Part shown: positions 1 to 64,000 of the stretch, piece after piece
How the letters are laid out: each line of letters opens with the position of its first letter
Numbering within the stretch: the first letter of the stretch is position 1
From: Nannochloropsis salina CCMP1776
Lineage: Eukaryota; Sar; Eustigmatophyceae; Eustigmatales; Monodopsidaceae
Direction: 5' to 3'
DNA: 64,000 nucleotides
NCBI GenBank assembly: GCA_004565275.1
Contig: SDOX01000021.1
Span: forward strand, 62,429 to 126,428
Made by a program: the position numbers and the translations under genes
The notes under the pieces: model-generated
What the model saw: only the letters and a program-made list of their open reading frames with translations
What the model was told of the DNA's origin: nothing
Database searches by the model: none

Positions 1-309
1 GACGGCAATCTTTCATGCATATTCTCGCATGCCTTTCAGTGTTCTCGTTTCGCACAGGCGCGTGTTTGCGATGTATCAAACCATATACGTCGTTGCCTCG
101 CTTTTCTTTTCGTCTGGCAGCATTTCCTCTCGCTCTTGATGTTGCTTTTTGTTCTACATGTCCGTTATCCATCCAACAGTGTTGATACCGGCGCAACAGT
201 AAGCATGCTACTCTATTTCTCGTGTCAGAAAGCTAGCTAGTACCTGTACAGATCATCATTCTCGGAGGGAGCTGTTCACAATGCGCTTTCAGGAAGGAGG
301 TAAACTGGC
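1..309. other. 5' flank of lipase gene, no gene seen
   Basis: I see no conserved coding sequence or RNA gene in these 309 bases. They lie directly upstream of the lipase start and presumably hold its promoter and 5' UTR. There is no (GGGA)n tract here, unlike the introns that follow. Confidence 0.4.
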
Positions 310-2575
310 ATGTCTATTCCTGACATTCTACTTTTCTATGCACCTTTACAGGGCCGTCGTCTCTCCGGAATGCCTCCGCACCACAAGACAAGGATAAGAC
401 GGATCATTTTATCTAGTTTGGTGTCGTCTTATGTCTTGTTCCTCATCAGTATCACCTGTCAAGCCGCTGCGCGCCTGGCCAATACCAAGCAGCAGAATTC
501 CAGCTTTTACAATGAAACCGCTGTCAGGGTGATGCTCGACTATGCTGCAGCAGCCTATTACTGCAGAACCAGCGCGTGTGAAGCGTGGGCATGCAGGTAA
601 GTGCATGAGAAGGAACAAGTTACAAATGGGAAGCGCGAGATGAGGAAGCACGGGTCTGAGCCATGGGCCATAAGTTCGCATCGACGAGCAATCTTCACGT
701 CCTCTCTCCTTCTCAAATCCAGTGCCTGCTCCCGGCACCCGCGCACGGAGGTCAGGCGCGTGTACGACAACGTTCACAATGGAAATGGCTTCGTGGGTTG
801 GGACCCTGTGGAAGGTAAGGGGCTATATAGATGTGGAAGTGATCCACAATTCGATCAATCTGTTGGTGGAATCTGAGGGCACCTTTGTGACAAGCCGCGG
901 CACGAAAATTTCCATCTGAGATGTGTCGCTCAGTAAGAATGCCGCCAAATCGTGTCATGCATACTATATTGTGGGGAGCACAGGGGTCGTTGTGGTGTCC
1001 TTCGCGGGTACCGACACGAGCAGCGTGGCGAACTGGATCGACGATTTGGACGAGGTGAAGACGCCCTGGCCCCTACAGGGCTGCCAGGTGCGGCGAAAAT
1101 GGGAGGGAGGGAGGGAGGGAAAGAGAGAGGGAGGGGTCGATTTGTTGCGCGCTGGGAAGAAAGCGAGGAGGGAGGGAGAAAGGGGGGGGAAAGGGCCCCG
1201 TGCCTGTCGCTCCCCCTTCGTCGTCCGCCCCACTGATAGACGTTTGCGTTGTCTGTAGGAGTGCAAGGTTCACGCGGGGTTCCTGACTACGTACTCGGCA
1301 TTGCGACCGCAGCTACAGCCTCTGGTCGAAGCCCTCGTGAGGGACCATCCCCAGGCGCCGGTCTGGGTCACGGGTAGGGAGGGAGGGAGGGAGGGAGGGG
1401 AGGGGAGGGAAGGAGATAGCATTCGAAGAGTCCACGACGAAGGGGGAAGTTAGGGCATTTTTAAAGCGACACGGCCTCTAATCCTCTTTCGGCCCTCCGT
1501 GCCAGGCCACTCCCTGGGAGCGGCCTTGGCAGTCCTGTGCATGGTCGACCTCCTTTCTCTTTCGTACCCTGTCCGGGCCGTCGTCAACTTTGGGCAACCA
1601 CGCGTGGGGAATCAGCATGTAAGGGACGCGGGGGGGGTAGGGGAGGCAGGGAGGAGGAGAAAGTAGCAGGGAGGCAATGTCCAGTTCTTTGGAGTGATGC
1701 TGCCCAGTGGAACTCATGAAAGAGCCGTCATTGCTCTCCCTGACTTCCTCCGGACCCTCCCACTCAGTTCTCCTCCTTCGTGGCCGCCCAATCTGCCTCC
1801 CTCTCCCTCTGCTTCTACCGCCTCGTTCATCATCGCGACCCAGTACCTCACCTGCCTCCTGCCTGTGCGTCCCGGGGGAGGGAAGGAGGAAGGAGAGGGG
1901 AGGAAGGAAAGAAGAAGGGCAACGGGTGATGTCTGGGGCCGTAAAGGGTGTCAGGGGGGGGTTCTGAAGAGATGCGCCGGCGTGACGGAGGCCATGACCG
2001 CCTGCTTCCTGACTTACTCATCTTCGGCTTACGGCTCGCTTTGCCCGGTCCCTTTCTTCCCTCTCTTTTTTGCCTCTTCTGATATACTTCCCTCTGATCC
2101 CCACCCATCCTTGGCCCTGCCTCCTAGCTTTCGGCTTCCACCATTCCCCCTTCGAAGTCTTCTATACGAAGAATGAGACCTACTACCACATTTGCGACGC
2201 CACGGGTGAGGACAAGCACTGCTCGGACCATTACCTGATCGATCCCAGCATCAAAGATCACCTTAATTATCTCGGTACGATCTCCCCACCCCCTTCCGCC
2301 CCTTTTCTGTTCGGTCCTTCCCTCCTTGCCATGTCCGTCTGTCTCGAGGCTTGGGTGGCGGTGGGGCCCCCGCCCACGGCCGACCGAGAATTGCCTCTCT
2401 CTCTCGTCCCCTCGTTTGCCCCATTGCTTCTTACCTGAGCTTTTCCCCCATGGGGTTTCCTCTTGCTTCCGTAGGACTTCTCTTTGGGGGGGAAGAGGTG
2501 GAGGGGCGCTTGCAGGAGTTGATGCATTCGACGGGGTGGGAGATGGAGGCCTCCGTGCTTGTGAGCGCGTCTTAA
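310..2575 (+). CDS. Secreted class-3 (fungal-type) lipase, 8 exons
   Basis: Predicted triacylglycerol or other ester hydrolase of the alpha/beta-hydrolase Lipase_3 family. Exons read as 310-596, 723-814, 984-1087, 1259-1373, 1506-1618, 1768-1864, 2128-2274 and 2475-2575; all phases join, giving 351 aa. The motif GHSLG places the nucleophile at about Ser202, HHRDPVPHLPP the acid at about Asp261, and DHLNYLG the base at about His314. The 59 and 53 residue gaps fit the family. SFAGTD supplies the oxyanion-hole region. The N-terminus has basic residues then a hydrophobic stretch (SYVLFLISITCQA), so it is probably secreted or enters the endomembrane system. A second start at 370 would put this signal nearer the N-terminus and is equally possible. 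Introns begin with G-rich arms and end in C-rich tracts. It converges on the P-type ATPase gene. The native substrate is not known. Confidence 0.9.
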
Positions 2576-3074
2576 ATAGAGAGGTGGTAGACCGTGACAA
2601 AAAGGAGGATAGGGAGGGAGAAAGGGGATGAGAGAAAGGAAGAAAGCCGCGTAAGATGGTGAAGGCCTCGAGGTGGAGTGCGCGGAGGGAAAAGAGCTTT
2701 GATGGACGCCATCGTCTTGCAGCACGTAGAGGCAAACAGAGGTGCAAGGGCTGTTGTGAATTTTTTAATGGGGAATGTATACAAGCAATGTAGGGTATGA
2801 TGTGGATATGGGAAGAGAACAAATAATTTCTTCGGGCAGGAGAGGCGATGGCCAAGAGACATAGGCTCCCCACACTGTACAGATCGAGGAGGGGCAGATA
2901 CACCTTACATTGAGAGCGTGATTCTTCAAAGGGGATTGTGAGAAAGCAAAGCAAGTGGTAGCGAAGAGAGAGATTTTGCGCTCTGCCGAATATACACCGT
3001 TACTTCTGTCCGAATCTTCCTTTTCCCACCCTCACCTCCCTCTTCTTCTCATCCTCCGCCACATCCTGAGGGCC
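2576..3074. other. Convergent 3' region between lipase and P-ATPase
   Basis: About 500 bases between two stop codons on opposite strands. It should hold both 3' UTRs. I see no conserved reading frame; the overlapping open frames are low-complexity antisense shadows. Confidence 0.4.
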
Positions 3075-6000
3075 TCAGCCTAACAAACGACTCTCTTCCC
3101 CATCCACCACCCGGGCTTCTGCCTCCACAATCCTTCCCGCCCCCTCCCTCGTTACTGTCTTCTCGCTTCCTTGGTGTAAGCGCGCTAGACTCCTCGCCTG
3201 CCTCACCCTCCCGCCGTCCCCACCATACCAACGAAACAGCTTCCATCCTTCCATCCACCCGGTCCCGATCAAGGAGAGGAGGAGCAGACGGCCCCACTCC
3301 CTTGGAGGCAGAGGTACGACTCCCAAGGTCTGGGCGAGGGAGGGGAGGAGGAGGAAGAGGAGGAGGAGACCGAGCACCGCCCCCGCCCAGACCAGGAAGG
3401 CAGGATTGGAGGCCAAGCCTTTAAGGAGGAGGGGCTGATGGAGGGAGCGGAGTTGCAAGGCAAGGAATACATGCCCGAGGAGCCAGCCGTTGAAATACAA
3501 TGATTGCCGATACTCCTCGTGCGCCTTGAGGTCGTTCCCCCCCGCCCCCCCCGTCCACCCCACCCAGCCAGCAGGACGATGGCGAGGAGGGAGATCCCTC
3601 CGCCGACAATGGCGCGGAGGAGCTCCCGGTCAAAGAACGGGGAGAGGCCGTGGGGGGGGCGAAGCATCAGGTCGCCGTCTGCCGGCTCCAGGGTAAAGGT
3701 GACGGAGGCGCCCACGTCCATGAAGAGCTCAAGGAGGATGATCTGCATGGGGGAGAGGGGGAAAGGGGCGAGGAGGAAGAGAAGGAGGAGGGCGGCCTTG
3801 GCGCCCAGGTAGAAGGCTAGGGCCTTGCGAAAATTGGAGTGGAGCCTCCGGCCCTCCCTCAAGGTCTCGACCAGCGCCGTGAAGTCCTCACGAGCTACCA
3901 CAATGCCGGCGGCGGCCTTGGCCAGGTCCACGCTCCTAGGAAGAGCAGGGGGAGGGGAGGGAGGAAGGCAGGAGGCGAGGAAGGGCGGAGGGAAGAGAGA
4001 ATACAAACGATGAGCGCCAAATAATTTCGAATGCCTGCGGGAGGAGGCAGCTTGAGGCTTCCTTATGTGCATCAGTTGTCTCCCCTCTCTCCCTCCCTCC
4101 TTCCACTCGCTCTGCCTCTCCCTGCTTTTATGTCCCTACCTTCCCATCGCCAAGCCCACGTCTGCGGCTTTCAGGCTCAAGGCGTCGTTCACGCCATCCC
4201 CCGTCACCGCCACGACGTGCCGGCCCTCCCTCCCTCCCGGCCTCCCTCCCTCCCTCCCTCCCTCCTTCTGCAAAGCTTGCAGGAGCGCCAGCTTGTCGTA
4301 GGGCGTGGCACGACAAAACACCGCACCGTGCTCGATCAGCTTTTCGTCCGCTTGCCAGCCTGGGGCATCGGGACAGACCACCGAATACTGCTCCTCCGTC
4401 CCGCCCTCCGTCCCGCCCTCCGTCCCTCCCTCGGCCCAGCCCTCCTCCACGGATTGGTAGGTGGACACGGACGAAGACAAACGTCGGAACGCCCTTTTTT
4501 TCTTCCCGGATCCTTGGGACGAGGGCGGGGTGGAGGAGGAAGGGGAGGGAAGTATCCCAACCTCGCGGGCCACCGCACAGGCAGTCCGTTTCTGATCCCC
4601 TGTGACCATCACTACTCGGATGCCGGCCTCCCGACATACCCGGAGGGCGGCCGTGGCGTCCGCCCGCACGGGGTCCACGAAGGCGAGGAAGCCGACCACG
4701 GCGGCGGAGGGGAGGAGGGCGAGGAGGGGGAGGGAGGGAGGGAGGGAGGGAGGGGGAGGGAGGTTATATTCCCTCTCGTTCCGACCTAAGCGTTGTTGGG
4801 CGCCGACCAGGGCCGCCTTTGTCGTGTGGGCCACCGCAAAGCCCAAGACGCGGAGGCCGTTACCACATAACGCCTCCAAACGGCTCATCAGCCGTTGCCG
4901 CCCTTCCCGACTCAGCCGGCGAGCCGCTCCCCGCGTCCATACGTGCTCGCATTCCTCCACCAGCACATCCGGGGCCCCTCGGAAATAGACTATGGCCCTC
5001 TCCTTCCCCTTCTCCCTCCCGCTGCTTCTGTCCCCCCTGTGCACCCCGACACGCTGCATCCAGGCCCCCACCATCCCTCCCCCTCCCTCCCCCCTCCCTC
5101 CCTCCCTCCCTCCCTCCCTCCCTCTTCCACCGAGAACACCCAGGCAGCCACTTTCTTCGCGAAAGGATCAAAGGGCACCTCCCCGAGTAGGGAGGCTTTC
5201 GACGCTTTGCGCCGCAGGAGGGAAGGGATTTCTTTGTGAAGGTAGCTCTTCGTCTGACGGGAGCATGGAGCCAGGCAAAGAGGGTGGAAGGGAGCGAGGG
5301 AGGGAGGGAGGTAAGGGGGAGGTAAGGACAAATGAGACGAGTTATGAGTCGACCCAACGACAACACTAACGGCTACCCCATCGGGCAGACCGCATTCCTC
5401 CAATCAGGCCATCGACTCAAGACCTTTCCCCCTCCCTCCCTCCCTCCTTCCCCTTACCTGCACAGTCAGCCCACCGGCCCCATCCTGAAGCAAGTACGAG
5501 AGCAAAACTGCGCGGTCGAAGACGTCGGGCAGGCCCTGGACAGGGGCGAGGCTGGGCGCCTCTACCTTCGTCGCCTCCCCTTGGGGTGGCATACGATTGC
5601 CCTCCCCTCGTCCTGTGCTTTCGCCTTCCTCCCCTCCCTCCCCTCCCTCTTTTCCCTCTTCTCCCTTCCGGTCACCTATGCCTTGCTTGTAATTCCCACC
5701 AGGGGCAAGCGAGCTGGTGGACGAGGTAAAGGCCCATGTCTCCAGGAGCATGCGCAACTCTCCTTCGTCGAGAGGGACGTCTCTTCTCCCTCCCGCCCTC
5801 CCTCCCTCCCTCCCTCCCCTCCCCCCCTCCCCAAGCCCCTCCTCGACTCCCTCTTCCTCCTCTGCCACCTCTTCCTCCCCTTCCCCTCCGGAGGGCAGGG
5901 CGATCGCCGACAAACTCAAACGGTTTTCCGTTAACGTCCCAGTTTTGTCCGTTAAAATCACATCCACGTACGCCAAGGCCTCCTGAGCCTTGAGACTCTT

Positions 6001-8014
6001 CACATAAATGCCCTTCTCGGCTAGGGCCTGTGCGCCCACCGCCAGCACGGCCGCCACCAGGAGAGGGAGCTCCTCTGGGATCGTGGCAAAGGCCAAAGAG
6101 AGGGCGGTGAGCAGGACTCTCTGCCAGGCACCGGCCCCCCTCCCTCCCTCCCACTCCCGCAGCGCGCCCACCAGGGCCCCCAGACCGGAGACACAGAGGG
6201 CAAAGAGGGTGAGTCGGCCCGCCAGAGACTGCAGGAGGGATTGCAAGGGCGTCCGCGGGGGCCGAAGCCGGCGGGAGTGACGGAGAAGGCCCCCCAAGAA
6301 GGTGTGGGGGCCAGAGCGGAAGACCAGCCCTAGCCCCTTCCCGCGTACCACCATGGTGCCTGGGGGAGGGAGGGAGGGAGTGAAGGAGGGAGGAAGGGAG
6401 GGTGAGCGCATCGCCAAGCTACTTGGAAGCATGGCCTCGCGGTTTGGCATCACTCCCTATCTCCCCCCTTCTTTCACTGCCGCCACCCCCCCCGCGGACC
6501 TGCATAGGCCTTCTCCTCGCTGATCAATACATCCTCGCCCGCTCCTTCCTTGCCCTCCCTTTCCTGGCCCTCCCCTTTCCCTCCCCCCTCGCCTTCGCCC
6601 ATCACCACCACTGACAGCACGGACGACCCGGTCTCCTCCCCCTCTCCTCCCCCTCCCCCTCCCCCTCCTCCTTCTTCCCCTCCTCTCCCTCTTCCTGCTC
6701 GCACGCCGACTCGTTTGGGGTTTGGAATACTCTCTCCCGTCACAGCCGCCTCGTCGATTTCCAGCGAAGTCGCAGAGAGAAGAAAGAGGTCCGCGGGTAC
6801 TGCCTGCCCCGCCCTGTTCATGAGGGCCCCAAAAAAGGCGCGAAAAGAGCGAGCGAGAGCACGGGGGAAGGGAAGAGAAGGACGCACGGTTTTGAGAATG
6901 TAACGGACGATCAACACGGTCGTTGCTCTACACGAAGGGAAGCACGAGCGACAGGGAGCCATGTCCGGGCATGATTAAGAGCACGAGCCCCCCCCGAGCT
7001 CCGTGGCTATGTGCTCCGCCTGCGCAGAGAGGAGACAAACGTGGATGAGAAGGGGCGTGAGGTCCTACCTGAGAACTACGAGGTCACCTGGCACCACCGT
7101 GGCCGCCGCGACCTCCATCTCTTGCCCTTCGTCTCGAAGCACAGCGGCAAGTTTGGGCACCTAGAGGAGGGGAGGAGGGAGGGGAGGAGGACGAGAAACA
7201 CAGGGGGCAGGATGGCGGGGAGGGCACCGGATAAGAGGATAGGTCTCGGATTGCAGAATTGTTGTCATCTTCTCCTCCCGTTCTTCCGTCCGTCCCTCCC
7301 TCTTTCCCTTCCTTCCTCCCTCCCTTCCACCACCTTCCTCACCGTTGATTGCAGCCTGGCCAGGGCCCGCTTCGCCCGATATTCTGTGATTATCTCTGCG
7401 TTAATCATCAAGAAAATCACCACCAGAGCCGTGCAAGATTCGTGCACGGACCCGACCAGGGCATAAGCCACCCCGACCACCATCAGCAACAACTGCGGTC
7501 CTTCGTAGAGTTCTTTCAAGAAGATCGATAAATAGGAGGGCGCGTCGGACGTGCTGACCTCGTTGGGACCGCATTGAAGGAGTCGTGCTCGTGCCTCGAC
7601 GGAGTATAAGCCGTGGGATACATCTGCCCCTAAGATATGGATGGCAGCATCCAAAGACAGCGGTGGGAGGGTGGGGTGCGCAGAGCCTTGCCGACTTTGT
7701 TCTCCTCCTCCCTCACCCGCCCGAGCGACCACCTCAGCGAATTGAGGAGGAAGTGGAGCTAAAGGTGGCAGAGACCTCTTTCCTCCGACGGCGCTTTCGC
7801 GAAAATAAGAATGAAGCGGGGGCAGGGAGATTAAAATCAGCAGGACGCCCGCCAAGATGAGACCAAAGACCATATGTTTATTATAGAAGAGGGAAGAATG
7901 GAGTGGAACAGGTGCAAGAGCACTGTACAAGCCATCGGCCAGTAGTAGGACTCCGATGAGACCCGCTGCGCCCCATGTGAGAAGAGTGGTAGCGGGAAAG
8001 GAGAAAAAGAACAT
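3075..8014 (-). CDS. P-type cation-transporting ATPase, bacterial-like, 7 exons
   Basis: Membrane ATPase moving cations through a phospho-aspartate cycle. Exons on the minus strand: 8014-7343, 7160-7069, 6813-6500, 6359-5458, 5253-5131, 5053-4140 and 3935-3075. Phases join through exon 7's start. Visible parts in order: two or three extra N-terminal hydrophobic segments, cation-ATPase N domain (HILGADVSHGL), actuator loop with AVTGES, TM4 with IPEELPLL, phosphorylation site DKTGTLTEN, nucleotide domain with FRGAPDVL, hinge VTGDGVND, TM6 ELFMDVGAS and TM7-10 (RQSLYFNGWLLGH). The PEEL motif and ELFMD in TM6 recall bacterial P2-like pumps rather than SERCA (PEGL), so the ion is unassigned. Inside exon 7 the frame changes at C-runs (3537-3552). 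(GGGA)n-derived peptide sits between the P domain and the hinge. 8014 is the first ATG in the frame; the frame stays open further upstream (to about 8176), so an upstream exon is possible. About 1290 aa. Confidence 0.85.
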
Positions 8015-8176
8015 GCAGCAGGCCAGAGAGGAGATGGTGAACGTGCGAAAAGCGATCAGAGCGGCGCCCGGACAATGCTCTAAGGCGAAGAATCTTGATT
8101 GAGAAGGATGCTTTTGAATAGACGAGCTAACGAAAAGGTATGATGCGTCCGTGTTGTGGCAAGTGGTAATGCACAC

Positions 8177-9074
8177 GTGTAGACGGGCACTTGGACTAGC
8201 CTGCGGTGATTCTTGAAGGAAGATTCAGCACGCGATGAGAAGGGGAAGAAAATATCGGCTAAATTTTCTTCCAAGATCCATGAGATGACACTTTTAAAAG
8301 TCTTGAAAATAGATTGATGTCAGCTGTAAGTTCAAGACGTGGTGCGACATTGTGTGTGGTATGCATGGCTGCTTGGAAAAATATCCAGGCACAACGCCGA
8401 TGATTTAAATTTCAAATCCGCTGCCCCCGTCCACCGTTGGGAGGTTCAACGCCTCGTATCCAGCGCTTAGAGTGTCATGTATTTGGCATTCAAGGTTTGA
8501 TTTGGTTAAGCTGAAAGATACAATGGACTATTTTCTGTTCCAAAATATCTTAGTGTGCATTCATCGGCGTTTTCATGGGTCGCGAAGCGAAACGTTTCAA
8601 AATTATGCATCAGTGGAATTGAGCACTTTCTGCTTTTCAGCCTGCTGCACCCTAGCAAGAAGTAAGAGGGGCGATTCGGTGAGGTTAAAGGCACAAAGAA
8701 ATAATGAGTTTTATTCGATGAAAAGCAACAGCAATATCACTAAAGTTCATGATCATCACGTCTCATGGAAAAATGGCTCAGGTGGGGGTCAACTCTGAAT
8801 GCTGCAAGTAAAGATCAGAAGGACAGTATGATTAATTATTGAGGATGGGAGGCATGCACTGTGTCTCGTCAGCCTGCCAAATAACCTTCGCCACTGTGAA
8901 ATGTCTTGAGTGCATCCAGAAGCCTTAAATCAGCCAGGCGACGATCTCACTAATTCTAACTCTCGGAAAATCTAACTTCGAGCATAGAAAATAAAATCTC
9001 AGTAAAGCATTCCTCTCGCATAAGATATGACCTCTCCCTCACCCAGATCTTCGAGCAAGCCCTTTGTAAGGTCT
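8177..9074. other. Intergenic, no gene seen
   Basis: About 900 bases between two minus-strand genes. They hold the likely 5' flank of the P-ATPase and the 3' flank of the zinc-site protein. Composition is clearly more A/T-rich than the genes, with no (GGGA)n tract. Short open frames here look like chance. Confidence 0.4.
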
Positions 9075-9725
9075 TTAATTTCCTACTTCAACCTTTTGCC
9101 CCTTGGTAGGTGTCTGAGGCGTCTCTAGCCGCTTCGCCAAGCAAGTGGAATGAGCCCAACCACCACGATTGTGCTCGTCTTGAGATTTGGCGATATGCTC
9201 TCCAGGGATGAACTCATGCCCGCACTCAGGACAATGACTGGATTTGAAATGCGCCTTGACTACTCGGAAACCTCGGCGTTTCATGTCGTCGTCCGCTGCA
9301 GCTTCCTCCTCTTCGCTTGTCCCGTGCCCGGTATCGGACAGCCGGGGCAGATCACGACGACGTTTTGCTACCGCCAGCGCATGGATCTCTATCAGCCCTT
9401 CTTGTTCAATCGCGCTTTCTTCTCCCTTCCGGTCGCCAGCCACTTTCTCCTGCCTCCCCTCACCTGCAGGCGTCGCTTTGACATGCTCCAGATGGACTTC
9501 GTAAGGAGATCCATACGAAGAATACATGATCTGCCTTTCTTCTGCCGTCTGAATTAACGCCTTTTCGGCCCCCTCCAAATCAGCCTTGTCCAAAACTTTG
9601 CGGCGCTTCACCCCCTGGCTCCGACGGGTGCTGTGTTTTTTGGTAGTAGAAGAAGAGGAAGACGGGGGCGAGACCCACAAATGGACTTTGAAGTTGTAGA
9701 GCTCTCTTGGCTTCTTTTCGTCCAT
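9075..9725 (-). CDS. Hypothetical protein with C-terminal Cys/His metal-binding site
   Basis: Single-exon frame of 216 aa starting at a real ATG. I do not recognise the family. The N-terminal half is basic and serine-rich (SSSSTTKKHSTRRS, then VKRRK). The middle is charged with an acidic EEEEAAADDD run. The C-terminal third holds a likely zinc site: HCPECGHEFIPGEHI followed by GGWAHSTC, that is CxxC...H...HxxxC spacing resembling small treble-clef fingers in nucleic-acid proteins. The basic N-terminus suggests nuclear or nucleic-acid work, but that is inference. Codon-like structure and length make it a credible gene, although it lies beside a gene-poor region. Alternatives are one exon of a longer gene or a relic. 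Confidence 0.6.
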   Translation of the reverse strand: MDEKKPRELYNFKVHLWVSPPSSSSSTTKKHSTRRSQGVKRRKVLDKADLEGAEKALIQTAEERQIMYSSYGSPYEVHLEHVKATPAGEGRQEKVAGDRKGEESAIEQEGLIEIHALAVAKRRRDLPRLSDTGHGTSEEEEAAADDDMKRRGFRVVKAHFKSSHCPECGHEFIPGEHIAKSQDEHNRGGWAHSTCLAKRLETPQTPTKGQKVEVGN

Positions 9726-11403
9726 TGTGGCCTGCTACCCGACGGGGGAATGAGTTATTCCGATAGTGTGGATTGTGGATGTGGGAGGAAAATAACGAGA
9801 TGGCGGGCTGTGAAGCGACTTCGCAGGTAGTATTCTGTGCATACATCTGCTTGAAGCCATTGAAAATCACTAATCCATCTCCACTAGCTAAGATATGGCC
9901 ATACTCGTCCATAGAGAGAATCTACAATAATGCACATGCATACAGTTCTGATCCCCCCGGATCCCTTCTAAGACAGCTCCTCTGAGAGATCTCCAGAGAC
10001 CTCAACTACACGAACCTCGACGTCCTTGACAATAAATCCAGTCCCCAGCACTTCACCGCTTTTCAGTGAAAGGCTTTTTTTCAGTTCGTAGATTGAAGGC
10101 ATAATCTACATGTTTTGAAAGTTGTGAGAGGAGTAGGGCGTGCTGCCAACATTGTTCTGTTGACAACTGCTCCCAATTCAGCCTTTTCCATACACGCAGG
10201 CGTTTGGACAAATCGATCGACCCCACAGTGAACGAAAAATATTTGTGGCTACCTCAAAAGGAAAGGAGATAGGCCACTCAAATCAAAGGAGAGTAGGAAA
10301 TGCACGGGGAAAAGTGACATGTTGCTGTTGTAGTTGCTGTAGGAGCTTTCCTTCCCCGCTAGAACTGGTAGAAGCATCGCTTTTTGGATTATGGCGAGTG
10401 TTCTGATGTCACAGATCCCAGCAGCCACACCTGACCACAATATGACCATTTGTAGTCGATTGTACCTGCTCTGTATGGATTCTTGAACTTTGCGGTGTAC
10501 AAAGAGGCTCTGCTCGAAAAGTATCCTGGCGGAGGGACATACTCGTTTGCTGCTTCTACTGCTCTCCCGCGCTTTTGTCTGATAAACTCTTGTTATTCCC
10601 TCAGCATGAAACCCTCATCGTGCTCCCAGAGGCGAAAGAGATAAACAAAAGGGGACCGTGACAACCAGAGGTGAACTCATTCGTAGAGTTCGAAATACAA
10701 AAGAACAAACGATGTGTGCATTTGACATATCTCGTAATCGTTTCTTTCATCCTGTAGCACAGGCCAGTTGCCTCAAGTTTCTTTCTATGTATGCCACGCA
10801 GGACGACCTTTCACATGCTCTTTGTCAAATATTATGCCTTTTGTCATATCTGGATCGGCGTAAGCACTCAAGCTAGCTCTCTATCACAGGCCTCCAGGCC
10901 GCCACTCTCTACCGATGTTTGTGAATAGATAGATAAAATAGCGCTTTCCGGGCATGTGCCATGCCGAACAGAGATATCATCCGGCTAGATACACCCAAAG
11001 AGGTATTACCTTTTTCCTTGAGGAAGAAGTTATTGCCACAGTTCCGCCTATTCTGGTATTAATCTATACCTTTCTTCTCCCAATGAGTACCGTCGGTCTT
11101 TGAGCACTCTAATTGATAGCTATAGGACGGATGGCACGAGAGGGCGGACTTCCTGCCAACAGCGTTTGATTTGCTTTCAGGGGTACTTTTCATTCGTGAT
11201 ATTGATTTCGGAGTAATGGCTGCCCAAGCGTTCTTCGCGAACCTTCTTTTCTCTACCCACTAGTCCCTGTAGCAATCACTCAGTACCTACTTTGTGTGCA
11301 CTTTGCCAATTTAAGTACCGTTACGATTCCCTGCCTCAGTACATTCTGGGCGTGCGCCTTCTCATGTCAGTACTGCTACTTCCCTGGCTGCCGTTCCGAG
11401 TCA
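9726..11403. other. Gene-poor A/T-richer stretch
   Basis: No reading frame here has recognisable domains, and none carries the (GGGA)n introns typical of the neighbouring genes. Open frames are under about 75 codons. The part next to 9725 presumably includes the promoter of the zinc-site protein. I found no tRNA or rRNA signature. Confidence 0.4.
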
Positions 11404-12060
11404 TTACTCACTTTTTGTGCGCTTTTCCACTGGCAACTTTAGCACTGGCAATACCTTGCTCGCTAGCATTTGTCTTCCAGTATTTCCAGCAAAACCCTGC
11501 CAACATTTTACGCAAAGCCTTTTCCATGTCCTGGAAGGGTTCAGTGCACTTATCCATTTGTCCTCGAACGTTGCCAGGCCAGAGTTCTTATTGTGTTGAG
11601 TTAGCAATTCTACAACGCAATCGCACGCCCGCTCCATGAGGCCTCGTTTGATGAAGGGGTTCGGGAAAGATGGCCCCAAATTTATCAAAGGGATTGACAA
11701 CGGCACGTCCGGAAATGCGCACTCGACGAAGCGATTGACAGCTATTTCAATCCTTCCCTTGCCTGTATCACGCTATTTTTCAGCTCACGCTTTTCCTGCT
11801 CCGTCGCTGCGTGTAAGGCCTGAATATCGTCGTACAGGCCGTAAATTTCGTCACGCTCCCGCGAAAATTGCGTCGCGTCGAACGTTGGGTCATCCAGCCG
11901 GGCGCATGGTACTTTGCAAATCCAGCAAGGAAAATTAGTCCTGCTCCTGCCTTTCACCACATAGTAACGAGGCGCGCCTCCTGTTCATCACATGCCATGG
12001 AGGGGATGACCGGGACAATGTAAATAAGCAATCGATCGTCAGCAGCGTAGTCCTGAATCG
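11404..12060 (-). pseudogene. Decayed reading frame, possibly of a DNA transposon
   Basis: Adjacent minus-strand frames read like one protein broken by frame changes. In order from 12060 they contain LLIYIVPVIPSMACDEQEAR, then FPCWICKVPCARLDDP with a CxxC pair, a charged helical stretch (EQEKRELKNSVIQAREGL), then VECAFPDVPLSIP and a 100-codon frame ending at 11404. Pieces follow one another with small overlaps, as expected for a decaying gene. The Cys pair followed by a charged helix vaguely recalls the N-terminal part of some large transposases, but no catalytic motif is visible, so the family is not assigned. It may equally be noise. Confidence 0.25.
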
Positions 12061-12737
12061 ATTTGTTGATCCCTAAGTCGTCCTCAGTTGATCTTTTTTG
12101 GAGTGACTCGTGTGGTTATGGTTATCGATCCTGTAATTGATGACAACAGATCGAATCATCTTTTGGATGTCTTCAATGCGCAAGACCGTTTCGATGATCA
12201 TATCCCAGATATTCCAGGACCTCAAACATCCCAAAAGGGTCCGCCGGCTATTGAAACGTAGATGCCCTCTTCCTATCGATCCTTCACACATTTTAGCATT
12301 TACGACACAAAAGTCTTAAAACACCAGCCGCATCCTCTCTACACATTTTTGCTCAGAAGTATCTGACTTCTGTGACAAACTTTGCCTTTTACACACTAGC
12401 CGGGATCACCTTCACGAGAAACATGTTTTGTCGGGGTTAGGGTTAGGGTTGAGGTTAGGGTTACGTGCTTTCCAAAAACTTATCCGACGGCGCCGGGAGG
12501 TTATTCGCAGGAAACTTGTTCTTTAAAGCTGGGAGAATATTGTGTCGGCGCACTGAATCGAGACACTAAACAACGAATTTCTCAATCAATATTGGTAAAA
12601 ATTATGCGTGATAGAGCGTTGTATAATTTGACATGGAATGCTATTTCCTCTGTACTTGCTTGTCCCGTCTCTGCGCTGCTTCTCCGACGACTTTCTAAGA
12701 TAATCTAAAAAACGCGACAGGTAGTGTTACAAACACG
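12061..12737. other. Upstream region of NSF-like gene, with telomere-like repeat
   Basis: Non-coding by eye, A/T-richer than the genes, and containing the telomere-like tract at 12433-12462. The last few hundred bases presumably hold the promoter of the NSF-like gene that starts at 12738. Confidence 0.4.
12433..12462 (+). repeat. Interstitial telomere-like repeat (TTAGGG)n
   Basis: About five head-to-tail copies of GGGTTA, one of them altered to GGTTGA. This is the standard TTAGGG telomere unit inside the chromosome rather than at an end. It sits in the gene-poor stretch near the decayed frames. Likely sources are an old end fusion, break repair by telomerase, or a chance seed. Confidence 0.85.
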
Positions 12738-14486
12738 ATGACACGCAAAAAAAATGCTGCAACAAGCAATATGTCATCACAACAATGCAAAATTGCACCC
12801 AATGCGTCATTAGTCCTCCTGCGGGAGCTTCTGAAAAACGAAGGGGAGGACAATATCGGTTGTCGTGATCCCTCAGACATTTCTCCCACCACTACCTCCG
12901 CACTCCTGCATCAGCTTGGCATCGGCGGCTTGGATGGCCCTGTCATCACACTGCTACGCCGGGCCTTGGCCTCTCGTTTGCTTTCCCCGGATATGGCCAA
13001 GAGGTTAGGCGTGAAGCATGTGCGAGGTATTTTGCTCTACGGTCCACCCGGCACGGGGAAGACGCTCGTGGCCCGTCAACTTGCTGCCCTGCTGCATGCC
13101 CGTGAGCCCAAGCTTGTCTCTGGACCGGAGTTGCTTTCTATGTGGGTGGGCAAGAGCGAAGAAAACATTCGGTCAATTTTCGCAGACGCGGAGCAAGAAT
13201 TTAAAGAGAAAGGGAGTCACTCCGCTTTACACGTCATTATTTTTGACGAGATCGACGCCTTGACTCGTAAACGGGGTTCATTGCGGGACTCGTCAGGAGT
13301 GATGGATAGCTGCGTCAACCAGCTGCTCTCGAAGATCGATGGACTGGCGGCATTCGATAATATTTTGTGCATAGGCACAACGAACCGAAAAGATCTGTTG
13401 GACGACGCCTTATTGCGGCCAGGGCGCCTCGAAGTTCACGTTGAAGTGGGTCTTCCAGACGAAGCAGGGCGGGCTCAGATTTTTCAGGTGCACACCAAAG
13501 GCTTTGCGACAGAAGGCTTGCTGGCCAGGGACGTGGAGTTCCCGCAGCTCGCGCGCCTGACCCCAAATTTCACAGGAGCAGAAATTGAAGGGGTGGTGAA
13601 AGGTGGTCTTTCCTTTGCGCTCCAACGTCAAATCAGCACGAACAAGAAGGCAGAAGAGGAAGGTCCAAGCCGAACCTCATACGATGATACGTGCACCGGC
13701 TCCGCCCCTCTATGCTTGTCCATGTTTGATTTGCTGCGTGCGCTTCGTGAAGCGAAGCCCCACTTTGGCGCCAAAAGCCAGCAATGGGCCACGCATCAAC
13801 GATTGGGATTCATAGCATTCCGTCCCAAGGTGCCTGAGCTTATGCAGCGGCTTCTCTCCATTCTCGAAAGAGCTCGGCAAGACGGTCAGCTTCCCCTCGT
13901 GACTATTCTCCTGCAAGGACCTGCTGGGGCGGGAAAGACTGCGGTGCTTGCCCGCTTGGGGTCGTTGGCAGAGGGCTATACTTTTCGTCGACACTTAACA
14001 GGGCAAGAACTGGCCAGCTTGGGTGAAGAAAGCGCCTGCGACGCGGTCGTGCAGGCGGTGGAGGATGCCCACCAATGTCCTCGGTCCCTCCTCATGTTGG
14101 ACGATTTGGAAGGCTTGATGCAATACGTACCTTTACAAGGCGGGCGCGTCTCCCTGCCTCGTCTGCACACCCTCCTTTCCGTCCTGGGTCGCCCTCCTGT
14201 CAAACAGTCGCGAGTGGGCGTAGTCTTAGCCACGACCTCGCTCGATGAACCGACCTTGCGTGCATTGGGCCTGTGGGAACGGTTTGGGATCAAGGAGGTC
14301 CTCCCCCTCGTCGAAACGGCTGACCACGTGGCCGTGCTTATGAATGGTCTGGGAGGGGCCTCACAGCCACCAGGTGGAACCAAAAAAGGCCCTTGGACAG
14401 TCCGTGAACTCCTTCAAGAGCAAGCGCTGTACGCACAGCACCGGAAACATGACGAGAAGCAGAACAAGATTGACGACGAGCAATAA
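12738..14486 (+). CDS. NSF-like tandem AAA ATPase lacking the N domain
   Basis: Intronless frame of 582 aa from an ATG. It matches N-ethylmaleimide-sensitive factor (NSF/Sec18), the ATPase that disassembles SNARE complexes. The D1 domain starts near residue 61 (GIGGLDGP) and has Walker A GPPGTGKT (102-109), Walker B IIFDEID (167-173), the VNQLLSKIDG segment, and LLRPGRLE with the arginine fingers. D2 starts near 360, with the glycine-rich loop GPAGAGKT (394-401) and a weak Walker B, LMLDDLEG. Known NSFs are about 740 aa and carry a double-psi/beta-barrel N domain of about 200 aa that binds alpha-SNAP. Here only about 60 unrelated residues precede D1. It may be a diverged paralogue with another adaptor, or an upstream exon may be missed, although I see no N-domain sequence upstream. 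The lack of introns would also fit retro-copying. Confidence 0.85.
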   Translation: MTRKKNAATSNMSSQQCKIAPNASLVLLRELLKNEGEDNIGCRDPSDISPTTTSALLHQLGIGGLDGPVITLLRRALASRLLSPDMAKRLGVKHVRGILLYGPPGTGKTLVARQLAALLHAREPKLVSGPELLSMWVGKSEENIRSIFADAEQEFKEKGSHSALHVIIFDEIDALTRKRGSLRDSSGVMDSCVNQLLSKIDGLAAFDNILCIGTTNRKDLLDDALLRPGRLEVHVEVGLPDEAGRAQIFQVHTKGFATEGLLARDVEFPQLARLTPNFTGAEIEGVVKGGLSFALQRQISTNKKAEEEGPSRTSYDDTCTGSAPLCLSMFDLLRALREAKPHFGAKSQQWATHQRLGFIAFRPKVPELMQRLLSILERARQDGQLPLVTILLQGPAGAGKTAVLARLGSLAEGYTFRRHLTGQELASLGEESACDAVVQAVEDAHQCPRSLLMLDDLEGLMQYVPLQGGRVSLPRLHTLLSVLGRPPVKQSRVGVVLATTSLDEPTLRALGLWERFGIKEVLPLVETADHVAVLMNGLGGASQPPGGTKKGPWTVRELLQEQALYAQHRKHDEKQNKIDDEQ

Positions 14487-15138
14487 TGCGAGGAAAGAGG
14501 AGGATCAGATATTTCCGTGATAGAAGGGTTTGTAACCTTAAAGGAAAAAAAAGAACAAGTTCTTCGGTAAAGGCAGGTAATATGGAAGGTTATATTGGGC
14601 CACAATGAGGTCCGAGGAAAGTCGAGCAATAATCAAATGTGGAACGCGGTGATATTATGACGCTCGACAAAGAACAGATGTACGTTGGAGCGAATGGTTC
14701 CTGTAGCCACATCCAAGTCTAATGTTCTCGCAAGCATAGGCTCCCACATTCTCGGCCCTACCATATTGCTTTTCACCTTCTACATTCACGCTCGTTGAAG
14801 GTGTGTGTGTAGACAAGATAGTTGCCACCCCATGATCTAATCCAAACTATTTCCAATCGTTTTCTTTGCCTGCACTCCTCCATCCGTCTTCAAATCGCAT
14901 AAGAGACAGTCTACAAAATATTAAGCTCAAAATCGACTCGGCAGAATAAAAAGATAATGCCTGATTACACGTCATTAGTTCACACAATCTCATTTTGTAT
15001 TGTTGATTAAGAAATCATCCAAAGTCGTGAGATTTTTATCATTATTGCCTGATGAGTTGCAGACCTATATTGCACTGCGACGTCTCTCTTGACCCTAGAT
15101 ACCCGTTATGACAATGATCTGATCTGCACTTTTGTACA
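14487..15138. other. Intergenic, no gene seen
   Basis: About 650 A/T-richer bases after the NSF-like gene, presumably holding its 3' UTR. No frame or RNA gene is recognisable. Confidence 0.4.
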
Positions 15139-15702
15139 ATGCAGCCGTGCAAACCATCTTTTCCTACCTTTGCCTCCCACGGACAGAGTGGAAGTAAATT
15201 GCTCTCCTCCCTCTCGCGCTCACACAGGATCGTGCGAAGTGGAGCGTGGTCTCACGACACATGCCCACATCATTCACTTTCATCCTTTGGAATGCCAAGC
15301 TCTTCCCCGCACGAGCCGTTTGATGTCACGCGAGGACACATGGCGCAGATGGTGGTGGAGGTAGTTGTTCCCCCTTCCGTCCGGCGCGATCCCGCACTGC
15401 ATCAACTCCTCCATGACATTTTGCTCCGTTTGGGTTTTACAGAACTTTCTGTCCAGTCCTGTCCATTCTTCTTCTTTCTTGGAGTGGTTTGCTGTGGGGG
15501 AGAGACGCAGAGGCTGGTGACGCTGCCCTTCTATCATACCACCACGTCCCAGATTGTTGATGCGCCGGATTTCGAAGGCGGGGGGAAGCGGAGAGGAGGA
15601 GGAGGGGAGGAGAAGAAAGCGAACCAGGAGAGCCTCCAAGGCCGGGAGAGAGAGGTGCGGAAAGAGGATGGCGTTGCTCTGCCGTTGGAAAAGGAAATGT
15701 AG
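15139..15702 (+). CDS. Doubtful hypothetical protein
   Basis: Open frame of 187 aa; a shorter start lies at 15340 (120 aa). I do not recognise it. The most protein-like stretch is VVEVVVPPSVRRDPALHQLL followed by HDILLRLGF and later VTLPFYHTTTSQIVDAP. The rest is low complexity and the C-terminal third is a Gly/Lys/Glu-rich run read from purine repeat. It ends about 80 bases from the stop of the opposing BTB gene, so it may simply lie in that gene's 3' UTR. A further possibility is that only part is exon and splicing changes the C-terminus. Confidence 0.3.
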   Translation: MQPCKPSFPTFASHGQSGSKLLSSLSRSHRIVRSGAWSHDTCPHHSLSSFGMPSSSPHEPFDVTRGHMAQMVVEVVVPPSVRRDPALHQLLHDILLRLGFTELSVQSCPFFFFLGVVCCGGETQRLVTLPFYHTTTSQIVDAPDFEGGGKRRGGGGEEKKANQESLQGREREVRKEDGVALPLEKEM

Positions 15703-15780
15703 AGAGGTGTCAACATACTGCCATCCCTCCTTCTCATCGCCTTTTCCTTTCTACCTCCCTTCTTATTTGCGGTCAGTCCC

Positions 15781-18594
15781 TCAATACAATCTACATTTAT
15801 TCATGGCATGCCTGTTTTCCCTTTCCTTCTTGGCCTGGAGCTTCCCCACCCACATCGGCGCAGGCACGTATGAGCTTGCCTCATCCCCACTCACCTCCCA
15901 TTCCACCACCACCTTCTCGAACGCGCTCAGGGCATGGGCCAGCAGTGGTGTGGGAGGATTGACCACGCAAAGACTCGCTTTCAGCACCCGTTGGTGGCTC
16001 TGAGAACGAGCAGATACCGAGGAAGACAAAGCCGGGAAGGTTTCAAGGGAGGAGGGGGCTGTCGTCTGGGACAGGTATTTTTCGAGCTCCGCCACCACCT
16101 CCTCCTCTGCCTCCTCCCCGGCCGCCCCCTCCCTCCCGCCCACCTTGCCAGGGGTGGGGACCAGGGAGAGGACTGTGAAGCCCCCGCGGATGTTGTCTTG
16201 ACGGTGCTTGGGCCCAGAGTGGTCGTCACGGGAGGCCGTGGGAGGGGAAGCGGAGAGCGAAGACGTCCAGTGCTCTTCGAACCGCACGGCATAATATGTT
16301 TTGGGTTTTACCTTCCCCCCATCGCCCACCTCTGTCGCTTCTGCGGTCTGTGTCTCTTTTCCTCCCCTTTCGTCTTGTTCCTCGCTCCCGTCCCCACCTA
16401 CCTCCTCCTTCCCTTCCTCCCGCCCTTCCTCCCTCCCTTCCTCCTTCCCTCCCTGGCCTTCCTCAGAAACATCTGACGAGGAGTAGGAGGCGAAGGAGGC
16501 CACTGAGGAGGTCGTTGATAGGAGAGAGAAGACCGAATCCGATCGTTCCCTCCCTCCCTCCCTTCCACTGCCATCTTTCGATGGGGGCTTCAACGAAGCT
16601 CTACTGGCGCTTCCAAGTTCCCTGTTGTATGAAAGAAACACGCACAGGCTCAATTGCACCTTCCACCCCCTATCTTTGTCTTCGACGTTCGTCTCTCTCC
16701 CGCTCCCTTCTTCCAACTGCACCTGAGTAAAGCCTTGAGGAGGACCGACGCATCTTTCTGAGGGGTCATGGCGTAAAGCCAGACGTTGCCTTCCTTGTCG
16801 GCCAAGCTGCTGGGCAGTGAGGGGCGCGTGCAGGAGGAAGAATGGGAGGAGGAGGACCAGAGGGGATGGAATTCCTGGTCGAGGCGGTAGCAGGCGTTGT
16901 GCCGGAGAAAGGGGCAGCGGGAGGGAGGGAGGGAGGGAGGGAGGCAGGAAAGCAGGTGGTCATGGGCAGAAAGTACAAGGTTGCTGGAGGACTCGTGGAT
17001 GGGAGAAGGTCGATGGCGAAAAGCGAGTACAATGCCCTGCGTGGGAAAGAGGACATTTGGGCGCCAGGGGGAGAGTGGTTGGAAAATTCTAATCAAATCT
17101 CTGCAGCCTTCTTTTCCCCCTCTCTCTTCTCTACCTTGGCGCCCGTGCGTAAAGATCGTGCCTGCAGCCAGGCAAGGGGAACGTAAGTTATGAGCAGGGA
17201 GGAGGCGTGGTGGCATGCCATGCGATGCAGGTAGTCTTGGGCCAGCACCTCCAGCTCCTCGTCGCCGGCGACACGGGCAAAGCCTAGCAGGTGGCTGCCA
17301 TCCACGTAGCGGACAGTGGGGGAATCAGACATGAGGAAGGACAGAGGGGCATGGGAGGAGGGGTGCGGCGTGTCAGAAGCGGGGGAGGCACGCCCTCCCA
17401 TACCACAGTGGACTCTGCGAGTAGCTCCAGATTCAACGCCCACCCCCGCCACAGGGATCAAAACCCAGACTTGCATCCCATACGCTGATCCTGATTCAAC
17501 TGATACCATTTTTGGGCTTGATACGACACCTAATTGTCGTCATTTTGTCGCTTCCAATCCATCCCTAACCCACTCTCGACCTCACGACAACCGCATGAGC
17601 GTTTCCAGAAAGAGTCCCATGCCTCCCTCCCTCCCACAGTTCTTCTACTCCTCCTGCCCTCCGCTCTCCCCTCTTCCTGTGCTCACCTCGCTTTCTCCCC
17701 ACTGGTCAGACGCAAGGCATAGTAGGGGTACGTGCGCAGCAAGTAAAGTAAGGGCCGGGCCCCTGCCTCCCTAGCCGCCAAATAGACGTCGGCAAGCAGG
17801 GCAGTGGACAGCGTAAGCTTCCCCGTGTACATAAATGTTGCCAGCGCGTGGGTGACAGGGGCCGACCAAGGGACCTGGAGCCGCGCGTGAGGCCGGAAAA
17901 TCCGCGACGCGTGACGGAGAATGCGGGCATGCACGGCCAAGGGGGGCGGGAAAGCTAGGGCGCTCGTAGAGACGGCGTCAGGGGAAAAAGACGGAGACAC
18001 AGCCGGGTGGAGCTCCACGTCCGCCCCTTGACCTGACTCCAGCAAGGACTCGAGTGCATGCAAATGGTAGCTGCGCGGTCGTTGGGAGGATGGAGAGGAG
18101 GGGTGGGCCGCTGGTTTCCACAACGTCGGGTCCCTCGTGTCATTGAGCGCATCTGCCTCCCGCTGGAGTCCAGCCATGAATGCAACGAGTGTGGCGTCAT
18201 CTGTTTCGTTGGTTGGCATTCCCAGCAGCGGCAGTTCTCCCCGATCTCGGTCAATTTCGTTCTCACCCCAGGTAGGCTGCTTTTCCTTTCCCATCCACCT
18301 ACCCGACGCCGGCAAAATTCTCTCCCCTGCCATTTCAGATGGAGTTTGGCTTTGAAAGGAAGAGCTCGTTTCTTTCATAAGCCAACGTCCTTTTTGGTTG
18401 CGAAGATGTGAAATGAAGCTACCTGACCCATTATCACAGGAGGTGGAGATTGGGAGGGCCCGTTCTGTTTGCTGTGCTTGTAAGGAAACGAGAAATTCAA
18501 CGAAATATGTTAGCAAATAGGACAAAATTTTGCTAATCACTCCTGAACGATATATTTCAAGCTTTGCGGCTATTTTGACGGCGATTTTACGCAT
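15781..18594 (-). CDS. BTB/POZ domain protein, 4 exons
   Basis: Exons on the minus strand: 18594-17687, 17414-17135, 16874-16723 and 16621-15781. All phases join, giving 726 aa. The BTB fold is in exon 1: ADVELHPAV opens it, VHARILRHASRIFR is the 'hidden' helix motif, and FMYTGKLTL is the classic C-terminal BTB signature. A BACK-like helical part follows in exon 2 (DGSHLLGFARVAGDEELEVL). The rest is low-complexity, Ser- and acid-rich, with GGGA-derived EEGREEGREEGKEE, then an ordered tail (LCVVNPPTPLLAHALSAFEK). BTB proteins commonly serve as cullin-3 substrate adaptors or oligomerise; the partner here is unknown. 18594 is the first ATG in the frame; 18378 is a possible later start. It is divergent from the next gene, with about 350 bases between starts. 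Confidence 0.8.
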
Positions 18595-18945
18595 ATATGA
18601 GTGCGGGTATTGCAGACGAGCTTTGTAAGGCAAGATCCTTGCTGTGTGGTTGTGGGCCAACTGCAACACACAACTTTAATAACCGCAGAGGGAAAGTGTG
18701 GACATTGCAGGGAAGATAACGAGAAAATGTACACTCTCCTAAGTACGCACGTGTGAATCAAGCCGCTTCAGGCCCGTGCGGCCGTCTTTACTGGTTTTGT
18801 GTTGGTCCGGCGCAAGCTGTCAGTTGCTGCTGCTTCAAGGGTTGACGTACCCCGAACTTGAAATTGATTTACCAACAAAATGAAGCATTCAAGGCCGTCA
18901 AGGACAGTGAAGCTGCCAAGGTTAAGAAGAAATGTTGTGTGACAC

Positions 18946-21096
18946 ATGATACGGTTGTTTTCTTACGCGTTACCATTCATCGGATCTCGATGGCTGACCG
19001 TACCGCATGGTTTGAGAACATTCTGTCGTTTTGTGGCGTGGTCTGGTAGGAGGGTGACAAGGAAGAAAAAATCACCACTTGAGCTTTTTAACGAGATGCA
19101 CGGACGATACTCCTACCTACAGGCCTACTCAAGCAAAGGAAAGATGCCAGCACAATTACCACCCTCGTTAAAGCGCCGGATGCCTGGGTCTCTGGCCCGT
19201 GTCAGACGGTAGGGGACTGAATGCCCTCAGATGTGCCTTGGCCTCAGCACTTGCTGTGGTTCACCACGCGTTATCTTCCCTCCACTCTCCCAGATACCTC
19301 GGAGAATCATGGGGAAGCCTCCAGCCAATGGACAATCCTCCAGGGTACGACGAAGCGCTAGGTGTCACAGCCAACGAGGATAAGCCAAGGCGCTGGTAGG
19401 TATCGACTCACGTGACTCGGCTCGCATCTCTTTTCTCTACGTCTCCCGAGGTCGAAGATCGCCTGCCTATGTTAAAGGCACTCTGTTTGTGATAGGATGC
19501 ATGTTGCATGTTGCTGAGTGTTTGCGAACACGTAGCGGCGTGCCAGTCGTTTCATCCGGGCATATCAGTGCGTCTGCAAGCTTCCTGACACCGGACATGT
19601 CCCCTCTAGCCGCATTTTCCCACTTCCATTCCCTCCCTCCTTCCACATTTTACCCTCGCTCCTCAGGCGTTCCCCCCTGGAACATGCCCGCACGTGGCAG
19701 CGTGCGTTCAAGTCGTGGCAGAATTCTTTTGACTACGACAAATTCACGCTCGAAGGGGGCCTTGGCCGGGGTTTGGTCAGGGGAGCAGCCGGAGACAGAG
19801 CGGACGAAGCGTTGAAGAACGGATGGTCGCCAGAGGCCGCCCGAGTGCTGGTGGATGGGGACGAGAAGGAGGTGGAAAGCCTGGTGCGGGAGAAACTCCG
19901 GGGGTGTCGGACCGAGTTGACCGAGGAAGAGGTGAAGGAGGAGGTGGCTCGCCTGCGTAAGGAGCTTCGGGGGGGAAGAGGGAAACTGGAAGCCATGGCG
20001 ACGGATAGGATGGATTTGGTAAGTGAAGAGGGAGGGAGGGAGGGAGGGAGGGGCTGATCGGGCAGACCTCCTTTTGTCTTGAGGAGGCTGAAGCCTCTCT
20101 CTTCCGAACCCCCTTTCTCGCTTTCCCTCTTCTCCGGATTATCTTGACCGATGCGGGCTTTTGCTTTCCAGCTGCGCATCACCATGCAAGAGTTTGTGAG
20201 CGGCTACAAGGAGGGCCGGGACCACAGCGCGGAGGAGATCCAGGCGGCCATGACGACGCAGGTCACGAAGAGGGAGGGAGGGAGGGAGGGAGGGAGGGAG
20301 GGAAGGAAAGAGGGATGGAAGACAGAATGCGACGTGGAAGACTTACTGCGTGTTTTGCCCTCCCTTTCATTTTGCAGATACAATCTTTCAAGTCCCTCTT
20401 CTTGGAGGGAGAGTGGACAGCGGAGACGATCGAAGAGTACGTGTCTCCCCCCCTTCATCCCTCCCTCCCCGCCTCCCTAAATCTTCCCTCTCTTTCGTCC
20501 TTTCTCCTTGATTTCGTCGGTTTCTCGCCTGCTTGGCCTCATGTTTTCACCAAGACCAAGCCAACCTCCCTCTTTTCGTCCCTCCCTCCCTCCCTCCCTC
20601 CCTCCCTCCCTCCTGTCTTCCCCCTCTTTCCATGCCAATTCCCCGCGCTGGGTAGGAACAAACAAAAGAATCTACGCGCTCTGAAAGAGGCCTTTGACAG
20701 GGCGACAGGCCTGAGCGAGGCCGACAAGAAGGAAGTCGAAGAGGAGGTGGGAAAGGTCATGAAGGCCTTCGACGAGTCGGTGAGGGAGGGAGGGAGGGAG
20801 GAGGGAGGGAGGGGGGGAAGGAGGGGCGAGGCCACGAGTGGGTAGGGTTGTCGAAAGCGACGAGGAACTTGTGCGTGTGCAGCATGTCAGCTACCTTCCT
20901 GGGCTGAGACTGAATCCCTCCCTTTCTTCCTCCCTCCCTCCTTCCCCCCTTCCCTCCCCTCCTCGTTCCCTCTCAGGCCACCGCGGAGGAGGTCCAAGCG
21001 ACGCAGCGGCAGGTGGAGGAGATGATTCGCGGGGTGGGAAAACGGGTGGGGGGAGCCATCCGGGGGGCTGTGGAAGGAGCGAGGGCGAAGGAGTAG
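18946..21096 (+). CDS. Unknown, probably mitochondrial helical protein, 7 exons
   Basis: Exons 18946-19208, 19294-19395, 19667-20018, 20172-20261, 20378-20436, 20656-20779 and 20977-21096 join in phase to 369 aa. I do not recognise the family. The first 40 residues are rich in Arg and hydrophobic residues with no acids (MIRLFSYALPFIGSRWLTV...RRVTRKKK), as in mitochondrial presequences. The body is charged and helical: WQRAFKSWQNSFDYDKF, then ELTEEEVKEEVARLRKELRG, LKEAFDRATGLSEADKKEVE, ending EMIRGVGKRVGGAIRGAVEG. The last amphipathic stretch with small residues could contact a membrane. Introns show the G-arm/C-arm pattern strongly. Exon 5 is chosen to end at the GTACGT donor (20436), because the next possible donor breaks the frame. 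It converges on the VTT gene. Confidence 0.7.
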
Positions 21097-21318
21097 GAGG
21101 GGGTGGGGGGCGGATGGGTGACGGGGAGTCAATGGGAGGGGAGGAGAGGAGCAGGTGGTTCCCAAAGGAGTGCTGTCTCGAGGTCGTAGAGAGGGACGGT
21201 GCCCTCCCGTCTGGAAAGTAATGAGGAAGAAATGTCTTGCACACGCGTGCGGGCGGGATGAACACACTGTCTTTACTTCGAGCTTGCCCAGCTTTCCTTT
21301 GTACACTCTCCTCAGGGC

Positions 21319-21360
21319 TCCCTCCCTCCCTCCCTCCCTCCCTCCCTCCCTCCCTCCCGC
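21319..21360 (+). repeat. (CCCT)n tract between convergent genes
   Basis: About ten CCCT units just beyond the VTT stop codon, in the 3' flank shared with the unknown mitochondrial protein gene. One of the few long tracts of this kind outside an intron. Confidence 0.85.
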
Positions 21361-21365
21361 CCCCG

Positions 21366-23278
21366 TCACATCTCCCACCCCATCGAATCCACCACACTCT
21401 GCTTTCGAATCTCCTCCGCCCTGGCTTTTGATCGTGCGGCGCGCCATACAATCCAGCCCGCAATGACCAGCAGCAACGCCCCCGACCCCAGGGCAGCTCG
21501 TGTCTCCATCGGGTGCCGTCGTCCAAAACTTTCCAATATCTCGCCCACCGCTCCCTTCCCCCCGCCCTCCGCCACGCCCACATAGGCCAACAAAATCACC
21601 GCCGGGAGCATGCCGACGAGGCAACCGAGGACGAAATCCTCGCTTCGGGCCGCCGTCAAGCCCATGGCGAAGTTCAGAAAGGAGTACGGGATCACGGGGC
21701 AGAGGCGGAGGAGGAGGTTGAGTCGCAGCCCTTGCTCTCCCAACACCGCGTCCAAGGCCCCTGTGATACGAAGGCAGGACAATACACACAGGCATAGGTT
21801 ACATCGACAAGGATTGAACTGGCAAGACCCACAGGCGCAAACGGCCTCGCACCTCCCCCCTCCCTCCCTCCCTCCCTACCTAGGCGCGGGTGGGAGTGGA
21901 AGGACTCGGAGGCCACGTCCCGGAGGACGGAGCGAGTCAGGCGGAAGGCGAGGAAGCAGCCGAGGGAGGCAGCGGCCGTGACGACCAAGGAGGTGACCAG
22001 GACAGGGAGGGCGCCTGTGAGGAGGTTACTGGGGGAGGGAGGGAGGGAGGGAGGGAGGGAGGGAGGGAGGGCGAGGGTGGGTGGACGAGGACGAGGGGAA
22101 GGAGGGAGCGCTCCAGATTGGAGGGAAGGAGAGGGAACGGACGTGCAAAATATTAAGGGGGGGAGGAAGAAGGGACATACAGGGAAGCAAAGCGCCGAAA
22201 GAGGACCTGGGGCCCAGTCGTACAAAGAAAAGAGGAGGGAGAGAGGTTCCGAGAGGGGGGGGATGTGGCGGCCTTCCCAGCCGACGCAGGTAAGAAATAA
22301 GGGAGGGAGTAAGAGAATAAGGCTACATCCTAATGCATACTATGTGACGCATCAAAAAGCAACGCTGTTAAGCACGCTGGGAAGCCAAACTTGTATCCGG
22401 ACGACTCTACCGACACCGGGCCGTCCTGCCTCCCTTCCTCCCTCCCTCCCTCCCTCAAACCCTACCTGTACACATGCCCCCCCAACAGCGCGAGAAATGT
22501 GGTGGGAAAGCCCAGCGCCACCATGACAGAGCCAAGGCTCAGGAGTAAGGCCGTCGTCATCCCAGCGGTTTGGGGGTGCGTGCTGACCTGTAAAAGGGAA
22601 TAATACAAAAAAGACAGAGCAAGGGTAGAATGAGGAAAGAGAACGTGAAAAGAGAGGACATGAAGGGGGGTAACTGCATCACGAGCATCCAACGGCTGCC
22701 TGAGAATCGTGTCGGTGGTGGCGGAGGGCGGGGAGGAGGAAGGGCCGGGGGGGGGCTAGGGGAAGGGAGGAATCGTCCACCGCCTCCTCTTTTCCACCTT
22801 CCGCCCGCGCCCAGATGCCCCTTTATGCACCCTCATTGCCACGTACCAAGATGCCTTCCAGCCAGAGCAGCACCCGGCGAGACCCCAAGGCATCGCTGAT
22901 AAAGTAAAACATACTTGCCAACATGACGACCAGGTAGGATATTTGAAACGAAGTCATGCGCCGACAGCAACCCCTGCCTTCCTGATCCCCTCTTCTGCTC
23001 CTATCCAGCCCTTCATTTCCTATCCCGAAAGACGAGTGTCGCGCCCCTTGCGGGCCCCAGGAAGGACGGTGGGCGCTCGCGCAGGCTGTGGCATAGGCCT
23101 CTCCCATCCCGCCAGTGCTGGCGGGGTCTCCGTGCCCAACATTCGCGTGAGTGCTTGCAGATGCAGTGGGATCAGAAAAGGTGGAAGGGAGAGAGTTGTG
23201 TTCGCCGCCGTCAAATGCTTTGTACTCCCTGGCTTTAGCCCCCTTTATGGAGAGGGCGGGCAGGGGGAGGGACGGCAT
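21366..23278 (-). CDS. VTT/DedA (TVP38/TMEM64-like) membrane protein, 4 exons
   Basis: Exons on the minus strand: 23278-22847, 22587-22466, 22028-21880 and 21760-21366. Phases join to 365 aa. The VTT domain (SNARE-associated Golgi, DedA superfamily) shows in order a first hydrophobic segment (FQISYLVVMLASMFYFI), a second (TALLLSLGSVMVALGFP) ending in LGGHVY, a third after the re-entrant loop (LVVTAAASLGCFLAFRL), the hallmark LLLRLCPVIPYSFLNFAMGLT, then GMLPAVILLAYVG and a last helix (LLLVIAGWIVW). Family members sit in ER, Golgi or plastid membranes; recent work links them to lipid scrambling. The first about 100 residues before the first helix are Gly/Ser-rich and may be a leader; the start is uncertain because a later ATG at the first helix also fits. 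Confidence 0.85.
22028..22071 (+). repeat. (GGGA)n tract in VTT gene intron
   Basis: About ten GGGA units just upstream (on the minus strand) of exon 3 of the VTT gene, where they are the polypyrimidine tract before the acceptor. Confidence 0.85.
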
Positions 23279-23799
23279 AGGACGGTCGGTTCCACTTGTC
23301 GTTGTGACACCTTTTGCGCCTCCTCCCTTTGCTACCACTTAGGAAAACATGTGAAAGCAGGGCGATGGGCAGGCAAAGCCTGGCAGGAACAGGGGGCGAG
23401 AGTGATAACAGAAGAAGAAAGAGCATAATAATGAGCGAATCAAATTAGACAGGGTCGGGCTTCTTATTCTGAGAAAAGTCCCTCATGTGATAGTGCACCC
23501 GTGCAGGCATGCATCTCCCGGCGCAAACGGGGCAATTTGCTTGGTGATTACCATTTAACGCGCGCACTCCTTGCGTCGTGGCGGTGGAAACCCTGGTCTA
23601 TGAAGTCCAAGACACGCTAGGCATACACTGGTTGAGGTGCATAGGCGACGCAAGCGATCCTGCTGCCCAATTAAAAGCTGCAACAAACTCTACTCGTGCC
23701 CGCCCACACACGCAGTTTCGACATCAAAGTGACATGAACTGACCACGGACGCACCAACACCCTCATTTACGAATTTAGACGTTCGAACGGTGCCTGTCG
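23279..23799. promoter_or_regulatory. Shared upstream region of divergent VTT and CtpA genes
   Basis: The two genes point away from each other across about 520 bases, so this stretch must contain both promoters, unless the VTT start lies elsewhere. No specific motif could be assigned by eye. Confidence 0.4.
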
Positions 23800-25565
23800 A
23801 TGGCGGCGTGTTCAAAAAGAAGAGAGCCACACAGGACGGTCAGGGGTAGCCTCCTCCCCCCTTATCTTGGGACTCTCGTGTTTCTCCTTTTGCGGCCCCA
23901 AATCGCGGACACCTTTAGAATAAGACACACTTCCACTCCTAAACTCCTTGTTTCTGGCTGCTCTGCTACGTCGGGTATCAGAAGATGGGGTTCAATGACG
24001 ATGGACAAGGGGCAGGAAAACTGCAATGAGAGGATTAAAATAAGAGCGTTGCGACATGATTGGCCCAAAAGTAGGGGCTTTAAATCATTGCAAGCATTGA
24101 GCAAGCTTGCACCTGCGTTTTGGGGCCTTTTCTTGGGCGTGCGCCCTCTTTATCCTCTTCCTCAGGCCGCCTACGCCGGCCCAAGCAGCCCAGCGACGAC
24201 CGGCACCACCGCTACTCCCCCTGCTTTCTCCGTCACTTCGCCCAATTTTCCCGCCACTCAAGCAGCTGCGGACACAGACGATCTCTTTGACGAGGTCTGG
24301 AAACTGACTTCCAAGTTTTACCTGGACAGGACTTTCGGAGGGAACGACTGGGGACAGGCGCGGGCTGACCTACGGAGTCAGGGGAAACTACCTGGAGACA
24401 GCGCCAGTGAGACCATGGCCACGAAAAAACTCTTGAAAAAGCTTGGGGATAAATACACCCAGCTTCTCTCCCCTTACATGTACACGGCCATGAGCCGTTT
24501 CGACCCGATCGGCGCCGGCTTCATGCTCTCGGTGGACGACGACGGGTATTTTTGCGTGTCCTCCGACCCCCGAGACGGGACCCGGGCCGCCAAGGAACGC
24601 GTGGAAAAAGGGGACAAGATTCTAGAAATCGAAGGTGTGGCGATCAAGGGGAAAAGTGTCTTTGACGCGGTGGATCTGATCACCAAGGAGGACAAGACGG
24701 ACGTGCGGCTGACAATTCAATCCAAGCGGAATCCTGCGGCCGCTCCCCGCGTCCTCACGTTGCCCCGCGAATTCAACACCGTCTCAAACCCAGGTAGGGC
24801 AATAGCTTCGCGCACAAAAGGCACGGGCGTGGTAGCCGAGAAGATGGAAGGTCCTGGGAAACATCAGGCGATTGTGCTTTCTTTATACCGTTGTCCACAC
24901 GTGCATTTTCAACTTCTCCATTTCTTTCAGTCACCAAGACGCAGCTTACCACTGCTGAGGACGGGCGCAAGGTCGGGTATGTAAAACTCCGAGAATTCAA
25001 CTCTTTGGCCAAGGAAAAAGTGCGCGAAGCACTAACATCCCTCGAAAGCCAGGGCGCCGAGGCCTACGTCATCGATTTACGCGGGAATCCAGGTGGATCT
25101 GTGCAAGCGGCGGTATCAGTAGCGTCGTTATTCCTACCCGAGGACCAAATTGTCACTTTCATACAAGACGCTACCGGCAACAAGCTACCTCTGAAGACTC
25201 AGGGTGCGGCCGCCGTTCCTCGGGACCCTCTGGTGGTGTGGACCGATAGGAAGTCCGCCAGTGCTTCCGAGATCTTGGCCAGCGCATTGCATGATAATTG
25301 TCGCGCGGTGCTGATGGGCCAGAGGACTTTTGGAAAAGGCTTAGTTCAAGGAGTGTTTGGGTTGAACGATGGGAAGGGCCTGGTGATGACTGTCGCGAAA
25401 TATGAAACCCCACGGGGGGCGTCCATTCAGGGGAGTGGTATCTTTCCGGATATTGAAACAGTCATTCCAAGTAGTATTTTGGGGGAGCAGGATGTTAGCG
25501 TGGTCCGAGTGGAGGACTTCAGCTTGAAGGATAGGATCTGCTTGGACAGAGGCGGGAAGCAATGA
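23800..25565 (+). CDS. ctpA: C-terminal processing peptidase (D1 protease), plastid lumen
   Basis: S41-family serine protease that trims the C-terminus of the photosystem II D1 precursor in the thylakoid lumen. Exons 23800-24793 and 24931-25565 join in phase to 542 aa. The N-terminus has a signal-like stretch (LLPPYLGTLVFLLL), a basic region, then a second hydrophobic segment ending in AYA before GPSSP, typical of a lumen transit cleavage. The body has the N-terminal helical part (DEVWKLTSKFYLDR), a PDZ domain (IGAGFMLSVDDDGYF ... VEKGDKILEIEG), and the catalytic core: GYVKLREF, VIDLRGNPGG, SASASE with the nucleophile serine (about 440-445) and TFGKG with the general-base lysine at about 467. 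All key residues are present. It is divergent from the VTT gene and followed by fpg. Confidence 0.95.
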
Positions 25566-25973
25566 GGATTTGGAGGCAGAAACAAACACGTCAAAGAAAT
25601 TAATTTCACTGTGAAGTTCTTAATCACGCGTTCAAAAGCATTGATAATACATCCAGTCAGGAAAAGGCCCTTCACACACTTACTGACATGTTTTTGTTTT
25701 TCCTCATATGTACGTTCCACAACGGTCGATGGAGCTATTAACCAGAGGATAACGACCCGTTCTCTTGCTAAAACATCTTGTACTGTGGATTCAGCTCTCT
25801 AATATACTTTGTATCATTTGTCCCAACGAAATGCTTGCAGTATAATTTACTAAGGTTGCATGTTAAGTTACAGACGAAGACTTGAAATAACCTCCTGGTT
25901 CTGCTCATCCCAATCTACGTACAAACACACTAACACCACCCCGTCATTCCCCCCATATCGCAGCGCCGCAGAT
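25566..25973. other. Intergenic ctpA-fpg
   Basis: About 400 bases between tandem genes. The frame of the glycosylase is open upstream of its start, but conserved sequence begins only at 25974. No other gene is seen. Confidence 0.4.
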
Positions 25974-27344
25974 ATGCCCGAACTACCCGAGGTCGCTGCG
26001 TTAGCCTCAGCCATTAAAAAGGAGGTCATTGGTCGAAGGCTTGTCCATGTGCTGACCAAGGAACAAGGTGGGGGGCCACGACACGGGTTGTACGATGACC
26101 TGGTTTTTGGAAAGGCCGACGAGCAGGAAGTACATCGTTCAATGGAAGGTCGAGTATTGACAGCTGTAGGACGTAGAGGCAAACATCTTTGGATGGAGCT
26201 CTGTGATTCCTTCCCTTCTTGCAGCCAAGGTAGAAATCACCGAGGCAACGCCATCCCATCAAAAGCCTCAAAGACAAGGGATGACGACACACGCTTTGTA
26301 CTCTTTCACATGGGCATGACGGGTTCCTTGGTCTTTCAACACGTGGCTATCCCTCAATACCGCTCGTTCGCCCTGGATGTCACCGAAGGTTGGCCCCCGA
26401 AGCATTGTAAAGCCGAATTTGTGTTTGAGGAGTCCTCAAAAGAAGGCGACAGGAAGAACGAGCTCCGCTTGGCCTTTTGCGACCAACGGCGATGGGGCCG
26501 TGTACAAATCCTCCCTGCTGGTGTCCTGGATCCACGGACGGAATCACCACTGAAGGAGCTGGCGCCTGATGCATGGATGGAACGCCCTGACTTGGCGGTC
26601 TTTGCGGAGAGACTGAAGGGGACCGAGATACCGGTGAAAGCTGCCCTGCTGGATCAAAATCGCATCGTGTGTGGCGTGGGAAATTGGGTGGCAGACGAGG
26701 TATTGTTTCAGGCAGGCGTGGATCCCGCCAAAAAATGCAGCGTATTGAAAGAGGAGGAAGTCCGCCGGGTGTGGGAGATGTTGGCCCATGTGTGTGAAAC
26801 AGCCTGTGCTGTATATGGTCGGAGCGAGGCCTTTCCGTCTGATTGGCTCTTTCACTTTCGATGGGCGAAATCCAAAAAAGACAAAGCCGGAGTGCGGGGT
26901 CCACATGGCCGCCGGGTAGTGTTTGAGACCGTGGGGGGTCGCACGACTGCGATAGTGCCCTCGGTGCAGCGGATTAAGGGAGGGAGAATAAAGGATGAAG
27001 TAGAAGGCGAGGTTGTAGAGGAACAAGAAAAAGTAGGTAAAGGTACCGGGGCGCAATCAGGATCGACAAGGGCGAAGAAGGTGATCAAGATTGAGGGAGA
27101 AAATAATGACACCGAAACGAGCGAGAAGGAAAGAGGTAAAAGGACCAAACCAATACATTACGGAGCTGCGGATCGTGAAGAGACCAAGACACGAAAAAAG
27201 ATACCAGGGAGCTCACCATCGAGAGCCAAAGTTCGTCAAGGTACAAAACAGAGAAGCGCAGGAAAGGAAGCAGAAAATGCATCCTGTACAGCTCACGCTG
27301 AACCACGGAGGAGCCCCCGAGCTAGACCAGCTGGCAAGAGATAG
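25974..27344 (+). CDS. fpg: Formamidopyrimidine-DNA glycosylase, plant/fungal type
   Basis: Base-excision repair enzyme removing oxidised purines such as 8-oxoguanine or its products, with AP-lyase action. Intronless, 456 aa from 25974. This start gives MPELPEV, in which Pro2 becomes the catalytic N-terminal amine and Glu3 acts with it; a longer open frame begins upstream but would bury Pro2. RRGKHLWMEL holds the conserved lysine, HMGMTGSL is the next core strand, and DQNRIVCGVGNWVADEVLF is the helix-two-turn-helix. There is no zinc finger; instead the zincless finger of plant enzymes is seen (GRRVVFETVGGRTTAIVPSV). The C-terminus is a long Lys/Arg-rich tail, as in plant FPGs, probably for DNA binding or nuclear import. 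Confidence 0.93.
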   Translation: MPELPEVAALASAIKKEVIGRRLVHVLTKEQGGGPRHGLYDDLVFGKADEQEVHRSMEGRVLTAVGRRGKHLWMELCDSFPSCSQGRNHRGNAIPSKASKTRDDDTRFVLFHMGMTGSLVFQHVAIPQYRSFALDVTEGWPPKHCKAEFVFEESSKEGDRKNELRLAFCDQRRWGRVQILPAGVLDPRTESPLKELAPDAWMERPDLAVFAERLKGTEIPVKAALLDQNRIVCGVGNWVADEVLFQAGVDPAKKCSVLKEEEVRRVWEMLAHVCETACAVYGRSEAFPSDWLFHFRWAKSKKDKAGVRGPHGRRVVFETVGGRTTAIVPSVQRIKGGRIKDEVEGEVVEEQEKVGKGTGAQSGSTRAKKVIKIEGENNDTETSEKERGKRTKPIHYGAADREETKTRKKIPGSSPSRAKVRQGTKQRSAGKEAENASCTAHAEPRRSPRARPAGKR

Positions 27345-28199
27345 ATGCAGCAGACAGGAAAAAAGCATTTCCAGAAGTGTTCAATAAATAGAATACAGGA
27401 ATGTGATGACATCCTGGACTGTTTTTCAGAGCAGAGTATCGATGAGTATTTCTTTCCCTCCCCTGGAAAGTATCCGTGCGTGACTGAATAAATCCTAGCT
27501 AAACTTTCTCAAGCAAATTTCCTACTCAAATGTCTTACGAAAAGCCATATAGCCTTCAAATCCCAAAGAAATATGCAGCTTACGACGTGCTATAGCCCTA
27601 GCATGGGTTATGAAAGGCTTCATTCCACCTGAGGGGCAAGAGGCGACTTAAAACCTCCCTGTTCCGGCATTGTTGTTCGCCCGTGTATAAGAAATTTCTT
27701 TAAAAGGATCTTTTGCGCTCACCAAGCTCCATCTCCACGTAAGTTGAGAGTGGTTGGGCGCAATTTTTCGATTCATCATCAAAACAACTGGTGCACGCGT
27801 CGCTTTCCATCGTCGTTCCCATGAGCGATGAAGCGAGGGCACAAGAGAGGTGCCGCCGGCTTTCCATAAACCACAAGTCATGTCACAAATGTCAGCGAGC
27901 CACCATTACGGCGCCTATTTTTGTCGAATAAGCATTGCCTGCAACCTTGCAAAATTTCACGGACATTGCTTCTCTGACAGGTGTCATCATTATATTTCCT
28001 CCAGCAAAGTTGCAAGAAGGGGCGAGGCCACGGTGCATGCAAGCTCTCTCCTACAGCAGCACAAAAAGAAGAAACCGGCGAGGCATTTACTTTCCTCGGA
28101 TAGTCCCGTGCTTTTAATACCGAGTAAAGGAGGCGTAGTAGGCCGTTCAAGGATCCCAAGCAGGACCGGAGGACCCGGTGTAGCTTCTATAGAAGCAAA
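27345..28199. other. Intergenic fpg to WD40 gene
   Basis: About 850 bases without a recognisable gene. An AATAAA-like string at about 27384 could be the fpg poly(A) signal. The latter part is presumably the promoter of the WD40 gene. Confidence 0.4.
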
Positions 28200-30016
28200 A
28201 TGAACGGAGGGGGCCGCGGGACGTGGGGAGGTGGAGGTGGGCACCAAGGAGGAGGTGGAGGAAGGGGAGGAGGAGGACGCACCGGCGGGAGCGGCTACCG
28301 CTTTGGTCGCGGTGGACGAAGGTGCGTAGGAAAGACCATGCAAGTGTTTTTGCCGGTGAGCCGTGACTTGAGCCTGAATGCCTTCAGGCAAAATTTCGGG
28401 AGGCAGGACGCGGTCACGGGATGTTCTGTTAATGTGCCCTCCGACCCCGTAATTTCCACCTTCAGCTACTTCCGGACTGCAACATCGTTGTTCTGTGTCT
28501 TGTTGACTGTTGTCGCGACTCTTAACGATGCGCTTTCCGTCTTTCTGCCCCCTCACCTCCACATGCTCCTGTTCGTTTCCTTACCTTTCGTCCCAATCCT
28601 ACAGAGGCGGCGGACGTGGGCACTCGGGCCGAGGCGGACCAGGGGTGAACCAAGCAGGACAAGGCGCCCCTTTTCAATGCAAGCATACCCTGGACGGGAC
28701 TTGCTCCTGGGGCCCATCCCGGTGTCGGTACGTGCATGGGGTCGATTTCCATGCCAACGGCGTGGATTTGGAGGCGCACAAAGGCGCCATCCGAGGCTTG
28801 GCCAGCGATGCGAATTGCTTGTACACGTTCGGGGAGGACGGGATCATCAAGACATACAGCTGGACGCCAGGTAGGGGGGGAGGGCGGGGGGGAAGGGGAA
28901 GGCCCTCGAGTGACGGTCTCCATGGCGCCCGGCGTTGGCATGTTGACGCGGGCATGGTCGGCATGTCCCCTTTATTTCCCACCCTTTTCCCCAGGCACGG
29001 GCATCACGGGTTGCAAGGAGCAAAACGGTGGGGGTCCAGGGAGTTTTTTCACCACCTCCGACCCCACCCACGCCTTCTATTTCTACGGCTTTCGGCAGCC
29101 CTTCATGCCGGGCCTGAGCTCGGAGACCAGCTTGGTGGGCCGGGCGCAAATGTTTTTCAACAACGCCTCCACCGATTTGACCGTCTCGGACGACTGCCCC
29201 TACACTGACCCGCGTAAAGTGCTGGCCTGTGTGGCGTGGGAGATGCCCGCTCCTTCCCCCCCCCACATTTTCACGGCGGGGGAGGACGGACGCATCTATT
29301 CCTGGTCGTACAACGCGGAACAAGCCCGGTTTGTGGTGGGTGCGACGTACGTAGGGCACACGCGCCCAGTGACGGCCCTGATCTTGGCAGCGACCGAAAA
29401 CCCACCTTTGCTGTACTCGGCGGGCTTAGACGGAACGATCCGGTGCTGGAACTGCGCCAGTCATGCCTTGGAATGGACGAGCACGGCCGTCGGGGTTTTC
29501 CGCCGGCTGTCCGAGCCTCCACAGCCACACGAAGGGCATGTGGAAGGGATCACGGACATGTGCTCACTGGTCTGCGAAGGGCAGTCCTTCCTGGCCACCA
29601 GCAGCCAGGATGGGAGCGTGCGGATTTGGAGCGTCCAGGGGGGGAATCTGGGCGTGACCTTACCCCTGGATTTTCCCACGGGCGCAGCGGTAAAGTTGTG
29701 TCAAGTCGCGGCGGGAGGGGAGGGGGGGGGAAGCGACCCGGCGGGCTTAAGCCCTCCGTCGTTTTTGGTGGTCGCTTATGAAAGCGGGCACATTGTTTTC
29801 TGGACTTTACCCGGCTTGGAAACCTACTTGGTGATCGATCCACCCTACGCGGGGAAACCGGGGGGTAGAGCGGGAGGGCGGGAAGGAGGTGGGGCCTATG
29901 TCACATCCTTGGTCACATTAAATCCGGGTATCATAGCGACCGGATCTTCAGACGGCGTATTGAAGGTGTGGTCGGTGCATCGCCCTGCAGTGGGAATAGG
30001 CGGGGGAGGGGCGTAA
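28200..30016 (+). CDS. CCCH zinc-finger WD40-repeat protein, 3 exons
   Basis: Exons 28200-28321, 28605-28870 and 28995-30016 join in phase to 469 aa. The N-terminus is an RGG/Gly-rich region (GGGRGGGGRTGGSGYRFGRGG), a type that binds RNA. A single CCCH finger follows: C in QCKHTLDGTC, then SRCRYVHG. The rest is a beta-propeller with repeats ending in IIKTYSW, RIYSWSY, TIRCWNC, SVRIWSV, HIVFWTL and VLKVWSV. This order (CCCH then WD40) matches the plant ZFWD family, whose role is poorly known but likely in RNA binding or as a scaffold. In-frame GGGA-type insertions occur in loops (GGRAGGREGGG near the C-terminus and a Gly run after CQVAAGG). Confidence 0.9.
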
Positions 30017-30843
30017 GCCAAAAACCGCGGTATGTTGAACCGGTAAGCTTGCTTCAGTCCTCTAGGGTTGGAGAGGCTAATAAACCCCCCGTGAGGCTTC
30101 AAAGGCTCAATGTCTCCAGCGGAGTAGGTAAAGTCTTTCGGGCGGAACTTGCAGTGTCGCGAAGGTGAAAGAAACAAGTTCTCAACTGGGAGGAGTCCTT
30201 TGTGTCCTCTTCATTTCGTTTTTGGCATCGAAGAAATAAAAATTGAACGGCAATGACCGGAGAGCATTTGGTTTGTACAGGAATTCCAGTACCGGGTGGG
30301 CTTCAACCGAACCTTACTCGAAAAGCTACCCGGCCCCTACGTGCCAAGCCACCTGCCAAGAAAATGTACACACATGAGCTATTTCCAAGCAGCAAGCCGC
30401 ATATTGAACGAATGTATGCTAAGGATATACAGCTCAATTTTGGTGGAGCTGCCCTGATTTCGAATCGTCCCCAAGGAGTTCTCCTTCAATTGCTCACATG
30501 TAATTACTTCCTGTGCAGCTTGCTGAGAGACGCATTTCTTCATTTTACCTTCATGTGAAGCCATCGTCCTCTTTAAACCACGCTGCCACACTATCTACAA
30601 CGAAACAGGTGTTGCTGGTTACGTACATCATGCTATCAACGGCACGCATAAAATGGAATGAGAGGATTGGACCGGGCTTCGCCCTAATTTCCCTGGTGTT
30701 GAGCATTGCGAAAGTACGTACTGATGATCTGCCTTTCCCTTCTCAGCACCCTAACAAAGCTAAAAGATTATGAAATCGCTTCTTTTGACCATTTGACAGG
30801 CTTTTTGTGCGACCGTAGGCCCCCGACGTGCATATTTCATGCC
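30017..30843. other. Intergenic WD40 gene to prmC
   Basis: About 830 bases with no recognisable gene, A/T-richer than the flanks. The second half may be the 5' flank or 5' UTR of the PrmC gene. Confidence 0.4.
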
Positions 30844-31003
30844 ATGCACCAGACAGCCTATGTCCACACCACGTCGTTCCCTGTTATTTCCTTCTTCAAA
30901 TCTCCGACAGAAAATAATGGCCATCCCTTGTCCCTTCTCTTTCTCTTCTCTCATATCTCATTACCCTCCTCCCGCTTCCTCCACCTATGCTCCGTCTTGC
31001 TCC

Positions 31004-31095
31004 TCTTCCTCCCTCTGCTCCTCCTCCTCCTCCTCCTCCTCCTTCTCCTCCCCTCCTCCTCCTCCTCCTCCTCCTCCTCCTCCTCCCCCTCTTCG
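31004..31095 (+). repeat. (TCC/CTC)n microsatellite at the 5' end of prmC
   Basis: Pyrimidine trinucleotide run. Read in the prmC frame it would encode a poly-Leu block then a poly-Ser block. Whether it is translated depends on which start is used. Confidence 0.8.
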
Positions 31096-31116
31096 TCTCC
31101 TCCATCTTTGCCACTG

Positions 31117-32820
31117 ATGATCCCACCCCCTTCCTCTGGGACAATTGCCGCCTCTTTGGCATGGGCCACGTCTTTCCTCCTCGACCACAACGTCCCCGAC
31201 GCCGCCCTCTCTGCCGAATACCTACTGCTTCACGCCCTCCACTACCCGCCATCAACGCCGCGGCGGGTCCTTTACGAACGGGTCTCCGTGGGAAGTGAAG
31301 AGAATGGGGAAAGTGTTGTACCCCCAGGTATTTATTCCAACCTTCCTTGTGCGAGATAGTCGTGCATGGGCCGGGCGGGATGTATCTTCATCTTTCCTCC
31401 CCCTTCCCCCCCCCCCCTGACCTTCTCAGACTCCCGGGCTGCCTTTCAATCCCTGTTATACCGGCATGGAATTAAGCGGGAGCCAGTGCAGTATTTGGTG
31501 GGAGGTTGGGATTTCCATCGCATCCATTTAGCCCTGGCGCCCCCCGTCCTGATACCACGGCCTGAGACCGAAGAGCTCGTGGAGTGGGTCCTGGAGGAGG
31601 AAGGGGGGGAGGGAGGGGAAGAGGGAGGGGGAGGGGGAGGACCAAATGCTCCGATCCGGTTTTTGGACGTGGGTTGTGGGAGCGGGGCGATCGGCTTGGC
31701 TTTACTCTGGGCTTATAGGGACGCGTGGCCGTCAAGGTGAGAGGGAGGGAGGGAGGGAAGGAGGGAGAGAACGGAAGGATGCGAACAATTTTTTTAAATA
31801 AAAAATGGGTCATACTCCGTCAGAATCTGCGAGAAAAAAAGGCAACAGGCAACTGATACGCGACTGAAGTCTCCGTGTCCACTCCAACGTCCCTCCCTCC
31901 TTCCTTTCCTCCCTCCTCCTCCCTCCCTCCCTCGCAGAAACGTCACTTGCATGGCTCTGGATCCACATCCTGCTGCAGTCGCTCTTGCAAAGGCGAATGC
32001 TGCTCGACTGGGTTTCCCTCCATCCGCTTACCAGGTCGTGCAGGGCGCGCTAGGGGAGGACGAGGGGGAGGGAGGGAAGGAGGGAGGGAAGGAGGGAGGG
32101 GTGGTGGCAAGCCTCTTGGGGGCCGGAGGCTTGAAAGGAGGCAGTATGGAGGGGGAGTGGGAAACGAAGGGGCCCCAAAAATTCGACTTCATTGTCGCGA
32201 ACCCTCCGTACATCCCTGACGCGGATATGGGCCGGCTTCAGGTAAGGACCCGAGCGAGGATGGGAAACGAGTTATAAGGCTTCCGGCGTTTGCCTAGCCC
32301 ATGATGGGGCACAAGTGCGGGAGAATTGCTGAGTGTGATTGTTCCCTGGCGTTCTCTCTTCGGGTTGCAAGGTGTGGTAGGCCCATAGGTTTGGGGGGAT
32401 GGTGTGGCCATGGGCCGAGCTGGGCAAGTGAGGGGGGGGGGGAGGGAAATACTGGCTGGATCTTTGACTGATTTGATTCACTTTCCGGTTGTTCAATTCC
32501 ACGATCAGCCTGAAGTCAAGGACTGGGAGGACCCAGGTGCTCTGGCAGGCGGAGGCGACGACGGAACTCGAATAATCAGGGCGATACTGCGAGCTGCCCC
32601 GCGATTGCTTGAACCTAATCGCAGTGGGATGAAAAGAGCGAAGGTATGGATGGAAGTAGATGCGAGCCACCCCCTTCTTTTCGCGAAGGAGGAAGAAGAA
32701 AAGGAGAGGAGGAAAGGGGGAGGAGAATTGCGTCTGATGGAATGGCGGAAAGACCTCTCTGGAAAGCCGCGTTTCTGTTGCTGGGCAATGAATGAACCTC
32801 CAAAAGATGCGGATTTATGA
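31117..32820 (+). CDS. prmC: PrmC/HemK release-factor glutamine methyltransferase, 4 exons
   Basis: Class-I SAM-dependent enzyme that methylates the glutamine of the GGQ motif in peptide-release factors. Exons 31117-31327, 31430-31736, 31938-32241 and 32509-32820 join in phase to 377 aa. The N-terminal helical part contains [10 protein letters not shown] and [26 protein letters not shown] precedes the SAM-binding [15 protein letters not shown]; the catalytic NPPYIP is in [14 protein letters not shown]. The C-terminus has [20 protein letters not shown] (family EPxxALxGGxDG). Two GGGA-derived insertions enlarge loops ([16 protein letters not shown] and a Gly/Glu run before the SAM motif). The open frame continues upstream to an ATG at 30844, which would add a leader with long Leu and Ser runs; a organellar leader of this sort is possible, so localisation (mitochondrion or plastid versus cytosol) is open. 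Confidence 0.92.
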
Positions 32821-33844
32821 CAAAAACCCCAGTATGGCCAATTGATTGACAGGAACAACCTAAAAAAAAGCATATCGGCTTTCCCAATATTGGGTATGCT
32901 GTCGTTCTTGGAGATTCTTTTCTTTTTCCCAGACAAGGCTCTTCTCGATGCATAAATTTTGAACCCCTACACCCACATTCACCTTCTGCCATTTCACAAC
33001 ATGTACGGATGGAAGCAGATGTCATGATGAGGGAGGGGAAGGCATTTCAACGACAAGGCAAGGAACATATTATTTCGCTGCTGCTTGATGACTGACCACG
33101 TCAGGTTCAGGAAGTCTCTTCAAAGGCGACAATAACGACACCAAGTCCGGACAAAATGTTGCAACAACGACCGCCACACCGCCCATTCCCACAAGGATGC
33201 GGGCATCATAATTTCCACGTGCGTGTCGTTCCAGCGGCGGTCAGAGAACCTAGAAATTCCCCGGTGGACGTCAGTCAATGCTCGGGGTGGCTTCGGATTA
33301 ATGCCGTCATAAGTTGTGCGTGACGTCCTGTTGATCCGCTTGGTCAGCACCCTGTCGCATCTTGACGAAAACATGCGTCCGGAAGCCTCGGACGCGTGGC
33401 ATTGCCGGGCCTTACGTTGTCGTCGTGTGTTGGACGCTACGCTCCGACCCAGGACGGTGCCGTGGGCGTGCCATATGGCGCTTAAATTGCTGCTATCTCC
33501 GAGGGGGGAAAAGCGATATCGTCACTTCGCGGCAATGCCCGACGTGGTCACGTAGACCCCAGCACGCGGCCAGCGCTGCCACGCGCGCGTCGGCGCCGCG
33601 CGGGAGTGGTTGCGATGGTGGGCGTTGGTGGGGTGTGCAGGGGTAGGCAGGGTGAAAGGGTGTTAGGGGTGTATTTATTTCATTGTAGCCGTGAACGTCA
33701 ATCCAGGCAGCACGTCGTCGGTGCCGCTGACTCGGTCCATGCAACGTTGCCCTTTTTCCTCTACACGGGATATACACGCGATGAGGGCGCCCATTACGCT
33801 CCTCGTCCCTCACTCTCCTTTTTTCCGTGTCTTGTTCTACTAGA
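32821..33844. other. Intergenic prmC to cyclin gene
   Basis: About 1 kb with no recognisable gene. The second half is G/C-rich and presumably holds the cyclin gene promoter and 5' UTR. I see no tRNA. Confidence 0.4.
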
Positions 33845-36648
33845 ATGCTAGCGGCGGCGGCCTCTGCCATCGGGTTTAGGGGCGGACCGCGCGACCAAAC
33901 AACGCGAGACAGAGAGGTAACCCATGCCAACCCGCCACCACCGTCTTTATCGCAAGAACAATCGCAGCAGGAGAGGCATTACGGACAGCAATTTGAACAT
34001 GCCATGTCACTGGGGCCATATTGGTACGGAACGGAAGGGAAGGAAGAGAAGTTGGAGGGGCCTCCAAATCTCGCGGAGGAAGATGAGCTTACTGCCTCCA
34101 CGTCCACGGCGACGCCGCCGCGTGCACACGAGTACGACGGGAGCCCCGTTTCGAAGAGTGCGATAGAGGAAGTCACGGGGGGAAGAATGTGGAAGGCGGG
34201 GGACCGAGGAATGGGATGGGCACAGAGGTATCCAAGTAGCACGTCGCGGCGTCAGGGCCTCTCCGTGTCGGACCCGGGGGAGTGCGAGGGAAAAATGGAG
34301 ATGGAGGTGGAAGTGCTGGAGGAGGATGGCGAGAGCATGGGAAGGGGATGCGGAGCCTTGGAGCGTGCGGGGCGCATGGCGGCATCCTCGTCCTCGACGT
34401 CCATGTCGACGGAGGGATGGGGTGCGGCGGGAGAAGGTGACGCCAGATTAGTGGAGGGAAAGGGTAAGAAGGAGACAGAAAGTGTGGTGGGAGGTGGAAG
34501 GGAAGGCAGCGAAAATGGTATGGGGCAGCTGCCACTGCGTACGTGTGGTCCTACACGGTGCGGTTCAGGGAGGGGGGGGGGACGGGAGGGAGGGGAAGGA
34601 GGAGGGGGGAGTGCAGAGAATGGAGACGAAGAGACGCGGGAGGGTCAGGATACGGCAGTGCCTTCGCTCGAGAGTCGATTTCTGCAAGGGATGCAGCTGC
34701 AGGTGGTGGACGACAGTGCTGCGTGCCTCCGGCATCCGGAAGGGGCGAGGGAGGGACGGGGGGAGGGAGGGGTGGAGGGAGGGGTGGAGGGGCCCATTCC
34801 CCGAGGAGCGGGTCGACGCCGCTCCTATTCCTACTCGAATTTGCACGACCGAAGCACATCCTTGGACCGCCCCAGCGTCATGCAGTGCATCAAGGCGATC
34901 GGTTTTCTGTTGGAGCACATGATGCGGGAGGACGCCTACAGGGAGCGGAGTCTCAACTACGATTTTTCTTGCCCGCGACGGGGGAGGGCGGGAGAGAGGG
35001 CGGGGGGGAGGGCGTGGGAGAGGTTGGGATGCAGGAGGCGAGGGAGTGCGGGTGACTCGTCGATGGAGGAATCTTTGGCCTCTTCCCTATCGTCGACCAC
35101 AAGCGGGGGGGAGGGTTGGGGCGGGCGGGCGGAGGGGGGGGGGAAGCGTCGCGAGTAGCGTCGCAAGCAGTAAAGACTACGATGATGGAGAGGAGATGGC
35201 TGTCATGATGGGGGAGGAGGTGAGGGAGGGAGGGAAGGGGGGAAGGGGGTGGGAGGGCTGAGGAGATGTCGTGTCGCCCTTGGTCCATCTTGCGGTCAGG
35301 TTGATTCATACCGTTTCCCTCCCTCCCTCCCTCCCTCCCTCCCTCCCTTCCTTCTTCCCTCCTTGCCCTCCACCAGGACGTGAGCGCGGAGGACGTGGGG
35401 GAGTTTTTGACCCGGATCTACCAGCTATGTAAGTGGACACCGGAGTGCAACATCATGGCCCTCATCCTCGTCGTGCGGCTCTTCCAGTACAATCCTGGTA
35501 GGGAGAGAGGGGTAGAGGGAGGGAGGGAAGGAAGGAGGATGGGGGAAAAGAGGAGAGGTGGAAATGGGATATTGTCTGTGAAGGACCCGGCGACCGATTG
35601 CATGACTTGGCCGTTTCTTCTCCCTCCCTCCCTCCCTCCCTCCCTCCCTCCCTCCCTCCCTCCCTCCCTCCCTCCCTCCTTCCCTCCCTAGACATGACTC
35701 TCCACGCGGAGAACTGGCGGCGGGTCCTTTTGATCGCTTTCATGATTGCCCAAAAGACGTGGGACGACCGAGCGCTGCGAAACAAGGTTGGGAAACAGGG
35801 AGGGGAGGGAATGAGGGGAGAGAGAAAGAAGAGGAATGAGGACGAAGAGTCGAGGAGAGAAATGTTAACATCCCTGACATGCACGCTTCTCCCCTTCCTC
35901 CCTCCCTTCCTCCCCCCTTCCTCTCCTCCTTCCTGGACAGGACTTCCCACAAATCTGGACGGCGGTCACGGGCTGGGACGAGAGGGAGAGTCCCATCATC
36001 CTGGAGGAGATCAATGAGATGGAACGGGCCTTCCTCCGCAAACTCGACCATCAGGTGCCTTCCCTCCTTCCCTCCCTCCTTCCCTCCCTTCCCATCCTTC
36101 CTTCCTCCTTTCTTTCCTTCCCCCGACCGTAGCTTCCTCCCGATGAGCTTTATGGGAAGCATGTCGTCACGAATTTCGCCTTACCCCTCCTGCTTTGCCA
36201 CCCTACCCCCCTCCCTTCTCCAGATGTTCATCGCTCCTTCCACTTACGCCTCCACTTACTTCGAGCTCTGTTCCTTGATGCCTTCGGACGCCGAAATTCG
36301 GCGACAGCTGCACCGGATGATCGAGTTGGCAGGTGCCACTGTCCGTGTGACAGTCCTAAGGAAGGAAGGAGGGGAGGGAGGGAGAGAGAGAGGCGGAGGT
36401 GGAGGCGGAGGAGTTGGAGGGGGAGGAAATGGAGGGATAGGGTGCCATCATTATCATACGGCGGAAGTGTTGGATGATGGGGAGGGAAGGAGGAATCCGA
36501 TGATGTTCATGGAGCGCCTGCATGCGTGAGGAGGTGGAAAAAGAGAGGGAGTGGAGGAAAGAAGTAATTCTTTCTGCCTATCCTCAGAGTCAACGACACG
36601 TACGAGGATATCCGCCGGGAAATGACACTGAAAATGGGTCCCAGATGA
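33845..36648 (+). CDS. Cyclin-Y-like protein, 6 exons
   Basis: Exons 33845-35219, 35377-35497, 35692-35786, 35941-36054, 36224-36525 and 36588-36648. The cyclin box matches cyclin Y, partner of PFTAIRE/CDK14-type kinases: STSLDRPSVMQCIKAIGFLL, VGEFLTRIYQLCKWTPEC, ENWRRVLLIAFMIAQKTWDD, DFPQIWTAV, INEMERAFLRKLDHQ, APSTYASTYFEL and the terminal VNDTYEDIRREM that aligns with the cyclin-Y tail. The first about 330 residues are disordered, Ser/Gly/Glu-rich. Exons 2-6 are in phase with each other. In exon 1 the frame used at the 5' side runs to a stop just after a G10 run (35134-35143), whereas the frame that joins exon 2 (SKDYDDGEEMAVMMGEE) is one step away, so the reference probably has a length error in that run. 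33845 is the first ATG. Introns carry long (GGGA)/(CCCT) arms. Confidence 0.87.
35620..35690 (+). repeat. (CCCT)n tract at the 3' end of a cyclin-gene intron
   Basis: Around 17 tandem CCCT units running into the TAG acceptor at 35691. They serve as an extreme polypyrimidine tract and are complementary to the GGGA-rich start of the same intron. Confidence 0.9.
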
Positions 36649-37265
36649 CGTGGCCAGTCACCCATGGAGTGGGCAGGAAGGCACTATCGGGAGGATCGCT
36701 GAACCAGTGGCGAGGTCGGTGGCGGCACACAGGGTGGCGGAAAGGAGGAGGAGGAGGAGGAGGAGGAGGAGGAGGAGGAGGAGGAGGGCGAAGGAAGGTG
36801 CAATGTGGCGGGGTGTGAGGGAGAGGCACAGGGGGACTGTGAGGAGAAAGACGTCCGCTTTCACTGTCGACAGTTGGCGAGGACCGGTGGCGGGGCAAGG
36901 AGAGAGGAGTAAAGAACAAGAGGATGGAGGGGGAAATAGTGCGGGAAAGGATGTGTAGAATTTCATTTCCGAACATGGCTCCAGAGCGTGGAGGTAGCCA
37001 TTTGCACTGTGTAATAAACTGACAGAAAAATCACTGCAATCCTCCGCATGAATTTCCTAGGGAAATACCTGAGGCTGCGCTTCATAAACATTCAGCATTA
37101 CTTTTTGTCGCGTCGGTGCATTGCTAGCTTGTTCTTCCCCTCCCTTTCTCCCTCCCTCATTTATCATCGTTGCTTCTCCCCCCATCACCTCCAGACACGT
37201 TCAGGCCAACGGCTTTTCCTCCCTCCCTCCCTCACCCCCTCCCTCCCTCTCTCAATCCCTCCCGC
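36649..37265. other. Convergent 3' region, cyclin gene and TPR-methyltransferase
   Basis: About 620 bases between opposing stop codons. It contains a GGA trinucleotide run at about 36744-36787 and an AATAAA-like string at about 37014 that could end the cyclin transcript. No gene is recognisable. Confidence 0.4.
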
Positions 37266-40200
37266 CTACACCAGCCCATCCCGCTTGCGCCGCACCACGT
37301 AAAGGAAGCCCGGGACGGGCTCCCCCCGCTCGACTCGAGGCGAGTAGCTGATGGACGTCTCCACTACCAAACCTGCTTGCGCTAACGCACGCTCGACATA
37401 AGCCTTGGTGTGGAGGAAACGACCTGAGGCGGGAGAGAGGGAGGGAAGGAGGGAGGGGTCGGGATCCAGGTGATTATCGGGAAGGCATGATCGAAAGGGA
37501 AGGAAGGAGGGGGGGAGGGCGGGCACATCGGGAAAAAGATGGGAGATCAGGGTGACGGGTACATTCCCATAATAAAACTCAAGAAGAGTAATGGGCACAC
37601 GCAACAGCAAATCCCTCCCTCCCGCCCTCCCTCCCGCCCTCCCTACCCGTCTCCCCCAGCGTGAATCCCCGCGCCGCCCGCCCCCATCCCTGGCCGCCTG
37701 CCCGTAGTCCGCCTGGAGCTCCTCCAAAGTAAAGGCAAAGAGGCCCCGGCGCGGCTCCAGAAGGGAGGCTGTGGAGAGGAAGGTGTCTTCGAGCGAGCCC
37801 AGGTACTGGAGGACGTCGGCTGAGACGATGATGTCGTAGGTGGGGGGAGGCTGGAGGGTGGGTGGGAGGGAGGGAGGGAGGGAGGGAGAGAAGTGCGGTA
37901 CGGATGTTTCAGTGGAGAAGGAGAGGAAGCGGCAATGAGGGAGAGAAGGAGGAGGGGAGAAAAGGGATGGAGGGAGGGAGGGAGGGAGGGAGGGAGGGAG
38001 GGAGGGACCGCACCGTTTGGCTGGCTTCTTGCCTGAGCCAGTCCCGTAAGTCCCCTTCGTGAACTTCGTCGTACACGAGTTTTTTTCGGGCCTGGGAGAG
38101 CATTTTGGGGGAGAGATCAACACCCACCATGCGGGAGGCATAGTCAGTGAACCAGGCGCCGCAGAGGCCCCTGAGGGAGGGAGGGAGGGAGGGAGGGAGG
38201 GAGGGAGGGAGGGAGGGAGGGAGGGAGGGAGGGAGGGGTGAGAAGAAGTGATGGGTTAAAGGAGGAAAGAAGGCGGACAGGAGGGCCTGGGGGGAATCGA
38301 GGCACATGCCAGGCACCTGGTGCCTCTCCAAGATAAGACAGATGTTCTAGAAGGGTACCCACAGCAAGAAATGTTCTAGAAGGGGGGATCCACAGCGCCA
38401 GACCTTCTGGAAGGACATCCACAGTGCGCCCACCCACCACCATACCAAGCACCCCTCCTCCCACGCCTCTCCCAGATCCTCCCCCACCACCCTAACGACC
38501 ACGCCCCCCCTTTCATCACACCCCTCCCCCACCGCCAGCCTACCGTCCCACAGCCCAGGTCCAGGATGCGCATGCTCTTGTTCAATGCCCGCAGCAGGGC
38601 CTCCCCGCTTCCTTCGGGAGTGACGGGGCCCATGGCCCCCTCGGTGAAGAGCGTGTGGTTCAGGACCTTCCGAACTTCTTGACGCAGGATCCGAGGGGCG
38701 GTGTAGAGGAGGCTGAGGGGGGGAAGGAGGGAGTCAGGGAGGGAGGGAGGTAGGGAGGTGAGAAGAGGGAGGACCGAGGCTGGGGCCCAGGGAGGAGCAG
38801 AAGAGGAAGGAAGGGAGGGAGGCAGGGCGGGAGGGAGGGAGGGAGGGAGCGGGAGTTCACACCCTTCTTTCATGTGCTGGTCGTAGGTAGGCGCATAGTA
38901 GTCAAATAGCTCCACCACATAGGCAGGATCGGCTTCTACAGGGGCGGCCGCCCCTCCCTCCCCCCCTCCTTGGGCCCCCTGTGATGGAGAGGAGGAGGTG
39001 ACGGGCGGCGGAGACGTTCGAGTTCAGCGACAGCGTCTGCTGGAGCGCAGTGATGGCCTGGGAGGGAGGAGGGGGAAAAGATAGGTGGAGAGGGAAGGTT
39101 TGGGGGGGGGGGAGGAGTGGTTCGAGCGCCGCAGAGAAGGAAGGGAGGTACCCCCCCCACTGCGATCCCCTCCCTCCCCCTTACCTCTTCCTTTTCCCCA
39201 ATCTTCAAATAGGCATTTGCCATGTTGAACCAGACATTCCAAAGCCCTGCTTCCAGGGCCAAGGCCCGTTTGTACACCTCGACGGCCTCCGCGGGGGACA
39301 ACCGCTTCACCAGCAAGTTCCCGTAGATGGTCAGGGCGTCGGTGTCCTCTCCACCCTCCCGCCCGTCCACATAAAACGCGTAGCAACTCAAGGCGTGCTC
39401 GGCGGCTTCCTTGTACTTGCCCGTCGCCAGCTGTTCGTACATCATCCCGAGTTTGAAATACGTATAACGGTCGTTCGAATTCAAATCGATCGCCCGTTGG
39501 AAGGAGGCAAAGGCCAGCTGATGCTCCCCCTGGGAAGCAAAAGCCGCCCCGAGATTCTGGAAGATGGTGGAGCTGTTCGGCTGCAAGGTCAAGGCCTGCG
39601 TGTACAAGTCACTGGCGGCCTTGAAGTTCTGGGCGTCGTGCTCCAACCTCCCCAGCACGTTCAGGAGCAACGCGGAGACCGACCCGGAGGTATCCCTGGC
39701 TAAAGCCTGGAGCTCGGGAAGGACGTCAGTCAGGCCGCCTTGTAGGACCGGGCGGTCCGCCTGCCCCTTGTCCTTGGCCGGTGCCCCCCCGGGAGGGATG
39801 GGTCGGAAGCCTAGGGCCGTGGCTGAGGCCTGAAGAGGCTCGAGGCCCCTCCCCTCCTGGCCGGCGTCGCCCACCGTCACCTGTCCTATGCGCCCTCCCC
39901 GGTTCAAAAACCGCTCCATGGCACCCAATATCAGGCTATGGGCGGGAGAAAGCGTTGCAGCCGCCGCTTCGCCTCCGCCCTCCGTCGTGTCCCCTTCCTT
40001 GACCTGCAGGGTTTCCAAGTGCAAGCTCTTGCCCCGAGACTCCACAAACACCAGGTCACCCTCCCTCTCCCCCTGTGCGCCGTACAAGACCAGCCGGCGA
40101 CGTTGGCGGCCCCATTCTCCTTCTTCCTCTCCTGCGAAAGGCTCGCCAGATTCTGAGCTGACCCTGTCCTCCCTCAACGTGCGTCCCCCTGGCAAAGCAC

Positions 40201-40471
40201 GTGGGACGCTGTGGAAATAGCTCCATGCTCCTTCTTGCTGATCATACAAAGGGGACGGTGGCGATGACTGGACTGACGGCGCTTGCCCTTCCTGAGGGGC
40301 TGAAGAGGCAGTGAAAGACAAAGGGCTGCGAGGGAGGGACAGAGGACGGGGTGGAGAGGTCGATGGAAGGGGCGCTAGCCGGAAGAGGGGGAGGGGGCGG
40401 AGGAAAGCGCCCGTTTGCACGGCGTGGCTCAAGAGGAGGAGGCTTAAAGTGCAGCACTTTGGTCGAACCAT
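37266..40471 (-). CDS. TPR-repeat SAM methyltransferase fusion, plastid leader
   Basis: Resembles the bacterial 'predicted methyltransferase with TPR' family (COG4976-like). Exons on the minus strand: 40471-39185, 39057-38863, 38712-38544, 38170-38014, 37850-37647 and 37423-37266. The leader MVRPKCCTLSLLLLSHAVQTGAFLRPL looks bipartite (signal peptide then GAF), so plastid import is likely. TPR repeats follow (SSTIFQNLGAAFASQGEHQL, LNSNDRYTYFKLGMMYEQLA, LWNVWFNMANAYLKIGEKEE). Then come YYAPTYDQHM, the SAM loop LDLGCGT/GLCG, VGVDLSPKML, FDxI-type YDIIVSADVLQYLG and LFAFTLEE. C-terminal FLHTKAYVERALAQAGL and GFLYVVRRK match the family end. One-base frame conflicts appear at a G7 run (38960-38966), at the exon 3/4 join and in a G-rich part of exon 5 (around 37670), so the frame is not continuous as given. 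Substrate unknown. Confidence 0.82.
38173..38238 (+). repeat. (GGGA)n tract, about 16 units
   Basis: Lies in the intron between exons 3 and 4 of the TPR-methyltransferase gene; read on the gene's strand it is the CCCT polypyrimidine tract before the acceptor. Each four units form a perfect G-quadruplex motif with one-base loops. Confidence 0.9.
38342..38431 (+). repeat. Three imperfect ~30-bp tandem repeats in an intron
   Basis: Units start at about 38342, 38371 and 38402 and share TTCTAGAAGG or TTCTGGAAGG followed by CCACAG. They fall in the same intron as the 38173-38238 tract. Function unknown. Confidence 0.75.
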
Positions 40472-41291
40472 GACGCACGTAGTGTTTATCGGACGGTTAA
40501 TTCACAAAAGGGAAGTCTGCGGCTGTCCTGAGGCTCACTAACCTCCGCGTCCCGCCTCCACCTTCAATGTCGATCTCAAAGATACTTAACTGTTCAGCAC
40601 GATTTACGACGCCATGCACGGTGCCTCCTCTTCCTGTGGTAGTTAGCCCCGAAAGTTATGGAAATGACGTTTTTTGTTGGGGCGTGGAATGTTTAAACAT
40701 TGCAAATGGCCAGTCAATAGGTTTCAACCGGGGTACTTGAAGCGACTCCGAGTCCTTGTCGCCTCCTCCCCCCCCTCTCCCCAGGGCGGTCGATGCCACA
40801 GTTACCACACAATGCCGCAACCAATCCAAACCACACGCAGCAAAGACGCGAGACACATTACGTGGTATGGCCAAGACAGAGACGCGACAGTCCCTTTTCG
40901 CGGGATCATTTTGTTGGGAATGACCATCACCGTGCAACAACCCACCCCCGGAGGGGTGGCGATGCTCATCTTCTCCATAAATAGCCACGCAATGAACATT
41001 GCCTAGGACTCGCACCATCTTTTACACGTTGCATGTCATGAGCACTGTACAATCAGACAATGGAATGAGGGGGGCTTGCAATTCTTGGACGTGTCCCTTT
41101 TCTGTTTTTTGCCCTCGTCATTGACTTCACCGTTCCTCCCCCTCCCCCTGTAACCATTCCATCCCCACAGGGTATTTCGTAAGTGAAAGTCCTGTACTCA
41201 CGCCCCGGCTTTTGCTGTCAGCAAAGCGATACCGGACAGTGAGTGGGATTTCCAATAGCCGTTTTGAATCTGTTGGCTTATCCGAGGGGTA
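40472..41291. promoter_or_regulatory. Divergent upstream region, TPR-methyltransferase and SPT6
   Basis: About 820 bases between two starts that point away from each other; it must hold both promoters and 5' UTRs. No reading frame or specific factor site could be supported. Confidence 0.4.
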
Positions 41292-44200
41292 ATGAGTGAA
41301 AAAACAGAGGACGCCGTGAATCAGGCTCAAAGGGAAGGAAAGGAAATGGAACTCATTGGGGGAGTCGATAGCTCCACAGACCGAGACAGATACGAAGCCA
41401 ACGGATTGGAAGAGGGTAGGGAGGAGGACGCAGGTGTAGTTACGCCCACAGAACCTCCCACCTTGAGAGAGAGCGATGATGAAGAAAGTGATGACGATGA
41501 TGATGAGGAGGAGGTAAAGGGGAATCAGGGAAGGAGAGAGGGAGCGGAAGGAGTACTAGGGGGCGCCCGCATGGCTGAGCAGGGGGAAAAAGACGATGAT
41601 GAAGGTGATAACGAAGCGGAGGACGAAGAGGAAGAGGAAGAGGAAGAGGACGAGGAGGGAGGAGAGGAGGAGGAGGAGGAGGAGGAGGATTCTGATTCAG
41701 ACGAGTCCGATGAGGGCGATGGACGGAAAAAGGCCATGCTGGTAAATAAAACGGGGAGGGATGGGAAGAAGAAGGGAGGAAAGGTGAAGCGGAAACGCCG
41801 TGGTGGGTTCTTGACCGCGTCCATGGTCGACGACGAGGCAGCGGAGAGCGGTGGGGAAAGCGAGGAGGAGGGCGGGGGAAGGAAGGGGGGGAAGAAGGGG
41901 AAGCGTCGCATGCGCAAACAGAGGGGTAGCAGCTCGGAGGATGAGTCGGAAGGAGGGGAGGAAGAGAATGAGTACGTGCACGATGACTTCGTCGTGCCCG
42001 ACGAGGTGGCGGCGGAGGAGGAACAGCGTGCCGCCCGGGAGGCCCGGAGGGCGCGGGGCAGCTCAAGCGACGACAGCGAGGAGGAAGCGGAACGGTGAGA
42101 GGGAGAGGAGGGAGGGAGGGAGGGAGGGAGGAAGGATGTTCTCTACCACGTTGGCAGCCTTGCGTAGACAGGACGGAATGTTTGACAAGGCCACCCCGTT
42201 CCCCTCCTCTGCCTCTTGTTTTCGATCCACTCCATGGGTGTGTGTCGGGGCGCAGGCGAAAAAAACGGCGGCGGATCAAGCGGACCGACGTGGAGGAAGT
42301 GAAAGGGGAACTCGAGGAACTTGTGGACGAAGATCGCTTCGATGAGGAGGAAGAAGCGCGGGCCCGGCGGGCGGAGGCGGCGCGGCTGGAACGGCGAGGA
42401 CCACTGTAGGGGGAGGGATGGAGGGAGGGAGGGAGGGAGGGAGGGAGGGAGATTGTGAGAATGTTGATGTGTACGGAGGGGCATACCTTCTCCTTCAAGT
42501 CCCTTTTTTCGTTCTCATTCCCTTCCGTTTTCCCGCCTTTTCGTGCAGCGATGAGGAGGATTATGAGTCGGACGACTCCTGGTTGGTCCGTGACTACGAG
42601 GATGAGGACATGGCACGTCGGCGTAAAGCACGCAGGTACCTCCCTCCCCTCCCTCCCTCCCTTCCTTCCTCCTCCGTTTCTCTCCTCCCTTCCTTCCTTC
42701 CTCCTCCGTTTCTTCCCTCCTTGCCTCCCTGCCAGCTCATCCTCCCCCCGCCCCCTCGCCTCATGATTCTCCATTCCGATCGCACCTCCCTGAACTCTTC
42801 TTCCTTGCCCTTCCTCCCTCCCTCGTTCCCTCTATCCCACCTTCCCTCCCTTCTGTAGCGGTCGACGCGCGGACGCCCTCTCCAACGTGGATCAAGACCT
42901 TCTCGAAGATCTAATTGCTGTGTTCCCAGAGGAGGAGGAGGTACCATTTGTCTCCCTCCCTCCTTTCCTCCCTCCTCTCCTCCCTCCTTCCCTCTTTTCA
43001 CTCCCTCTCTCCCTAATTCTCTCGCTACCCTCCTGCCATCCATCTAGTCTCTACCTCTCGTCAATCTTTTCCTGCTATCTTCTTACGCCTCTCTATGGCT
43101 GACATTTTGCACAGGACGAGGAGGATGAGGAAGGGGAGGAAGAAGCTGGGGAGGCAGGGCTGGAGGGAGGGGAGGGACGTCGCCGTCGGGGAGGGAAGGG
43201 GGGGGTTGAGGGAGGGAAGGGGGAAGGGCGGGAGGCAGGGACGTTGGCACGGATGGAGCCGGCTTTGCTGAAGGAGCACTTCTTGACGGCGGAGGACGAA
43301 CGCATCCGCAGGGAAGATGTCCCTGAGCGTGCGCAGGTGAGAAGGGGGGGAAGGAAGGAAGGAAGGGAGGAGGGAGGGAGGGAGGGAGGAAGGGAGGGAA
43401 GTCTGTCGATGTTGAGACGCAAGAAGGGATGGATGGAGGGAAGTCTCTCGATGCTGAGACCTAGCTTGGCCTCGCGATTGCCGGCTGTAATGCGACGGAT
43501 AAAGATCGAAGGACTTATTCAAGTCTGCAGACAGCCTTGAGATACCCTCCTTTCACCCTCTCCCCCTCCCTTTGACCCTCCCTTTCCCCCTCCCTCCCCC
43601 CTTTTCCACAGGCCGTGGGCTTTGGGCACAAGCGGCGCACGCGGGTCTTGGACGAGATAGAACGGGAGGAGGAAGCGGAATGGATGCTGGAGCAGCTCAG
43701 GCTTCCCTACGGTGGAGATCGCAGCAAGCAGCGGGAGGCCGTCAAAAAGGTGACGTCACCCTTGGTGTGCCTGCTTCCCACTCCCCTGCCGCATCTTGCA
43801 CAGTCCGAATCACCGTGCCCATGGTCCTTGTTTCCCTCCCTCCCTCCCTCCCTCCCTCCCTGTCTCCTGCCCTTACCCCCTCCCTCTTTAGGTCCTGGAG
43901 TTCCTCCAAGTGGACCTCTACGATGTGCCCTTCCTGTGGGCGTATCGTCGAGACTACTTCGCCCTCCACCTGCCCGATCGCTCCTATCTCTGGTCGATTA
44001 CCCGGTAAGATCCTCCCTCCCTCCCTTCCTCATTCCCTCCCTCCCTCCCTGCTTCTATGCCTTCCTATCCATCCATGCAAAATTTTGATCTTTCTTTCCT
44101 CTTTGCCTCTTTGCCAATTCATTACGTTCCAGACTCGACGATAAATGGGAAGAGCTTCAACGACGCAAATCCTTCGCTTTGGCACGCTTCGAACGTTTTT

Positions 44201-47200
44201 CAGCCGGACATCACGGGTACCTCCTCCCTCTTTTCCTCCCTCTTTTCCTCCCTCCTTCCCTCCCTTCTTTTCTCCCCCCCTCCTTCCCTTCCTTCCTCTA
44301 CTGTGCCGGTGTCTTTTGTCCATTCCCCCTATTTTTCCTTCCCTCCTTCCTAAACTTCTTCCATCATGTCATCCATGTCTTGTTCACGGCACCCTTTCTT
44401 TCCCCCGCCTTGTCACTTTCCCATCCGTCGTCCTTCCACAGTTATTCCTCCCGCAAGGCAATGGACCAAGAGGCGCGAAAAGCCGTTCTTCAGGAGGTGG
44501 AGGCACGGCTGAAAGAGGCCGAGGCAGGCGTGGAGGAATGGAAGGAGAAGGTGAAAACCTTGCAGGAGAAAGAAGATACCCGGATGATTGGAGGCGACGA
44601 CGAGGCAAGTTCGCGCATTTTTGGAAAGTGTCTCTGTCAGCGGTTGCCCCTTTCCCCCGGCTCTCTCGTGGGGTTTCAATAACCTTGCTGATCCATGTCT
44701 TGTCTTCTTTGGGGCACCTCCCTCCCCTCTTTGCTCCCGTTTTTCCTGGCTTGCTCAGGAAGAAGACGAGTTTGCGGAAGAAAGTGCCTCCCTTCCCCAG
44801 GCGAAAGAAGCCCTGGCCTCCTTCACTGACCAAAAGGAGGCTGCCTTGAACGATCTTGCTTCTCTAGAGGCCGAGATGGTAAGTTGATTGCCCTTCCTCT
44901 CGTTCAAGCGTCTTCTCCTTGGCCCTGCCCGCTCTCTTCACTGTCTTTCTCTGCGGCCATCTCTTGTGCGCAAGGGGCACATCGTCGCCTTGATAACTGA
45001 GTTGGCACTTAATTCAAGACTAAGTTGCTGCACATTGCTTGTCCCCTTGTGATTTCGTCCGTGCCGATTTCTCCCCCCTCTCCCTCCCGGACCCTTTTCT
45101 ATGCCCGCCCAGGAGGCCGCGGAGAGGGAAAAGGAGAAGAGAGAAAGTAATGGGCAGTGGGAAGAATTGGAGCCGGTCGAAGAGGGAGAGGAAGAGGAGC
45201 TGCGTCGCCTGTGCCCAGACAGCTACCGGACGATGCTGGATGCCTCCCGGGAGGAGGAAGGGGTCCGAGACCTGCACGTAAGTGGAGAGGGAGGCTGCAG
45301 GCGGGGTCGATAAAAAGAGTCATCTCTCCAGGGGACTTACTCAGAAGGGATTGAAGAACTGCCTAAGATTTTTTCCCTGCCTTCTGTCCGACCTTTTTTC
45401 TGCCTCCTCCCGCGCGTCTCTTCCCTTCCTTGCTCCCCCTCGTCCCTTGGGCACGATTTATCTGCAGGAGTACTTGGGTGTAATTGGCCAGGAAACCAGC
45501 CGACGGGCTCATCGACTCGCATTTGATCTCTACCGGAAATGCCGTTCCTTGAAGGGCTTGCGCCGATTTGCGTCCCTTTTCAGTTGCCCGGCACCGGAGG
45601 TAGGGTTTGGGTGGGAGGGAGGGGAAGAGAGGGTAAAATGGAAGGGCAGGGTATGAGAGAGAAAGAGAATGTACGTCGTGTGTATAATTCATGCATTTTT
45701 GAGGCCTTTTTGACGTTTTCTGAATATCTCGATTTGTACAGCTTGGCGCAGCTTTGCACGCAAGCAGCACGAGTGGAGGGGATTTGGACGAACAGCACCG
45801 CCCGTTAATTCCCACCCCGAACATGTATCCCGAGAACGCCGCCGCCGAATACACGACCCCAAGTCTGCCTAAGTAAGGAGGGAGGGAGGGAGGGAGGGAG
45901 GGAGGGAAGTCTTCATGTTTCTGAAGAACATCATAATAGGCGCGGATGGTTGGACAGGGCCACGTGTGCTGCGTAGACTTCCGATTTACCCCGTGGCATC
46001 TGCTCACATCAGAACCGCGCATTCGTCTGATTATTTAGATTTATCCGCTTTAATTATCTATATCTCTCCCTCTACCTTGATCACATGTCTGATTATTTTA
46101 TCCTTCCTCCTTTCAATTTAACCCTCTTCAGGTACGAAGAAGTCCTTCGGGCTGCCAAGCACATGCTGGCCATGGAGCTTGCCCACGAGCCTCGCCTCCG
46201 CGCGTGCTTCCGACAGGTTAGTAGGAACAAGGGAGGAAAGATTGGGAGGAAGGAGAGGATTTGGCTTTCCAATTCAAAAGTTCGCATAGCTTGGAGGCGT
46301 AAAATTACTTGGGCTCGTCTTTCTCTTCTTCAACAAAATTTCGACGGCATTTTCGATTGTCTCACCCTGTCATGTCTCCTTCCCATCCTTTCTTCCGCGT
46401 ATTGATCCTTCAAAAATCCAGATTTACCGCGCCGAGGCGACTTTGACTACGCATCCCACTCTCAAGGGCCACAATGAAATCACGGATCAGTTCCACCGGC
46501 TCCATGGTCTCCAATTCATCACCAAGAAGCCCCTCTACGAATTCTTGGAACCCCCGGTACAGCTTTCTGTCCATCCTTCTGCCCTCTTCTCCCTCCTTGT
46601 CGTCCTCCATCCCTTTCTTGGCTTCCTTACTCCCGTGTCATTGCCTGTCTCCCGCTGTGCTATGAGGGTGTCGTGACACCTGTTCGATCTCGTGTTAGAG
46701 CTTGCGGCCTCCCTTTCCACCATCCCTCAAGTAGGAGAGCCTCCGAAGCTTCGCAAAAGCCTCACTCACTGTCTCTCCTGCCCCCCTTTCCCACACAGAG
46801 CGACTCCCAGCCCGACCTCTTCCTCAGGATCATGCAAGCTGAGCGGGAAGGTTTCATCACCTTCACCATCGACGCTCCTGCCAATACGGCCGCTGAATCG
46901 ACCAGGTGTGTATACATATTCAGCTACCTCTCTTTCCCTCTGTCTTTCTCTTTATCCGTACGCCCGCCACCTCTTTCCTCGCTTCCATCCTGCCCACGTC
47001 GGCACGCCATGGTTCCCAAAGACCGCACAGTTGTTGCATCGCGGATCGACATCCTTTCCTTCCCCTCACCCTCCTCCCTTTTGATTTCTCTCTCCCTTCA
47101 GCTGGACCCCGAATGGGAGCTCGGCCTGGCCTAGTCTTCTCCGAACCTTGGAGGGACTCTATATGCCCTACCGAACGGCCTCTCTCGACACCAGCCTTGT

Positions 47201-50200
47201 GGACGCCTGGAACGAGCAGCGAAAGGATATTCTCTCGCTTACCCTCTCTTCCCACATCTTGCCCATGTTGGAGGCGGAAGTGAAGCGGGAAATGGCGCGA
47301 AAAGCTCAAGAAGCTGTCGTTGCTGCTGCGGCAAATGCTTTGCGGGAAATAGTCATCACAGGTGTGTGCGTTTGCCCTGACTTTCCTTCCCTTGCCCCAC
47401 TTTTCCAGCCGCCGCCTTTTCTCCACCCTGGTCGGGTCAGACTTGCGTACTGGAAGCTGTTCTCATCCTTTCCCGTCCATTTCCCCTCCCTCCCTCCCTC
47501 CCTCAGGCACCTACATGCCTCAATACAGGAATATCAATTGCACTCTCATCCCGCCGTTCGAGGATTTTCAGCTTCGGTAGGCCAGGAGGCTGGGAAGGAA
47601 GTGGGGATATTGAAGGAGGGGGTATTGGGGAAGGGAGGCAGGGGAGCAAAGCGGATGGGTCGGAGATTGCATGAAATCGACATCGTCTAGGACAATGTAA
47701 ATCCACTCCCCTTCCATCCCTTTCCCTTTCCCTTTCCCTTCCCTTCGTACCGCTCCAGGCTCTCCCAACGATTCCCTTTCGAGCTCACGCCTTTGTCCTC
47801 CTCGTCTCTGGAAGTGGTGGCCGTCTTCCAGGCGTCCTCGCGCCAAGAGGCGTCCTTCGCTGTCTCTGTGGGGAGGGACGGGGCAGTGCGGGACTACGTC
47901 ATGCTCCCTCCTCTGCGGTCTGGCTATGACGGCGACGCTGACCAGGTAACCGGTCCCCCTTTTGCCTCCCTCGCTCCGGGCGTTGGCTTTTACGTGTCAA
48001 AATTAGTCCTTTCTGTTGCTATTCCGTCATTTCCTGATTACCCTTGCCGTCGGCCTTCCCTTTCTCGTTATTCCCCATCCTACTCCTTTCCCTCTCTGGC
48101 TGGGCAGCGAGACAAGCTTCAGAAGATCATAGTAGAGGCCAAGCCGGCTGTTGTGGTGGTGAATGCCGTAGTGGGCGGCTACGAAGCTTTGCGGATGAAA
48201 GAGCGTCTCGGTAAGAGGCGGCGACATGGTGGAAGCAGAGGATTGACGGGCAGGGTAGAGAGTGCGACGTCTCGTTCGTGGCTCCGCAATCGACGCCCAC
48301 GTCCACTCTGTTTCCTCACATCCCCCCCCCCCTCCTTTTTTATTCTCTCTCTCTCAACCACAGCCAAGGTGGTCGACAACGTGGCTCGCTTGTACCAACA
48401 TGGAGAGCTAGCTGCCGAGGATGAAGAAGGGTGGGAACCCTGCGAGGTCCTCCTGATTGGTGCGTTTCTCGACTTCACTCCCCTCTCTTCCCTGTTCTGG
48501 TACTTTCCAATCGTTTTTCTTTGTAAATCTCCAGCTTTTCTCATGCAGTGTATGCAATGCGGTCGATCCTCAATGGTACTTTTGGAACCCCTTGTTATGC
48601 ACGCACTTACTTTATCATTTTCCCCTCGGTTTCCCCCCGGTTCCCCCCACGCCTAGACGATCATCTTGCCAGTGTTTATGCCCGCTCTCCTCGCGTCAAG
48701 AAAGAATTCACAGATTACCACGATAACTTGCGAATCGCCATCGGCATGGCGCGACAAATGCAGGTCCGTATCCCTGCTCCCCCCTTCCCTTCGTACCTAC
48801 CCCCATTCACCTGCTTGTCTCCCTTCTTTGACCGACTCCAGGACCCGCTGGCTCTGGTCACTCTCATATACGCTGCCCAAGATCCTAGGGGAGGGCGTTT
48901 CGGCGGTCCTGGGTACCAGCTCTCGTATCTCTCTCTGCATGACCTCCAGGTAAGCACTTTCCCCTCGTCTATCTCTTCCCTTATTTGCATGCCTGTTTCA
49001 AATCCTCCTTCTGTCCTCGGGCCATCTTCCGAGATACATCCTATGTGCAATTTGCTTGCGCATGCTACGTGCCGCAGGATGGACTTCCAAAAGTGTTGGA
49101 GCCGAATGAGGCTACTCATTTTGTGTTGAAATGTTTAAGTGTTTCCCCCAGATATGAAACAAACGGAGCCACACCTTTTGATCCTTCTCACTTCCCTACT
49201 CCCTCCCTCCCGCTCTCCCCCCCTCCCTCCCTGTTTTTCTTTCCCAGGACCAAGTGAACCCTCATGAGCTGTCTCGGCGGTGGGAAGAGGTGCTGGTCGA
49301 TGCGGTCAACGACGTGGGAGTGGACTTGAACAAAAGCATCTCGAGCCTTCACTTAGCCGGTCTGCTCCCTTTCGTTTCGGGACTGGGTTTTCGCAAGGTA
49401 GCAGAGGGGGAAAAGGGAGGGAGTGGGACAGGGGCTGATAGGAATGGGCAAGACCACTTCCTCACGGATGATCCATCTGCCTCGCGTGGCTTTCCTTTCT
49501 CACCGATCACAGGCCAACGCCTTGCGTGCCGCCATTCGAAACACTCACGGGAGCCTCGTGGTATCTCGAGCCCAGCTGATCGAGGAAGGACTACTCACGC
49601 CCAAGGTGGGTCAAAGAGGAGGAATGGAGAAAGGGAGGGAGGGATGGAGGGAGGGAGGGATAGGGAGGGAGGGAGGAGAAGGGAAAAATTCGGCAGTTGC
49701 TGGCAGTGAGACATGCTTTTGGTGTCCTATTTGCACATTTTTCTTTCCTCATCTCGTTCCCTTTCTTTTCTCCCTCCTTCCCTCCCTCTTTCTCTCCCTC
49801 CTGCCACAGGTGTACGAGAACGCCGCGGGTTTTCTTCGCATCCGGGTCCCTCATTTGATGGGAGAGGATGGGGTGGAAGAGGAGGACGCCATGGACCTGT
49901 ATGAAGAAGAAGGCAGTCGAAGGAGAGGGAGGAAGAAGAAAGGGCGCGGGGAGGGCCGAGGGGAACGGAAGGTAAGTCGGGGGAGGATATAAAGCAGTGG
50001 TCGGCTGGGGCGATAGGGACGTTTTCTGACACATGAGAAAGCTACCCCTGTGATTGCCATGCCTCTTTCCCTCCCTTTTCCCCGTTCTATCTATTGAGTG
50101 TTCCAATTTTCCGCCTATTTATAGTCATGTTCACTTCATTTTCTCCCCTTGCCTTACCTTTTGTTTACTTTTTGAAGGTTAATCTCCTGGATAATACGCG

Positions 50201-53200
50201 CATCCACCCGGAATGCTACCTAACGCATGAATGGGTGGGAAAAGTGATTCGAGACGCCATGGAGCAGGCGGACCCAACCATGGGCATCAACGAACTTGTT
50301 CGCTTGGTTATGCAGGTAGGGGCGGAGGGAGGGATCAGAGGAGGGCAAAGAATGGGTAGAAGTAAAGAGTCTCAGAGGCGGCACGAAGCAAAGAGTAGAC
50401 GCGAGCCAGGAGAGGTTACTTTGCATGCCACTGACGCGTTCATGGAACATCATCTGGTCCGCATAAGCTCATCTTTTGCCGCCTATGCCTCTAATTTCCT
50501 CTCCTTGCCTCAGGATTCATTCAAAATCCTCCTCGCCACCCTCTGCCCTCCGTCGGAGCAAGGGCGGCCCATCGACCGCCTCCTCGTCGCGGAGATCCCG
50601 GACGAGCTTGCGAGTCTCAATTTGGAGGAGTTTGCGAATTACCTGGAGGTAAGTTGTATTGCCGTGTGTCCATTGTCTTCTTTTATCACATGGCATGCAC
50701 CTTCTCAGGTGCATCGCGTTAGTGGGAGCTCAATGGCATGTGTGGTAACTCTGCGCCACGCGATGCTCTTTTCGCGGAACATCATGTGACTGGCAGTGTT
50801 TCATACTGTCAGACGGTACGATGGCAACTAACTCATTGTCCTCAATTTCACGCGCCGCATCGCGCTGCCTTTGCAGAACACGGGAAATGGGAAACACTAT
50901 CAGCAAATGGACCAGATCAAACAGGAGCTGAGGTTTCCGTTCCGCGATCCCAGAGCGCCCTTCAGGGGCATAAGCGAAGGTGAGGAGAAAGGGCCATGAA
51001 GGAGGATGATGACGTGAATTCGCAGAGACAAACTTTTACAGATGCCTCACAAAAGGACGCTTATCGGTCCATCCTCCCTCCCACATCGTCCGATAACCCT
51101 GTGTTTTTCTTTCTCCTCCCTTTCTTCATTGCCCCCCCTCGGCAGACAAGCTGTTTGAGCTTGTCTCTGGAGAGACGGATGCGACGCTCCGATCGGGCAT
51201 GCCGGTGACGGGTCGCGTCTGGAAGGTGGACGAGAACGCGGCGCGCGTCCGCCTGGACCAATGTGTGGTGACTGGCTACTTGCATCGGTGCGTCATCCGT
51301 GGGTTTGGGGGACAGCCTTGTCGGAGGAGACTGGTGGTAGGGGATCTTACACTCCTACACTTATATTCATACCCTGATCTCAACTGCTTTCGCTCCCCTC
51401 CGTAGCTCTCGCTACCCGAACATGCAGCGAGACATGGACTTCGAGGCAATGGTGCCTGTTGATACACCCGTGGAGGGGGTTGTGACGGAGGTAAGCACAG
51501 AACCAGCGAAAACAAAGAGGGAGTGAAGGAAGAAACGAGAGGGGGGTGTGGAGGATCTTGGCGGATAGCGGATGGAAACAAAGAGGGAGTGAAGGAAGAG
51601 ACTAGAGGGGTCTGTGGAGGGTCTTGGCGGTTAGCGGATGGATTTGGAAACCCATCACCACCCCTGCCCCTGCGCAGTGGTTTCGACGCGGTTACTGATG
51701 GCTCTGGCCCTCCCTCCCTCCCTCCCTCCTGCCTCAGATTGAGAAAAGCCGGATCTCCGTCCGTATTTCCTGCCTTGCCGAAGACCTGACGGCCAGGGAC
51801 TGGCCTCGCCCCCCCTCGCTGCCTCCCTTGGACCGTCACTTCGACGAAGCGCGGGCCCTGAAAGAGTACGAAGAGCGGAGGAGGAAGATCGAAGAGAAGG
51901 TAAGACTTTTAGAGGAAAGGGTGTGAAGGAGCTAGAGAGATAGGAGGGGGGGAAATCGGGGGGAAGGGGGGGTAGCGGGATAGGTGTGTGTCTTAGTAGT
52001 TCTACCCTGACGTCTCCCTGCGTCGTCCCCTCCATCGCTCAGGTCCGTCTGGCCAAGGAGGGCAAGCTCCGCTTGTCGCGTCGACAGCGCAAGGTGGACG
52101 ACGAGCGGTGGCGCACGGTCAATCACCTGGAAGCGGAGAAAGTGCTCAAGCAGCAGGGCAAGGTATGGGGAGACATTTGACAAGCCCATGGAGCCTGTGT
52201 ATCAACCCTGTGTGGCCTCGCTCTCCCCTTTTTATCCTCCTTCAGGTTGGGGAATGGCTTTTTCGGCCTTCGGGTTCGGGTTCCATTTCCCTTTCGTGGC
52301 TGGCGTTGGAGGATTTGGTGTTGCACATTCCTGTGAAAGAGGAGGAAAAGGAAGCCGGTGACGCAGTCGGGAAAAAATTGACCGTGCAAGGGAGGGTTTA
52401 TCAGGTACGGGGGCTCCCCTTGTCCTTCTTTCCGCCCGCGTTTTCTTTGACCTTCCCTTCCCCCTCCTCACAGGAGCTGGATCAAATCGTCGCCCAGTAC
52501 ATCCAGCCCATGAACGATCTGATCGACTCGATCACGTCCCACCGGAAGTTCCGACGCATGGCCAAAGAACAGGTAGAGGACGAGAGAGGAAAGCAGGGAA
52601 GGAGAAAGGGCTTTTGGGAACGACGGGAAAAAAGAGGGAGGGGTGGATGGGATCAAGACGTCGACCCTTCCTCACCACGGCCTTGTCCTCGCGTTAAAAA
52701 AAATCCAGGTGGAAGCCGAGTTACGCGCGTCGAAGAAGAAACATCCGTCGCAGGTGGGGGACGTACTGGCCTTCTTTTCTCTCATCCTTTCTCTTCTCGT
52801 CCCTCTCTCTCTCTCCCACCCCTTTAGTCCACGTTCCTCGTATTTGGATATATTGGTTGTCTGAATGCGCCTGAGAGGACATGTGGGATCGATGTTAAGC
52901 GCGCGTAGACATCGATCCCTGACCGTCGCCTGCCTTTCCCTGCTCCCCTCCCTCCCTCCCTTCCTCTCTCCCTCCCTTCCTCCCATCCGCAGGTCTTTTA
53001 CCTCTACTATCCTGACCCACGGCGGCCGGGCTCTTTTAAGATGGCCCATATTGTCAAGCATCAGATATTTGGGGAGCCTGTGGACGTGACGCCCCGGTAA
53101 GCAGAGGCGCAAGGGAGGGCGGGATGAAGGGCGGGTTGAGAAGAAGAAAAGGGGGCATATGGGAGGTGGATGGGCACCCCTAGGCTCTTTTTCAGGCACC

Positions 53201-53781
53201 CGGTCGTCAATTTTCAAATGGGAGCGAAGAAGTAGGGCTGGCCTCTCCCTCGCGATGCTCCCCATTTCAGAGGTCCGCAACGTCACCTGTCGTACTCTCT
53301 CAACCCCCCCCTCCTTGGTCCCCCTTCCAACCGCAGTGGCCTTTCCTTCCGGAATAATACGTTTCGGTCCTGCGACGAAGTCTCCGACTATTTCAAAGAG
53401 CATTTCAGGGATGCCGTCTCCCTATCTTCCTCCTCCACCTCCACCGCAATGCCCCCCACGGACTCTTCTACTTTAGCCCCTGCCCCTGCCTCCCGCCCTC
53501 CTTCCGTCCCTCCCCCACCTCCCCCAAGCGCCCCTCGGGACGCGGTCCCTCCTCCACCGCCTCCTGGACTTCCTTCTTACGCTCAGCGGCCCCCCGGCCC
53601 CCCACCAGGGCTGCCCTCCTATGCCGATAATCATGCCGCTTCGCTCCCTGGCTCCCAAACAGGCATGTCCTCTTCCTTTCACCCTTTTCCTGGAGGCCCG
53701 TCTTTGTCCACGCAGCAACAGCAACAGCAGCAGCAATTACAGCAGACAGCATCATCGTCCCGGCGTTCTCGTTGGGAGTGA
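41292..53781 (+). CDS. SPT6: Transcription elongation factor / histone chaperone SPT6, 38 exons
   Basis: Travels with RNA polymerase II and reassembles nucleosomes. I traced 38 exons whose phases all close to 1929 aa: first 41292-42094, last 53337-53781; others start at 42256, 42549, 42859, 43115, 43612, 43892, 44133, 44442, 44759, 45113, 45468, 45742, 46132, 46422, 46799, 47102, 47507, 47759, 48108, 48364, 48657, 48842, 49248, 49513, 49810, 50178, 50514, 50877, 51146, 51406, 51738, 52043, 52246, 52474, 52709 and 52993. Acidic N-terminus (1-345), DVPFLWAYRRDYF and LDDKWEELQRRK of the Spt6 core, YqgF-like domain (about 1016-1180), HhH (SGLGFRKANAL), DLD (DSFKILLATL onward), S1 (GMPVTGRVWKV) and tandem SH2: LFRPSGSGSISLSW with the phosphate-binding Arg, then FYLYYPDPRRPGSFKM. 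The C-tail is Pro-rich with a Q8 run. One intron (44605-44758) is GC-AG. Confidence 0.96.
51510..51641 (+). repeat. 66-bp tandem duplication in an SPT6 intron
   Basis: Two head-to-tail copies starting at 51510 and 51576, each opening with AAACAAAGAGGGAGTGAAGG and closing with GCGGATGG. They differ at a handful of positions, so the duplication is fairly recent. Confidence 0.85.
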
Positions 53782-54641
53782 GAATCCCCATGCGGGCCCC
53801 TGTGTTTTACGGAAAGAGAAAAGGAGGAATGAGGAGGAATAACCTGTGGATCAGGATCCAACTTAGAAGGAATCTGAAATCGGGAAGATATTAACGTGAA
53901 AGCGCAGGATCAGATAACCGGATGGAATGAAGTACGCCTTATAATGCTGCCTTTAAACAGGTTTTTAAAGAACAGACGATATGGAGGTTAAGCCAAAGGC
54001 GGATCAAGAAGTGCGCTCTCGCGCGAAATAAAAGCAACGGTCTCGGCAAGGTTTTATTGTTGTTACATGCGAGTTGTTTTTTTCGCTCAAACCTGAAATC
54101 ACGCAGCATTTCAGAAGACAATTTGTGTCGACAAGATATGCTGATAGTTTCTCTTAGGCATGGCCCATGTCGCCCCGCGTCATGTCCTGGATTCTTTGCA
54201 GTGGTCATGAAACATAGAAATACAGATTGAGCAGTGGCGCGTTTTAAACGTTGCTCATGCTCCCACAAAGTGTTTGAATGCCTGTTGTGGGAAGCGAAAA
54301 CGTGTATTCCGTGGGATTCTATTGACAAAATTAGCCCCCGACAACCTGCTCTACCTGTCGGGCAGGAGGAAGGAAGCCGTAGGCGAGGAACGTACTTGCA
54401 AAGACACCAATATTCCCAAATCAAAGTAATTGACAGTCGGGCGGTCGATATGGTAAAAGCAAATTCTGCTCTCAGTGATGCGCGGCTTTTTGGGGTGTAG
54501 TCACCTCTGTTGGTTTGTGCACGTCTCTTCGCTTCTCCATTCCTTCCTCATTTGCCATATGGAAGTACACAATGGTTTTACCCGTTTTATTCCTGCCTTT
54601 ACACACATCTCGCTTTCAATACATCCATCATAAAGACAGGA
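53782..54641. other. Intergenic SPT6 to small hypothetical gene
   Basis: About 860 bases, A/T-richer, presumably the SPT6 3' UTR and the next promoter. A minus-strand open frame of 161 codons lies here (53939-54424) but has no recognisable domain. Confidence 0.4.
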
Positions 54642-55088
54642 ATGCTACGTGCCCGGTATTTTCTACGCTCTTTTGACGGGGCGAAGTGCTACCGTGTGAA
54701 TGCCGGTTCGTCTACAGTTATGACCGCCCGATATTCGAGCCCGAAAGGGACGTTGTCCTCCGGGAGATTATCAAATGCTCGCTTCCTGACAAACAGGACA
54801 GCTGGCAACCCATTAAATAAAGATCAGGTAGGCGAAACCGCACACGCTGACGATGAAAACCAAGAAAAGACATCTGCGGAAATGGAGCGTCGAATGCAGG
54901 CGTTGAAGCGATTTGGCCTCCCTAAAAGTTTGGATAAAGAAGCCATTTCAGCGCCACAAGGGAAGCCCATATCTGAGCGAAAAAGATCAGGTGACGCCGA
55001 GGAAGAAGAGGAGCAGGACTGGAATGCCATATACAGTGACTACATCTGGTATCGAGAGAATCAGACGACTAAAGGATGGAAAAGCTGA
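54642..55088 (+). CDS. Small hypothetical protein, possible mitochondrial leader
   Basis: Intronless frame of 148 aa from the first ATG. I do not recognise the family. The first 25 residues are basic without acids (MLRARYFLRSFDGAKCYRV is close to an amphipathic presequence). The middle has a charged helix (SAEMERRMQALKRFGLPKSL) and the end is acidic then aromatic (AEEEEEQDWNAIYSDYIWYR). Such short helical proteins with a presequence are common among assembly factors of mitochondrial or ribosomal complexes, but that is inference only. Composition fits the surrounding genes, so I favour a real gene. Confidence 0.55.
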   Translation: MLRARYFLRSFDGAKCYRVNAGSSTVMTARYSSPKGTLSSGRLSNARFLTNRTAGNPLNKDQVGETAHADDENQEKTSAEMERRMQALKRFGLPKSLDKEAISAPQGKPISERKRSGDAEEEEEQDWNAIYSDYIWYRENQTTKGWKS

Positions 55089-55543
55089 GCAGAGCTACGA
55101 CGGTGTGTGTGTCGGATTTTTGACAAGGAGTAAGCCCGAATTACCTCGTTCTGTCATGCACCTGTGTGAGGCGACGCAGCGTGGGAATTTCGACGGAGGG
55201 CTTCGGGGAAAGCGGGGTCGTGCGAAGCCTAATTGAAGATGACGGGAGGGAAAGTGACACATTCATTGCCACATGTACATACACCCACGTGAATCGATTC
55301 CCTGTGCTAGATTCTCAAGCTTTTGTACACTTGTTCGAGCATTTTAATCAGAAACATGGTGCCTGCAAAAAATTGAAGGCACTTGATATTACGGAGGCTC
55401 GGGAGTGTGAATGTGTGTAAGCGTTTAAATGAGCATGCATGTAAGTGCAAACCCGACGGCGTTGGCCTCTCCTTCTCCCAGTCATGCGATAAATTGACGC
55501 AAAATAGAATTAGATCGGTATTTAACAGTCGTTGCTTTGATTT
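55089..55543. other. Convergent 3' region, small gene and ATL
   Basis: About 450 bases between opposing stops; no gene seen. Confidence 0.35.
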
Positions 55544-56217
55544 TTACAGTGCACTAGTCCTAATCATGTCGCGTTGGATCGACTGCTGTTCCTTTGTGCC
55601 CTCTTCACGCTTGCGTCTCTTTCTACTCTTTTCCTTCATTTTATGACTCTCTCCCTCTTTCACTTCTTCTGCTGTCACTCCATCCTCCTCTTCCTCCGCT
55701 TGTCTTCCTTTTATCAGTTCCGCCAAAGACTGGACGCTCCCCGTCTCCCACGCATACGACCGGGGCACTCTCCAAACGCCCATGGCATCTTGAGAGACCG
55801 TGACACCCTCTTCTCCGAGCCTCATGGCTTGCTCTTCGGCGCCAGTTCCTCCATCGCCGCGCGGTGAGATAGTGTACGAAGCATTTATAACGCGTTGCCA
55901 CGGCACGCTTGTGTTCAGGGGCAGTCGTCGCAAGGCCTGACCGACGTGCCGTGCATGTTTGGGGCAATGACACAAACGTGCGATGTGTCCTTCATGGTGA
56001 TTAACAGCGTGTGTACGAGAGGATCGTTAAAAGGTGAATGAGGTGCTTGAAATTTGTTCCATCTCTTTCGCCAACGAGTCTCACCGTAGGTAGTCACCTT
56101 CCCCCGCGGCACATATGTGACGCATGTATGGACAAGTTGATCGAAGAGTGCCCGATCAAATTTGCTTTCAGCGAATTCTTCGTGATAGTCGTAGAAAATG
56201 GCATCCTTGTCGCCCAT
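55544..56217 (-). CDS. Alkyltransferase-like protein (ATL), MGMT family without the active Cys
   Basis: Binds O6-alkylguanine lesions and flags them for nucleotide-excision repair rather than repairing them itself. Exons 56217-56085 and 55989-55544 join in phase to 192 aa. The MGMT/ATL core shows VTYVPRGKVTTYG, HIARLCHCPKHARHVGQAL and LPLNTSVPWQRVINA. In MGMT the last motif is PCHRV; here Trp takes the place of the alkyl-acceptor Cys, as in fission yeast Atl1 and bacterial ATLs, whose motif is PWHRV. Here even the His is Gln. RISPRG-like ISPRGDGG and the EEQAMRLGEEGV helix follow as in the family. A C-terminal tail of about 60 charged residues (Lys/Glu/Arg-rich) is additional to the usual about 100-aa ATL and could be a nuclear targeting or DNA-binding tail. 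It is divergent from the LPA1-like gene. Confidence 0.93.
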
Positions 56218-56815
56218 TCCGTGTTGAGAGCTGTTCTTTACTTCGCGTTGTTAAGAACCTCTTGAAAGTTAGTTCACGCGAACTCCTCATCTCTTCGTCG
56301 CCCACCCATGCATGGCTCAAGCAAAGTGCATGGGCTTAAGCCAGATTTAGAGTACATTGCCTTTCCACCGAGTCAAACAACCAGGCCCCAAATAGATGGC
56401 AGGAATATCGTCTAAGGTATGGCTTTGTGATGTCACTGCTGCTCCCTCAGGCCATTTCGCGCCATATTACGTGAAAGACGAGGTTGACCAAACAAAAATC
56501 TGCGAACGCCCCAAAAGGGACCTCGTTACGATATATACGAAGCGATGAAAGCACATGTGAAGAAAGGGTGGTTTCATAGGCTCAATACCAATTGGATCAC
56601 CAAAATGTTTGGACCCGCACCCCCCCCAGCCGGCGGCGTAGTGGATCATTTTGGTAGGACTTGAAGCAGCACACGCAATGAATCAGTGCCATGACCACCA
56701 CACGGAACACGGCGGTTCTTTTGACCGCTGGTGCCTCCCTCCTCTCTCATTCATCCTGACATAACTTCTCTATCCTCGCTCTGTTGTCCTGCATTTTCTC
56801 ATAGGCTCAGTCAAG
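56218..56815. promoter_or_regulatory. Divergent upstream region, ATL and LPA1-like genes
   Basis: About 600 bases between opposite starts, so both promoters must be here. No motif could be assigned. Confidence 0.4.
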
Positions 56816-58038
56816 ATGAAGGTATCATCAATGCACCGCTTCTGTCGTCGCCTCCCCGCTTTGCTCCTCCTCGCATTGTCGTGCTCTGCGTTCTTATTTC
56901 CCATACCCTCAAGAATACCAACATCCTCAGCCCAAGTCTTGCACGCGACCAAGAAATCCAAACAGACTTCCTCTGAGCTGGGGAATACCGTCCCCCCTCC
57001 TCCGCCTCCGGCGTCAACCCCCCCCCCCTTGCTACTTCGACTGACGAGACTAGCTTTGAAGAGGAAGAGATGGAAGCAGAGGAAGAAAACGCAGCCGTAA
57101 CAGGGCTCTCGCCCACCATGTATGACAAGCTTCGTAGTGAGGCCACCGCCCCCTTCCGGTCCCTTCGCCTGTTCATTTACGGTGGCATCGGCGTCGGTGC
57201 CAGCCTGGGGGGCTACACGGCGGTGACGCAGTTGGTCCAATCTTTGCAACATCGTCCGGACGCCTTGCCTCTCTCTCAGTCCATCCTCAACGTCGGGGTG
57301 GATTTTGGGGTCGCGGCCGCCGCGGCCGGGGCCTGGGTGTTCGAGAATCGCCTGAAGCAAGTGACGGACAAGGAAATGCAAGCCTTACGGGCCAAGGAGC
57401 CCTTTCGCCTCACTTTCGACATGAAGAAAGCGCGCGAACGGGCCTTGAGCGGTCTTCCCGTCACCTTCAAGGTGGGGCTGAACGAAACTAAGAGTGCGTC
57501 GGTGAAGGACCTGAGGGAGAAGGGAGGGCAGCATTTGATCGTTTTGGCTGCCCCCAAAGGAGAGCTGGCTGACGCCCTCTTTGGCGCCCGCGTTGGGAAG
57601 ACACTGTTTGCCAAAAACAACGTCATGATCGCACCCTTTGTCATCCAGGGCGGAAACGACAAGGCGGGGGAGGAAGCCAGCAGTGTGAAAGGCTTCGGGG
57701 GGATGTCGGACAAAGCCACGGGCATGAAAGAGGCCATGATTGATTCGGAGGCCTACGTGGCAAAACCCGCGGAGTCTGCTTCCTGGGCTACCTACATCGA
57801 TGAAGAGCTCGAGGACGCCGTGCGGCAAGGGAATGAGATTGCCCGAAAAACTGGGATCGGGATTGTGATGCGGAAAGACGGCAGTATCATCCGGAGGGGC
57901 TTAGGCCAACCGGATTGGAAGGAGGTGGTTGCTGAGTTGACGGGTGCCAAGGGAACGAGCGAATTTGGTGATGCATACGTGCCTCCCATTGGCGCAGGAG
58001 GAGGGAAGGGGGGCAAAAAGAAGAGGAAGAAGGGATAA
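56816..58038 (+). CDS. LPA1-like photosystem II assembly protein (DUF3493), plastid
   Basis: The leader MKVSSMHRFCRRLPALLLLALSCSAFLFP is a signal peptide followed by CSA-F, the classic heterokont plastid-import motif, then a basic/Ser-rich transit part and a Pro run. The mature part resembles low-PSII-accumulation 1/REP27-type proteins, which help make or repair photosystem II: LRSEATAPFRSLRLFIYGGI with a first membrane helix, LPLSQSILNVGVDFGVAAAA with a second, then a soluble domain (GGQHLIVLAAPKGELADALF). It ends in a Lys-rich tail. The leader and mature part lie in different frames, which meet at a C10 run (57018-57027); the mature frame continues back as STDETSFEEEE. The likeliest reason is a length error in the run; a very short intron is less likely. 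About 407 aa if continuous. Confidence 0.8.
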
Positions 58039-58601
58039 ATGGGTGGCAAAAGTAGACAGTTCGCATTTTAGTTTTGTAAAAAAAGAAATCATGGCGTATG
58101 GTATCGTCGCTCCTGTCTATGGGGTGGGGTGGGGAGGTTGATTGTGCTGTTGACATTACACACACCTTTTTCTTGACTTTACTTCATGTGACAGAACGCG
58201 CAGCTATTTTTGTCGTCAAAGCAGAAGGAAGGCCTGCATGAGAAAGGGTGTTGGCGTCAATGTCAGTGTCATTCATTCGCATTCTTTTTGTGGGAGCAGT
58301 ACCGCGGGTCTCGCCTTCCGTTTCAATGCCAATGAACGGCCCACATAGACTTTTTAATCCTGCCCGTCTCAAGCTTCCGCGCCTCCCACGCATGTACATA
58401 ATGTTTTTTTACGAAATATATACGAATAAATGTGACAAAGATCATAAGTCACCATAACAGGCCCGGAAGGCCCTATCTCTTGTGGCTTCTGGGGCCGAGG
58501 ATACTGTGGCCTCGCAATGCTCTGGACCCTAACCAACTTTTTCCTAAGCACTCATTCAAAAAATGCTAAATGACGAACAAATTTTCATTATTAAAATAGC
58601 A
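58039..58601. other. Intergenic LPA1-like to NVL
   Basis: About 560 A/T-richer bases with no recognisable gene; should hold the LPA1-like 3' UTR and NVL promoter. Confidence 0.4.
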
Positions 58602-61600
58602 ATGGCACGGGATCCGAAGCTCATTTATTACATCAAAAACCTGCTTTTGGAACGGGGGTCGGATAAGTAAGTTCTTCATGGTTGATCTTCCCTATCATAT
58701 TAAACCTCCCTGTCCTTCCAGCATCATGACCAGCATTTAAATCTTTTTTCACACATCACCTCACCTTAACTCAATTTTCGGACTTCCAACCTTTGTCCCG
58801 ATAGCCGTCCTCCCTCGGAGGACAGTATCGTGGAACGACTGGTAGTTGACCACCGTGAGTATGACCGGAAGCCGAAAGCCACCTTGCATAAACAAGTAGC
58901 CCGGGCACTGCATTGGTGCTTGGAACGCTCTGAAAAAGATGAAACGCCCGGCAATCAGGCGCTTTGCGGGGAGAACCAAGGAGGAGGTGTCAAGAAGCGA
59001 GGTCGAAATAGCGATAGCTGCGAGAGGGGGAGGGGCAGGGGCGCAGAGAGGCCACAACGACAGGGAACGGACTGTGTGAGCTTGTACAGGGGCCTTTCTT
59101 ATCAAGAAGAGGGAAACCCAGGAAAAAGCGCATCGAAAGAAAAGATGAAGGAGGAAGGGGAAGACGAGACCCATGCCGTCAGAGGAGAAGAGGAGGAGGA
59201 TTCGGACGCCGCGTATGAGGAGGAGGCGCGCGAACGGGAGAAAGGGTTACAGGGGATGGCCGAGAGTCGAAGCCTGAACCTTTTGAACCATACCTTGAGC
59301 CAGGCGTATAGGAAGGCCGCCGTTGCCCCGACAAGGGACACGGGGGAGGGAATGGGGGCGGGGCTCCGGCACTTGGAGAGAGAGCGTCAGCCACATGCGG
59401 CGGAGAAACAGCAAGACTCTCAAGGTGGCGGGACAGAAGGAGGACGTTCGTTGCCAAATGGAGAGACAGAATCGAACGGGAAACTCGTGCGACAGAAGTC
59501 AAAGCGACGTCGTGCTTCCCCCCGCCTTCCCTCCTCTCCTCCCCCCTCTCTGCCGTCCGGGGAGGACGCAGCTTTCTCCTCTTCGTCTCCGCCTCCCCTC
59601 CTGCCCGTGGAACGTCCCACCGCCCGCTTCACCGACCTGGCTGGCATCGACGCCGTCCTGCAAGATGTGCGGGAGCTGATCGAGTACCCCCTCAAATACC
59701 CGGAGGTATACGCGTATCTTGGGGTTGAACCTCCCCGTGGGATCCTCCTGCACGGGCCGCCGGGGTGTGGGAAAACCTTGTTGGCGAACGCCGTGGCAGG
59801 GGAGCTGGGCGTGGCGTTTTTGAAGGTGTCGGCGCCCGAGGTGGTGAGTGGAATGTCGGGAGAATCCGAGCAAAAGATCCGGGAGCTCTTCGCGACGGCT
59901 CGTCAGGCCGCGCCGGCCCTGGTCTTTATCGACGAAGTGGACGCGATCACCCCCAAGAGGGAGACGGCGTCCCGGGGCATGGAACGTCGGATTGTGGCCC
60001 AGCTTTTGACGTGCATGGATGCCCTTTCCCTGGAGGAGACGGGGGGGAAACCCGTCTTGGTCATTGGCGCCACGAACCGCCCGGATGCCCTCGACGCGGC
60101 TTTGCGGCGGGCGGGCCGGTTCGACCGGGAGATTTCCCTTGGAGTGCCGGATTTAGAGGCCCGACGGAGGATTTTGGAGGTGATGACTAAGAAAATGCGG
60201 CTGAGCGGGGACTTTGATTTGGGAGCAATTGCGCGGAGGACACCGGGATATGTCGGGGCCGATCTAGCCAGCTTGACGAAGGAAGCGGCGGTGCTTGCCA
60301 TCAACCGGATTTTTCGCAGCATCGTGGCGGACACGGGAGGAGGCAAGACCAAGGGAAAGGAGGGGGGGGACCGGGAGGGCAGCGACAAGGAAGGATATGA
60401 CACGATACCTTCGGAGCCCCTGACTCGGCCCTCGGGCCTTGCTACATTGACGGACGAGTGTGCATTACCTGCCATGGATACCGATTCCCTAGAATCGAGC
60501 AATCCATCCTCTGTGAAAGTGATCCCCGTGGCGCTCCCGCTGCCCACCTCCCCCGCTCCCACGGCTCCGCCGTCCCTCCCTCCCTCCCTCCCGCCCGCCC
60601 TCCTTGCCTCCCTCGCCATCACCATGCCGGACTTCTTCTCGGCCCTGAAAAAGGTCCAACCGTCGGCCAAACGCGAAGGCTTCGCCGCCGTCCCCGACGT
60701 GAGTTGGCAGGACGTGGGGGCGCTGGCGCCTGTGCGCGAGGAGCTGTCCATGTCCGTCCTGGAGCCCATCGCCCATCCCGAAATCTTCCTCTCCCTGGGG
60801 TTGACTGTCCCTGCCGGCGTCCTCCTCTTTGGGCCTCCCGGGTGCGGGAAGACGCTGCTGGCGAAGGCCATCGCCCATGAGAGCGGGGCCAATTTTATCT
60901 CGGTCAAAGGCCCGGAGCTCTTGGACAAATACGTCGGCGAGTCGGAGCGGGCGGTGCGGCAGGTCTTCACTCGGGCGCGGGCCTCCGCGCCTTGCATCGT
61001 GTTTTTCGACGAATTGGACGCCTTATGTCCGAAGCGAGGGATGGGTGGAGGGGGGGAAGGAGGGGGGGGCAGTGGGGTGAGCGAGCGGGTGGTGAACCAG
61101 CTCTTGACGGAGATGGACGGCTTGGAAGGGCGTCGGCACGTCTTTGTGATCGCGGCCACGAACAGACCGGAGCTGATCGACCCCGCCATGCTCCGTCCAG
61201 GGAGGCTAGACAAGCTCCTGTACGTGCCCCTGCCGGGACCGGAGGACCGGGCGGCGATTCTGAAAGCGGTCTCTCGGGACATGGCGGTGGATGCTGCGGA
61301 GGTGGATCTAGAAGCCCTGGGGAGGGATCCAAGGGCAGAGGGCTACAGCGGGGCAGACATGGCCGCATTGGTCCGGGAAGCAGGGGTGAACGTCTTGAGG
61401 GAGGTCAGGGAGGGGGGAAAGAAAGGAGGGTGGGAAGAGGGAAAGCCGTTGGTGATCGGGCACCGGCATTTTGAGGCAGCGTTCGCGAAAGTGTCTCCCT
61501 CCGTGTCCTTGCGCGACCAGAAGAAATACTTGGCCATGCGCCATTCATTGTGCCGGGCCCGAGGAGTGGTGGCGGGGAAGGAAGAGGGTGGGAAAGGGGC

Positions 61601-61670
61601 GGGGGAAGGGGGAGGCAGAGAGGGAGGCAGGGAGAGAGATGGAGGGGAAGGGGGAGGGGGAGGAGAGTGA
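58602..61670 (+). CDS. NVL: NVL/RIX7 AAA ATPase for 60S ribosome biogenesis, 2 exons
   Basis: Nucleolar double-AAA remodeller that strips factors from pre-60S particles. Exon 1 is 58602-58666 (MARDPKLIYYIKNLLLERGS) and exon 2 58805-61670; phases join to 976 aa. The short first exon gives an ATG start that the long exon lacks. Residues up to about 270 are charged, Lys/Arg and acidic, as in NVL. D1: ARFTDLAGIDAVL, Walker A GPPGCGKT near 339, SGMSGESEQKIRELF, Walker B LVFIDEVDAI, then ITPKRETASRGMERRIVAQL, which is diagnostic of NVL over CDC48. D2: VSWQDVGALAPVREEL, Walker A near 698, VGESERAVRQVF, IVFFDELDAL and LRPGRLDK. Both domains keep their catalytic residues. GGGA-derived Gly/Glu runs sit in the loop after the D2 Walker B and at the C-terminus. 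It converges on XPO4. Confidence 0.94.
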
Positions 61671-61905
61671 GTGTGGAATACAGAAAAAGAATTCATATTT
61701 TTTTAGAAAGATTTTTGCGTGCGAGAAGTGCGACACATCCGTGGGAATCACTGTTTGCCGCTCTTGGAAGAAAAAGAATGAAACGTGGGAAGAGAACTTT
61801 CCCTTTTTGTGGAGTCTGTCCGGGGTTTGGTACTTTTCAACGTAGGGCTTGTTGCACGCCCTGTTGGAGTTTTGCCGCCGCGTTCCGGCTGGGAAGCCTT
61901 TCTAT
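61671..61905. other. Convergent 3' region NVL/XPO4
   Basis: Only 235 bases between the stops of two genes on opposite strands, so their 3' UTRs may overlap. Confidence 0.4.
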
Positions 61906-63961
61906 TCACCGCATTTGCATGAATGGTCGGACTTGGGTGGCGAACGCTCTCAGATGGTGGCGGAATGCCAGCTTAGTCTGCCGGTCCCAGGCCGGGCCCC
62001 GTCTTCTCCCTCCCTCCCTTCCGTCCCCTCCCTCCACGCGGGGCGGGATGGCCGACATCAGTTTTTGAAATTCTTGACCCAGCCGCTCCTTCACACTGGG
62101 AGGTTGCTCCTCCAAAATTCCGGCGAGCAGGCAGAGGAAAGCCTCCCGATCGCACAAAATCAAGGCCAAAAGCGCGTTGGAGGCGGCGTCCAGACGGTCC
62201 CACACGCTCCCTTCGTAGACAACCAGGTGCAAGAGCTTGCGGGTGCACTCCGAAAAAAGGGCAGGATGGGCCGTCACGTGCGCCTCGAGACCCCTCCCTC
62301 CACCGTTCGCATGGCCGGCCGGCCCGACGCGAGTGCCCACAGTCTGGGCGTGGAAGGAAGCCAGACCCGCCAGGGCCCGGAGGGAATCGCGGGCAATCTC
62401 ACTGTCGGGACGCTGCACCCCAAACATGACGCTTTGCAGGAGCTGCATGAAGAGGGGATGGGGCAAGAAGGCCACGCGCTCCGTGTAGGTGGATACCATG
62501 GAGTTGACCAGCGTGAAATACTGCTTTCCCAGGGGGGGATACTCCAAGAGCTCTTCGGACATCAAAGGGATCAGGCGTTCCAACCCAAAAAAGACCACGT
62601 CCGCGACCGTGTCTGCCGCCAATTTTCCTTCCTGTTCGGCCGAAAAATCCACAAAATCTTTGCTTGCCACATGGGAGAGCAGTTCCAGCACGCACAAGAT
62701 GTCACCCACCGCTTCTTCCTTCGAGTTGGCGTCTTTCCGAGTCCGGCCCACGTTATGGCTGGCATACGCTTTCAACGCCTGTCCCGTGGCCGTCAACAAG
62801 CTCATGGTGGCCGGAGCCCCCAGGCTGGAAATCTGCACTTCGGCGTAATCCCGCAAAAATAACAGCACGGCGTGCAAGGCATCCGGGTACGCACTGCAAA
62901 GCGTGGCCACATCCAGCAATGGCTTCAGGGCGTGAGTGATCAAACGCGGCAAATAGGCTTGCCCTGTGTTGTCCACGGCGCGCGCCATGCCCGCGTACAA
63001 TCCTGCCACGACCCCCACCTCTCGCACCAGTCCGCCCCGACCTACCCCACTCTTCCCGTTCGAGCTTTTCAACCCCAAAAGAAGGAAGTGCAACCGGGTC
63101 TCTACGGGTCCTGCCACCTGTGCGATGCCCTGGCCGGCCTCCGCGTCGTTTTCCCGCGCCAAAATTCCTCCCACCACGACTTCCAAGAGCTCGCCCCGTA
63201 AATCCGAAGCTAGCCGGAGATAGCCCAGTTCCGGCGGAATTTGCGGCGATGGCGAGGGGGCACGGCCATGACCCTCCTGTCCATTGCCCACCAATTGCTC
63301 CCCGTGCTGCCTCAAAAAGTGTTTCTCCGCCTCCATGTCCCGTAACATCACCTTCCAGGCCTCAGAGCGGACGGCGGCGCGCCCCAACGATTCCCCCCCC
63401 GTGAGCACCACCGCCCGCACCACGGCGATGGCAGCCTTGGCCACCTCTCTCTGCGACGGCCAGCGCGTCAGGAACCCCCAGGCTATCCTGAGACTTTGCT
63501 CCACTTGGCCTTCTCCTGCCTCCCCCCCAAAAGCCTGGACTAAGGTGGGAGCGAGGATGCCGTTGCGGTAGAGGGAGTGGTCGGGTAGGAGGTAGGTCCG
63601 GGCAAATCTGGCCACAAAGCTGAGGATGGTTTCTGTCAAGTAGGGGGAGAGGAAGGGGTCATCGGGCACCTCTACCGCACGTTGGAGGAGGAAGCCCGCC
63701 AGGTGCTGGAGATGGATGCACGCGTCCACAAGCAGGGCGGCCGCAGTGGAGGGGGGTAGGGAGGTGGCGGGAAGGAGGGAGGGAGGGAAGGAGGGAGGGA
63801 AGGAGGAAGAGGGGGTGGAGGCAGGCGTGGCGTGGAAGCACAAACGATGGATGGCCTCCGGGATGGCAGGCTGTTCTCCGTGCATGTCGTCCGCAATCAG
63901 GTGGCCCCAGGCTTGAACCAGCACGCGAGCCTCCTCCAATAAGGCCACCACGCCGGCAGGA
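61906..63961 (-). CDS. XPO4: Exportin-4-like protein, C-terminal part (gene runs off the window)
   Basis: Importin-beta family HEAT-repeat carrier; known XPO4 exports eIF5A and SMAD3 and imports SOX proteins. One large terminal exon starts after a CAG acceptor at 63962-63964 and gives about 684 aa; earlier exons lie beyond the right edge. XPO4-like parts include LLFLRDYAEVQISSLG, LELLSHVASKDFVDFS, VADVVFFGLERLIPLM, YFTLVNSMVSTYTERVAFLP, LMQLLQSVMFGVQRPDSEIA and the C-terminal ERLGQEFQKLM...LAFRHHLRAFATQVRPF, which aligns with the XPO4 end (about LADAFNKL...FLKSLEEF). The exon is continuously open for over 2 kb, in contrast with the finely split SPT6. A Ser/Pro-rich stretch with PPSFPPSLL is CCCT-derived and lies in a loop. 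Confidence 0.88.
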
Positions 63962-64000
63962 CTGCGGTCGAGGCTCTCTCCCTCCCTCCCTCCCGCTCGA

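Follow-up and report, generated by a model that had tools for sequence, protein, structure and literature searches.

Complementary GGGA and CCCT repeats at the ends of algal introns probably reflect two independent splice signals

The window (the whole 64-kb stretch of DNA that was analysed) carries genes for a lipase, a P-type ATPase, a PrmC/HemK-type methyltransferase and Spt6, the last of these sharing 840 of 857 matched residues with the N. gaditana Spt6; a PDB search using part of Spt6 gave no match. The window is rich in (GGGA)n arrays, with 124 matches to a 15-mer of the repeat where 100 dinucleotide shuffles give an expectation of 0. Representative introns are listed in Table 1. A sequence-only reading had named ten of these, nine as clear cases of a plan in which a G-rich GGGA arm follows the donor and a C-rich CCCT arm precedes the acceptor, and one as lacking the G arm. 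All ten start with GT and end with AG; eight of them recur in every one of the eight gene-finder runs, and lipase homology supports the remaining two. Protein homology backs the splice positions of 1374–1505, 1619–1767 and 1865–2127 (lipase), 5254–5457 (P-type ATPase) and 44005–44132 (Spt6), while 20019–20171, 20780–20976, 35498–35691, 35787–35940 and 43337–43611 are backed by the ab initio model alone. The public N. gaditana Spt6 model starts inside the last of these, at 43492, and only the acceptor is in common. Among the nine clear cases, every one has the GGGA-type arm no more than about 60 nt from the donor, the CCCT-type arm lies in the last 60 nt of only six, and the one-base-loop G-quadruplex motif ascribed to the G arm occurs in the first 70 nt of only five. 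The G arm is indeed missing from the Spt6 intron at 44005–44132.

Table 1. Introns of the window with GGGA- or CCCT-type arms, with the support for each.
Feature	Position	Strand	Support and remarks
Lipase intron; G arm with one-base-loop G-quadruplex motif, 3' end without CCCT array	1374–1505	+	Splits the GHSLG motif; 1tgl alignment spans the junction
Lipase intron; both arms	1619–1767	+	Junction within 1tgl alignment; not in all eight runs
Lipase intron; G arm, 3' end C-rich without CCCT array	1865–2127	+	Junction within 1tgl alignment; not in all eight runs
P-type ATPase intron; both arms	3936–4139	-	HMM alignment through the junction; arm duplex -63.5 kcal/mol
P-type ATPase intron; both arms and G-quadruplex motif	5254–5457	-	HMM alignment
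P-type ATPase intron; both arms	7161–7342	-	HMM alignment
Intron; G arm and G-quadruplex motif, without C arm	20019–20171	+	All eight gene-finder runs
Intron; both arms and G-quadruplex motif	20780–20976	+	All eight gene-finder runs
PrmC/HemK-type methyltransferase intron; both arms	31737–31937	+	Junction within HemK alignment, gaps nearby
Intron; both arms	35498–35691	+	All eight gene-finder runs
Intron; both arms	35787–35940	+	All eight gene-finder runs
Spt6 first intron; both arms and G-quadruplex motif	43337–43611	+	All eight gene-finder runs
Spt6 intron; CCCT arm after the donor (counter-example)	44005–44132	+	Spliced alignment to N. gaditana Spt6
Spt6 intron; (GGGA)n immediately downstream of the donor, 3' end rich in T and C, no CCCT arm among the final 60 nt	45873–46131	+	Spliced alignment
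Spt6 intron; both arms	49606–49809	+	Ab initio only; located where the reference protein ends

Introns were collected ab initio from the window plus a further 190 kb, and the final set comprises the 238 introns common to all eight gene-finder runs, out of 512 distinct ones. Arm counts and the shuffle comparison exclude introns shorter than 120 nt (35 of the 238), leaving 203; folding, duplex energies, the GGG/CCC profile and the G-quadruplex counts exclude those shorter than 140 nt (60 of the 238), leaving 178. The gene finder was selected partly on 18 Spt6 introns, taken from the spliced alignment to the N. gaditana protein with the uncertain junctions 43523–43611 and 44609–44762 omitted, and on seven hand-set lipase introns, three of which are those of the sequence-only reading itself. 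It recovers 16 to 17 of the 18 Spt6 introns, with two other calls in the same stretch, and only four to five of the seven lipase introns. At least three introns of the final set are wrong: 1637–1954 and 2048–2171 contradict the lipase alignment to 1tgl, and 4600–4785 excises a stretch, read through by an earlier gene model, which we take to be conserved in P-type ATPases. Some proteins from discarded models, which placed the lipase on the opposite strand or predicted introns in excess, served as search queries. The ab initio introns are of the canonical U2 GT-AG type, with position tables giving AG|GTRRG at the donor and CAG|G at the acceptor; the gene model fixed GT and AG and re-estimated the flanking positions from a GTRRG-like prior. 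A second, homology-supported set contains 32 junctions picked by eye from the Spt6, P-type ATPase, lipase and HemK alignments, of which 5003–5130 and 31737–31937 are the least certain; the ATPase introns 6564–6704, 5758–5868 and 5580–5675, in poorly aligned insertions, were left out. Whole-genome counts refer to the 26.5 Mb nuclear assembly of this Nannochloropsis-type alga.

Arrays are concentrated in introns: the first third has 4.2 per kb, the middle 1.35 and the last third 2.4. Exons have 0.58, intergenic stretches 0.50, and the 400-base flanks of genes 0.32 upstream and 1.03 downstream. The 2.6 kb of lipase and Spt6 exons between supported introns hold none. Before the acceptor, a C-type arm is found in 67 of 203 introns and a G-type arm in 8 (P = 1e-12); after the donor, GGGA-type arms (61 introns) outnumber CCCT-type ones (37; P = 0.02). 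In either comparison one intron may count on both sides. Shuffled introns yield 21.9 and 11.6 arms at the 3' end and 11.4 and 21.4 at the 5' end, respectively. The proposed tie between arm orientation and gene strand is strong at the acceptor and only modest at the donor, where the G-type to C-type counts are 33 to 24 outside the window (127 introns) and 19 to 16 for minus-strand genes (65 introns). The plan itself is followed by many introns, both arms being present in 24 of 203, and is not general, since 99 have neither arm and 37 have CCCT after the donor. In the homology-supported Spt6 introns, the 5' end has a positive G-skew in only 7 of 18 and a C-skew in 11. The 32 supported introns contain seven G-type and two C-type arrays in their first thirds and nine C-type and no G-type in their last thirds, while in low-confidence introns the 3' orientation is absent (13 G-type, 10 C-type).

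At finer scale, GGG exceeds CCC from the donor to about +62, as expected for G-run enhancers, and CCC exceeds GGG from the acceptor back to -72. Per intron, GGG and CCC number 0.86 and 0.28 at +3 to +12, a bin that overlaps the donor consensus, and 0.62 and 0.37 at +43 to +52 (n = 178). Between -34 and -5 the C+T fraction is 0.73 (C 0.411, T 0.318) and the GC skew is negative in 175 of 203 introns, as in a strand-specific polypyrimidine tract. Across the genome, CCCTCCC lies within 20 nt before CAGG 4184 times and after it 2528 times (2182 and 2122 for the reversed word GGAC). GGGAGGG lies within 12 nt after AGGTRAG 390 times and before it 191 times (322 and 261 for the reversed word), counts inflated by the purine-rich context, as the 261 matches to the backwards pattern indicate.

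Such a strand bias could come from transcription instead of splicing, with R-loops or transcription-coupled mutation orienting the arrays. Exon arrays on the sense strand are likewise mostly G-type (41 versus 19), and the exon bases directly upstream of donors have a mean G-skew of +0.065, so the 5' G bias may not be specific to donors. However, the sign of the arrays flips inside introns, from 42 G-type and 21 C-type in the first third to 3 and 33 in the last, and the mean skew in mid-intron is -0.04. A transcriptional bias is contradicted at the 3' end, although it could contribute to the bias at the 5' end and in exons; as the explanation of array orientation we regard it as quite unlikely.

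The sequence-only reading had proposed that the two arms of one intron can pair, which would bring the splice sites together. In an extended form of this idea, the hairpin would help or replace recognition by U2AF2. Pairing is energetically feasible, with at least 10 predicted base pairs between the first and last 66 nt in 24 of 26 two-arm introns, but as many pairs are also predicted in 41 of 81 introns without either arm. As a maintained unit, the hairpin finds no support. Both arms co-occur in 24 of 203 introns where 20.1 are expected (P = 0.25), and within loci in 26 of 178 where 23.7 are expected (P = 0.26). The comparison of pairing energies came out negative: arms taken from one and the same intron have no pairing advantage over arms exchanged within the locus (-27.8 versus -28.4 kcal/mol, P = 0.80, n = 178, cells without a duplex being set to 0) or, for the 32 supported introns, within the gene (P = 0.81), and reading both arms backwards leaves the mean energy unchanged at -27.6. 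Swapping is a weak test where the arms all have a single motif in common; co-occurrence is then the informative one. The 5' G-skew and 3' C-skew show a slight negative correlation (rho -0.13, P 0.08–0.09). Genome-wide, G-first/C-last pairs of arms outnumber the reverse order at 60–90 nt spacing (1222 versus 742), but the ratio reverses at 115–145 nt (2575 versus 2779) and at 450–480 nt (2069 versus 2542); in these counts matches within one array are counted repeatedly and exons flanked by arms confound. The genome also encodes U2AF2 (362.6 bits). The co-occurrence, swap and skew-correlation tests give no sign of evolutionary matching of intron ends for pairing. That the arms are kept in order to pair is not supported, a bridging hairpin is unlikely, and the complementarity of the intron ends is best read as a by-product.

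We consider it probable that one abundant GGGA/TCCC microsatellite supplies two independent splice-signal compositions. The arrays would arise on either strand, mainly in GC-rich blocks, and splicing would then sort their orientation. Sense-strand C/T-type arrays would be retained beside acceptors as a polypyrimidine tract for U2AF2, where G-type arrays would be excluded; elsewhere, chiefly within about 60 nt of donors, G-type arrays would be tolerated or favoured, and we infer that the donor-side G-runs may well serve as intronic enhancers. Complementarity of the ends follows from their being the two strands of a single repeat; the analysis shows that the arms have ordered positions and orientations and are not coupled to each other. 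Compensation of weak donors by G arms was considered and rejected, as the donors of G-arm introns are not weaker than those of other introns (P = 0.20), unlike what compensating enhancers would predict. A search for hnRNP H/F zinc fingers gave no match in this genome, nor in any control genome, and is thus uninformative.

The G arms might act through structure, a (GGGA)4 of the nascent RNA folding into a G-quadruplex near the 5' splice site and pacing splicing or transcription. The predicted motif is a donor-side feature of introns: of 178 introns, 21 have the one-base-loop form in their first 70 nt and none has it in the last 70 nt, and a looser form occurs 37 times in the first 100 nt and 3 times in the last 100 nt. 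This asymmetry would, however, follow from any preference for G-runs at donors and C-runs at acceptors, 9 of the 178 also carry the complementary C motif in their first 70 nt, and the majority of introns lack the G-quadruplex motif. We judge a pacing role improbable.

Complementary ends also resemble the terminal inverted repeats of a mobile element, for which introner-like elements and symmetrical stwintrons offer a precedent (excerpts of PMC9024468). Unmasked, 126 intron pairs match, and the 15 hits listed are 18–41 nt long; once purine and pyrimidine tracts are masked, similarity is left in one of 28,203 pairs, over 25 nt. This lack of common cores in intron-against-intron BLAST led us to reject an introner origin, and arm co-occurrence at chance level also speaks against it; descent of the arms from an ancestral element is highly improbable. 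The Hypoxylaceae elements described in those excerpts are likewise spliceosomal introns with complementary ends, but sister stwintrons are sequence-related copies, whereas the algal introns have only the repeat in common.

Bridging by complementary end repeats is described for zebrafish (AC)m-(GU)n introns in the same excerpts of PMC9024468. As there, simple repeats by one splice site complement those by the other and the predicted fold can join the ends; in contrast, the algal repeat is the tetranucleotide GGGA/CCCT, its arms are statistically uncoupled, its C arm is itself polypyrimidine-like and the genome encodes a U2AF2 that the introns may need. Co-occurrence beyond chance and a pairing advantage of own arms, which would mark membership of that type, are both lacking. 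G- and C-rich motifs of a human intron are reported as enhancers in excerpts of PMC2481429, where a stem-loop between them is raised and apparently discounted. Intronic GGG and CCC runs, combinatorial in that paper on GC-rich human introns, are common to both, but in the alga they frequently form microsatellite arrays that occupy ordered positions, and their function is a candidate one. Among the nonconventional and intermediate introns of euglenids, the nonconventional ones have variable, non-canonical borders (from the part of PMC4770533 available), while the algal ones are ordinary GT-AG introns.

Two independent signals can produce complementary intron ends, and a swap or co-occurrence test is therefore required before a bridging hairpin is claimed. 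It is doubtful that the microsatellite has been adopted as a two-part splice code, a donor G-run or G-quadruplex with an acceptor C-run, the ends being folded together in about one in eight introns; if this were true, selection would maintain the intron arrays, beyond mere tolerance. Microsatellites are usually regarded as noise. Here, the orientation and density of the arrays follow the intron ends, with 4.2 per kb in the first third against 0.5 between genes, and the alga could therefore offer a natural system for studying the way in which G- and C-runs define short introns.

To predict introns, a gene finder covering both strands was trained and applied to the window and to 190 kb sampled elsewhere in the assembly. 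Because its non-coding model is strand-symmetric, it imposes no intron skew except at donor positions up to +6. The intron set consists of the 238 out of 512 distinct introns called under all eight parameter settings. Arms, meaning GGGA-type (G arm) or CCCT-type (C arm) arrays, were counted in 203 ab initio introns of at least 120 nt, where one intron may enter both members of a comparison. After the donor, 61 G arms are found versus 37 C arms (P = 0.020); before the acceptor, 67 C arms versus 8 G arms (P = 1e-12). The expectation from shuffled introns is 11.4 G and 21.4 C arms after the donor, and 21.9 C and 11.6 G arms before the acceptor. The 138 plus-strand introns have 42 G and 21 C arms on the donor side and 44 C and 3 G arms on the acceptor side; the corresponding numbers are 19, 16, 23 and 5 for the 65 minus-strand introns and 33, 24, 36 and 4 for the 127 introns outside the window. 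The claim of the sequence-only reading that arm orientation follows the strand of the gene therefore holds everywhere for the 3' half, but is weaker for the 5' half in introns beyond the window and in genes on the minus strand. Neither a 5' G arm nor a 3' C arm is present in 99 of the 203 introns. Across all 203 introns, window and other loci together, the purine content of the first 60 nt has a broad, two-sided distribution, these stretches often being strongly purine-rich or pyrimidine-rich (purine fraction above 0.8 in 42 and below 0.2 in 33).

A census of arrays 11 nt or longer in 20 sequences (253 kb including the window) gives 42 G and 21 C in the first third of introns, 12 and 8 in the middle third and 3 and 33 in the last. 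Predicted exons contain 41 G and 19 C on the sense strand, the G-type being about twice as frequent, while the 400 bases flanking genes contain 4 G and 2 C upstream and 12 G and 7 C downstream, and intergenic DNA 8 G and 11 C. Array density is 4.2 per kb in the first intron third, 2.4 in the last and 0.5 between genes; window DNA outside predicted genes has 0.64 per kb. Low-confidence introns keep the 5' bias (14 G, 4 C), but not the 3' bias (13 G, 10 C). In 32 homology-supported introns, the first third contains 7 G and 2 C, the middle third 1 G, and the last third 9 C and no G; the lipase and Spt6 exons between such introns are free of arrays over 2,588 bases. The intron enrichment thus does not come from the gene finder alone. 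In the window, the 15-mer (GGGA)3GGG has 124 matches versus 0 expected (100 shuffles). Arrays concentrate in the GC-rich blocks of the window, and two blocks of lower GC (0.48-0.50), 8001-14000 and 54001-56000, have no match to this 15-mer.

All ten introns cited previously start with GT and end with AG. Each of the nine put forward as clear two-arm cases has a G arm, but only six have the C arm; the proposed one-base-loop G-quadruplex motif is present in the sequence of five and not in the other four. The tenth, in Spt6, indeed lacks a G arm.

Introns and genes used as anchors (window positions)
Feature	Position	Structure	Support
Lipase introns	1374-1505, 1619-1767, 1865-2127		junctions within the 1tgl-aligned part
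ATPase intron	5254-5457		inside the region aligned to a 120-homologue profile
Spt6 intron	44005-44132	C arm after donor	exact in Spt6 alignment
NSF-like AAA protein	12771-14486	single exon, 571 aa	78% identity to a Nannochloropsis oceanica protein; 99% to an unnamed protein

The lipase spliced by these introns aligns to 1tgl, which we take to be Rhizomucor lipase, with an E-value of 7e-34. Spliced alignment of the Spt6 gene across its introns to N. gaditana Spt6 gives identity at 840 of 857 matched residues. The public N. gaditana model (866 aa) matches only 43492-49623, and our predicted gene (43253-53781) runs past it at both ends, so the public model looks truncated. The NSF-like protein falls short of the length of many NSF matches from plants and algae, which is about 700-770 aa. 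The NSF-like and Spt6 matches indicate that the assembly (26,503,672 bases in 103 contigs, with the window at 62429-126428 of contig C57) is a nuclear genome from within the Nannochloropsis/Microchloropsis group and lies close to N. gaditana. In the minus-strand P-type ATPase, GGGA/CCCT arrays at 4224-4262 and 4728-4755 were coding in an early gene model, as Gly-Arg-Glu and Ser-Leu-Pro-Pro type tracts; a later model removes them as intron, wrongly in at least one case.

The arms of one intron had been proposed to pair and bring the splice sites together. The two arms coincide in 24 of the 203 introns, where chance would give 20.1 (odds ratio 1.49, P = 0.25), and in 26 of the 178 introns that are 140 nt or longer, where shuffling within the locus would give 23.7 (P = 0.26). 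End-to-end folds of at least 10 bp are indeed predicted for 24 of these 26 two-arm introns, yet also for 41 of the 81 that lack both arms, and own arms pair no better than swapped ones: mean duplex energy in the 178 introns is -27.8 kcal/mol, versus -28.4 for arms swapped within the locus (window divided into 8-kb bins; P = 0.80) and -27.8 for arms swapped globally (P = 0.49). The two-arm introns give -58.4 versus -58.2 kcal/mol (P = 0.43), and the homology-supported introns -28.3 versus -29.6 when swapped within the gene (P = 0.81). No positive correlation between 5' G-skew and 3' C-skew is seen in the 178 introns (rho -0.13, P 0.08-0.09). These are the results expected if a separate signal sets each intron end.

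In whole-genome word counts, which include repeated matches inside arrays, CCCTCCC has 4184 matches in the 20 nt upstream of CAGG and 2528 in the 20 nt downstream; replacing CAGG by its reversed word GGAC as a control gives 2182 and 2122. For GGGAGGG within 12 nt of AGGTRAG, there are 390 matches downstream and 191 upstream (322 and 261 for the reversed GARTGGA). CCCTCCC follows AGGTRAG only 25 times, a contrast that is confounded because AGGTRAG is itself purine-rich. Arm pairs 60-90 nt apart are more often G-first (1222) than C-first (742), and at wider spacings less often (2575 and 2779 at 115-145 nt; 2069 and 2542 at 450-480 nt).

Complementary repeats at intron ends have their closest precedent in the zebrafish (AC)m-(GU)n introns (cited in PMC9024468). 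A similar question, enhancer motifs versus stem-loop, was posed for a human intron, in which, according to the text available, G- and C-rich motifs are enhancers, each partly or fully replaceable by the other; replacement of C-rich by G-rich motifs would abolish the stem-loop considered there, and the intron so altered spliced like wild type (PMC2481429). The N. oceanica genome is described as having 1.7 introns per gene, of mean length 230 bp (PMC3499364). Among the open-licence Nannochloropsis matches listed, titles and abstract openings describe no such intron arms, and the terms "polypyrimidine", "G-rich" and "secondary structure" have no occurrence in the main text, as available, of a review of microalgal splicing (PMC12702839).

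Intron-against-intron comparison gave no indication that the introns derive from related mobile sequences. The exons flanking G-arm introns are richer in GC (0.602 versus 0.566, P = 0.0002), with no difference in donor score (P = 0.20) or length (P = 0.26) from other introns; regional composition thus contributes. A single open frame encodes U2AF2, with a score of 362.6 bits that exceeds the family cut-off, so a reader of polypyrimidine tracts is available. The conclusion is that splicing probably sorts the orientation of one common microsatellite: C/T-type arrays would serve as the polypyrimidine tract, while in G/A-type arrays near donors the G-runs may be enhancers.
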